The notes beneath the pieces were generated by a model. That model did no database searches, was not told where the DNA came from, and was given only the letters and a program-made list of their open reading frames with translations. A DNA stretch of 39,379 nucleotides, taken from assembly GCA_021851525.1 (NCBI GenBank), contig JAJZDA010000010.1, forward strand, positions 1 through 39,379. Reading direction: 5' to 3'. Shown here piece after piece: positions 1 to 39,379 of this stretch. Position 1 is the first letter of the stretch. Every line of letters starts with the position of its first letter. The stretch is from Actinomycetes bacterium (lineage in GTDB: Bacteria > Actinomycetota > Thermoleophilia > Solirubrobacterales > Solirubrobacteraceae). The translations under genes were made by a program, and so were the position numbers.

Positions 1-123
1 CTTGACCCCATCCCTTCCACGGACCCCCCTCAACGCTCGATGAGCCATCGAAGGTCGCCGCCAGTTCGGACGGAAGTGGAGCCAAATCAAGCGTCCGCAC
101 TGGGGCCAACTCAGGCGTCCGCA
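1..123. mobile_element. Probable terminus of an IS21-type insertion sequence
   Basis: Two adjacent 24-bp direct repeats (76-99 and 100-123) match at 20 of 24 positions, each ending in GCGTCCGCA. Multiple direct repeats just inside an end that terminates 5'-TG...CA-3' are typical of IS21-family elements. The outer repeat ends CA at 123, which is where the integrase homology stops. No transposase frame is recognisable in the 75 bases outside the repeats, so the family assignment rests only on the end structure. The element body would lie to the left of the window. Confidence 0.45.
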
Positions 124-606
124 GCCAACATCGGCGGCGAGGGCGGCGTGGTGCAGTTGCTTGCGTGCCGCGGAGGCCTCCCAGTGGCGTCCAGCGGTAG
201 CGCCGTGGATCACACACAGGAACGCCCCGACCGGCAGTTGATGTCTGATCTCAAGCCACGGGTCGAGCTCGGACCATGCCCAGCGATCCATCCCGACTTC
301 GCGGCGTTTGCCGCCCTTGCCTCGTCGAACGAGCACGGCTCCGCGATCACGGTCTAGGTCGCTTTCCTGAAGCGCGAGCGCTTCGCTGATCCGCAGCCCG
401 GCGCGCCACAGGATCACAATCAGCGCCTTGAGCCGCCGCCCGTCAGAACTATCGCCCGCTATCCGCATCACTTCGACGATCTCCTCGACGGTTGGTGGAT
501 CGGCCGGATAGTGCTCGCCCTTGTTGCCGGGCGGTCGTCCGCGGTGATAGCCCGGCATCGTGGCCGGCGAGCGAAAGTGACCGGCGGCGTCCAGCAGGGG
601 TTCCAT
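1..606 (-). pseudogene. Tyrosine recombinase (integrase), truncated
   Basis: The reading frame opens at an ATG (606-604) preceded by a good GGAGG ribosome site and stays open to the window edge. Residues about 45-120 read as a XerC/D-type catalytic core: a helical stretch, then LWRAGLRISEAL with the first catalytic Arg, then a VRRGKGGKRREV strand pair containing the beta-hairpin Lys. Homology continues to about position 124, then turns into meaningless low-complexity protein exactly where two 24-bp direct repeats begin. The HxxR box and the nucleophilic Tyr expected in the C-terminal half are absent. I infer an integrase inactivated by insertion of a mobile element end. The N-terminal SAM-like domain is also very short (about 40 residues), so it may already have been a minimal integrase. 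Confidence 0.7.
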
Positions 607-631
607 GGTTCCTCCAGTGGTGGGGGGTTGC

Positions 632-667
632 TTGACAACCACCTGCTGTACTGCCATTGTGAGTACA
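632..667 (+). promoter_or_regulatory. Promoter and palindromic operator of the DUF1778/GNAT module
   Basis: TTGACA (632-637) is followed after 17 bp by a weak -10, CATTGT (655-660). A perfect inverted repeat TGTACT-N9-AGTACA (647-667) covers the -10 and reaches the first base of the antitoxin ATG. Ribbon-helix-helix antitoxins of this class normally bind such palindromes and repress their own operon. The predicted transcription start coincides with the ATG and no ribosome site precedes it, so the message is probably leaderless. Confidence 0.55.
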
Positions 668-945
668 TGTCAACGGTCAAAGAAGATCGCCTGCAGATCC
701 GGGTCAACCCCGCCGACAAGGCGCTGCTCGAGCGTGCGGCCGCCGCATCACACCTGAACGTGTCCTCGTTCGTAGTGCAGGCCGCCGCGTTGAAAGCCGA
801 AGAGGTTCTCGCGGAGCGATCAAGCATCCGCCTCTCACCAGAAGCCGCCACCGCGTTCAGCGAGGCACTGCAGAAGCCGGCGGAGGTCAACGACCGGCTC
901 GCGGCGGCACTGCGGCGCACGCGGAAGTTCAGCTGGCTTGACTGA
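667..945 (+). CDS. DUF1778 (TacA-type) antitoxin
   Basis: This 92-residue protein starts KEDRLQIRVNPADKALLERA, a ribbon-helix-helix DNA-binding fold, followed by a helix and an Ala-rich C-terminal arm ending FSWLD. That is the standard layout of the DUF1778/TacA family. The N-terminal half should dimerise and bind the operator; the C-terminal arm should wrap and neutralise the acetyltransferase toxin. An upstream in-frame extension is possible but runs through the promoter, so the ATG at 667 is preferred. The stop overlaps the start of the toxin gene by 8 bases, the translational coupling usual in toxin-antitoxin operons. Confidence 0.88.
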   Translation: MSTVKEDRLQIRVNPADKALLERAAAASHLNVSSFVVQAAALKAEEVLAERSSIRLSPEAATAFSEALQKPAEVNDRLAAALRRTRKFSWLD

Positions 946-1459
946 GCTGCGCCGGCCGACGCCACTGGACCCAGCGCTTCACAAACGCGATCAGTTCGAC
1001 AGCGGCGAACCGATCCTCGACGAATGGTTGCGCCGCTACGCCGGGCAAAACCGCCGCCGCGACACCGCCGCGACCTGGGTGATCGCTGACACCGACGACC
1101 TGATCGTGGCGTATGCGAGCGTCGCGATGACCGGCATCGACCGCTCCGCCGCCCCGCCCGATCTCGTCAAGGGCGCCCCCAACCCACTCCCAGCCCTACT
1201 GCTTGGCAGGCTCGCCGTCGACAAGCGCTACGCCAACCTCGGGATCGGCACCGCCCTCACAGCCCACGTGCTCGCCACCGCCGTCGAACTCAACGAGAAA
1301 GCCGCCTGCCGCGCAGTTGTCGTCACCGCGATCAACCAGAACGCCCGGACCTGGTGGCAGCGACTCGGGTTCCACCCGTTCTACCCCGACGACCCAGCAG
1401 AGCTCGACCTGTACCTACTGACCTCAGAGATCGAAGCGACCTTACGGAAGCTGCGATAG
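938..1459 (+). CDS. GNAT acetyltransferase toxin (TacT-type)
   Basis: This 173-residue GCN5-related acetyltransferase carries the signature FDSGEPILDEWL (residues 20-31) found in TacT/AtaT toxins. It also has the acetyl-CoA pyrophosphate loop RLAVDKRYANLGIG (91-104) and a C-terminal NQNARTWWQRLGFHPF. In this family the enzyme acetylates the amino group of charged tRNAs and stops translation. The TTG start at 938 overlaps the antitoxin's end, giving the usual antitoxin-first order. The enzyme looks intact. Its tRNA specificity cannot be read from the sequence. Confidence 0.88.
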   Translation: MTELRRPTPLDPALHKRDQFDSGEPILDEWLRRYAGQNRRRDTAATWVIADTDDLIVAYASVAMTGIDRSAAPPDLVKGAPNPLPALLLGRLAVDKRYANLGIGTALTAHVLATAVELNEKAACRAVVVTAINQNARTWWQRLGFHPFYPDDPAELDLYLLTSEIEATLRKLR

Positions 1460-1513
1460 CGCAAGCCGCGCAACGCGGGCGACCGGGGCCACCGTCTTGA
1501 GCTGCCTGTCGCG

Positions 1514-1912
1514 TTATGAAAGCGGGGCATTCCGGCGAGTTGGGCGCGTCGTGAAGCGGACGTAGTGCCCATCGGGATCGAAGATACGGAAGTCCGGCAG
1601 CCCCCATGGGCAGGAGGTCACATCCTCGGCGACCGGATGGCCGGCCGAGACGATGGCGGCACGCTCGGCCTTCAGATCGTCCACCTCGATCACGATTTCG
1701 ATCCCGGTGGGAACCGATCGCTGCGCCTGGTCAATGGGTTGCCAGGATTGGCTTGCCCCAATTCTCACCGAGCCTCGCCGAACCGAGACGTAAGGGATCG
1801 CATCAGCCCGCCGGTCTTGAACTAGCTCGAACCGCAGCACGGCCACATAGAAGTCAACGAACCGAGTGAGGTCGCTCGGGAACATCTCCACTCGCAGCGC
1901 GGGCTCACTCAT
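1514..1912 (-). CDS. VOC-superfamily (glyoxalase/bleomycin-resistance fold) protein
   Basis: This 132-residue protein holds a pair of beta-alpha-beta-beta-beta modules. The first begins VEMFPSDLTRFVDFYVAVLRFELV; the second ends WGLPDFRIFDPDGHYVRF, the usual terminal strand of single-domain VOC proteins. Members may be metal-dependent lyases, dioxygenases or drug-binding proteins; nothing here decides the substrate. TACGGT lies 9 nt upstream of the ATG and no ribosome site is seen, so a leaderless message is possible. It converges with the GNAT toxin gene, with 54 bases between the stops. Confidence 0.75.
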   Translation of the reverse strand: MSEPALRVEMFPSDLTRFVDFYVAVLRFELVQDRRADAIPYVSVRRGSVRIGASQSWQPIDQAQRSVPTGIEIVIEVDDLKAERAAIVSAGHPVAEDVTSCPWGLPDFRIFDPDGHYVRFTTRPTRRNAPLS

Positions 1913-2115
1913 ATCCGATGGACCGTATCGCGCGTGACCAACGCGAGTTCCGCGCTTGCGGGTGTTCCTGCGTTGTCTTCAGGATGCGTGTCGTGCGAGC
2001 AATGCGGATCTCGGTCGTCGGCCTAGTCTGGTCCTCGTGGCGAATGCGACCGTCCGCGTGTGACACCATCTCGTTGGTTCGGCCACCGGCTGGGTTGAGC
2101 GCTCGAAGTCTTCGT

Positions 2116-2125
2116 GAACCGGTTC
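2116..2125 (+). promoter_or_regulatory. Candidate ECF-type promoter element upstream of the sigma gene
   Basis: The perfect 10-bp palindrome GAACCGGTTC lies 25 bases before the sigma-factor ATG. The GAACC part resembles the -35 element recognised by many ECF sigma factors, which often drive their own gene. No clear matching -10 was found, so this is only suggestive. The rest of the gap from 1913 shows no gene. Confidence 0.25.
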
Positions 2126-2150
2126 GCGGGCTGCGGCCACTTAATAGGCG

Positions 2151-2735
2151 ATGGCTGGCATTGACACTGAAGATGACCGCGCACCCGCCGGGCGCTCATC
2201 CAAGGACTGGGGCGCTTTCTTCGACGCTCACCACAACGCGATCTGGCGCTACCTGTGCCACAGAGCCGGCCCAACCGTCGCGGATGATCTCGCGGGCGAG
2301 GTGTTCCTTCGGGCGTTGCGCTCTGGCTCACCACCAAGCTCGGGGAGCGAGCGTGCGTGGCTGTATGGGACCGCGACCAACCTGCTTCGGGAACGCTCCC
2401 GCAAGGAGATCAGGCATCTTCGGGCTTACGCCAGGCTGAACGTCCCGGTCGAGGATGTGTTGGACCAGGATGCCGTCGTAGATCGTCTTGATGCCGCTCA
2501 GCTGGCGCCAACCGTCGCCGTTGAGCTAGCGAAGCTGGAGCCGAACGACCGAGACACTCTCCTGCTGTACGCGTTGACTGAACTGGATTACGCGGGGATC
2601 GCAGTCGCAACCGGGGCGCCGGTTGGGACTGTTCGGTCGCGGCTGCATCGGGTGCGTCGTCGTTTGCGGCAGACGATCGGCGAACTGGACATTGACCCCG
2701 CCGGGACGGGCACGACAGAACCGAGGACGGCATGA
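2151..2735 (+). CDS. RNA polymerase sigma factor, ECF (sigma-70 family)
   Basis: This 194-residue protein has both ECF core domains. Region 2 is around residues 20-70 (FFDAHHNAIWRYLCHR..ADDLAGEVFLRAL, then RAWLYGTATNLL). Region 4 is around 120-170 (NDRDTLLLYALTELDYAGIA followed by the helix-turn-helix GAPVGTVRSRLHRVRRRLRQ). It would direct RNA polymerase to a small stress- or signal-specific regulon. Its last bases overlap the ATG of the next gene (ATGA, 2732-2735), so the two are translationally coupled. That neighbour has a short cytoplasmic part and one membrane segment, the place where an anti-sigma factor normally sits. Confidence 0.88.
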   Translation: MAGIDTEDDRAPAGRSSKDWGAFFDAHHNAIWRYLCHRAGPTVADDLAGEVFLRALRSGSPPSSGSERAWLYGTATNLLRERSRKEIRHLRAYARLNVPVEDVLDQDAVVDRLDAAQLAPTVAVELAKLEPNDRDTLLLYALTELDYAGIAVATGAPVGTVRSRLHRVRRRLRQTIGELDIDPAGTGTTEPRTA

Positions 2736-3634
2736 ACCAAGACATCGACATCGAGATCGTCCGCTCGATCATGTTCGAGCCGGGCGCCCCGAACCCCGCG
2801 GCCCGGGACGGCGCACGCGCACGGTTCATCGCGAACGCCGACAGCCCCATGGCTCTCAGGCCTCGTCGCGTCGCTTGGCTTCGTCGCAAGATCAGGATCG
2901 CCGGGATCGGAGTGCCGGTTGGCGCGCTCGGGGTCCTCTCCACCGCCGCAGCTACGGCTGCCGTGACGTTGAGCGCGACGAGTCTCTTCCAGCTCAACCC
3001 GCAGATCAGCCTGGATGGACACGGGAACGGCATCGAGACCGTGGTTCCGTCGAGCGTCGCGCAGGTCGCCACCACAGCGATCCCCGACTACGGCACCGTC
3101 GAGTTCTGGGCGGCCAGCACCTCGCAGAACGGATTCTGCTTCGCGCTGAAACTCCCCGCTGGTACGTGGGCTGGCTACGCCCACGGGGACGCTTCGGTGT
3201 CGGCCGACGGCTTCTCCGGCGGCGTAGTCCCGGGCTGCGTCGAACCGAATCAGCAACAGATCGTCGAGCACAGCGCGGCCCAGAGCATCGCGCCGCCCCG
3301 GTCGCTCGAGGTTCAGTACGACGTGGTCCGCAACGACTCAGGCAAGTTCTGGGACATCTACTTCGGTTACGTCACTGCGGACGGAACCGCGGCGACTGTC
3401 CGGGACCCCTTAACGGGCACAACCACGGACATCACGAACGACGGCTATTACGCGCTCGCAGTGCCCGAGCACGGACAGCCAGGCCCACCGCCGAACACGA
3501 CCCTCTGCGGCGGCTGCGACGCGGACTACCTCCAGGTGTTGAACTCCGCCGGCCAGGAACTGCAGCCCGACTACACGGCCGGCAAGCTACTACCCGGCTA
3601 CAGCCTCGGACCATCCGCCGGACAGACGCCATAG
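2732..3634 (+). CDS. Single-pass membrane protein, putative anti-sigma partner
   Basis: The 300-residue protein has a cytoplasmic N-terminal part of about 55 residues, rich in Arg toward the membrane. One transmembrane segment follows (about 56-80, IAGIGVPVGALGVLSTAAATAAV), then an extracellular domain of about 215 residues. The outer domain has four visible Cys: one in GFCFAL, one in VPGCVEP and two in LCGGC. They could form disulfides. I do not recognise a named family and see no classical zinc anti-sigma HxxxCxxC motif. Coupling to the ECF gene makes an anti-sigma role likely, and similar sigma/CU044_5270-like pairs exist in actinobacteria. That is inference from context, not from a domain match. 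Confidence 0.6.
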   Translation: MNQDIDIEIVRSIMFEPGAPNPAARDGARARFIANADSPMALRPRRVAWLRRKIRIAGIGVPVGALGVLSTAAATAAVTLSATSLFQLNPQISLDGHGNGIETVVPSSVAQVATTAIPDYGTVEFWAASTSQNGFCFALKLPAGTWAGYAHGDASVSADGFSGGVVPGCVEPNQQQIVEHSAAQSIAPPRSLEVQYDVVRNDSGKFWDIYFGYVTADGTAATVRDPLTGTTTDITNDGYYALAVPEHGQPGPPPNTTLCGGCDADYLQVLNSAGQELQPDYTAGKLLPGYSLGPSAGQTP

Positions 3635-4424
3635 ACACCGAGCAGCCGCGCGGCCTCCGCGCAAGAAGGCGCTTGGGAGGCGGCGCGGTGGAGCTTGCCT
3701 TCTGGTCTCATGGCCCACGGTTCAAGCGATCGCGGTGATCATGCCAGGACGCTTTGCCAGCTCCAGACGAACCGGCTGCCGACGATCCGTATGAGCCGAT
3801 ACCAGCCTGGCGGCGAAAGCAGGTCACGCAGGCCACGCGGCCATCGACCCGCTCGTCGCCAGAAGCGCAACGGGCGAAGGAGAGAAGTGCAACGGGCGAC
3901 GGAGGTATGGGCGGTCAGGATTGCGCTGGACCGGCCCGTTGGCTGCGGTCGGCTGGGGCGATCGTCATGAGGACGTCAACAAGACCGGTGAGCGCGGGCA
4001 TGCCCGGCGACCGGCGACGGTGACGATCTGCCTGCCCGATGCGCCGCTCACGAGGATCGACGCACAGGCAAACGCCGACGGCGTCTGCGCCGCAGCCGCC
4101 CAGGAGCACGCCGTGTGACGCCCCCGGTCAGTCTCCTCACCGCATGTCCGGTCAAGCGGAGAAGTCGATGGCAGTCGGGACGCACTCCCGCTCAAGGGCG
4201 ACACACCGAACAACCGACAGCAGCGCGGTTCACTCGGCCGCGGGAGCGGCAACCACGCCGCCCCAGAATCGGTCTGTGGTGGCGTCCGATGCGCCGCTCC
4301 CGCTGCGGCTGACCTGCGTCGAATCTCGTGGTGCCTGGCGCGCACCGAGATCACGGATCAGGAGACCTCGGCTGCCAATGGCGGACTCCCGCCGGCAGGC
4401 ACGGGACATCTGGAGCGAGCGTCA
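3635..4424. other. 790-bp region with no convincing gene
   Basis: Several open frames exist on both strands. None has the strong third-position GC bias, a ribosome site or a recognisable motif, and their translations are Arg/Pro/Ser-rich as expected for antisense frames. No RNA gene or repeat array was seen. It could be decayed coding sequence between the sigma operon and the convergent reductase. Confidence 0.5.
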
Positions 4425-5396
4425 TCAGAGCCCCAGAAGGCCGAGGTCGCGGAGGCTGTCGACGGTTTCGGTGATCGTAGTCATGGCGGGACGCGGGCGC
4501 CAGCCCAGGTCTCGCTTGGCCCGGTCGTTGTGAATCGTGAGCGGCACCGGATCCTCTCCAGGCGCCTCTGTGAGAGTCGTCTTTTCGCCGGCGTTGCCGA
4601 GGTGATCACGGATCCCCTGGGCGAGGTCCAGCCAGGTCATGGTCGGGCCGTCGGCCAGCAGCAGATACCGGTTGCCGGCCGCAGTCGGAACCTCCGCGGC
4701 TTTGAGGTGCGCGACAGCGACGTCGCGCACGTCAGCGACACCGAAGCGCTGGCGCGGCAACGCCGGCATCGTGCCCTCGGCGATCGCCTTGACGGCGGCC
4801 AGCGAGGACCGCACTGACCCGACTAGAGTCGGTCCGATGATGAAGGTCGGGTTGAGGACGACAAGCTCTGTATCCCCACCCTCAAGACCAATGAAGTCCC
4901 AGGCTGCGCGCTCAGCGACCGCCTTGGAGCGCGGGTACGGAGCCAGACCTGGCGTGTCGGGGTCGGTCCAGTCCTCTTCTGTGTAGTTGCGGACCGCCTT
5001 GGGCGAATAGCCCACCGCGGCGAACGATGATGTCAGCACGACTCTCCGCGCGCCGACATCGCGGGCCGCTCGCAGCACGCGCAGGGTGCCCTCACGTGCG
5101 GGGTTGATCAACTCGTCGGGGTTCTCAGGCTGACGTGACGGGATCGGCGAGGCGACGTGATGGACCTCCTCGATCCCAGCTGCGGCAGACAGCCAGCCTG
5201 CGTCGCTGCTCAGATCGGCGCTGATGACTTCCAGCGCGCCGTCCTTGACCTCGGCGCGCGAGATTGCCTCGCGCACCTCACGCTCGCCCGTGTCGGAGCG
5301 CACCGTCGCACGCACCTCGTGCCCCTCGGAGAGGAGCATCGTGATCAGCCACGTCGCGAGGTACCCGTTTGCTCCTGTAACCAGAACCTTGCTCAT
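4425..5396 (-). CDS. Extended SDR / NAD-dependent epimerase-type reductase
   Basis: This 323-residue protein starts with a Rossmann fold carrying TGANGYLA (residues 7-14). It has the SDR catalytic residues: Ser at 123/124 (LTSSFAAVGYS) and YPRSK (Tyr154, Lys158). The overall pattern resembles dihydroflavonol-4-reductase/cinnamoyl-CoA reductase-like aldehyde or ketone reductases using NADP(H). The ATG at 5396 is chosen because MSKVLVTG is the conserved beginning and because it overlaps the stop of the MerR gene (ATGA). A longer frame from 5444 would bury that overlap. The pair is therefore an operon and the reductase is probably the main target of the MerR regulator. Substrate unknown. Confidence 0.85.
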   Translation of the reverse strand: MSKVLVTGANGYLATWLITMLLSEGHEVRATVRSDTGEREVREAISRAEVKDGALEVISADLSSDAGWLSAAAGIEEVHHVASPIPSRQPENPDELINPAREGTLRVLRAARDVGARRVVLTSSFAAVGYSPKAVRNYTEEDWTDPDTPGLAPYPRSKAVAERAAWDFIGLEGGDTELVVLNPTFIIGPTLVGSVRSSLAAVKAIAEGTMPALPRQRFGVADVRDVAVAHLKAAEVPTAAGNRYLLLADGPTMTWLDLAQGIRDHLGNAGEKTTLTEAPGEDPVPLTIHNDRAKRDLGWRPRPAMTTITETVDSLRDLGLLGL

Positions 5397-5836
5397 CCCA
5401 GGATCGCCTCCTCCAAGCGCGGGAGCATCTCCTGCACCGCGCAATTTGCCATTGCCTCAGCAGCTGCGTCGCCACGCTCACGCGCGTCCCACAGTGCCGC
5501 CTTTGCGCGCAGGTAGCCAAGATGGACCTGCAGCGTTTCGATCTGCTGCTCAATGCGCTCGGCGTGCCCCAGCAGCAGGTCACGCTGAGCACCAGCACGA
5601 ACGTTGCCGAGCGCACGGTTTGCCTGATAGATGCGCATGTCCTCAATCCCGACGCCCATCGCGCGCAGGCAGGCGAGCGCCTGCAAGGTATCGAGGTCCT
5701 CCTCGCGGTAGCGGCGATGCCGGCTGCTGGGGTCGCGTGAGATCGGACCGATCAGCCCGATCTCCTCGTAGTAGCGCAGCGTCGGTTCGCTCAGCCCGCT
5801 GCGCCGCGCTGCATCCTGAATCGTCAGAGCTGTCAT
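5393..5836 (-). CDS. MerR-family transcriptional regulator
   Basis: The 147-residue protein opens with the MerR winged helix (LTIQDAARRSGLSEPTLRYY, then the HRRYREEDLDTL wing). A long dimerisation helix rich in Glu, Gln and Arg follows (residues about 80-130). There is no cluster of Cys residues for metal sensing, so it more likely responds to an organic or redox signal, as MerR proteins next to SDR reductases often do. It is the first gene of a two-gene operon with the reductase. The promoter just upstream has the 19-bp spacer typical of MerR-controlled promoters, which suggests self-regulation of the whole operon. Confidence 0.88.
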   Translation of the reverse strand: MTALTIQDAARRSGLSEPTLRYYEEIGLIGPISRDPSSRHRRYREEDLDTLQALACLRAMGVGIEDMRIYQANRALGNVRAGAQRDLLLGHAERIEQQIETLQVHLGYLRAKAALWDARERGDAAAEAMANCAVQEMLPRLEEAILG

Positions 5837-5842
5837 GACGAC

Positions 5843-5873
5843 AGCAAAACAGACCTCAAGCGCTTGAAGTCAA
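5843..5873 (-). promoter_or_regulatory. MerR-type promoter with 19-bp spacer and central palindrome
   Basis: On the minus strand TTGACT (5873-5868) and TTTGCT (5848-5843) are separated by exactly 19 bp, the over-long spacer that MerR proteins correct by distorting DNA. The perfect 12-bp palindrome TCAAGCGCTTGA (5856-5867) lies in the spacer next to the -35. The -10 ends 6 nt before the merR ATG, so the transcript probably begins at the start codon. Confidence 0.65.
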
Positions 5874-6158
5874 GGGGCTCGAGAAGAAAAATCTGCCGGC
5901 ACAGGCAGACGCGCCCCCACGGCAGCCATCGACCCGGCAACGGGAGCGACTCTCAGATGACCGCTGCAGGCGTCGAGGGCCAGCGAAGTCGCAGGGCGCG
6001 GCGCCGTCCAATCCGTCAGTCACCGGTCGCGATGCGCTGCGTGGCCCGCGCTTGACCGGATCAGTCGACCGGTCGAGCGCTTCGGCCTGGTCGATACCGA
6101 CCGAGGTGCGCGCGTCGACGCCCGCGCTCCGGCGGCGCTCACTCTGACCTGCGCCACC

Positions 6159-6199
6159 CTGGGGGAGAAAGCCGTCGTGGCGACGGCTTTCTCCCCCAG
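6159..6199. repeat. Dispersed hairpin repeat, copy A
   Basis: A perfect 19-bp inverted repeat starting CTGGGGGAGAAAG and ending CTTTCTCCCCCAG encloses a TGG loop. A second element at 25260-25310 shares the same outer arms, the CACCC flank and the TGG loop centre. Presence in two unrelated gaps argues for a genome-wide repeat family rather than a simple terminator. No T-tract follows. Confidence 0.75.
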
Positions 6200-6348
6200 C
6201 GACTCACGGGATCTGGCCGTTGTCTGCGACCGCACAGACAACGCGCCGCACCGGATCCAGGGCGATCCCGCCTCTGCGCGCATCCCCCAGGGTCGTGGTG
6301 GTTCCGGAAGCAGTTGCGCTGATCACCTCGACCCCGCCCGCCGACGAC

Positions 6349-6443
6349 CGATCCGGCGGCGGCGCACCGATCCGGCGGCGGCGCACCGATCCGGCGGCGG
6401 CGCACCGATCCGGCGGCGGCGCACCGGTCCGGCGGCGGCGGCC
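6349..6443. repeat. Tandem array, 19-bp unit, about 5 copies
   Basis: Four identical 19-bp units beginning CGATCCGGCGG run from 6349 to 6424 and a diverged fifth follows. The unit length is not a multiple of three and no gene spans it. The array ends about 57 bases before the cupin ATG, so it sits in or next to that gene's promoter region. Confidence 0.9.
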
Positions 6444-6500
6444 GGCGTCTGCGGCTAGGGTTCCGAAGATCGTGTGTTCGCTGTCAAGCAAGGAGATCCC

Positions 6501-6893
6501 ATGTCCCGTTTCGCGAAGGTGAATCTGCTCGAGGTTGAGGACTCTGTCGCGGGCCGCGTCGAAGGGCTCGAGGGTCGGTTCGGCCGCAAGCACCTGGACT
6601 CCCGTGACCTCGGGGTGAGTCTGTTCCGGTACGCGGCGAACCTGCGCAGCCCGATGGCACACAGCCACAAGGAGCAGGAGGAGGCTTACGTCGTGGTCTC
6701 CGGCTCAGGCCGGATCCTGCTCGATGACGAGGTGCAGGAGATCCGGATGTGGGATGTCATCCGCGTCGCTCCCGAGGTGGTCCGAGCATTTGAGGCAGGC
6801 CCCGACGGTCTCGATGTGATCGCCGTCGGTGGACCGAAGCCCGAGGAGGGCGACGGCGTGCGCGCTGAGGCCAGCTGGCCGGACTCCCAGTAG
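6501..6893 (+). CDS. Small cupin-domain protein
   Basis: This 130-residue single-domain cupin has the first motif HSHKEQEEAYVVVSG (His54, His56 and Glu60/61 as likely metal ligands) and the second around GRILLDDEVQEIRMWDVIRVAPEVVRAFEAG. The usual second-motif His is not obvious, with V-R-A-F in its place, so metal binding may be partial. The start is fixed by AAGGAG five bases upstream of the ATG; a longer frame from 6474 ignores this site. Small cupins of this kind may be enzymes or ligand sensors. Nothing nearby indicates a pathway. Confidence 0.78.
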   Translation: MSRFAKVNLLEVEDSVAGRVEGLEGRFGRKHLDSRDLGVSLFRYAANLRSPMAHSHKEQEEAYVVVSGSGRILLDDEVQEIRMWDVIRVAPEVVRAFEAGPDGLDVIAVGGPKPEEGDGVRAEASWPDSQ

Positions 6894-7010
6894 TCCGAGG
6901 GGCCCCGCGGGCGACGCTGCACGCACCCCGGGCGTCCGTCGGACACCCACCGTCAGGAGCCTGACCCGGTGAGGTGACGGAAGCGACGAGAGTGATCGCG
7001 CAGGCTCAGC

Positions 7011-7110
7011 CACGACTGAGCCTGCGCCGCGAGGCCAGGCCCAGCCACGGCTGAGCTGGGGCCGCGAGCCCAGGCCCGGGCCACGGCTGAGCTGGGCCTG
7101 CGCTCGCGGC
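7011..7110. repeat. Degenerate direct repeats, about 35-bp unit
   Basis: About three imperfect copies of a unit containing CCACGGCTGAGCTGGG lie between the cupin and the convergent reductase. Each unit can fold on itself (GGCTGAGC paired with GCTCAGCC). They may act as a bidirectional terminator for the two converging genes, but no T-tract is present. Confidence 0.5.
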
Positions 7111-7665
7111 TCAGCCCCGGCTCAGCCGGTGGCGTTCGTAGATCACTCCCGAGGCGAAGGTTCTGCTCTCCAGCAACTCCAGCGCGATGCTCTGCGTCAG
7201 CGGCGGGAGAAATGCCGTGCCTCCGCCGACGATCACCGGGCAGCGGAAGATCCGCAGCTCATCGATCAGCCCGAGCCGCAGAGCACCCGCGGCGAGGCCG
7301 GCGCCGCCGATCTCAACCGGTCTGTCGGTGGCGGCGAGCACGGCTCCGAGTTCCTCCCCCACCGACGCCGTGGCCAGTCGAGCGTTGCCCTGAACCGTGC
7401 GCAGCGTGTGGCTGAAGACCACCTTCGGCAGCGCGCTCCAGACCTCGGCAAACGCCGCCTGCAGCGCCGTCCGGCGCAGCGACGGATCGGTCTCCCACAC
7501 GAGCATCGTCTCGTAGAGCCTGCGCCCGCAGAGATGGGCACCCAGCTCACGCACGCGGGACAGATGAAACGCGAACAGCTCATCGTCGGGCGCGGTCCAG
7601 TCGAACCGGCCATCGCGGTCAGCGATGAAGCCGTCGACAGAAACGCTGATCGAATAGATCAGCAA
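7111..7665 (-). CDS. Dihydrofolate reductase-family (RibD C-terminal-like) protein
   Basis: The 184-residue protein begins MLIYSISVSVDGFIADRDG, the first strand and loop of the RibD C-terminal/DHFR fold. It continues with CGRRLYETM and ends with strand motifs EIGGAGLAAGAL and PVIVGGGTAFLPP, where the GGG contacts the nicotinamide nucleotide. Members of this family are stand-alone NADPH reductases of mostly unknown substrate and are not confirmed to act on dihydrofolate or riboflavin precursors. It is alone on its strand. The 200 bases upstream, to the next plus-strand gene, hold no other frame. Confidence 0.85.
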   Translation of the reverse strand: MLIYSISVSVDGFIADRDGRFDWTAPDDELFAFHLSRVRELGAHLCGRRLYETMLVWETDPSLRRTALQAAFAEVWSALPKVVFSHTLRTVQGNARLATASVGEELGAVLAATDRPVEIGGAGLAAGALRLGLIDELRIFRCPVIVGGGTAFLPPLTQSIALELLESRTFASGVIYERHRLSRG

Positions 7666-7866
7666 GGCTCCCGCCGCGTCGCGGCTCCGCAGCAGCGGGC
7701 GCGGATCTTGGTGAGGTGAACCACGGGCGAAGCTTATGGCCTCCCGCTCACTGATTTTGGGGTGCTAAGCTTGACGAACCTTGGACAAGACTTGTACAGC
7801 GACGGACTCCGGCGGTCCCGGCCGCAGCCGATCTCCGCGCCCAGCACCGCAGCGGCGGGCCGGTCA

Positions 7867-8580
7867 ATGAGCACGCCCATGCTGCGTCGCCTGACCCCCG
7901 CGCTGCACGCAGGCACGGCCGGCGTCTCCCTACCCCACGGGGCGCAAGGCACCAGGCGCGATGCCCACCGCTCCTTTGACCCGAGCCTCGTGGGAGCGCT
8001 CGAGTGCAGCGCCTGGGTGGCCTACTACCGTCGGGACTGGCTCGCCTTTCTCACGGCGGCCGTGAGGGTCAGCCGACATGTCTTCGGGCTCTCCTGGAGA
8101 ACGACCATCCAGTGCTCGTGGCTGGTGCTGCGCGCCAACCAACTCTGGGCGCCGGCCAACGGCAACGGTGTGCAGCGCTCGCGGCGGATGATGGAGCGCT
8201 TCTACGCGATTGTTCAGGGTCTGTACGAGGAGCCGTTTGACCCGGCCAGCGCCGCCGCGCTGGAGATCGAGTGGTGGCGGGTGCACCGCGACCATCAGCT
8301 CTCCGGACGTGAGGGCAGCTCACCCGAGTTGGCCGACGCGCTGGCAAGACTCTACGCGCACGTCTACAGCGTCCCGCAGCGGACGGTGACGGCGGCGGCG
8401 CAGCAGCGCGCGCTGGCGATGCGCCATTCAGATCAATGGGTGAGAGCCGGCTGCGACCCGTCCAGCGAACTCATCGACCTGGAGCGCGCCGCACTGGTCC
8501 GCTCCTACAGCGCGCTGCTGGCGGCCGTCAGGCAGCGCCCCGACAACAGCGAAGGAACGCACCATGACCGAGATCTCTGA
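7867..8580 (+). CDS. Uncharacterised protein coupled to the UbiB-type kinase
   Basis: About 237 residues from the ATG at 7867. An in-frame GTG at 7762 would add 35 residues, but a promoter-like TTGACG (7771-7776) with TGTACA (7793-7798) lies inside that extension, so I prefer the shorter form. The protein is mostly helical, rich in Trp and Arg (WVAYYRRDWLAFLTAAVRVSR, then LEIEWWRVHRDHQLSG), with no signal peptide or clear transmembrane span. I do not recognise a family. Its end overlaps the kinase start by 17 bases, so the two are one operon and perhaps act together at the membrane. Confidence 0.65.
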   Translation: MSTPMLRRLTPALHAGTAGVSLPHGAQGTRRDAHRSFDPSLVGALECSAWVAYYRRDWLAFLTAAVRVSRHVFGLSWRTTIQCSWLVLRANQLWAPANGNGVQRSRRMMERFYAIVQGLYEEPFDPASAAALEIEWWRVHRDHQLSGREGSSPELADALARLYAHVYSVPQRTVTAAAQQRALAMRHSDQWVRAGCDPSSELIDLERAALVRSYSALLAAVRQRPDNSEGTHHDRDL

Positions 8581-9982
8581 CCGCCAGAGCGCCCCGCCGA
8601 GCCGCAACCGCGGGGTCAGGACGGCGCGGCTGGGGCGGGTTGCGCTGGGGGCCGCCGCGCGGTGGACCGGGGACCGCCTGGACTCGCGCGGCACCGAGCA
8701 GCAGCAGCGCCAGCGACGTGGCGACCGGATAGTCGCCACGATCGACGCGCTGGTCGATCAGCTGGCCGCCATGCGCGGCGCCGCGATGAAGGCCGGGCAG
8801 GTGCTCTCGACCGTGGAGTTCCCGGGCCTCGATGAGCAGCAGTCGGCCTACCTGCAGGGCCGGCTCGCGTCGCTGCGCGACAGCGCGCCAGCGGTTGATT
8901 GGAAGCAGATGCGCCGCGTCCTCGCCTCCGACTGGGAGGCCGAGCCCGAGCGGATGCTGGCGCAGATCGACACGCGACCGGCCGCCGCGGCAAGCATCGG
9001 CCAGGTCTACCGCGGGCGAACCTTCGACGGACGTCAGGTCGCGGTGAAGGTCCAGTACCCGGGGATCGCCGAGTCGGTGGAGGCAGACATGCGCAACCTG
9101 CGACTGCTCTCGCCGCTGCTGCGACAGCTGATGCCGGGGCTGGATGTCAAGGAGATCCTCGGAGAGCTCGAGGAGCGGATCGCCGAGGAGTGCGACTATG
9201 AGCTGGAGGCGAGCAACCACCGGCGTGTGGAGCGCTTCTGGCGCGGGCACCCGTTCATCAAGGTTCCCGGAGTGGACACCGAGCTCAGCCGGCGCCGGGT
9301 GCTGGTGACCGATTGGATCGATGGTGTGGGCCTCGCGCACATCAGTGCGCAGCCCGAACCGGTGCGTGACCGCTACGCGGAGATCACCTACCGCTTCTTC
9401 TACGGCACAGCCGTGCACCTGGGGCTGGCGCTGGGTGACCCCCACCCCGGCAACCACATGCTCACCCCCGACGGCAGCGTTGCGTTCTTTGACTTCGGCA
9501 TGCTGCGCCGCCTGCCCGACGGGTATCTGCAGCGCGAGGCGCTGATCGCCCGCGGAATCCGCGAAGCCGATGCGCAGACGGTGTTGCGCGGGATGCTGGA
9601 ACTGGGTTACCTGCCGGGCGATGGTGAGCAGTGGGACAGCCAACTGCTGCTGGAGTACATGAGCTCGGCCTCCTGGTGGCTGCAGGTCGAGGGGCCGTTG
9701 CGCCTGAGCCCCGAGGATCTCTGGCGCAGCACCGGCATCGTGCGCGAGCACATGGATCAGCTGCGCCAGATGCGCCTGCCTCCGGAGGCGCTGCTGCTGC
9801 GGCGCATGGAGGGGCTGCTCTTCCAGACCGCTTCGACGCTGCGTGCCAGCGCTCCCTGGGGGGAGCTGATGCGTGAGCTGGTCGAGGGCGGCGCCCCGGT
9901 CGGAGAACTCGGGGAGCAGCACGCGCGGTGGCTGAGCCGCCGCCATGAGCAGCGGCGCGCGGAGACGACAGCTCTCGCCTGA
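8564..9982 (+). CDS. ABC1/UbiB-family atypical protein kinase
   Basis: This 472-residue protein has all signature elements of the ADCK/UbiB family. KAGQ (76-79) is the KxGQ helix. AAASIGQV (141-148) is the Ala-rich loop replacing the glycine-rich loop, Lys162 lies in VAVKVQ, DPHPGN begins at Asp292 and the DFG Asp is 310. Family members support quinone or isoprenoid lipid metabolism and bind ATP; most lack normal kinase activity. The start has a GAAGGA ribosome site inside the preceding gene. No C-terminal membrane anchor is evident. No quinone biosynthesis gene is nearby, so the substrate stays open. Confidence 0.9.
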   Translation: MTEISDRQSAPPSRNRGVRTARLGRVALGAAARWTGDRLDSRGTEQQQRQRRGDRIVATIDALVDQLAAMRGAAMKAGQVLSTVEFPGLDEQQSAYLQGRLASLRDSAPAVDWKQMRRVLASDWEAEPERMLAQIDTRPAAAASIGQVYRGRTFDGRQVAVKVQYPGIAESVEADMRNLRLLSPLLRQLMPGLDVKEILGELEERIAEECDYELEASNHRRVERFWRGHPFIKVPGVDTELSRRRVLVTDWIDGVGLAHISAQPEPVRDRYAEITYRFFYGTAVHLGLALGDPHPGNHMLTPDGSVAFFDFGMLRRLPDGYLQREALIARGIREADAQTVLRGMLELGYLPGDGEQWDSQLLLEYMSSASWWLQVEGPLRLSPEDLWRSTGIVREHMDQLRQMRLPPEALLLRRMEGLLFQTASTLRASAPWGELMRELVEGGAPVGELGEQHARWLSRRHEQRRAETTALA

Positions 9983-10056
9983 ACGGCTGGGCTGCGGCGC
10001 CGGCGAGTTCACTGACCGCCAAAGGCCAAGGATCTCACTCGCATCTGGCCCGACGC

Positions 10057-10166
10057 CCTGCGCGCATCGCCCCGGGTTCCTGCGCGCATCGCCCCGGGAT
10101 CCTGCGCGCATCTCCCCGGGATCCCTCCGCAAATAGCCCCGGGCTCCCTGCGCGCGCCGGCCCCGG
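10057..10166. repeat. Tandem array, 22-bp unit, about 5 copies
   Basis: Units beginning CCTGCGCGCATCGCCCCGGG repeat every 22 bp. Units 1-3 (10057-10122) are nearly identical; units 4 and 5 are diverged. The 338-bp gap between the UbiB-type gene and the aminomutase-like gene holds no other feature except a GGAG ribosome site at 10311-10314. Each unit contains the palindrome CCCGGG. Confidence 0.88.
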
Positions 10167-10320
10167 ACCTCCTCCGTGCATCGGCGCGGCGGCGACCGCC
10201 GCCGCGCCGGTCTCAGCCCATCCGTCACGCTCGCCCACAGCTGTTCATCCACAGCGGCAGCCCCGGCTCCTGTAGAAATCTTTAACTGGCTGACGCAACC
10301 GTGCCGACTGGAGTGAAGAG

Positions 10321-11706
10321 ATGGCTGTCAACTCAACCGTAGTGCTGGACCCCGAGCGCGTCCGGAAGCTGACCGAGCGTGAGAGCGCGATGCTCGATGA
10401 GCGCACGCGCGGCTCCGCGGAGATGTACAGACGCGCCCGCAAATCCCTGAGCGGCGGCGTCGCCTCGACCTACCAGGCACGGAACCCCTGGCCGATCTAC
10501 CTCACCAACGGCGAGGGAGCGGTGGTCTTTGACGTCGACGGGAACCGCATGTGGGACTTTCACAACGGGTTCGGCTCGATGGTCCAGGGTCACGGGCACC
10601 CGGCGATCGTCAAGGCGGTCTCGGAGCGGGTCGCGCTGGGCACGCACTTCGCCGCGACCACCGAGGACGGGGTGGTGGTTGCCGAGGAGCTTCAGCGGCG
10701 CTGGGGCCTTGAGCAGTGGCGCTTCGTCAACTCCGGCTCGGAGGCGACGATGGACGCGATCCGGATAGCCCGTGGCTTCACCGGCCGCGACACGGTGATG
10801 AAGATCTTCGGCTCCTACCACGGCCATCACGACGCGGTCATGGTCTCGATCGGCGTCCCCTACGACAAGATCGGCGACCGTGAGGACTATGCGTCGCTGC
10901 CCTACGGTGCGGGCGTCCCGCATGCGATCACGGAGATGACGGTCGCTGTCCCGTTCAACGACGCCGGTGCGATGGAGCGGCGCATCCAGCGCCTCGAGGC
11001 GGAGGGTCGCAAACCCGCCTGCGTGATCATGGAAGCGGCGATGATGAACCTCGGCGTGGTGCTGCCGGAGCCCGGCTACCTGGAGGAGGTTCGCGAGATC
11101 ACCCGCCGTCACGGGATCGTGCTGATCTTTGACGAGGTCAAGACCGGCCTGGCGATCGCCGCCGGCGGTGCGACCGAGCGCTTCGGCGTGAAGCCGGACA
11201 TGGTCACGCTCGCCAAGACCCTGGGTGGCGGGCTGCCATCGGGCGCGATCGGCGGTAGCGCTGAGGTCATGCACGTCGTGGAGGACGGCAGCGTCTACCA
11301 GGTCGGAACCTACAACGGCAACCCGCTGACGATGGCCGCGGCGCGCGCGAGCCTGCTGGAGGTGCTCACGCCCGACGCCTACCGCCACCTCGACGCGCTC
11401 AACGAGCGGATCGTCAACGGCTGCCAGGCCGTGGTCGACCGCTACAACCTGCCCGGGTATGCGGTTGGCATCGCCTCCAAGGGCTGCGTGACGTTCTCCC
11501 CCGTCCCGATCGTCGACTACGAGTCGTTCAAGGCCAACCAGGATGTCGCCGTGACGGAGCTGGCATGGCTCTACAACATGAACCGCGGGATCTTCATGAC
11601 CCCCGGACGTGAGGAGGAGTGGACGCTCTCCGTCACCCACACCGATGAGGCCGTGGACGCCTACGTCGAGGTCTTTGCGGAGATGGCGCGCGAGCTGACC
11701 GAGTGA
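10321..11706 (+). CDS. Class III PLP-dependent aminotransferase, GSA-aminomutase-like
   Basis: A 461-residue fold-type I enzyme. It has the N-terminal MYRRARKSLSGGVAS lead-in typical of glutamate-1-semialdehyde 2,1-aminomutase relatives. Phosphate-binding NSGSEATMDAIRIAR, GSYHGHHD, the PLP-ring Asp in IFDEVKTG and the Schiff-base Lys299 in LAKTLGGGLPSGAIGG are all present. It departs from true HemL in several places, such as VKTG instead of VMTG and an EAAMMNLG segment, and no heme genes are nearby. A role in amino-group transfer or isomerisation of another substrate is therefore more likely. GGAG lies seven bases before the ATG. It seems to be a single-gene transcript ending before a strong hairpin at 11806-11842. 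Confidence 0.87.
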   Translation: MAVNSTVVLDPERVRKLTERESAMLDERTRGSAEMYRRARKSLSGGVASTYQARNPWPIYLTNGEGAVVFDVDGNRMWDFHNGFGSMVQGHGHPAIVKAVSERVALGTHFAATTEDGVVVAEELQRRWGLEQWRFVNSGSEATMDAIRIARGFTGRDTVMKIFGSYHGHHDAVMVSIGVPYDKIGDREDYASLPYGAGVPHAITEMTVAVPFNDAGAMERRIQRLEAEGRKPACVIMEAAMMNLGVVLPEPGYLEEVREITRRHGIVLIFDEVKTGLAIAAGGATERFGVKPDMVTLAKTLGGGLPSGAIGGSAEVMHVVEDGSVYQVGTYNGNPLTMAAARASLLEVLTPDAYRHLDALNERIVNGCQAVVDRYNLPGYAVGIASKGCVTFSPVPIVDYESFKANQDVAVTELAWLYNMNRGIFMTPGREEEWTLSVTHTDEAVDAYVEVFAEMARELTE

Positions 11707-11805
11707 CGCTCGGGGCGGGATCGCACGTCGTCCGTCACCTGGTCGGAGCGCGACGCGCGGTCTCCCCCGCTGTGGCGGGACGCGTGATCTCGCCTCGGTG
11801 AAACG

Positions 11806-11842
11806 GCGGTGGCCGTCGGGGAAAAACCCCGGTGGCCACCGC
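11806..11842. terminator. Nested hairpin between the PLP enzyme and gpmA
   Basis: GCGGTGGCC (11806-11814) pairs with GGCCACCGC (11834-11842), and inside it GGGG pairs with CCCC around five A residues. There is no T-tract. It could be a terminator for the upstream gene. It ends only 12 bases before the predicted gpmA -10 element TAAGGT, so it could also affect that promoter. Confidence 0.5.
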
Positions 11843-11867
11843 GGCGCGCGGCGCTAAGGTCCTCTGC

Positions 11868-12611
11868 ATGAGCACGCTCGTGCTGCTGCGCCACGGTGAG
11901 AGTCTCTGGAACGCCGAGGGCCGCTTCACCGGCTGGGTGGATGTCGGCCTCTCGGAGACCGGCGTCGCCGAGGCGCAGAATGGCGGGCGGCTGCTGGCCG
12001 AGGCCGGCGTCATTCCCAGCGTGGTTCACACCTCGGTGCTCACCCGCGCGATCCAGACGGCGAACATCGCGCTTGAGGCTGCGGACCTGCTGTGGCTGCC
12101 CGTGCGCCGCTCCTGGCGCCTGAATGAACGCCATTACGGCGCGCTGCAGGGCAAGAACAAGGCGCAGACGCGCCAACAGTTCGGGGAGCAGCAGTTCATG
12201 CTCTGGCGCCGCTCCTACGATGTGCCGCCCCCGCCGATCCCTGACGATGACCCGTTCTCACAGGCCAACGATCCGCGCTACGCGCGGCTCGCGCCCGAGC
12301 TGCGTCCCCGTTGCGAGTGCCTCAAGGACGTTGTGGCGCGGCTGCTGCCGTACTGGTACGACGTGATCCTCGCGGACCTCGGCACGACGGAGACGGTGCT
12401 GGTGGTCGCGCACGGAAACTCACTGCGCGCCCTGGTCAAACACCTGGATGGCATCGACGACGACGCGATCGCGGCGCTCAACATCCCCACCGGCATCCCG
12501 CTGCTCTACGAGCTGGACGAGCAGCTGCGGGTCCTGCATCGGGGGGGGCGCTACCTCGATCCAGAGGCGGCCGAGCGCTCCGCGCAGGCTGTTGCGCAGC
12601 AGGGCCACTGA
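11868..12611 (+). CDS. gpmA: 2,3-bisphosphoglycerate-dependent phosphoglycerate mutase
   Basis: This 247-residue protein has the phosphohistidine motif [10 protein letters not shown] (His9), [31 protein letters not shown], and the second catalytic His in [14 protein letters not shown]. These define the cofactor-dependent mutase of glycolysis and gluconeogenesis, which interconverts 3- and 2-phosphoglycerate in the cytoplasm. Length matches the family. The ATG at 11868 is chosen because [11 protein letters not shown] is the usual beginning. TAAGGT (11855-11860) ends seven bases upstream and no ribosome site is seen, so the mRNA is probably leaderless. Confidence 0.95.
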
Positions 12612-12640
12612 GGCTCACCGCGACCGGCTTTGGCCGCGCT

Positions 12641-12702
12641 CGTCGTGGCCGTGGCCGTGGCGGCGCCCCGCGCGTCGTGGCCGTGGCCGTGGCGGCGCCC
12701 CG
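12641..12702. repeat. Two identical 30-bp direct repeats, period 32
   Basis: A 30-bp sequence beginning CGTCGTGGCCGTGGCCGTGG occurs at 12641-12670 and 12673-12702 in the 92-bp gap between gpmA and the convergent methyltransferase. The second copy ends two bases before the methyltransferase stop codon. It also contains an internal 6-bp GTGGCC repetition. Confidence 0.85.
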
Positions 12703-12703
12703 G

Positions 12704-13543
12704 CTACCCCACAGCCACTGCCCCGGACCCGGACCGGGCCTGCAGCGTGAAGGTGGCGGCGAGGCGCTCCGGGCGCTCACTGAGACGCCATTCGCCAGCC
12801 GCGTCGACGCTCATCAGGCCCGGCAGCGCGTTCCACGGGGCGCAGTCATGCTCCTCGAGCGCTGTCAGCTGCAGGCCGGCGGCCAGCAGGGCGCTGACGA
12901 TCTCCGCAAGCCCGTGGTTCCAGAGCGCGCTGCGGGTCGCCACAAAGCTCACGTCGGTCTCGACGTAGGTGCCGGAGTAGTCGGAGACGGTCGGCTGCGG
13001 GCGCTCAAAGTACGGATGGCAGAGCTGCAGGGCTCCGGCCTCCAGCTCGAGCGCTCCGAGCATCGGGTGCACGTCACGGATGAAGAGCCTGCCGCCGGGG
13101 CGCAGCAGGCCGGCCACGATCTGCGCCCAGCGGCCGATCTCCGGCAGCCAGCAGATTGCCCCGATCCCGGTGTACACCAGGTCAAAGGAGTGCGGCTGCA
13201 GGTGCTCCAGCGCATCATGGAGCTCGGACTCCACCAGGCTCAGCGCGGTGCCGGTGGCGTCGGCCAAACGCCGGGCTTCAGCCAGCGCCTGGGCGGAGAA
13301 GTCCAGCCCGGTCACGCGCGCCCCCAGGCGCGCGAGGGAGATCGTGTCGGTGGCGATGTGACACTGCAGGTGCACGCAGTCGAGGCCGCGGATGTCCCCG
13401 AGTCGCGGCAGGTCGAAGCGCACGACCCCTGAGAGGAAGCCCGGATCCTCGATCAAGCGCTGCACCGCGTAGTCCGGGGAGGCGGCGTGCGCGGGAGCGC
13501 GCTCATCCCAGTTCTCACGGTTGATCTGCACGTGGTCGTTCAC
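12704..13543 (-). CDS. Class I SAM-dependent methyltransferase
   Basis: The 279-residue protein has a Rossmann-like methyltransferase core. Motif I is degenerate (LDCVHLQCHIATDTISLARLG, lacking the usual GxGxG). It is followed by VTGLDFSAQALAEAR with the acidic ribose-binding Asp, FDLVYTGIGAICWLP (motif IV), and LLRPGGRLFIRDVHP. HLQCHIATDTISLA is typical of a subgroup of small-molecule methyltransferases of unknown substrate. The start is a GTG; TAGGAT lies nine bases upstream with no ribosome site. It is separated from the MFS gene on the same strand by only 12 bases but seems to have its own promoter. Confidence 0.85.
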   Translation of the reverse strand: MNDHVQINRENWDERAPAHAASPDYAVQRLIEDPGFLSGVVRFDLPRLGDIRGLDCVHLQCHIATDTISLARLGARVTGLDFSAQALAEARRLADATGTALSLVESELHDALEHLQPHSFDLVYTGIGAICWLPEIGRWAQIVAGLLRPGGRLFIRDVHPMLGALELEAGALQLCHPYFERPQPTVSDYSGTYVETDVSFVATRSALWNHGLAEIVSALLAAGLQLTALEEHDCAPWNALPGLMSVDAAGEWRLSERPERLAATFTLQARSGSGAVAVG

Positions 13544-13555
13544 GGTCTGGTGATC

Positions 13556-14770
13556 CTAACCACCCGCCCGCGGGCGCTCCCCGGAGCGGCGCTGTGGGCG
13601 CTGCGCGTCCGGCGCGCCGAGCCCCAGGCGCGCGAACGCGAGCGCCAGCAGGCCGGCGGTGAACGCCGCGCCCAGGTAGAGGCTCCGGAAGCCGGTCTGC
13701 GTGATCGCCCACGCGCCGAGTGCCTGCAGCGGCGCCAGCGGCCCGAACAGCATCAGCGTCAGCGCGGCCGAGACCCGCCCCTGGAGCTCCTGCGGCGTGA
13801 GGCGCTGGGCGGCGTTCAGCGCGGCGAGGAAGATCCAGGGCAGCGCGAACCCCAGCACCAGCGATCCGAGCAGGGCGGTGGGGATCGTGGCCGTCGCGTA
13901 GAGCGCGCTGCCAAGCGCGTAGTTGCACAGCCCCGCGAGCACCAGGCCCCGCTCCCCGATCCGCCGCTGCACACGCGCCGCGCTCAGCGCCGCCACGACC
14001 GAGCCGACTCCCAGACCGGCCGCCAGCACGCCGAGGAAGGCCGGCCGCTGCCCGAGCGCGCTCACCAGGCTGTACTGGGCTGCGACCACGACGCCGGAGA
14101 GCGCCATCGCGGCCGCTGCCGCGATGGCGACGGCGCGCAGCAGCGGGACGCTGCGCACGTGCGCAAAGCCGGCCAGCAACTCACGGCCGCTCGCAGCCCC
14201 GGCGCGCGCCCGCGGTTGCGAGCGGAAGCGCAGCATCGCCGTGAGCCAGGCCGCGATCAGGAACGTGAGCGCGTCGAGCGCCGCCACGCCGGACCCGCCG
14301 ACCACCGTGAAGAGCCCCGCGCCGATCAGCGGCGCGACAACGCGCGCGGTCTCCTGCAGTCCGAGCCGCAGGCCGTTCACCCGCAGCCGCTGCGGGAGCG
14401 GCAGCAACTCGGCAAAGAGCCCGCTCTCGGCGGGCCCACTCAGCGCCAGTTGGGCGCCGTATGACGCCATCACCAGGTAGATCACCCACACGTCACCACG
14501 TGAGCGAACCGCCAGCAGCGAGAGCGTGATCACGCCGCTGAGCAGGTTCACGGCCACCAGCAGGCGTCTGCGATCCAGACGGTCGGCGATCAGCCCGGCA
14601 ACCGGCCCCAGCAGCGACGGCGCGTAGACACAGGCCGAGACAAGGCCGGCGGCGGCGCTGCTGCCGGTCAGCGAGCGCACCCAGACGCCGGCGACGAGAC
14701 TCATCGCCCCGCTGCCGAGCAGGGATACGCCCAGCCCGATCAGGTAGAGGCGTGAATTGCGCCGAGCCAT
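13556..14770 (-). CDS. Major facilitator superfamily transporter
   Basis: The 404-residue protein has about 12 predicted membrane segments starting SRLYLIGLGVSLLGSGAMSLVAGVWV. It has the loop 2-3 signature GLIADRLDRRRLL typical of drug/H+ antiporter-type MFS exporters of the MFS_3/enterobactin-exporter kind. The ATG at 14770 starts the first hydrophobic segment; a frame extending upstream crosses a tandem repeat and is not credible. TTTACT ends six bases upstream of the ATG, suggesting a leaderless message. Substrate unknown. The following methyltransferase on the same strand may be co-expressed through read-through. Confidence 0.82.
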   Translation of the reverse strand: MARRNSRLYLIGLGVSLLGSGAMSLVAGVWVRSLTGSSAAAGLVSACVYAPSLLGPVAGLIADRLDRRRLLVAVNLLSGVITLSLLAVRSRGDVWVIYLVMASYGAQLALSGPAESGLFAELLPLPQRLRVNGLRLGLQETARVVAPLIGAGLFTVVGGSGVAALDALTFLIAAWLTAMLRFRSQPRARAGAASGRELLAGFAHVRSVPLLRAVAIAAAAAMALSGVVVAAQYSLVSALGQRPAFLGVLAAGLGVGSVVAALSAARVQRRIGERGLVLAGLCNYALGSALYATATIPTALLGSLVLGFALPWIFLAALNAAQRLTPQELQGRVSAALTLMLFGPLAPLQALGAWAITQTGFRSLYLGAAFTAGLLALAFARLGLGAPDAQRPQRRSGERPRAGG

Positions 14771-14908
14771 CTTGGCAGTAAACCAGAGGGCGCGCGTATC
14801 AATCACATTTTCTGCGTCTGCGCGACGTAGATCCTGCACCCGCTCGAGGCCCCGCGCTCGCTCAGCGATCCGGCAATCCGCGCACTCCCAAGGCAATCGG
14901 CGCCGCCC

Positions 14909-14998
14909 CCACCCGCGGCCACGCCTGCACCCCACCCGCGGCCACGCCCGCACGCCACCCGCGGCCACGCCTGCACCCCACCGCGGGCACGCCCGCAC
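14909..14998. repeat. Tandem array, 23-bp period, 4 copies
   Basis: Units starting CCACCCGCGGCCACGCC lie at 14909, 14932, 14955 and 14978. The last lacks one base, and alternate units carry CTGCAC or CCGCAC ends. The array sits in the 533-bp gap between the MFS gene and putA, which otherwise holds only the palindrome at 15180-15198. Confidence 0.85.
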
Positions 14999-15179
14999 CC
15001 CACGCCGGCCGACCCCACCGGCGCGCAGGAAGCTCATCTGTGACGGCGAAAGCCGTGGCACAGGCGGCCCGCCGGCCCCTCTCCACGCGGGCACCCCACC
15101 GGTGCGGGCCCCGGCCTGGAGTTCCCGCCCCCGCGAGCCCCGCCAGCAGGTCTGTTGAGCCCGGCCACGCCAACCGGCT

Positions 15180-15198
15180 GTACTGGACCGTTCAGTAC
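15180..15198. promoter_or_regulatory. TetR-type palindromic operator candidate
   Basis: A 19-bp dyad, GTACTGGACCGTTCAGTAC, pairs at eight of nine positions. Its ACTGnACnGTnCAGT core resembles operators of TetR/AcrR-type repressors. It lies about 105 bases before the putA start and may control putA. No TetR gene is in this window, so the regulator would be elsewhere. Confidence 0.45.
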
Positions 15199-15303
15199 CA
15201 TCTGGGCCGCCCTCGGCTGCCTGGCCGCGGGGAGCGCGAACTGCCGTCCAGCGACAGCCGTGCGAGCCGCGCGGAGCACGGACTGTCCCGCCGCTGAGAC
15301 CTC

Positions 15304-18300
15304 GTGCTCCCCAGACGCCCGACCATCAGCGAGACTGAGGACGTGCGTGAGATCGAGATTCCAGGAACAGAGCTGAGCGTCGAGGCCGTCGTCCAGCAGG
15401 CACGTGCGTGGGTGCACCGCGCAGCCCAGATGCCGCCCGATCCGGCGGCCCAGCGGCTGGCCGCGATGCTGGAGGACCCGCAGGGGCTGGCGTTCGCGGT
15501 GGCGTTCATCGACGGCGTGATCAGGCCCGAGGACGCGACGGTGGCGGCACAGAACCTCCGCCGCGTGGCCAGGCGGCCGCCGGCGTTCCTGCCGCTGCAC
15601 CTGCGCTTGGCCCTTCAGGCCGGCGCGCTGATCGCGCCGGCCCTCCCCCGCCTCACGATCCCGATCGCTCGCCGCATGCTGCGCCGACTCGTCGCCCACC
15701 TCGTGATCGACGCCAGGGACTCACGCCTTGGGTCGGCGATCACCCGGCTGCGCGCCGACGGCACCCGCCTGAACCTCAACCTGCTGGGCGAGGCGGTGCT
15801 CGGTCGCGCCGAGGCAGATCGGCGCCTGGAGCGAATCGAGTCACTGGTGCGGCGCGCCGACGTGGACTACGTCTCGGTGAAGGTCTCGGCGGCAGTTCCC
15901 CCCCACTCACCGTGGGGCTTCGATGAGGCGGTGGCCGAGATCCAGGAGCGGCTGCTGCCACTGATGCGTGCCGCCGCCCGCGAGCGCAAGTTCATCAACC
16001 TCGACATGGAGGAGTACAGGGACCTGGACCTGACACTCGCTGTCTTCACCCAGTTGCTCGATCGCGAGGAGCTGATGGAACTCGAGGCGGGGATCGCACT
16101 GCAGGCCTACCTGCCGGACGCGCTGGGCGCGATGATCCAGATCCAGGAGTGGGCCCAGGCACGCGTTGAGCGCGGTGGCGCGCGCGTCAAGGTGCGGTTG
16201 GTCAAGGGCGCGAACCTGCCGATGGAGCTGGTCGAATCGGAGTTGCGCGGCTGGCCGCTGGCGACATGGTCAAGCAAGCGACAGTCAGACACCAACTACA
16301 AGCGCGTGCTCGAGTATGCGCTGATCCCGGAGCGCGTGGCGAACGTCCGCATCGGTGTCGCCAGCCACAACCTCTTTGATGTCGCCTTCGCACACCTGCT
16401 TGCTGAGCAGCGCGGCGTCAGCCACGCAGTTGAGTTCGAGATGCTGCTGGGCATGGCCAGCGCCCAGGCGCGCGCGGTGAGCGAGAGCGTCGGGCCGCTG
16501 CGGCTCTACACGCCGGTTGTGCACCCCGCCGAGTTCGACGTGGCAATCGCCTACCTGGTGCGGCGCCTGGAGGAGGTGGCAAGCCACGAAAACTATCTCT
16601 CAGCGGCGTTTTCACTGGCGCGCGACGAGCGCCTGTTCGAGCGTGAGCGGGACCGCTTCATCGCCGCCGCGGAGGCCATGTACGCTGACGTACCCGAGCC
16701 GCAACGCAGCCAGGACCGGAGCCTCGCAGCGCCCGGCGCCGAGCCGGCCGACGCCGCCTTCACCAACGCGCCCGACAGCGATCCCGCCTCTTCGGCCAAC
16801 CGCCACTGGGCGCGCGCGATCCTCGCGCGTGTCCCCGACTCACGGCTGGGCGCGGAGCTCGCGGATGCGGCCACGGTCACCGACCCGGCGCGGCTGGAGC
16901 AAATGCTCGCCGACGCCCAGCGCGACGGCGCGCAGTGGTCGGCACGCAGTGGCGGTGAGCGCGCCGCGATCCTGCGACGCGCAGCAGAGCAGCTGGAGCG
17001 TCGCCGCGGTGAGCTGATCGAGGTGATGGCCGCGGAGTGCGGCAAGACCGTGGAGCAGGCCGACCCCGAGGTCTCCGAGGCAGTGGACTTTGCCCGCTAC
17101 TACGCCGACCGTGCGATCGAGCTGGATCAGCTCGACGGCGCGGCCCACACGGCTGCCGGACTGACACTGGTCTGCTCACCCTGGAACTTCCCTGTCTCAA
17201 TCCCCTGTGGCAGCACCCTGGGGCCACTGGCAGCCGGCTCACCGGTGGTCATCAAACCGGCACCGCAGGCGCAGCGCTGCGCGGCGGTGCTGGTGCAGGC
17301 ACTGTGGGACGCCGGTGTGCCGCGCACGGCACTGCACTACGTGAATGTCGGCGAGGACCAGCTCGGCCGCGCGCTGGTCAGTGACCCGCGCATCCACCGC
17401 CTGGTGCTGACCGGCGCCTATGAGACAGCCGCGCTGTTCCGCTCGTGGCGCAACGAGCTGCCGCTGCTGGCGGAGACCAGCGGCAAGAACTCGATCATCG
17501 TCATGCCCAGCGCCGACCCGGATCTCGCGGTCCGGGACATCGTGCAATCGGCCTTCGGCAACGCCGGCCAGAAGTGCTCAGCCACCTCGCTGGCGATCCT
17601 GGTCGGCTCGGTGGCCGGCTCCAGGCGCTTTCGCCGCCAGTTGGTTGACGCGGTCAGCTCGCTGCACGTCGCGCTGCCGCAAGACCCGCGCGCCCAGATG
17701 GGACCCCTGATCGGCCCCGCGAGCGGCAAGCTCGAGCAGGCGCTCACGCGCCTGGGGCCCGGCGAGCGCTGGCTGGTCACGCCGCGCCGGCTCGACGCCG
17801 AGGGCCGCCTCTGGACGCCCGGGGTCAAGAGCGGCGTGCAGCGCGGCTCGGAGTTTCACCGCGTCGAGTACTTCGGTCCGGTGCTGGGGCTGATCGAGGC
17901 CGTGGACCTGGAGCAGGCCATCGCGATCCAGAATGAGGTCGAGTACGGGCTCACCGCCGGGCTGCACTCCCTCCAGGAGCAGGAGATAGCGCGCTGGCTG
18001 AACGCCGTGCAGGCGGGCAACGTGTACGTGAATCGCGGCACAACGGGGGCGATCGTGCGTCGCCAGCCGTTCGGCGGCTGGAAGCGTTCGGTGGTCGGCG
18101 CCGGCGCCAAGGCCGGCGGCCCCAACTACCTGATTGGGCTGAGCGACTGGGAGCCACGCGAGAGCCGCGCGCAGGCGCAGCCGACGGCGATCGGCAGGCA
18201 GGCGCTGCAGGCGGCCGAGGCCGCGGGCCTGGAGACCCCCTCCCTGCAACGCGCGCTGCGCAGCGATGCGCAGGCGTGGAGCACGGAGTACGGCGTGGAC

Positions 18301-18777
18301 CGCGACGCCAGCGGGCTGCGCAGCGAGCTCAACGTGCTGCGCTACCTGCCGGTGCCGGTGGAGATCCGGCTCGACGGCGACGACCTCGCGGGGCTGCTGC
18401 GGGTGGCGGCAGCCGGCGCGCAAGCGGGCGCGCCGGCCTCGGTGTCGGTTGCGCAGCCGCTCCCGGATCAGCTCAGCCGGGTGCTTGCCGGCTGGCGGAT
18501 CCCGGTGCTCGTGCAGAGCCGCGAGGATTGGCTTGCGGGTCTGCGCACGCGGCCGCCCGGCCGCCTGCGGCTGCTGGGTGAGATCGACGCCGAGACGGTC
18601 CTGCGCGCCGCAGAGGGGCGCCCCGACATCACCGTCCACGACCACCCGGTCACGGAGAGCGGCAGGCTCGAGCTGCTGGTCTTCCTCCACGAGCAGGCGG
18701 TGAGCGTCTGCACGCATCGCTTCGGCAGCCCGCTGTTCAGGGACCCGGTGGCGCTCGGTCTGCGACCGCTGGCCTGA
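15304..18777 (+). CDS. putA: Bifunctional proline dehydrogenase / glutamate-semialdehyde dehydrogenase
   Basis: A 1157-residue protein. The FAD-dependent PRODH barrel spans roughly residues 90-450 (VSVKVSA, VRLVKGAN, SHNLFDVA, EFEMLLGMA, YLVRRLEE). A P5C dehydrogenase domain spans roughly 500-960, with Asn628 in NFP, Glu724 in LLAETSGKN and the nucleophile Cys758 in GQKCSA. About 190 further C-terminal residues resemble the extra ALDH-like domain of longer PutA types. It oxidises proline to glutamate in two steps with channelling. The N-terminal ribbon-helix-helix of proteobacterial PutA is absent, so it should not repress its own gene. The GTG start at 15304 is uncertain; GTG at 15343 is an alternative. 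Confidence 0.93.
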   Translation: MLPRRPTISETEDVREIEIPGTELSVEAVVQQARAWVHRAAQMPPDPAAQRLAAMLEDPQGLAFAVAFIDGVIRPEDATVAAQNLRRVARRPPAFLPLHLRLALQAGALIAPALPRLTIPIARRMLRRLVAHLVIDARDSRLGSAITRLRADGTRLNLNLLGEAVLGRAEADRRLERIESLVRRADVDYVSVKVSAAVPPHSPWGFDEAVAEIQERLLPLMRAAARERKFINLDMEEYRDLDLTLAVFTQLLDREELMELEAGIALQAYLPDALGAMIQIQEWAQARVERGGARVKVRLVKGANLPMELVESELRGWPLATWSSKRQSDTNYKRVLEYALIPERVANVRIGVASHNLFDVAFAHLLAEQRGVSHAVEFEMLLGMASAQARAVSESVGPLRLYTPVVHPAEFDVAIAYLVRRLEEVASHENYLSAAFSLARDERLFERERDRFIAAAEAMYADVPEPQRSQDRSLAAPGAEPADAAFTNAPDSDPASSANRHWARAILARVPDSRLGAELADAATVTDPARLEQMLADAQRDGAQWSARSGGERAAILRRAAEQLERRRGELIEVMAAECGKTVEQADPEVSEAVDFARYYADRAIELDQLDGAAHTAAGLTLVCSPWNFPVSIPCGSTLGPLAAGSPVVIKPAPQAQRCAAVLVQALWDAGVPRTALHYVNVGEDQLGRALVSDPRIHRLVLTGAYETAALFRSWRNELPLLAETSGKNSIIVMPSADPDLAVRDIVQSAFGNAGQKCSATSLAILVGSVAGSRRFRRQLVDAVSSLHVALPQDPRAQMGPLIGPASGKLEQALTRLGPGERWLVTPRRLDAEGRLWTPGVKSGVQRGSEFHRVEYFGPVLGLIEAVDLEQAIAIQNEVEYGLTAGLHSLQEQEIARWLNAVQAGNVYVNRGTTGAIVRRQPFGGWKRSVVGAGAKAGGPNYLIGLSDWEPRESRAQAQPTAIGRQALQAAEAAGLETPSLQRALRSDAQAWSTEYGVDRDASGLRSELNVLRYLPVPVEIRLDGDDLAGLLRVAAAGAQAGAPASVSVAQPLPDQLSRVLAGWRIPVLVQSREDWLAGLRTRPPGRLRLLGEIDAETVLRAAEGRPDITVHDHPVTESGRLELLVFLHEQAVSVCTHRFGSPLFRDPVALGLRPLA

Positions 18778-18856
18778 GCCGCGATCCTGGGCGGCCTGAG
18801 CCGCGATCCTGGGCGGCCTGAGCCGCGATCCTGGGCGGCCTGAGCCCCAACCCTGG
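18771..18856. repeat. Tandem array, exact 22-bp unit, 3.9 copies, overlapping the putA stop
   Basis: Units starting GGCCTGAGCCGCGATCCTGG begin at 18771, 18793 and 18815 and are identical; a fourth, diverged unit ends near 18856. The putA stop codon TGA (18775-18777) lies within the first unit, so the array begins inside the last two sense codons. It ends just before the marR promoter. Confidence 0.92.
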
Positions 18857-18862
18857 ATACCG

Positions 18863-18876
18863 GTTGACCTGTCAAC
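18863..18876 (+). promoter_or_regulatory. marR promoter operator, GTTGA-N4-TCAAC
   Basis: The perfect inverted repeat GTTGACCTGTCAAC lies between a plausible -35 (TGGATA, 18854-18859) and the -10 TACACT (18877-18882). The marR ATG follows the -10 by seven bases, so the mRNA is probably leaderless. The same motif recurs upstream of yceI, which points to binding by the MarR protein itself. Confidence 0.65.
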
Positions 18877-18889
18877 TACACTTGTTCAC

Positions 18890-19405
18890 ATGTCGGCCGC
18901 AAGTGAGACATCCCGGCTCGAGGGCACCGCGCTTGAAGCGTGGCGCAGCTACCTGCAGAGCCACGCGGCGATCCTGCGCGAGCTCGACGCCGAGTTGCTG
19001 GCCGAGCACGGGATGACCACGCGGGACTACGAGGTCCTGCTCTACCTCGCCCAGGCAGATGACCAGCGGCTGCCGATGTCGGCGCTCGCCGAGCGCACGA
19101 TGCTCACCCGCTCCGGGATCACGCGACTGGTGGACGGGCTCGTCCACACGGGCATGATCGAGCGTGTCTCCTGCGCGACCGACGCGCGCGTCTCCTACGC
19201 CCGGATCACTGCCACCGGCTACGAGAAGCTGCGCAGCGCAGGCTGCTCCCACGTCCGCAGCATCGAGCGGCTGTTCCTCGCGCGCTTCACGCCCGAGGAG
19301 ACGCAGCTGCTCTCCAGCCTACTGAGCCGCCTGCCGGGCGCCAGCCAGCCGGGCGCCTGCACGGCGGGCGACGCGCAGGCCCCGCCGGACTGCTCGGTCT
19401 CATAG
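18890..19405 (+). CDS. MarR-family transcriptional regulator
   Basis: This 171-residue protein contains a MarR winged helix. A dimerisation helix (EAWRSYLQSHAAILRELDAELL) precedes the recognition region LPMSALAERTMLTRSGITRLVDGL (about residues 63-87) and the wing with DARVSYARIT. MarR proteins usually repress neighbouring genes and are released by small phenolic or oxidising ligands. The gene sits just upstream of yceI and an FMN reductase. GTTGA-N4-TCAAC palindromes are present in both promoters, so the likely role is control of itself and that operon. The C-terminal 25 residues are low-complexity Gly/Ala/Pro. Confidence 0.88.
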   Translation: MSAASETSRLEGTALEAWRSYLQSHAAILRELDAELLAEHGMTTRDYEVLLYLAQADDQRLPMSALAERTMLTRSGITRLVDGLVHTGMIERVSCATDARVSYARITATGYEKLRSAGCSHVRSIERLFLARFTPEETQLLSSLLSRLPGASQPGACTAGDAQAPPDCSVS

Positions 19406-19518
19406 CGTCCCGCTGAGCCGACGCCGACAGCGCCGGCTGAGCAGCGGATCAGAGGCCGCACGGAGGCCTGCGGCGCCGGCCCGGTGCCCCCTCCCGGGCT
19501 CCGACCGGGAACACCAAA

Positions 19519-19613
19519 CCAGGAGCCGGCCGGGAAGCCCGCCAGGAGCTGGCCGGGAGCCCCACCAGGAGCCCGACAGAGAACCCCGCCAGGAGCCCGC
19601 CAGAAACCCCCGG
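19519..19613. repeat. Tandem array, 23-24 bp period, 4 copies
   Basis: Units begin CCAGGAGC at 19519, 19542, 19565 and 19589 and diverge toward the right. The array fills most of the 304-bp gap between marR and yceI. It stops seven bases before the first MarR-type operator at 19621. Confidence 0.8.
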
Positions 19614-19620
19614 CAAATAA

Positions 19621-19673
19621 GTTGACAGATCAATAGTTGATCAGCTAACCTTTCTTCTAGTTGATCCCTCAAC
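19621..19673 (+). promoter_or_regulatory. yceI promoter with three MarR-type operator sites
   Basis: TTGACA (19622-19627) and TAACCT (19646-19651) form a promoter with an 18-bp spacer. Three sites matching GTTGA-N4-TCAAC lie at 19621-19634 (one mismatch), 19636-19649 (two mismatches) and 19660-19673 (perfect). They cover the -35, the -10 and the region just after the start point, a layout suited to strong repression. Confidence 0.65.
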
Positions 19674-19709
19674 GACACTAACCCCCTCAAACCAACCAGG
19701 AGCAAGCAA

Positions 19710-20255
19710 ATGAGCACGATCGCACCCGAGGCCGTCGCGGCCGGCACCTACAACGTCGACGCCTCCCACTCGCACGTCGGCTTCGAGGTCAAGCACATGG
19801 GCATCGCCACCGTCCGCGGCGCGTTCAAGAAGTTCGAGGGCACGGTCGAGTCCGGCTCGGAGCTGACGCTGCAGGGCACCGTGGAGGTCGCCAGCGTCGA
19901 CACCGGCGATGAGAACCGTGACGGGCACCTGCAGAGCCCGGAGTTCTTTGACGCCGCGCAGTTCCCGCAGATCACGTTCCGCTCGACCGGCGCGCACGCC
20001 GGCGCCGACGGCGCGCTGACGCTGAACGGCGAGATCACGATCAAGGGCACCACCAAGCCGATCGAGCTGACCGGCGCGATCGCCGAGAACGGCGAGGATC
20101 CCTGGGGCAACCAGCGTGTCGGCTTTGAGGTCGAGGGCAAGATCGACCGCCGGGAGTTCGACCTCAAGTGGAACCAGACGCTCCCCAACGGCAACCTGCT
20201 GGTCTCCAACGAGGTCAAGCTGGTGGTCAGCGTCTCAGCCGTGAAGGCCGCCTGA
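19710..20255 (+). CDS. YceI-family lipid-binding-fold protein
   Basis: The 181-residue protein begins with the family hallmark GTYNVDASHSHVGFEVKHMG and follows with FKKFEGTVE, GHLQSPEFFDAAQFPQITF and the later strand KGTTKPIEL. YceI proteins form an extended lipocalin-like barrel that binds polyprenoid-type lipids. No signal peptide is present, so it should be cytoplasmic, as in many actinobacterial members. A CAGGAG ribosome site seven bases before the ATG fixes the start. It is first in a two-gene operon with the FMN reductase (1-base gap) under a promoter with MarR-type sites. Confidence 0.93.
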   Translation: MSTIAPEAVAAGTYNVDASHSHVGFEVKHMGIATVRGAFKKFEGTVESGSELTLQGTVEVASVDTGDENRDGHLQSPEFFDAAQFPQITFRSTGAHAGADGALTLNGEITIKGTTKPIELTGAIAENGEDPWGNQRVGFEVEGKIDRREFDLKWNQTLPNGNLLVSNEVKLVVSVSAVKAA

Positions 20256-20256
20256 C

Positions 20257-20811
20257 ATGACAAGGATCCTCGCCATCTCCGGCAGCCTGCGCAGGCTCTC
20301 CCACAACACGGGACTGCTGCGCGCGGCCGCGGAGCACGCCCCGGAGGGCGTCACGATCGAGCTCTACGACGGGCTCGAGTCGCTGCCGCCCTTCAACGAA
20401 GACCGTGAGCAGGACCCGGGCGCCGTGGTCGAGGATCTGCGGCGTCGGATCAAGCAGGCGGACGCGCTGCTGTTCGCGACCCCCGAGTACAACACCACGA
20501 TGCCCGGCCAGATCAAGCAGGTGGTGGACTGGGGCTCGCGCCCATACGGTCCGGAGGCGGCGCTCTACGGCAAGCCCGCGGCGGTGATCGGCGCGAGCAA
20601 GACGGACTACGGCGCGATCTGGGCGCAGGACCACCTGCGCAAGGCGCTGGCGCTCGCCGGCGCGCGCGTCACGGAGGTGGAGCTGCCGGTCGGCGGTGCC
20701 GCCTCCAAGTTCGACCAGACCGGCAAGCTCACCGACCCCGAGACGATCGCCCGGATCGAGGAGATCGTCAGCGCGCTGGCCGACCACCACCGCTCGCTGG
20801 TCGCCGCCTGA
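20257..20811 (+). CDS. NADPH-dependent FMN reductase family protein
   Basis: This 184-residue flavodoxin-like protein opens with ILAISGSLRRLSHNTGLLRA, the phosphate-binding loop for FMN, and carries TPEYNTTMPGQIKQVVDW around residues 75-92, which contacts the isoalloxazine ring. Such enzymes reduce FMN, quinones, azo compounds or chromate using NAD(P)H. It starts one base after the yceI stop. Together with YceI and a MarR regulator it resembles quinone- or electrophile-responsive operons, where the reductase detoxifies the inducer. That role is inference. Confidence 0.9.
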   Translation: MTRILAISGSLRRLSHNTGLLRAAAEHAPEGVTIELYDGLESLPPFNEDREQDPGAVVEDLRRRIKQADALLFATPEYNTTMPGQIKQVVDWGSRPYGPEAALYGKPAAVIGASKTDYGAIWAQDHLRKALALAGARVTEVELPVGGAASKFDQTGKLTDPETIARIEEIVSALADHHRSLVAA

Positions 20812-20956
20812 GCACGGCAGCCTCTCCACGGGGTGGATGCGCGCTTCGCATCCACCCCGTCCCCGCCGGGCCGCGAGCATGCCCGGACGTGAGCCCCACG
20901 GCAACCCGAACCCGCGGCGCTTCGGCGCAGCCCCGGGCGCTAACCTAGCTGCTTCT

Positions 20957-21027
20957 GGCGACGTGGCGGAGTGGCTACGCAGCGGCCTGCAAAGCCGTCC
21001 ACACCGGTTCGATTCCGGTCGTCGCCT
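20957..21027 (+). tRNA. tRNA-Cys (GCA)
   Basis: The acceptor arms GGCGACG and CGTCGCC pair perfectly. The anticodon loop CTGCAAA gives anticodon GCA, and the T-arm ACCGG-TTCGATT-CCGGT is canonical. The discriminator base is T at 21027 and CCA is not encoded. TAACCT at 20941-20946 may be its -10 element. Confidence 0.95.
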
Positions 21028-21074
21028 TCAGCGCCGTGCCACTGTATGGCGGCGCCGAGCGGAGGTGTGGCCGT

Positions 21075-22094
21075 TCAACCCCGGATCGGATCCGAGAGCC
21101 CCAGCGACCAGACCGCCAGGCCCGCCAGGTGAAGGGTCGCAGCCAGGCGCTCGCGGACACCGAGCGAGCGGGCATCGGACCACCAGACCGTCGAGCCGTC
21201 GCGCAGCCTCGCACGCCACTCGCCAACTGAGCGCACCCACTGGGCGTGCGCTCCCGGTTGGCCGGCCAGCCGCCGGGCCTGCGCGTCGCTGACGTAGGTG
21301 ACGCCGTGCGGCCGCCAGGCGTAGCCGTAGCCGGCGACGCCGAGCACCACATGACTGCCGGGGACCCTGCCCAGCAGCACGCGCAGACCGGCCCGGGCCC
21401 AGCTGAGCGCCCCCACCGGCCCCGGCGTCCTCTCCCAGGTGCCGTGCTGGTCGTATGCCATCAGGATCAGCTGAGCGCCGCTGGCGGCCAGTCCGCCCAG
21501 GTCAAAGCCGGTCTGCACGAACCCCGCCGCCGTGGTGGAGTTTCCGAGCGTGACCCCCACCCCAAGGTTCGCCGGCAGCGCGGCGCGCAGGCTGCTCGCC
21601 AGCTGCACCAACCCGCGAGCGTCACGCCGCTGCAGCGATTCGATGTCCAGGATCACGCCGCTCCAGCCACCCGACAGCACCTCGGTGCGCAGCCGGCTGA
21701 CGAGAGCGGCGATCGCCGCCGGGTTGGCCAGCGTCGCCCGCGCGAGGCGCTCCGAAAAATCGTTGATCCGGTTGGAGTAGTTGCTCACCAACAGCTGTGC
21801 CGGGAGATGTTGCCGGTGAGCGCGCGCCAGCTGTCGTAGCTCTGCGGAGTCGACCCTGCTGACCTCGCCGGGCCCGGTCAGCAGCAGCCCGTCGACCCCG
21901 ACCGAGGCCAACCCGCCGGCGCTGCGGGTGATCGCGGACGGCGGGTCGCCCTCCGCCTGGAAGCCGAGAATCGGCAGGCGTGCGGCGCCACCGGCGCGCG
22001 ACGCGAGCCCAGCGGCTGCCACCATCGCGAGCGCCAGCAGCAGCGCGCCGGTCAGTCGTGCTCCCGTGCCGGCGCGGGAGCGCCCGCGCCTCAC
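21075..22094 (-). CDS. Secreted glycoside hydrolase family 18-like protein
   Basis: A 339-residue protein with an Arg-rich N-terminus and a hydrophobic segment (about 14-32), a signal peptide or anchor. The rest is a TIM-barrel pattern like GH18 and YaaH-type spore cortex hydrolases. [10 protein letters not shown] holds the catalytic Asp150-x-Glu152 pair, although the first Asp residues of DxxDxDxE are lost. LMAYDQHG (211-218) and the late WSLG strand are also typical. It may cleave N-acetylglucosamine-containing glycans outside the cell. The GTG start overlaps the chemoreceptor stop (GTGA), so the two are translated together. Reduced motif conservation leaves a binding-only role possible. 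Confidence 0.75.
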
Positions 22095-23938
22095 CGCCCG
22101 GCCCCGAGCGGCTGTGTCCCCGCCAGCCTGAACATCGCGACCAGCTCGTTCAGCGTCGCGGCGTTGAGCGACAGCTCCTGGGCCGACGCCGCGACATGCT
22201 GCACGGAAGCAGAGCTCTGCTGCGTGGAGGCCGTTACCTGCTGGCTCGCGGCCGACGACTGCTCGGCCAGCGCCGCCACGTCGGCGATCGTCTCCTGCAC
22301 GGTCTCCGTGCTGGCGGAGATCTCCTGCGAGATCGCCGCAACCTGTTCGATCCGCGCCGCCATGTCGTCCACCGCCACGCCGATCGCCTCGAACGCTTGG
22401 CGCGTGCGCTGCACCACCTCTGTGCCGTCCTCGGTGCGCTGCTCACCCTCCCCCACGACCCGCACGGCGCGCTCGGTCTCGGTCTGGATCGCGCCAATCA
22501 GATCGGCGATCTCATGTGCGGCCCGCTGTGACTCCTCCGCCAGCTTGCGAACCTCCTCCGCTACGACCGCAAAGCCGCGGCCCTGCTCGCCGGCACGGGC
22601 GGCCTCGATCGCGGCGTTGAGCGCCAGCAGGTTCGTCTGGCTGGCAATCCCGGTGATGGTCTTCACGATCGCTCCGATCTGCTCGGACTTGGAAGCGAGG
22701 CTCGTGATCGTCTGTGAGACCTCGGCCGAGGAGTCGCGCACGGCGCGCATCGCCGCGTTGGCCTGCTCCGCCGAGGCCAGCCCCTCCTGCGTGGCGCTGC
22801 GCGCGGATTGCGCCAGGTCGGTCGTCTCGTGCGCGGCCAGCGCCGCGTCGGAGACCGCGTTGCCAACCTCCTCCGCGGCTGCGCGCGCATGCTCGACGAG
22901 CTCAACCTGACGCCCCGCGCCCTGTGCGATCTCACCGACGGCCTGTGCGATCTCTGCGGTCGCGCGTCCCGCCTGCTCGGAGGTGCCGGCGATCTGCTGG
23001 GAGGCTGCCGAAACCTGCTCCGCGGAACCGGAGAGGCGCGCCAGCACCTCGCTCAGCCGGTCGGCCGTCTCGTTGTAACCGGCGATCGCCGCCACCAGCC
23101 GTTCGCGGATGCCGTTGGTGAGCTGGGCGATCTGCCCCAGCTCGTCGTCGGCCGGGTCCGGGATCGGCTCGGTGACCGGCTGGTAGCGGTTGGTCAGGTC
23201 GCCCTGCGCCAGCGCCTGCAGGCCATCCCCCATGAACACCAGGCAGTTGTCCTGCAAGGAGCGCAGCCGCTCGATGATCAGGTCAGCCGAACGCTTGATC
23301 GCGGAGGAGATCAGGCGTGCCACAGCCAGCCCCAGTACCGCGATCACCACCAGCAGCAGGATCCCCACCAGGCGGGCCGTGCTGTAGGTGGAGCTGTTGC
23401 CGTTCAGTGCTGAGAAGGCCGCAGCCTGCTGCTGCGCGGCCCAGCTCTCAACCGCTGAGCGCAGCCGCGAATACGCGGCAGCGGTCCGCAAGACCGCTGC
23501 CGGAGCGACGCTGCCGCCGTTGCGCAGCGCCGCAGCCGTGGACTCGAGCAGCGCCCTGTAGGCGTGCCAGCGCACGACCGTGGCCGCCAGCAGACCCCGG
23601 TCCGCCGGACCGCTGACCAGCTGCGCACCGTAGAAGTCGAGCAGCTGCTGGACCCTGTTGACCTCGCCCGAGAGCGCAGCCGCGGCCGGGCCCTGAGCGG
23701 ACGTGGGCAGGTACTGGTACTGGAAGGCAAGGCCGCTGGACTGAGCCGCCGCGGAGCCGATCAGGTCGATCGTGTGCACGCTGCGCAGGGAGTCACGCCC
23801 GACGCTCTGCCCACCACTGTTGACGCTCCCCATCTCCGCCAGCAGCACGACCCCCGAGAGCACCGCGAGCAGGATCACAACCCCGAACGACGCAAACAGC
23901 TTCCTGCTCAACGACATGTCCCGCACGCGCTGTCTCAT
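22091..23938 (-). CDS. Methyl-accepting chemotaxis protein
   Basis: The 615-residue chemoreceptor has a first transmembrane segment at about residues 14-35 ([20 protein letters not shown]) and an extracellular four-helix-type sensor of about 160 residues. The second transmembrane segment is near 190-210 and is followed by a long coiled-coil signalling domain. The conserved hairpin tip reads [20 protein letters not shown], then [18 protein letters not shown]. It should signal to CheA/CheW, none of which is in this window. The ATG at 23938 has AGGAGA at ideal spacing; a longer frame from 24049 does not. It is followed directly by the GH18-like gene. Confidence 0.93.
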
Positions 23939-24078
23939 CGGCTCTCCTGGGCTTCCCTGGGCGTCGCCAAGGCTTCGAATTCTCCTGCCGCAACAGCGCA
24001 AGATTATCTGCGACCGCGCCCCCGCCCCAGCCGCACACCAACCCGCCAAGCACCCAGGCTATACTCGTCCACCTCAGC

Positions 24079-24152
24079 GCGGCTGTAGCTCAGTTGGCTA
24101 GAGCGTCTGCTTGCCATGCAGAAGGCCGAGGGTTCGAGTCCCTTCAGCCGCT
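24079..24152 (+). tRNA. tRNA-Gly (GCC)
   Basis: The acceptor stem GCGGCTG/CAGCCGC is perfect. The anticodon stem TCTGC/GCAGA encloses the loop TTGCCAT with anticodon GCC. The T-loop TTCGAGT is canonical and CCA is not encoded. A promoter-like TATACT lies at 24060-24065 and a rho-independent terminator follows at 24164. Confidence 0.95.
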
Positions 24153-24163
24153 TGATAGAGAAG

Positions 24164-24185
24164 CCCTGCTAATCGCGGGGTTTTT
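24164..24185 (+). terminator. Rho-independent terminator of tRNA-Gly
   Basis: CCCTGC (24164-24169) pairs with GCGGGG (24175-24180), with one G-T pair and a five-base loop. It is followed by TTTTT and more T-rich sequence, the only classical T-tract terminator I see in the window. Confidence 0.85.
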
Positions 24186-24497
24186 CTGTTTCTGGAGAGG
24201 CGGACGTGAACGTCGGTTCGGGTTTGTACAACACGGCCGTACAACACTTGGCTCTCTGAAATGTCGCTCTCGGACGCGTGCATCTGCGCACCGAGCAGAA
24301 GGTTCAGATGTGGCCCGCGCGCTCCGAACAGCGACAACTCGGCGCTCCCTCAGTTCCGTGCGGATAGACCAAGCCTACGGCTGCCAATAGCGTCCGGTCC
24401 CTGCATGCCGCGCAAGGCAGGTCTGGGCCGGCGCCTCGCTAGATGCTCGTCGCCGAACGAAGGGGCCCGAGCAGGCCGGACACGCATCCCGAACTGG
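24186..24497. other. Gene-free interval with a GTACAACAC repeat pair
   Basis: No coding sequence is supported between the tRNA terminator and the MazEF promoter. GTACAACAC occurs twice, at 24226-24234 and 24239-24247. The flanks also form an inverted repeat TTGTAC-N9-GTACAA (24224-24244), a shape seen in repressor operators, but no start codon follows closely. Confidence 0.4.
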
Positions 24498-24510
24498 TAC
24501 CATTTTGGTA
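24498..24510 (+). promoter_or_regulatory. MazEF-type operon -10 and operator
   Basis: TACCA-TTT-TGGTA is a perfect short inverted repeat that contains the -10 element TACCAT (24498-24503) and ends on the first base of the antitoxin ATG. The antitoxin should repress here. The six-base distance from -10 to ATG implies a leaderless transcript. Confidence 0.5.
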
Positions 24511-24740
24511 TGAGCAAGCAGATTGCGGTTCGTTTGCCAGATGACCTGGTCGAGTTCGTCGATGAGGTCGTCGGCAGCGGACAACAAGGAAGCCGTGCCG
24601 CTGTGGTGGCCCGCGCGCTTGAGCGCGAGCGCCGCCGGATGGTCGCGCTGCGGGACGCGGAGATCCTCGCGGCCACCGGACCAGATCCCGAGCTTGAAGG
24701 ACTCGCGGGCTATGCCGCCGGAGTTCGCGTCGAGGATTGA
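24510..24740 (+). CDS. Ribbon-helix-helix antitoxin (MazE-type)
   Basis: This 76-residue protein begins SKQIAVRLPDDLVEFVDEVV, a ribbon-helix-helix strand and first helix, then SRAAVVARALERERRR as the second helix. The C-terminal acidic arm (DPELEGLAGYAAGVRVED) is the part expected to block the toxin. The stop codon overlaps the next ATG by one base. The ATG at 24510 is preferred over upstream in-frame starts because it follows the palindromic -10 directly and begins the conserved fold. Confidence 0.87.
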   Translation: MSKQIAVRLPDDLVEFVDEVVGSGQQGSRAAVVARALERERRRMVALRDAEILAATGPDPELEGLAGYAAGVRVED

Positions 24741-25039
24741 TGCGACCGATCCACACGGCGACACTCGATAAGGCCAGACCTGTGCTCGTCCTCACCCGGG
24801 AGCTCGTTCGGCCTCATCTCACCTCGGTGTCAGTCGCACCGATCACAAGCACCATCAGAGGGCTATCCACCGAGGTTCGCGTCGGCTCCCGCAACGGGCT
24901 GAGCCAGGACTCCGTCGTGGCCTGCGACCACATCACCACAATCCCCGTCAACGCGCTCGGCGAGCAGATCGGACTGCTGCTCGAGGACCAAGAGTCAAGC
25001 CTGACCGAGGCAATTCACGCCGCGTTCCACCTCGACTAA
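24740..25039 (+). CDS. MazF/PemK-type endoribonuclease toxin
   Basis: The 99-residue protein has the MazF fold: KARPVLVLTRELVRP for the first strands, then VSVAPITSTIRGLSTEVRVG with the catalytic Thr/Ser region, and NGLSQDSVVACDHITTI. MazF toxins cut mRNA or rRNA at short single-stranded sequences. The usual N-terminal Gly-Asp-Val of MazF is replaced by MRPIHTATLD, as in several actinobacterial members. The ATG at 24740 shares a base with the antitoxin stop (TGATG), so translation is coupled. The gene appears complete. Confidence 0.88.
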   Translation: MRPIHTATLDKARPVLVLTRELVRPHLTSVSVAPITSTIRGLSTEVRVGSRNGLSQDSVVACDHITTIPVNALGEQIGLLLEDQESSLTEAIHAAFHLD

Positions 25040-25259
25040 CCAGCCGAGCTGTGACATAGCTTCCGCGCGTTGCGGTTCTCGGCTCGCCTCGCGGAAGACG
25101 CTCGTCGCCTGACAGAAGCAGGTGCCGGCGAGTGACGGACCCGTGGCAATTCGATCGCCGGAGGGATCTTGGCGGCTGCCCGCGCGCGATGCTCAGCGCC
25201 TGGCACCGCATCGCCCCGGCGCGCGTGGGTCTGACCGGCACGCCTGGTGCTGAACCGCT

Positions 25260-25310
25260 CCACCCTGGGGGAGAAAGGCGGCGTGGGAACGGCTTTCTCC
25301 CCCAGGGTGG
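25260..25310. repeat. Dispersed hairpin repeat, copy B
   Basis: The 18-bp arms beginning CCACCCTGGGGGAGAAAG (25260-25277) and ending in its complement (25293-25310) pair perfectly around a 15-base centre that keeps the TGG loop but has lost most inner pairing. Arms and loop match copy A at 6159-6199. The surrounding 555-bp gap (25040-25594) holds no gene. It has this hairpin, a 22-bp array and the lipoprotein promoter. Confidence 0.75.
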
Positions 25311-25402
25311 CGCGCAGGCCCTCTCCCGGCCGGAGCGCCCACAGATGCCACACCGCACCGGATTCAGGACGAACGGCGGGGCTGCTTTAGCGACGACACA
25401 GC

Positions 25403-25490
25403 CCCCCCGGCGGGCGGTCATCAGCCCCCCGGCGGGCGGTCATCAGCCCCCCGGCGGGCGGTCATCAGGCCCCCGGCGGGCGGTCATCAG
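25403..25490. repeat. Tandem array, 22-bp unit, 4 copies
   Basis: Four units of 22 bp beginning CCCCCCGGCGGGCGGTCATC run without spacers; only the first base of the fourth unit differs. The array lies 105 bases before the lipoprotein start, downstream of hairpin copy B, mirroring the hairpin-then-array order seen before the cupin gene. Confidence 0.92.
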
Positions 25491-25594
25491 ACCACCGCGA
25501 GCTCACCGTCACCACAGACCCACCTGCGTGGACCGGGGCTCGCCCGAAGCTCGCAGCGAGCCGCGCGAGTGGGCAGCGCGGTTACCATGCCGCG

Positions 25595-26077
25595 ATGCGT
25601 CGCCTGTCCGTGTTCATCTGCGCGGCGCTTGTGGCGAGCTGCCTGACAGGATGCGGCGGCTCAGGACCGGGTCGATCGGCGCGTGCCACGCAAACACGCA
25701 GGGATCCACAGACCGCCGGGGCGCTGCTCGTGATTGCCACACGGTTCAACGCCAACTACTCAGCCAACAGGGACGGTGCGGTATACGACCGCTGGGACGC
25801 CCGCAGCCGCAGGATCATCACCCGCGCGCGCTACATCCGCCTGCACCGTGAATGCCCAACAGCCCCCGGCCCCGCGACCGTGCAGGGCGTCGAGCGCGCC
25901 GGCCGCTGGTGGCTCGTTCACTACTCGATCTCCGGCGTCGAGCTGACCGACTACTGGCGCTACACGCACGGCCGCTGGGAGTTTGACCTGATCCGCAGCA
26001 ACCCCGACGCGGCACAGCTCTACCGGCTGCCCGCCGCGCGCTACCTCGCGGCGGTCGGCTGCCAACCGAGCCGCTGA
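25595..26077 (+). CDS. Small secreted lipoprotein of unknown function
   Basis: The 160-residue protein has a lipoprotein signal peptide (MRRLSVFICAALVASCLTGC) with the lipobox ending at Cys20, then a short Ser/Gly/Arg linker. A globular part of about 125 residues is rich in aromatic residues (GRWWLVHYSISGVELTDYWRYTHGRWEFDL). The fold pattern resembles small NTF2-like or SnoaL-type outer domains, but I cannot assign it. TACCAT ends six bases before the ATG, indicating a leaderless mRNA. Two Cys in the mature domain (HRECPT and VGCQPS) could form a disulfide. Confidence 0.75.
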   Translation: MRRLSVFICAALVASCLTGCGGSGPGRSARATQTRRDPQTAGALLVIATRFNANYSANRDGAVYDRWDARSRRIITRARYIRLHRECPTAPGPATVQGVERAGRWWLVHYSISGVELTDYWRYTHGRWEFDLIRSNPDAAQLYRLPAARYLAAVGCQPSR

Positions 26078-26163
26078 GGACCGCGACACGAGGCCTGCCG
26101 ACGCGCCACCCGGTGGCGGATGGGCCACCGCCCGCCGCTCATGCTCGGCCGCGAAGGCCCGCC

Positions 26164-27138
26164 TCAGCGGTCGAGCACCGCGCGCTGCCAGGCGTCCACG
26201 ATCTCCTGGCTGATCCGTCCTCTGTCGGATACCGCAAGGCCGTTGCTCCGGGCCCAGGCGCGCAGCTCAGCGCTCGACGGGACGGGAGCCGGCGGGCCGG
26301 CCGCATCCGCGCGCTCGCCGACCCCGATGCGCGCCTGCGCTGCCGCTTCCGCCTGGGCCCACAACTGCGCTGCCGCCAGGTACCTGTAGGTCCATTCCTC
26401 CGCCAGCTTGCGGGTCTCGCAGTGGACTATCGGGACGTTCGGACAGCGAATCTGAAGCTCCGCCAGCCCGTCGGCCACGACCGCGGGGCGCACGTGCTTG
26501 ACGGCGAACACGCGGGAGTACCCCTCCTCCACCACCAACGCGGCGCGCGGCAGCGCCGCCAGCTCTGCGAGCGCGTAGCGCAGGCGCCCGCTGGTCAGGC
26601 TGCTGACGAGGTCAACCATCGACTTGCGCTCCACGGCGCAGACGATGCGACCCTCGACGCTGACCGCATAGTCCCCACAGGCGAGGCCGCGCCTGACGAC
26701 GCGAGCCTGCTGCGCCGCAAACCTGTAGGGGTAGCGCTCATGCGCATCAACGAGGATCTCCAGCTCCGCGATGCCGCCGGCGCGCGCCGACGGGATCGCC
26801 ACATCCGGCCGCGACTGCTTGCGCGTGCGCGCCGACTGCCAGAACACCATGTCACGGCCCCGGGCCCGCGTGAAGACGATCTGTGAGCGCTGCTCACGGC
26901 CGCGGTCGCAGACGACGTCGATCGCCGCTCCCCTGCGCACACACGACCGCAACGCGACCCGCTCCACCAGCTCCGGGTCCAGGGGCCACTCGCTGGCATC
27001 AACCGGATGGCAGTAGAGCGCGTTGGTCCGCGGCCAGGTTCCCTTGGTGCGGAACACGATCCCGCCCTCGAGTGGCAGGCGCAGCAGATACGGCAGTGAA
27101 CTCGATGGATCGGGATTGCGCGCGAGCAGCAGCTCCAT
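26164..27138 (-). CDS. ERCC4-type nuclease with C-terminal Lsr2-like DNA-binding domain
   Basis: A 324-residue protein. Residues about 120-250 carry the XPF/ERCC4 nuclease pattern: ILVDAHERYPY (Asp131), GDYAVS (155-160) and the catalytic ERKSMVD (Glu170, Arg171, Lys172, Asp176). After a Pro/Ala linker, residues about 289-320 match the Lsr2 C-terminal domain (ELRAWARSNGLAVSDRGRIS), including the Arg-Gly-Arg that inserts into the AT minor groove. The first 110 residues are uncharacterised, possibly a second degenerate module. Similar fusions occur in actinobacteria but their role is not settled; repair or action on AT-rich foreign DNA are both possible. The ATG at 27138 begins conserved sequence; longer frames are antisense noise. 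Confidence 0.85.
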   Translation of the reverse strand: MELLLARNPDPSSSLPYLLRLPLEGGIVFRTKGTWPRTNALYCHPVDASEWPLDPELVERVALRSCVRRGAAIDVVCDRGREQRSQIVFTRARGRDMVFWQSARTRKQSRPDVAIPSARAGGIAELEILVDAHERYPYRFAAQQARVVRRGLACGDYAVSVEGRIVCAVERKSMVDLVSSLTSGRLRYALAELAALPRAALVVEEGYSRVFAVKHVRPAVVADGLAELQIRCPNVPIVHCETRKLAEEWTYRYLAAAQLWAQAEAAAQARIGVGERADAAGPPAPVPSSAELRAWARSNGLAVSDRGRISQEIVDAWQRAVLDR

Positions 27139-27444
27139 GGGCCTCAGTGTGCCCGACCGCGCGAAGCGGCGTAACTCAGACGGGCTGCCTACGCTGCGTG
27201 AGGCTCGCGCAGGCCCGACCGGTCCTGGGCCCGGCGGCGCAACACTCGGGCACACGCTGTCACCATCTGCAGCCGGCGTCCCGCGCCGTGAGTTCGGTGA
27301 CACCAAGAGCTGTCCCCGGCAGATGGACGGCAAGGACGCAGGATCAGATGAGCGCCGGCGGCACGGTCGTCGCTGTGACACCACCACCGAGCGCCCCGCG
27401 CCCGCAGAGCCACGGTGCAGCTTTGCGATGACATGGTGTGCTGG
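27139..27444. other. Gene-free interval between divergent genes
   Basis: No coding frame, RNA or clear repeat was found between the ERCC4 nuclease start and the promoter of the small antitoxin. It presumably holds the nuclease promoter; CACACT seven bases before the nuclease ATG is a weak candidate. Confidence 0.4.
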
Positions 27445-27456
27445 TAGCATGCCGCC

Positions 27457-27666
27457 ATGACGCGCGCTCTGACTGTGCGGCTGGACGATGAGCTGGCAGC
27501 AGATGCTGAAGCGCTGGCGCGGGCCGAGGGAAAGAGCCTCAACGAGACGGTGAAGCTGGCATTGCGCGAGGCCCTGGAGCGCCGCCGACACGATCCAGAC
27601 TTCCGCTCCCGTGTCAAGCGGATGCTCGATGAGGACCGGTCGCTGCTCGAGCGGCTCACCCGCTGA
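27457..27666 (+). CDS. Orphan ribbon-helix-helix antitoxin-like protein
   Basis: This 69-residue protein reads TRALTVRLDDELAADAEALA followed by GKSLNETVKLALREALERRR, a ribbon-helix-helix. Its acidic/basic tail (DPDFRSRVKRMLDEDRSLLE) is like antitoxins paired with Fic/Doc toxins in Streptomyces and mycobacteria. No toxin frame follows: the next 230 bases contain only repeats and then the end of a minus-strand gene. It may be a solitary repressor or a remnant antitoxin. TAGCAT (27445-27450) ends six bases before the ATG, so the message is probably leaderless. Confidence 0.8.
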   Translation: MTRALTVRLDDELAADAEALARAEGKSLNETVKLALREALERRRHDPDFRSRVKRMLDEDRSLLERLTR

Positions 27667-27829
27667 GTCATCCCTGCACCGGGCCACATACGGGCACGTA
27701 CATTGCCTGCAGCCGGCCTCTGTCCGTGACCTCTGGTTCGACGCGTTCGGCACCGCCGCCGCCCCTCCGCCACGACGCGCAACCCCGCCGCCACGCCGCC
27801 ACGACGCGCAGCCGCCCCACGGCCCCACC

Positions 27830-27861
27830 GCACCACAGCACCACAGCACCACAGCACCACA
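27830..27861. repeat. CACCACAG tandem repeat, 4 exact copies
   Basis: Four exact 8-bp copies follow a stretch in which CGCCACGACGCGCA occurs twice (near 27769 and 27797). The block lies between the orphan antitoxin and the convergent MFS-cNBD gene, where a toxin gene would be expected. Confidence 0.85.
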
Positions 27862-27898
27862 GCACCGCCACACGGTGCACGGCTGCGATCGGCGACAG

Positions 27899-29863
27899 TC
27901 AGGCGCCCACGCCATGGTTGGGTTCCGCCTCAGCGGTGAACGGCACGCGCTCACCCAGCTCAGCCAGGGCGACGGCCGCCGGCAGGCTCGCAAGCTGCAG
28001 CCTCGTGAGTGCACGGGCCTGCGCCAGGCGCGGCATGCCACCCAGCGCGCTCAGCTCACCGAAGGTGTCACCGGGCTCGAGCACCGACCGCAGGCCGGCA
28101 CCGTCGATCAGTTCCACCCGACCGCTGAGCAGCAGGTACAGGTGCTCAGCACCGTCGCCGCGCTCAAATGCCACTTCGCCGGCCGCGAGGGTCACGGGCG
28201 TGCTGACCGCCGCCAGCCGCGCGCGTGGGCCAGCTCCCAGCCCGCTGAAGAGCGCCGCCTTGGCCAGCGCCTGCTCGAGTGGCAGGGCCGTCAGGTCCGC
28301 CGGCGCCAGGCGCACGCCACGCTCACCGGTAACCGCCTCCATGAACGCATCCCGCCCGATCGTGCGCAGGCGCAGATTCGAGCGTGCCGTGACGGTGGCG
28401 GTGCGGGGCGTGTCACGCAGCAACGCGCGTTCACCGAACTCAGCTCCCGGCCCGAGCCGCGCCACACCCCGGCCGTGGATCGCAACCTCGGCCTCACCGG
28501 ACTCGATCACATAGAAGCTGTCTCCCGGCTCACCGCGGGCAAACACCACCTCACCGGCCGTGCACGCCAGCGGCTGGGCGTGCGCCGCCAACTGCTCCAG
28601 CGCCGCCATGTCAAGGCCGCGCAGCAGCGGCACGCGGTGCAGGAGCGCGACCAGGCGGCCACGACCAGCGGCCACGTCGTCCGCGCCGCGCACACGTGAC
28701 CAGCTTGCGAGCATCAGCAGCGGCAGCGGCAGGCCGGCCACCGCGATCGCCGCGCGCAGGCTGAGACCGGCGACCAGCGCGGGCGCGAGCAGCGCCCCAG
28801 CGCCCTCCGAGATGAGCTTGAGCGACTCCATCACGGCCACCGTGCGGGAGAAGGCCTCGGTGCTCATCAGGCGATGCAGCAGGGAGAGCGAGGTGGCGTC
28901 GGCCAACGCCATCGAAGCGCCCCAGACGCAGACCAGGGCCGCGACCAGCGCCAGGCTCGACGCGGCGCTGATGGTGCCGACCGCCACGCCGGCTCCGACG
29001 AACGCGAGCACGCACGGCAGCGCCAACCTCGCGCGACCGATCTGCGTCGCGGTCAGCGGCAGCGCGAGGATCGCGCCGAGCGCGGTGGCGGCCTGAATGA
29101 CGCCGACCCCCGTGCTGCCGTCGTGCAGCAGTCGCAGTGCGACAACCACCAGCAGCGCTCCCCAGAGCCCCCTGACCAGTGTTCGCAGCACACTCGCGAG
29201 CACCAGCGGCCGGGCGTCAGGCGCACGCAGCACACCGGGGATCGCGGCGAGGCCATCCCGCAGCGGCCGGTCCGCGCCACGCACCCCCACAACCGCAGCG
29301 GGTGCCAGGCGCAGACTGCCCAGGCAGGCGAGCAGCATCACCGTGGCGGCGAGGCCGATCGCCAGGCCGGGGCGCATCAGCTCCACTGCCAGGCCGCCGA
29401 ACAGCGCACCGGCCGCCTGACCGACTGTCTTGGCGATGCTCGTACCGGCCACGGCGCGCGTCAGCTGCTGCGGTGAGCGGGCCAGGGCGGGCAGCGTGCG
29501 CGCCTGCGCCGGGCGGTAGGCGGCCGCGACCAGCGCGTCTGCCAGCGCGACACCGAGCACGATCAGAAAGCCGGCCCCCGCGAGCGTCAGCGCGGCCGCG
29601 CAGCCGAGCGTGAGCACGCGCGCCGCGGTGATCAGCCCGAGCACCCCCCGGCGCCCCATCACCAGCGGTGCCAGCACCGCGCTGCTGAGCGCACCCGCCA
29701 GCAGGCGCACGCCGAGCAGCCCCACGTAGAGCGTCCCGCCGGCACGGAACGCATAGATGCTCAGCGCCGTGACGAAGCCCCACTCGGCGACGTTCAGCAG
29801 GCCGAAGCTGACGAGCAGCCGGTCAAGCGAGTGGTTGCGTTCAGGCTGGCGCTCGGATCCCAT
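27899..29863 (-). CDS. MFS transporter fused to two cyclic-nucleotide-binding domains
   Basis: About 654 residues. The first ~395 form a 12-helix MFS exporter-like domain beginning LLVSFGLLNVAEWGFVTALSIYAF. A first cNMP-binding domain follows (about 405-510) with the phosphate-binding cassette FGERALLRDTPRTATVTA, whose Glu and Arg are intact. A second (about 530-635) has FGELSALGGMPRLAQARA and is partly diverged. The transporter is therefore likely gated or tuned by cAMP or cGMP inside the cell. The ATG at 29863 is used; an in-frame TTG at 29884 is possible. It heads the final gene of a minus-strand transporter run but is 130 bases after mntP and may be separate. Confidence 0.85.
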   Translation of the reverse strand: MGSERQPERNHSLDRLLVSFGLLNVAEWGFVTALSIYAFRAGGTLYVGLLGVRLLAGALSSAVLAPLVMGRRGVLGLITAARVLTLGCAAALTLAGAGFLIVLGVALADALVAAAYRPAQARTLPALARSPQQLTRAVAGTSIAKTVGQAAGALFGGLAVELMRPGLAIGLAATVMLLACLGSLRLAPAAVVGVRGADRPLRDGLAAIPGVLRAPDARPLVLASVLRTLVRGLWGALLVVVALRLLHDGSTGVGVIQAATALGAILALPLTATQIGRARLALPCVLAFVGAGVAVGTISAASSLALVAALVCVWGASMALADATSLSLLHRLMSTEAFSRTVAVMESLKLISEGAGALLAPALVAGLSLRAAIAVAGLPLPLLMLASWSRVRGADDVAAGRGRLVALLHRVPLLRGLDMAALEQLAAHAQPLACTAGEVVFARGEPGDSFYVIESGEAEVAIHGRGVARLGPGAEFGERALLRDTPRTATVTARSNLRLRTIGRDAFMEAVTGERGVRLAPADLTALPLEQALAKAALFSGLGAGPRARLAAVSTPVTLAAGEVAFERGDGAEHLYLLLSGRVELIDGAGLRSVLEPGDTFGELSALGGMPRLAQARALTRLQLASLPAAVALAELGERVPFTAEAEPNHGVGA

Positions 29864-29993
29864 GCGTGGCGATTCTCGCGCCAATCGATCACGACACAGA
29901 GCCAGGTGGCCAGCACCGCAAGATCACGTTCACACGCGCCCCGGGGTGCGCGTACGGCCGGCAGCGCCGCGTCGATCGATGCGCCCGAGCAGC

Positions 29994-30542
29994 TCAGCCG
30001 CCCAGCCTGGAGGCCAGCAGCACGCAGCCAAGCCCCGCGAGCGCGACCCCTGCCAGGCGCTCCGCGCTCGCCCCCAGGCGCGCACCGAGACGCGCCCCCA
30101 GCCACAGGCCCAACTGGCTCAGCACCAGCGCCTGGGCGGCGATCCCCGCCACGGCGATGAGCAGCGGCAGCCGCAACAGCCCGAGCGTGGCGCCCACAGC
30201 CAGCTCATCGAGGCTGACGCTGACACCCAGCCCAAGCGCACGCCAACCTTCGGCGCCGCTCAGCAGCCCGCTGAGGTCATCCTCCTCCTCGCCACTGAGC
30301 ATCCGGACGCCAAGCACGATCAGTACCCCGGCAGCAACGTACTCCGCGCCAGCTCCGAGCAGCCGTCCGAGCGGTGCCCCCAGGGCCAGGCCAAGGAGCG
30401 GCATGCCGACCTCGAAGCCGACCATCACGAGCGAGAGCGTGCGCCGGCGCACGCTCGATACGCCGGCGGCGCCCAGCGCACAGCTGATGGCCAGAGTGTC
30501 TAGTCCCAGTGGCGCGATCAGGCCGACGAGCTTGGCGACCAT
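29994..30542 (-). CDS. mntP: MntP-like manganese efflux pump
   Basis: The 182-residue protein has six predicted helices in two related halves. Each half begins with an Asp-containing helix: LGLDTLAISCALG near residue 12 and VSLDELAVGATLG near residue 107. These match the conserved Asp motifs of MntP, and length agrees (about 185-190). The acidic loop GEEEDDLSG between halves may bind metal. Its ATG overlaps the stop of the CDF gene (TGATG), so the two transporters are co-translated. The pair suggests a divalent-metal export operon. No MntR or riboswitch-like leader is visible. Confidence 0.78.
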   Translation of the reverse strand: MVAKLVGLIAPLGLDTLAISCALGAAGVSSVRRRTLSLVMVGFEVGMPLLGLALGAPLGRLLGAGAEYVAAGVLIVLGVRMLSGEEEDDLSGLLSGAEGWRALGLGVSVSLDELAVGATLGLLRLPLLIAVAGIAAQALVLSQLGLWLGARLGARLGASAERLAGVALAGLGCVLLASRLGG

Positions 30543-31156
30543 CAGCCGGCTTCATGCCAGGCGTGCCGAGCTTCAAGCAGGCCGTAAACGAGGATCACGA
30601 GCGAGCTCAGCGGGTCCGCCCACCACCAGGAGAACGCGGCGTTCAGCGCGACCCCCAGCAGCACCGCGGCGGCGAGCGCGCCGTCGATCACCGTGACCCG
30701 GGCCTCGGTGCGCAGGACGGGGTTCTCCAACTGCTCACCGGTGCGCGCCTTGCCGTAGGCCAGCGCCCACATCGCCGCCACCGTGATGGCCAGCCAGGCG
30801 GCGCCGGGCACCGACCCCTGTGGATGCGAGCCGCCGGTCAGCGTGACCACGGCCTGCACCGCGATGTAGAGCGAGAGCAGCGCGAATGCGACCGCGATGA
30901 TGCGCAGCGCGATCCGCTCCCGGCCGGTCCCCTGCTCACCGCGCAGCTCCCATACCACCACGGTGGAGGCGACGATCTCAATCAGCGAGTCGACCCCGAA
31001 GCCCGCGAGCGCGAGTGAGCCGGAGGCGAGCGCGGTGATGGCGAGCACCACCACACCGACGACGTTCCAACCGAGCGTCGCGTACTCGAGCCTCAGCCCG
31101 CGCTCGAGCAACTCGTGCCGCTGTTCAGCGGCCGGGCGCGGGGGGCTGGGCGACAC
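30542..31156 (-). CDS. Cation diffusion facilitator-type metal transporter
   Basis: A 204-residue membrane protein with about five or six helices. The second helix carries GFGVDSLIEIVAS and the fifth VIDGALAAAVLLG, positions equivalent to the metal-site Asp residues of CDF proteins. The usual His of HxxxD is replaced by Asp or Gly. It lacks the cytoplasmic C-terminal dimerisation domain of ZitB/FieF, as a short actinobacterial subgroup does. The start is a GTG at 31156. It overlaps mntP by one base. Zn, Fe or Mn efflux is plausible and specificity cannot be read. Confidence 0.8.
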   Translation of the reverse strand: MSPSPPRPAAEQRHELLERGLRLEYATLGWNVVGVVVLAITALASGSLALAGFGVDSLIEIVASTVVVWELRGEQGTGRERIALRIIAVAFALLSLYIAVQAVVTLTGGSHPQGSVPGAAWLAITVAAMWALAYGKARTGEQLENPVLRTEARVTVIDGALAAAVLLGVALNAAFSWWWADPLSSLVILVYGLLEARHAWHEAG

Positions 31157-31332
31157 CGGCCGATTGTCGCCGCTCGCGCGGCGGCATGCGCGCTCACCGT
31201 CCGGGCCAGGTCGGCGCCCTCTTGCGCAGGCCCAAGATCAGCCGGGCCACGGCCGTGGCGGACTGCCCCGGTCGGCCTGGCTGCGCCGCTTCGGGTGCGC
31301 CGGCCCAGCGGCAGTGCCTGCGCTTCAGCGGC

Positions 31333-32217
31333 TCAGCGGGGCGCGGTCCAGAGCCGCGGTCGCAGGCGCGTGAGGAGCGCGGCGCTCAGGCCCAGCGCCA
31401 GGATCGCGATCAGCGCCAGCCCGAGCCCTGCGCCACCGAGCCCCACGTACTTCAGTCCGGATGCGAGGATCACGAACCCGATCAGCGGCCGCAGCAGCCG
31501 GTCTGAGACACGTGCGCAGAGCAGCGAGCCGGCCAGTACCGCCGGCACGCTGCCGAGGATGAGGCTCGCCGTTAGGCCAAGCTCGACGTGCCCGAAGATC
31601 AGCGCCCCCAAAGCGGCCGAGCAGGTCAGCGGGACCGCCTGGGCGAGGTCGGTCCCGACCAGTTGCCCGGCGCTGATTGAGGGGTAGGCGAACAGCAGCA
31701 GCACGATCATCAGGGAACCGGCCCCGACCGACGTGAGCCCGACCATCACCCCGCCGATGGCTCCGATCAGCACCGTCACGAGCGGCCGCGGCGCAAGCTC
31801 CCGCGGGCTCTGATCACGCACACGTCCGCCACGGCGGTCCAAGCAGTGCCGCAGCGCCATCGCCAGCGCTCCGAGCAAGAGCGCGACGCCGAGCAGCAGC
31901 TCGACCCTGGAACGAGCTCCGGCGCCACCCCCGAGATCACTCAGCAGCCAGCTGCCGAGCAGCGCGGCCGGAACCGAGCCGGCGCAGAGCAGCAGCACCA
32001 GCCGGCGGCTCACGGACCCAGCGCGCCAGTGGACAGCCGCCCCCACCGGGCGCATGACGACCGAGGCGACCAGGTCACTGGAGATTGCCCCGGCCGGTGA
32101 GACCCCGAAGAGCAGGATCAGCATCGGGGTCATCAACGCGCCCCCGCCGGCTCCGGTGAGGCCGACCAGCAGCCCGACTGCGGCACCGCCGAGCAGCACG
32201 TACGGATCAAGGTGCAT
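31333..32217 (-). CDS. TSUP/TauE-SafE family sulfite or organosulfonate exporter
   Basis: This 294-residue protein has eight helices in two repeats, each beginning with the family motif: GLLVGLTGAGGGALMTPMLIL and GVMVGLTSVGAGSLMIVLLL. Both halves also have the A-S/T-D-L segment (ISSDLVAS, VGTDLAQA). TSUP proteins move sulfite, taurine-derived or other sulfur anions. The ATG at 32217 has GGAGG eight bases upstream; a longer frame from 32256 does not. An AT-rich 14-bp dyad around TCTATAGA (32268-32281) precedes it and may be its control site. It is 176 bases upstream of the metal-transporter pair on the same strand. Confidence 0.87.
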   Translation of the reverse strand: MHLDPYVLLGGAAVGLLVGLTGAGGGALMTPMLILLFGVSPAGAISSDLVASVVMRPVGAAVHWRAGSVSRRLVLLLCAGSVPAALLGSWLLSDLGGGAGARSRVELLLGVALLLGALAMALRHCLDRRGGRVRDQSPRELAPRPLVTVLIGAIGGVMVGLTSVGAGSLMIVLLLFAYPSISAGQLVGTDLAQAVPLTCSAALGALIFGHVELGLTASLILGSVPAVLAGSLLCARVSDRLLRPLIGFVILASGLKYVGLGGAGLGLALIAILALGLSAALLTRLRPRLWTAPR

Positions 32218-32267
32218 GGCCCGCCTCCACGCGCCGCCAGGCGCTCCCGTTGGCAACTTTCTCGATC

Positions 32268-32281
32268 ATTTCTATAGAGAT
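32268..32281 (-). promoter_or_regulatory. AT-rich dyad upstream of the TSUP gene
   Basis: The 14-bp near-palindrome with core TCTATAGA stands out as AT-rich in a very GC-rich context, about 50 bases before the TSUP start. It may combine a -10 element with an operator, for instance for an ArsR-type sulfur sensor, but no such regulator is nearby. Confidence 0.35.
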
Positions 32282-32424
32282 TACCGAGTAGCGTGGACGG
32301 CGGGCGCGAACCGGCGTCGTTCAACGCGCAACCGCCAGCTGTGGGGTCCCGCCCGGCGCAGGCCGCCGCCGGGCTCTGCGGCCCGGAGGGGCGCCCTGCT
32401 CAGGCAGCTCAATCAGCGCACACC

Positions 32425-32599
32425 GGCGCCACGCAGGTGTGGTTCAGCCAGGCCGCAGCGGCGCCACGCAGGTGTGGTTCAGCCAGGCCGCAGCGGCGCC
32501 ACGCGGGCGCCGCCCAGCCAGGCGGCAGCGGCGCCACGCAGGTGTGGTTCAGCCAGGCGACAGCGGCGCCACGCGGGCGCCGCTCAGGCACCCGCACCG
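32425..32599. repeat. Tandem array, 35-bp unit, 5 copies
   Basis: Units beginning GGCGCCACGC start at 32425, 32460, 32495, 32530 and 32565. Units 1, 2 and 4 share AGGTGTGGTTCAGCC; units 3 and 5 share GGGCGCCGC. So two subtypes occur in the order A-A-B-A-B, which implies duplication of an A-B pair. The 507-bp gap (32218-32724) holds no gene. Confidence 0.9.
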
Positions 32600-32724
32600 G
32601 CGGCCCACACACAACTCCCGGGCAGCGCCACGCACGCGCGCTCCGTGCGCTCCCGCCTGGCGCGCACGCGCATGCTCGCCCCGCGGGAGCCTGCTCCACG
32701 CTGGGCTGCGGCCGACCGAATGCC

Positions 32725-32937
32725 TCAGGCGAACATTTCCAGCGCGCCGGGAGCGGTCACCGCAGAGCTCACGATCGGAGCCGCGCCGCCGCCCGTCTCA
32801 GCACTGATCTGCTGGACGATTGCCGCCTGCGCCTGCTGTGTCTGCTGCTGGGCTGCGGCCGCGGCGACCATCGCCATGTCCGCGCTCATGCCAACAAGTG
32901 GTGCTGCGCTCATGCCTGGAGTATCGGCAAACGACAT
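32725..32937 (-). CDS. Small Ala/Gln/Met-rich protein
   Basis: A possible 70-residue protein from the ATG at 32937, with MSAAPLVG (32913) as a shorter alternative. The middle is a helix of Ala and Gln (MVAAAAAQQQTQQAQAAIVQ) followed by a flexible Gly/Ala/Thr tail. No signal peptide or known domain is present. Composition resembles the small protein at 35308-35655. No ribosome site is visible. It could be real, since the gap around it has no other gene, but support is limited to composition and codon use. Confidence 0.45.
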   Translation of the reverse strand: MSFADTPGMSAAPLVGMSADMAMVAAAAAQQQTQQAQAAIVQQISAETGGGAAPIVSSAVTAPGALEMFA

Positions 32938-33091
32938 GCTCAATACAACTCGAACGGACGAATGGTCGAGTCACGATTGCCCCGTGTTGCTGGCATTTTT
33001 GGGTCTTGGGGCGCGCCACCGCGCCGACGGCGGGCTCACCAGGACGCCAGCAACCGCGCACAGGACACGCGACTGCTAGCTTTGCGCCCCG

Positions 33092-33487
33092 ATGGCAGAG
33101 CCCCGCTTCCGCTTCGTCTGCACCCCCTCCGCGCTGCGCGGCGCGCCAGCCGGCTGGGCGCGGGAGATGCTGGCGGAGGGCGAGGTGGCGCTGCTCGGTG
33201 ACGAGGGCCTGGAGGCGATCAACGCGCTCGCCCACGAGCTCGACCAGGCGGCGATTCGCGTGATCCGCGCGGAGGCCACCGATCAGCTGCGCGACCGGAC
33301 GGTGCTGAGCTTCGCCGGCTCGCTGCCACTGATCTGGGTTGCCTCGAGCTTCAGCACAGCAGCCGCAGAGTGGGCACGCGACCGCGGCCCGATGACGCTG
33401 CTCTCAACCAGCAGCGGCCCGCTCGACGATGAGGAGCGGCGCCGCATCGACCGCTTCGTCGCGATCCTCGGCCGGCAGTCCGAATAG
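33092..33487 (+). CDS. Conserved-looking hypothetical protein
   Basis: A 131-residue soluble protein without signal or membrane segment. It has a helical N-terminal half (GWAREMLAEGEVALLGDEGLEAINALAHEL), a short hydrophobic stretch (LSFAGSLPLIWVAS) and an Arg/Asp-rich end (DDEERRRIDRFVAIL). I do not recognise the family. TAGCTT (33077-33082) lies nine bases before the ATG and there is no ribosome site, so a leaderless mRNA is likely. It converges with rpiA. Confidence 0.68.
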   Translation: MAEPRFRFVCTPSALRGAPAGWAREMLAEGEVALLGDEGLEAINALAHELDQAAIRVIRAEATDQLRDRTVLSFAGSLPLIWVASSFSTAAAEWARDRGPMTLLSTSSGPLDDEERRRIDRFVAILGRQSE

Positions 33488-33553
33488 CCGCGCCGGGGGC
33501 GCTCAGCCACAGCGTGGCAGCCTGCGGAGCGGCGACGCGCACCCCCAGGGCCG

Positions 33554-34264
33554 CTACAGAACCTCGAACGCGTAGCCCTCGAACAGGCCGGTCTCGATCA
33601 CACCCGGCAGCTGTTTGAGCAGAGCGTGCGTGCCGTGCGGGATCTCATCGAACCAGGCGTCGATGATCAGGTTGCCGGCCTCCGTGAAAACCGGCCCGTC
33701 CTTGCCGCCTGCCAGCCGCAGCTCATAGCCCGAGCAGGAGAGGCTGTCGAGCTCCCGTGCCACCAGCTCAACGGCCGCGCGGTCCACCTCGATCGGCACT
33801 GGGAAGTTCTGGCCAAGGCGTGCCACGTGCTTGCTGGCGTCGACCGACAGGTACATCGTGCGCGACGTGTGCCAGAGGATCTTCTCCTTGAACATCGCGC
33901 CGCCACGCCCCTTGATCAGGCGCCCGTGCGGATCGACCTCATCCGCGCCGTCGACCCCCCACTCCGGCTCCACGCTGCCGAGCGGCAGGAGCTGGATCCC
34001 GAACCGCAGCGCCGCCAGCTCGGTCTCATAGGAGCTGGTCACGACCCTGATCGAGAGCCCCTCCGAGCGCACGCGCTCACCGATCCCCCAGAGCGCCAGG
34101 TAGCTGCTGGACCCCGAGCCGATGCCCACCACCTGCCCGTCACGCACATGCTCGACGACGCGTTGCGCCGCGGCACGCTTCTGCTCGAGATTGCTGATCT
34201 GAGAGGGCCAGTGCAGCAGCGCGGACGCGTACAGCTCAGCTGGCTCGGCTCCGTCTGCCGCCAT
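33554..34264 (-). CDS. rpiA: Ribose-5-phosphate isomerase A
   Basis: The 236-residue enzyme has the RpiA motifs: GIGSGSSSYLAL (48-59, phosphate loop), DGADEVDPHGRLIKGRGGAM with Asp105/Asp108 and the catalytic Glu109 region, and KEKIL (126-130). It interconverts ribose 5-phosphate and ribulose 5-phosphate in the pentose phosphate pathway. About 20 extra N-terminal residues precede the usual start near SNLEQKRAAAQ. The ATG at 34264 is supported by TAGCCT ending six bases upstream, indicating a leaderless message. An ATG-less shorter form cannot be excluded. Confidence 0.93.
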   Translation of the reverse strand: MAADGAEPAELYASALLHWPSQISNLEQKRAAAQRVVEHVRDGQVVGIGSGSSSYLALWGIGERVRSEGLSIRVVTSSYETELAALRFGIQLLPLGSVEPEWGVDGADEVDPHGRLIKGRGGAMFKEKILWHTSRTMYLSVDASKHVARLGQNFPVPIEVDRAAVELVARELDSLSCSGYELRLAGGKDGPVFTEAGNLIIDAWFDEIPHGTHALLKQLPGVIETGLFEGYAFEVL

Positions 34265-34320
34265 GGGCCCAGGCTACCGGTCCGCGCCGGCCGCCGTGGT
34301 CCCAGGGAGCGCGCCGCGAC

Positions 34321-35169
34321 TCACGCGGCCCGGCGCGCCGCGCGCGAGTAGAGCCGGCGCTTGGCCGCCAGCAGACGCTCATCGGCCACGTGGATCAGGT
34401 CGTTGATGTCGGTGCCGTCATCCGGGAAGACGGCGAGGCCGACGCTGGTGCTGAGCGCGCGGTGCCCGGCCGTCACGCTCGCCACAGCGGACAGGATCTT
34501 CTCCGCCAGGGCACGCGGGTTGTCGGTCTCGGGTGCGATCACGCAGAACTCATCACCGCCGAAGCGCGCGATCGTGTCCTGGGTGCGCAGCGCCCCCGAG
34601 AGCGCCTGCGCGACCTCAATCAGCAGCCGATCACCGGCCTCGTGACCGTGCAGGTCATTGACCTGCTTGAACCCGTCGAGGTCGAGCATCACGACCACGA
34701 ACGGGGCCCGCGCGCGGTAGTGCCTGGCGATCTCATACGCCGCCATCTCCATCAGCATGCGCCTGTTGGACAGCCCGGTCAAAGGGTCACTGAACGCCGC
34801 CTCCGCGAGCGCGTCACGCTCGAGCGCCAGCCGCCTCGCGACCGCATGCACCACAGCCGTGCTGGCCGCGCACACGAGCAGCACCTCCCACAGCGCCGGT
34901 GCGCTGTGCCCCTGGGTGCCGGCGGCCAGCAGGCCGAGGATCAGGACCGGCAGCGCAAACCAGGCGGCTGCCGCGGCGCTCTCGCCGAGTGAGGCCGCCA
35001 GCAACAGGCCCGGCAGGCACACCCAGAAGCCCACGCCGCCGCCGGCGATCAGCACGAGGGCGGCGCAGAGCAGCGCGATCAGGCCGGCCCGCACCGAAGC
35101 CGGAGCGACGCGACGAGCCGTGGTGTGGGGCGCCCGCCTCGCGGCCCGATCGCTGCCCTGACGCGGCAT
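34321..35169 (-). CDS. Membrane-bound diguanylate cyclase (GGDEF)
   Basis: A 282-residue protein. The N-terminal Arg-rich tail is followed by about three or four membrane segments (about 25-110), then a GGDEF domain (about 120-280). FSDPLTGLSNRRML opens the domain. The active-site GGDEF lies at 204-208, and the product-inhibition I-site RTQD at 195-198 is five residues before it. It should make cyclic di-GMP from GTP and be feedback-inhibited. The membrane part has no recognised sensor domain. The ATG at 35169 (MPRQGS) is preferred; upstream in-frame sequence overlaps a divergent promoter. Confidence 0.9.
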   Translation of the reverse strand: MPRQGSDRAARRAPHTTARRVAPASVRAGLIALLCAALVLIAGGGVGFWVCLPGLLLAASLGESAAAAAWFALPVLILGLLAAGTQGHSAPALWEVLLVCAASTAVVHAVARRLALERDALAEAAFSDPLTGLSNRRMLMEMAAYEIARHYRARAPFVVVMLDLDGFKQVNDLHGHEAGDRLLIEVAQALSGALRTQDTIARFGGDEFCVIAPETDNPRALAEKILSAVASVTAGHRALSTSVGLAVFPDDGTDINDLIHVADERLLAAKRRLYSRAARRAA

Positions 35170-35307
35170 CCGCGTAGTTTTGCCCGCACACCGGACGTAT
35201 CGCCGATGCCAGACCGGAGTCCGGGAGGACGCGGCGACCGCCCGCCGCAACTCACACGCGCGTCCAGCTGGCTTGACTTTTGCCGACAAGGCCCGATGAT
35301 TGGTCTG

Positions 35308-35655
35308 ATGTCCACCATCGAACCAGGCCAGTTCGGGCAGAACAGCTCACCGCAGAGCCCGATCGAGGACGCCTACACCGGCGGGCTGAGCGGAGGCGGT
35401 CAGACCCCGGGGCAGAGCCAGGGGACCACGCGCAGCCCGCAGCAGCTCGCGCTGGACACCTTCGACAGCTACACGCAGTCAGCGCAGCAGTACGTCAACC
35501 GGGAGCTGTCGATCGGGGTGCCGAGCAACCTGCTGGGCGCCCACGAGATGACCGCGACACTGGTCAGCTCGATAGCCGCCAACTCCACGCAGGCCCTGGC
35601 CGCGGCCGCACAGAAGCTCTCCCCTCAGGCCGCGCTCGCGCTGCTGGCGCCGTGA
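35308..35655 (+). CDS. Small Gln/Ala/Ser-rich protein of unknown function
   Basis: A 115-residue protein. The N-terminal 45 residues are Gly/Gln/Ser-rich and likely disordered; the rest forms helices (QLALDTFDSYTQSAQQYVNR, then EMTATLVSSIAANSTQALAA). No signal or known domain was seen. TTGACT (35273-35278) and GATGAT (35295-35300), spaced 16 bp, place the transcript start at the ATG, so translation is probably leaderless. That excludes the longer upstream frame. It lies divergent from the GGDEF gene and may be regulated with it. Confidence 0.65.
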   Translation: MSTIEPGQFGQNSSPQSPIEDAYTGGLSGGGQTPGQSQGTTRSPQQLALDTFDSYTQSAQQYVNRELSIGVPSNLLGAHEMTATLVSSIAANSTQALAAAAQKLSPQAALALLAP

Positions 35656-35742
35656 GCCTCGCCGCTGAGCGGTGAGCGCGGCGCCGCTGCGCCGCGCCTG
35701 ACCGGCGGCGGAGCGGACGCAGCGAACTTCGTACGCTGGACA

Positions 35743-36948
35743 CTAGGCGCCGGCCGGCCGGAGGGTGCGCGTGAGCTCGTCGACCAGGCGCCGCGCGATC
35801 AGGTCGTGGGCGTCGCAGATCCGCCCCAGATGCAGCATCGACTCCGTCTCCGCGGCGACGTCACCGTCGCCCAGCCGCAGCACCAGCGGCACGCCCGCGC
35901 GCACATCCGTGGCGGCCAGCCCGACCGCGACGTTCACCAGATCATCGGAGGTCACAGCCGCCACCGCCGCGCAGCGTCGCACCCCGACCAGCTCTAGCGT
36001 CGAGCGGTCATCTCCGCGACCGACGGCCACCGGTATCCCGGCGCGGCGCGCGAGCCGTACGCAGGGCGCGTCGACATCCGGCTCCAGCGCGATCACTCCG
36101 ACCCCGCGGCGACGCAGCTCCTGCGCCAGCCGAAAGCCGACCTGCCCGAAGCCGACCACCAGGATGTGCCCGCGCGCCACCGCGCGGCGCGGACCGAGCA
36201 GCGTCGTCAGCCGCGAGCGGCTCAGCCGGCGCACGACCGCGGCCGTGAAGACGGCCAGCAGCACCACCGAGACCACGGTGGTCAGCGTCGAGGCGAGCTT
36301 GAACCACGATCCGGCACGGTCCGCGCCGGGAGCGTCCGCGACGGTCGCCAGCGCGCGCGTGCTGTAGTAGACGGCGTCGATCAGCCCGTCGTGCAGCGCC
36401 GCGACCGTGATCAGCACCTGCACGACGAGCGTCGCCAGCAGCCCGCCGCCGGCGATCAGCATCAGCCGCAGGGCGTCGTCCACGATCCGCACGCCCCGCG
36501 CGCCGTGCGTCACCCCCGGTCCGGCGGCCGCCAGGCAGTGGTCCGCCAGCCTGGAGGCGACCAGCTCCGCGGTCTGCACGACATTCACGCGGGGCGCTAT
36601 CTCGTGCAGCTGATGCAGGATCGAGTGGTCGAACAGCGTCACCCAGAGCGGCAGCTCCGGGCGCACGTGCGTGCACAGCAGGGTCAGGCGCAGGGCACGA
36701 GCATCGTCATGCGTGAGCACGGCCACGGCATCCCAGCTGGGCTGCGCGAGCGTCTGCGCGAGCACCCCGTCAGGTCCTGAGGCGGCGCTCGCCTCGATCC
36801 CCAGGCGCGTCAGCCGCCTGCCGAGCGCCTCCGCCAGCCCACCCTCATCGCCGAGGATCAGCACGCGCGCGGGGCTCCCGGCGGGCGTCGCCGCGGTGTC
36901 CGCCTGCTGCTCATAGACCTCACCGCTCTGCGTGCGCTCTGCGCTCAA
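35743..36948 (-). CDS. RCK/TrkA-N protein with two membrane helices and degenerate pore
   Basis: A 401-residue protein. The N-terminal Rossmann-like domain (about 28-140, VLILGDEGGLAEALGRRLTR) is followed by two membrane helices (about 160-185 and 215-240). A C-terminal RCK domain (about 258-400) begins HILVVGFGQVGFRLAQELRR and has an acidic Glu-Pro-Asp end of the second strand for NAD binding. The order matches K+ channel RCK proteins, but the pore loop reads YYSTRALATVADAPG where TVGYGD is expected. It is probably not a K+ channel of normal selectivity. The TTG start has GGAGG at six bases. Confidence 0.75.
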   Translation of the reverse strand: MSAERTQSGEVYEQQADTAATPAGSPARVLILGDEGGLAEALGRRLTRLGIEASAASGPDGVLAQTLAQPSWDAVAVLTHDDARALRLTLLCTHVRPELPLWVTLFDHSILHQLHEIAPRVNVVQTAELVASRLADHCLAAAGPGVTHGARGVRIVDDALRLMLIAGGGLLATLVVQVLITVAALHDGLIDAVYYSTRALATVADAPGADRAGSWFKLASTLTTVVSVVLLAVFTAAVVRRLSRSRLTTLLGPRRAVARGHILVVGFGQVGFRLAQELRRRGVGVIALEPDVDAPCVRLARRAGIPVAVGRGDDRSTLELVGVRRCAAVAAVTSDDLVNVAVGLAATDVRAGVPLVLRLGDGDVAAETESMLHLGRICDAHDLIARRLVDELTRTLRPAGA

Positions 36949-37150
36949 GCTGCCCTCCGCCGGTGTCCGCGTGGCCGGGCCCAGCGGGGCCCGGCCTCAA
37001 TTATCGGGGGTGCGCGGACGGGCTCGAGCTTCAACACGGGAATTGGCCGCAGCGCCGGATGCGGTCAACCCGAAGGCGCGGGCGCGGTGATCGCGGATGC
37101 CCGGCGGGGAGCGCGCTCGTAGCGTTTCCCACAATCTCAAGGAGGCGACG

Positions 37151-37489
37151 ATGCAGGCAACGGCACAGTTCCCGGCGGCGGCCAACCGGTCCCCCGCCCC
37201 ACCTCAAGCACCGCAGCACCACCACGCCCAGGTCGATCCGTTGCACCACCTCGACGAGGTGGTCGAGTCGGCTGTGGGTGCCGACATGCGCCTGCTCTAC
37301 GGCATGGCCGTGCCGATGCTGGTCGTCTTCGGTCTGATCCTGGTGTTCGTCGCGCAGCACTCGGTCTGGCTGGTGGCGCTGGCGCTGGTGGTGGAGATCG
37401 GCTGCCTGGGGTTGATCGTGACCAAGCTGATGGCGATGCTCAACGACGATGACGCCGAGGAGCCGCCGGCGCCTGGCGCGCAGCGCTGA
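37151..37489 (+). CDS. Small two-helix membrane protein
   Basis: The 112-residue protein has a Pro/Ala/His-rich N-terminal tail, including a HHH run near residue 23. Two membrane helices follow (about 50-68, LYGMAVPMLVVFGLILVF, and 72-92), then an acidic C-terminal tail (NDDDAEEPP). AAGGAGG five bases before the ATG is the strongest ribosome site in the window. I do not recognise a family. Its last 50 bases overlap the end of the convergent MFS gene. Confidence 0.75.
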   Translation: MQATAQFPAAANRSPAPPQAPQHHHAQVDPLHHLDEVVESAVGADMRLLYGMAVPMLVVFGLILVFVAQHSVWLVALALVVEIGCLGLIVTKLMAMLNDDDAEEPPAPGAQR

Positions 37490-38996
37490 GTCCCAGCGCC
37501 CGGCGCAGGAGCGGCGAGCGTGACGCCGAGAGCAGCGCCGCCACCACCATCAGTGAGGTGGAGGCGTAGAAGGCGGCGTGGATACTGGTTGTGAACAGAT
37601 CGCGCGCCGAGGCGGGCAGTGAGGTGGTGCCGACGAAGATCGCAAACGCCTCGTGCTTTGAGATGCTGCGTGAGGCGATCAGGATCGCCAGCGCAAACGA
37701 GAACACCATGCCGACGTTGGCGAACGTGCGCAGCAGCCCGGAGGCGATGCCGAAGTCCGCCCCGGGCGCGACCTTCATCACCGCGGCGCTGTTGGCCGGA
37801 AAGAAGCCGCCGGCCCCCACCGCACCAACCACGTAGGCGCAGGAGACGACCCACAGCGGCGTCCCCGGTCCGAGCTGCGCATAGACCAGCAGCGCCAGGC
37901 TCTGCACCGCCAGCCCGGCGGTTGCCGGGATCACCGGCCCGCGCCTGTCGGCCACGCGCCCGGCCCAGGGTCCGACCACGGCGCCGACCAGGTAGCCGGG
38001 CACCAAGAGCAGCGAGGCGTGGATCGGGCTGAGCTCGCGCACGCCCTGCAGGTACATCAGCAGCAGGAACAGCACTGCGAAGTTCGCGAGGCTCTGAAAC
38101 GCCGCGGCCAGCAGCGAGGGCGTCATCGTCGGCAGCGCGAACAGCCGCAGGTCGAGCATCGGCTCGCGGCGCGCCCGCTCGATCAGCCAGAACGCGCCGA
38201 GCGCCGCCAGCCCGCCGCCGAGGTACCCGAGGATCGCGCCGTCGAGCGGATGCGAGGTCAACCTCACCATCCCCCACAGCAGTCCGAACAACCCGGCTCC
38301 GAGCGTCACCATCCCGGCGCCGTCGAGCTGCGCCCGCCGGCGCTCACCGCTGTCGACCAGCACCCTCCGGGCGACGGTCACCGCCGCCAGCCCGATCGGG
38401 ACGTTGATCCAGAAGACCCAGCGCCAGGAGATGTAAGTGACGATCACGCCGCCCAGCAGCACCCCGAGCACCGCGCCGGTGTTCCAGCCGATCGAGTTGA
38501 AACCGTAGGCCCGTCCGCGCTGCTCGCGCGCGAACGTGTCGGCGATCACAGCGCCGGAGTTGGCGGTGATCAGCGCTCCGCCGATCCCCTGGACGAGCCG
38601 GAACATGATCAACGAGCCCTCGTCCCAGGCCAGCGCGCAGGCCAGTGAGCCGACCACGAACACCACAAACCCGGCCTCGTACATCCGTACCCGCCCGAAC
38701 ATGTCGCCGATCCGCCCGACCTGCGTGGAGAGCAGGGTGATCACCAGCAGGTAACCGATGATCACCCAGATCACCGAGTCCAGGCCGATGTGCAGCGAGC
38801 GCTGGATCGCAGGCAGCGCCAGGACCACGATCGTCGTGTCGACCGCCGTGATCAGCACACCGGTGACCACCACCAGCAGCGCCAGTGATGAGGAGCGCGT
38901 CCAGCCTCTCTGCGCAGGCGGCTCGCCGGCCGCCTGCCGCCGTCCGGCCTGCGGCCCCGGCCCCGGTGCGGATGCCGACGCCTCCGTGCCCGTCAC
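37440..38996 (-). CDS. DHA2-type (14-helix) MFS drug exporter
   Basis: About 518 residues from a GTG at 38996. After a Gly/Pro/Ala-rich tail of about 40 residues come 14 predicted helices with DHA2 signatures: GVLITAVDTTIVVLALPAI (helix 1, Asp present), GRIGDMFGRVRMYEAG (loop 2-3), FRLVQGIGGALI, and GWNTGAVLGVLLGGVIV (motif C, antiporter). The EmrB/QacA subfamily exports drugs using the proton gradient. The start is uncertain: the preceding small gene ends at 39011, 14 bases upstream, which fits a coupled operon starting at this GTG. No TetR regulator is adjacent within the window. Confidence 0.85.
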   Translation of the reverse strand: MTGTEASASAPGPGPQAGRRQAAGEPPAQRGWTRSSSLALLVVVTGVLITAVDTTIVVLALPAIQRSLHIGLDSVIWVIIGYLLVITLLSTQVGRIGDMFGRVRMYEAGFVVFVVGSLACALAWDEGSLIMFRLVQGIGGALITANSGAVIADTFAREQRGRAYGFNSIGWNTGAVLGVLLGGVIVTYISWRWVFWINVPIGLAAVTVARRVLVDSGERRRAQLDGAGMVTLGAGLFGLLWGMVRLTSHPLDGAILGYLGGGLAALGAFWLIERARREPMLDLRLFALPTMTPSLLAAAFQSLANFAVLFLLLMYLQGVRELSPIHASLLLVPGYLVGAVVGPWAGRVADRRGPVIPATAGLAVQSLALLVYAQLGPGTPLWVVSCAYVVGAVGAGGFFPANSAAVMKVAPGADFGIASGLLRTFANVGMVFSFALAILIASRSISKHEAFAIFVGTTSLPASARDLFTTSIHAAFYASTSLMVVAALLSASRSPLLRRALGLSAARQAPAAPRRHRR

Positions 38997-39010
38997 CGCA
39001 GTGGCCGCGC

Positions 39011-39220
39011 TCAGCGCTGTCCGCGCAGGTGCCGCATGGTGCCGCGCTCGGCGGCGCGGGCGAGCAGCCCGACGCCGATCGCAGCCTGGATCAGGAGGAA
39101 CGCGATCAGGCCGAAGCCCACGGCGCACAGCACGATCACGAACACCGGACCGGCCATGATCGCGAGGATCGCCAGCACCGGCAGCGCCGCCAGCAGCGCA
39201 ATGCCCTTCAGCAGTCTCAT
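39011..39220 (-). CDS. Small two-helix membrane protein upstream of the MFS exporter
   Basis: A 69-residue protein, MRLLKGIALLAALPVLAILA then VFVIVLCAVGFGLIAFLLIQ, with two membrane helices and a basic C-terminal tail (RGTMRHLRGQR). AGGAGGT nine bases upstream of the ATG at 39220 supports the start. It ends 14 bases before the MFS start, so it is probably the first gene of the same operon. It could be an accessory subunit or a coupling leader. No family recognised. Confidence 0.68.
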   Translation of the reverse strand: MRLLKGIALLAALPVLAILAIMAGPVFVIVLCAVGFGLIAFLLIQAAIGVGLLARAAERGTMRHLRGQR

Positions 39221-39295
39221 GGCCAGCCACCTCCTGGGTGTTGGAGTGAGCCCACAGTAGTGCGCGCGTGGGCCGCAGCGCATCCGTCGAAGCAC

Positions 39296-39340
39296 GCGGT
39301 GCGGGTGCCATCAACTACGCAAGCGCGGCACCCGCACCGC
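39296..39340. terminator. Long hairpin at the right edge
   Basis: GCGGTGCGGGTGCC (39296-39309) pairs perfectly with its complement (39327-39340) around a 17-base loop. No T-tract follows. It lies upstream of the small membrane protein gene and may end transcription from a gene beyond the window. CG-rich repeats (GCGCGCC) continue to the edge. Confidence 0.5.
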
Positions 39341-39379
39341 GCGCCGCGCGCCGCGTGCCTGGCGCGCCTGGCGCGCAGC

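What the first reader, a model, noticed from the sequence alone, without database searches (positions are those of the whole stretch)
6349..32599. Most intergenic gaps carry their own tandem array, many with a 22-24 bp unit
Arrays with unrelated sequences but similar period occur at 10057 (22 bp), 14909 (23), 18771 (22), 19519 (23-24) and 25403 (22). Others have 19 bp (6349), 32 bp (12641) and 35 bp (7011, 32425) units. All are spacer-free and GC-rich, and almost all unit lengths are not multiples of three. They usually sit just upstream of a promoter or between converging genes. Independent sequences converging on a period near two helical turns suggest a common mechanism or function, such as a nucleoid-protein platform, supercoil buffer, terminator or replication-slippage product of one polymerase.
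Basis: partly seen in the sequence, partly recalled or inferred. Interest (0 to 1): 0.7.

Follow-up and report, generated by a model that had tools for sequence, protein, structure and literature searches.

The report
Lineage-specific intergenic tandem-duplication arrays
The short tandem repeats between the genes of this bacterium are real and occur widely in the part of its genome that was read, and they look like independent copying slips kept where they do little harm rather than a shared functional element.

Summary
All nine arrays named in the finding are real and belong to a wider feature of this Solirubrobacterales genome bin. In 1.05 of its 3.44 Mb there are 95 intergenic arrays (7.1 per 10 kb) and 37 genic ones (0.40 per 10 kb); shuffles give a mean of 0.1 where 82 are seen. 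Load differs within the genus: single-contig G011 has 1 in 55 kb of intergenic DNA; G010, and on little data G013, match this genome.
A 22-24 bp convergence is not borne out: outside the window 16 of 85 arrays have that period. Periods form a broad hump at about 16-24 bp, partly a detection effect; exact duplications are level over 11-23 bp.
Units share no motif, hairpin excess or family. Genic units are multiples of three in 36 of 37, intergenic in 27 of 95. Arrays avoid called start codons.
Best reading: slipped-strand duplication filtered by selection, more frequent in some lineages. Eight repair or polymerase families did not show why. Closest described pattern: Borg tandem repeats.

The parts
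6347..6440 (.). 19-bp unit, 4.9 copies, 60 bp before a small gene (6501-6893 +) with a cupin match below Pfam's cut-off
   Evidence: TRF; gene; Pfam
7001..7129 (.). 35-bp unit, 3.7 copies, between converging genes; overlaps the 3' end of the RibD_C-domain gene (7111-7665 -) by 19 bp
   Evidence: TRF
10056..10155 (.). 22-bp unit, 4.4 copies, between an ABC1-kinase gene (8564-9982 +) and an aminotransferase gene (10321-11706 +)
   Evidence: TRF; Pfam
12633..12702 (.). 32-bp unit, 2.2 copies, between converging genes, 21 bp and 1 bp from their ends
   Evidence: TRF
14903..15010 (.). 23-bp unit, 4.8 copies, divergent gap between an MFS transporter gene (called start 14806; longest frame reaches 15094) and a two-domain proline dehydrogenase/aldehyde dehydrogenase gene
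   Evidence: TRF; ORFs; gene; Pfam
18771..18856 (.). 22-bp unit, 3.5 perfect copies then a diverged copy; begins 7 bp inside the end of the 15304-18777 gene
   Evidence: TRF
19519..19610 (.). 23-bp unit (TRF also fits 11-12 bp), 4.0 diverged copies, between a MarR gene and a YceI gene
   Evidence: TRF; Pfam
25403..25497 (.). 22-bp unit, 4.3 copies; one place in the own genome
   Evidence: TRF; own-genome search
27756..27866 (.). Counted as intergenic here; it lies inside the longest possible frame of the ERCC4/Lsr2-domain gene (26164-28041 -) if that gene starts far upstream of the called start
   Evidence: TRF
32419..32602 (.). 35-bp unit x4.3 (32424-32574) with a 70-bp higher-order repeat x2.6
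   Evidence: TRF

Best explanation
The arrays are independent minisatellites. Each began as a short tandem duplication of local, usually GC-rich sequence, most often about 10-25 bp, when a DNA end slipped back and re-paired during replication or repair (inferred). It then grew and shrank by further slippage, which would explain partial copies, higher-order units and diverged edge copies (inferred). Selection removes out-of-frame duplications in genes and duplications next to start codons, so arrays collect in gaps and, in frame, in low-complexity protein segments (shown as patterns; selection as their cause is inferred). Array density is much higher in this genome than in the same-genus single-contig genome G011 (shown); whether that reflects faster birth or slower loss, and its genetic cause, is not known.
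For: Density 7.11 per 10 kb between genes vs 0.40 inside. Units multiples of three in 36 of 37 genic and 27 of 95 intergenic arrays at score 80, Fisher P 4e-14; at score 60, 63 of 69 and 44 of 130. Of 37 genic arrays 34 rows were printed, one without a translation; most read by eye as low-complexity stretches. Three cross-matching pairs among 103 arrays; top shared 6- to 8-mers within the range of shuffled units; hairpin z 0.06. Exact tandem duplications of 10 bp or more: 69 intergenic and 43 genic here; 1 and 2 in G011's 400 kb; 2 and 8 in one shuffle of the own sample, all 10-11 bp. Simple two-copy intergenic duplications carry a partial third copy of mean 4.6 bp vs 0.8 by chance, 15 of 25 with 3 bp or more. 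Start-codon avoidance. Array-rich and array-poor genomes in one genus. 30 of 129 contig ends lie within 60 bp of an array, 3.0 expected, as unresolved real repeats would give.
Against: Partial third copies are not clear in genes (12 events, mean 1.4, two of 3 bp or more). The 25 intergenic events were picked from 62 exact runs, and some lie inside larger arrays or overlap each other. No copy-number variation could be looked for. None of eight repair or polymerase families separates rich from poor genomes. Syntenic gaps with relatives were too few to watch an array being born. After correcting for detection a hump at 16-23 bp remains (21.8 and 25.4 per 4-bp bin against 8.4 at 12-15 and 9.7 at 24-27), which plain slippage does not predict.
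Confidence: 0.77

Rival explanations
1. A functional platform: arrays give repeated binding sites at helical-turn spacing for a nucleoid protein, or act as supercoil buffers, with sequence free to vary.
For: Strong intergenic location. Over-representation of 22-24 bp units in this window (5 of 10). A protein with an Lsr2 DNA-binding domain is encoded in the window.
Against: No common motif or hairpin excess; no 22-23 bp peak outside the window; 1 array in 55 kb of intergenic DNA in G011 and 1 in 9.4 kb in G041; frame-filtered arrays also occur in genes.
Confidence: 0.06
2. Arrays mainly act as transcription terminators or 3'-end elements.
For: 34 of 83 stop-side distances are under 30 bp; convergent gaps slightly enriched, 21 vs 14.3 expected.
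Against: Random placement in the same gaps gives 29.8 of 83, reached or passed by 8% of simulations; in co-directional gaps 25 of 41 arrays lie nearer the stop, P 0.21; no hairpin excess; terminator-like sites at shuffle level in 6201-26000.
Confidence: 0.04
3. A distinct duplication process with a fixed size limit (flap escape, staggered-break fill-in, or a dedicated enzyme) makes units of at most about 24 bp.
For: Step in period counts: 22 arrays at 22-24 bp vs 5 at 25-27 bp outside the window at score 60, 16 vs 3 at score 80; exact intergenic duplications are 24 bp or less in 62 of 69.
Against: Loci fetched after the step was noticed give 3 vs 2, and 5 at 16-24 bp vs 5 at 25-33 bp (16 arrays). 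Array-rich relatives show longer units: 7 of 10 in G010 and 2 of 3 in G013 are 25 bp or more. Requiring exact identity favours short units. Ku is not found in this genome and is present in array-rich G010 and G013. 5'-nuclease domains are present, two in this genome.
Confidence: 0.09
4. Assembly artefact of a metagenome bin.
For: The genome is in 267 contigs and many sampled contig ends lie in arrays.
Against: An assembler cannot know reading frame, yet 36 of 37 genic units keep it. Fragmented relatives such as G041, G002 and G006 are array-poor in small samples while G010 (100 contigs) is array-rich.
Confidence: 0.04

Closest known systems
Borg tandem repeats (Schoelmerich et al. 2023, PMC9879509)
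   Same: Genome-specific abundance with near-absence in a comparison genome; nearly all units unique; all genic units multiples of three (here 36 of 37); 14-38% of intergenic units multiples of three (here 27 of 95, 28%); partial repeats at flanks (here only between genes); low-complexity protein repeats.
   Different: Here a bacterial chromosome, not a giant archaeal element; GC-rich rather than A-rich; mostly imperfect copies (median 90% match; [quoted passage not shown] more biased to gaps (43-65% of Borg repeats lie in genes).
Bacterial VNTR/minisatellite loci, e.g. the Burkholderia pseudomallei survey (PMC1853098)
   Same: High-GC genome, mostly intergenic arrays, genic units mostly multiples of three.
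   Different: There most units are 6-9 bp and 36.3% of arrays are duplicated at least partly elsewhere in the genome; here 96 of 130 TRF-visible intergenic units are 15-35 bp (short units are under-detected) and only 3 cross-matching pairs occur among 103 arrays.
rad27/FEN1-type duplication mutations in yeast (recalled, not read)
   Same: Short tandem duplications bounded by short direct repeats.
   Different: This genome keeps two 5'-nuclease-domain genes, so outright loss of that enzyme is not the cause here; altered activity was not tested.

Membership tests
Bacterial minisatellite / VNTR | head-to-tail direct repeats without spacers | tested here: met
Bacterial minisatellite / VNTR | copy number varies between strains or cells | not testable with these tools
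   one genome per species held; no reads
Borg-type tandem repeats | unit sequence unique to each array | tested here: met
   3 cross-matching pairs among 103 arrays
Borg-type tandem repeats | genic units divisible by three, intergenic mostly not | tested here: met
   36 of 37 vs 27 of 95
Borg-type tandem repeats | perfect units | tested here: not met
   median match 90%; 15 perfect regions of 3 or more units in 1.05 Mb
Borg-type tandem repeats | A-rich units | tested here: not met
   array GC 0.80
Borg-type tandem repeats | carried on a Borg element | tested here: not met
   window has two tRNA genes and ordinary bacterial genes
Borg-type tandem repeats | partial repeats at the flanks | tested here: inconclusive
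   intergenic mean 4.6 bp vs 0.8 by chance (25 events), genic 1.4 (12 events)
CRISPR array | unique spacers between repeats | tested here: not met
   units abut
Dispersed repeat family (REP/BIME/ERIC type) | one sequence family at many sites | tested here: not met
   the 25403 array has one place in the genome
NHEJ-made duplications | Ku present in array-rich genomes | tested here: not met
   no Ku match in this genome (completeness 90.29, so a gap is possible); present in array-rich G010 and G013 and in array-poor G041, G006, G002 and G015; absent in array-poor G011

The most novel reading that the evidence does not exclude
A heritable change acting across the genome in a few Solirubrobacterales species turns on a high rate of roughly 10-25 bp tandem duplication over the chromosome, a bacterial counterpart of the Borg repeat phenomenon. 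Because array-rich and array-poor genomes sit in one genus, the responsible gene could be mapped by comparative genomics.
Probability: 0.33. Interest if true: 0.62.

Novelty: new member of a known kind. Interest (0 to 1): 0.38.

Why it matters
It replaces a period-specific functional idea with a measurable mutational one, and points to a genus in which sampled array density differs by more than tenfold between species. That makes the open question of what controls the birth of minisatellites in bacteria testable by comparing genomes.

Tried and rejected
Period peak: seen in the window, not outside it. A step at 24/25 bp looked strong in the first 800 kb (26 arrays at 22-24 bp vs 3 at 25-27) but was 3 vs 2 in loci fetched after it was noticed, so it is not claimed. 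Shared motif, hairpin, cross-array family: none. Orientation preference: weak.

Repair or polymerase causes, 28 genomes each: 5'-nuclease domain found in 28, two in this one. NucS found in 27 at E 0.001 or better, 26 over the cut-off; present here, not found in array-poor G041. SbcD over the cut-off in only two, G041 and G002, both array-poor; weak here and in G013, none in G010, but also none in array-poor G011, G006 and G015, so it does not separate the groups. Ku in 20, not here. XseA in 18, including this genome, G010 and G013; not found in array-poor G011, G041 and G006, the opposite of a loss model. Y-family polymerase domain in 28; one match here, two in G011, four in G010. RecJ in 26, present here. 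ERCC4 domain in 8: two here, none in G010 or G013, one in G011. Most are incomplete bins, so single absences are weak.

GC alone: density rises with GC over the 21 genomes with 1.5 kb or more of intergenic DNA (Spearman 0.53, P 0.014), but the 16 relatives of GC 0.69 or more other than G010 and G013 have 7 arrays where this genome's rate predicts 26.3. Orthologous gaps: 52 syntenic pairs, two of them with an array, not enough to trace births.

Papers: eight searches; only the listed titles and abstract starts were looked at, and long result lists were cut at 12-25 rows. In these listings no paper described this feature in Solirubrobacterales.

Arrays 30-70% inside a called gene are left out of both classes (3 of 67 in the first sample; number not printed). 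The gap-type and start/stop tests use 82 of 111 arrays of score 70 or more, those in gaps of 60 bp or more between two called genes. Relatives other than G011 were sampled with 4 to 100 kb each. Hairpins were tested with RNA energy parameters on doubled units.
Full report
What was checked. The window is contig C265 of a 3.44 Mb genome in 267 contigs. The best named hits for one of its proteins are Solirubrobacterales and Solirubrobacteraceae bins (87% identity at best). The genes searched are ordinary: aminotransferase, proline/aldehyde dehydrogenase, MFS transporters, chemotaxis receptor, ribose-5-phosphate isomerase; there are two tRNA genes.

Genome-wide count. With a gene caller written here and TRF score 80 or more, there are 95 intergenic arrays in 133.6 kb (7.11 per 10 kb) and 37 genic arrays in 915 kb (0.40 per 10 kb). 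Twenty dinucleotide shuffles of the first 103 kb of intergenic DNA gave a mean of 0.1 array and a maximum of 1, against 82 seen. The window is somewhat richer than the rest (11.4 vs 6.8 per 10 kb, Poisson P 0.08); 10 of its 26 gaps of 60 bp or more carry an array, against 56 of 419 elsewhere.

Period. In the window 5 of 10 arrays have 22-24 bp units; outside it 16 of 85. TRF-visible periods form a broad hump over about 16-24 bp. A count of exact intergenic duplications, which does not rely on TRF scores, gives 3-6 events at every length from 11 to 23 bp and 7 in all above 24 bp. A simulation shows that TRF at this score misses most arrays with units of 8-14 bp; after correction the excess at 16-23 bp shrinks but remains (21.8 and 25.4 per 4-bp bin, against 8.4 at 12-15 and 9.7 at 24-27). 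So there may be a real, broad preference, but not for 22-24 bp. A fall above 24 bp (22 arrays at 22-24 vs 5 at 25-27 outside the window) was not reproduced in the loci fetched after it was noticed (3 vs 2).

What the units are. Among 103 arrays there are 3 pairs with blastn similarity; the commonest 6- to 8-mers are within the range of shuffled units; doubled units fold no better than doubled shuffled units (mean z 0.06; 5 of 103 below -2); arrays are GC-rich (0.80, against 0.72 in flanks and 0.68 in intergenic DNA away from arrays). There is no sign of a common site to bind or a common structure.

Selection marks. Inside genes 36 of 37 units are multiples of three; between genes 27 of 95 are (Fisher P 4e-14). 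At the looser score of 60 the figures are 63 of 69 and 44 of 130. Genic repeats mostly encode low-complexity stretches, judged by eye. Within gaps, arrays are rare in the 30 bp before a called start codon (4 of 81; random placement 13.3; none of 500 simulations as low), while closeness to stop codons is not clearly beyond random placement (34 vs 29.8; 8% of simulations as high). This fits one mutational process acting widely and selection removing the harmful products.

Birth. Simple two-copy exact duplications in gaps carry a partial third copy of mean 4.6 bp against 0.8 expected, 15 of 25 with 3 bp or more. That is what slippage between short direct repeats leaves behind. The set is small (25 of 62 exact runs), includes some events inside larger arrays, and the 12 genic events show only 1.4 bp.

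Relatives. Twenty-seven relatives of the genus were sampled. G011 (one contig, 400 kb read) has 1 intergenic array in 55 kb. G041, the nearest by the aminotransferase (87% identity), has 1 in 9.4 kb. G010 has 10 in 10.0 kb and G013 3 in 4.1 kb. G022 and G016 have 2 each, G008, G017 and G023 1 each, in 1.6-6.5 kb of intergenic DNA. Eighteen have none, each on 5.4 kb of intergenic DNA or less, so many of these zeros are weak. GC content accounts for part of the difference but not all. Eight families were searched across the 28 genomes: 5'-nuclease, NucS, SbcD, Ku, XseA, Y-family polymerase, RecJ and ERCC4. None separates rich from poor genomes; the full counts are under Tried and rejected.

Comparison with what is known. 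The closest described pattern is that of Borg tandem repeats (PMC9879509: abstract and outline, passages, sections 2.1.3 and 2.1.4 and the first part of the Discussion read): unique units, near-absence in comparison genomes, genic units always multiples of three, 14-38% in gaps. This genome meets those points but is GC-rich, imperfect and bacterial, so it resembles Borg repeats without being one. A high-GC bacterial survey (passages of PMC1853098) shows a described bacterial form: mostly intergenic, genic units mostly multiples of three, but 6-9 bp units and many arrays duplicated elsewhere.

Verdict.

Noticed in passing
window 26164-28041 (-): Gene joining an ERCC4 (XPF-type) nuclease domain to an Lsr2 DNA-binding domain; ERCC4-domain matches are patchy in the genus, 8 of 28 genomes.
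   Followed up: partly
window 577-1459 (+): TacA1-like antitoxin gene followed by a GNAT acetyltransferase gene, a likely TacAT-type toxin-antitoxin pair (the TacAT name is recalled).
   Followed up: no
own-genome contig ends (loci and the window): 30 of 129 contig ends lie within 60 bp of an array (3.0 expected), so assembly seems to break at arrays and the true load is probably higher.
   Followed up: partly
genus-wide; G000:C93:13853-15334 (L052): ExoVII large subunit (xseA) is matched in 18 of 28 genomes and not in several array-poor ones; this genome's copy matches the model in two pieces within one open frame, with no tandem array scoring 60 or more there.
   Followed up: partly
G041 C112, about 25325-25784 (within L246): A 5'-nuclease domain of G041 is matched in two pieces in different frames, a possible frameshift or assembly error.
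   Followed up: no
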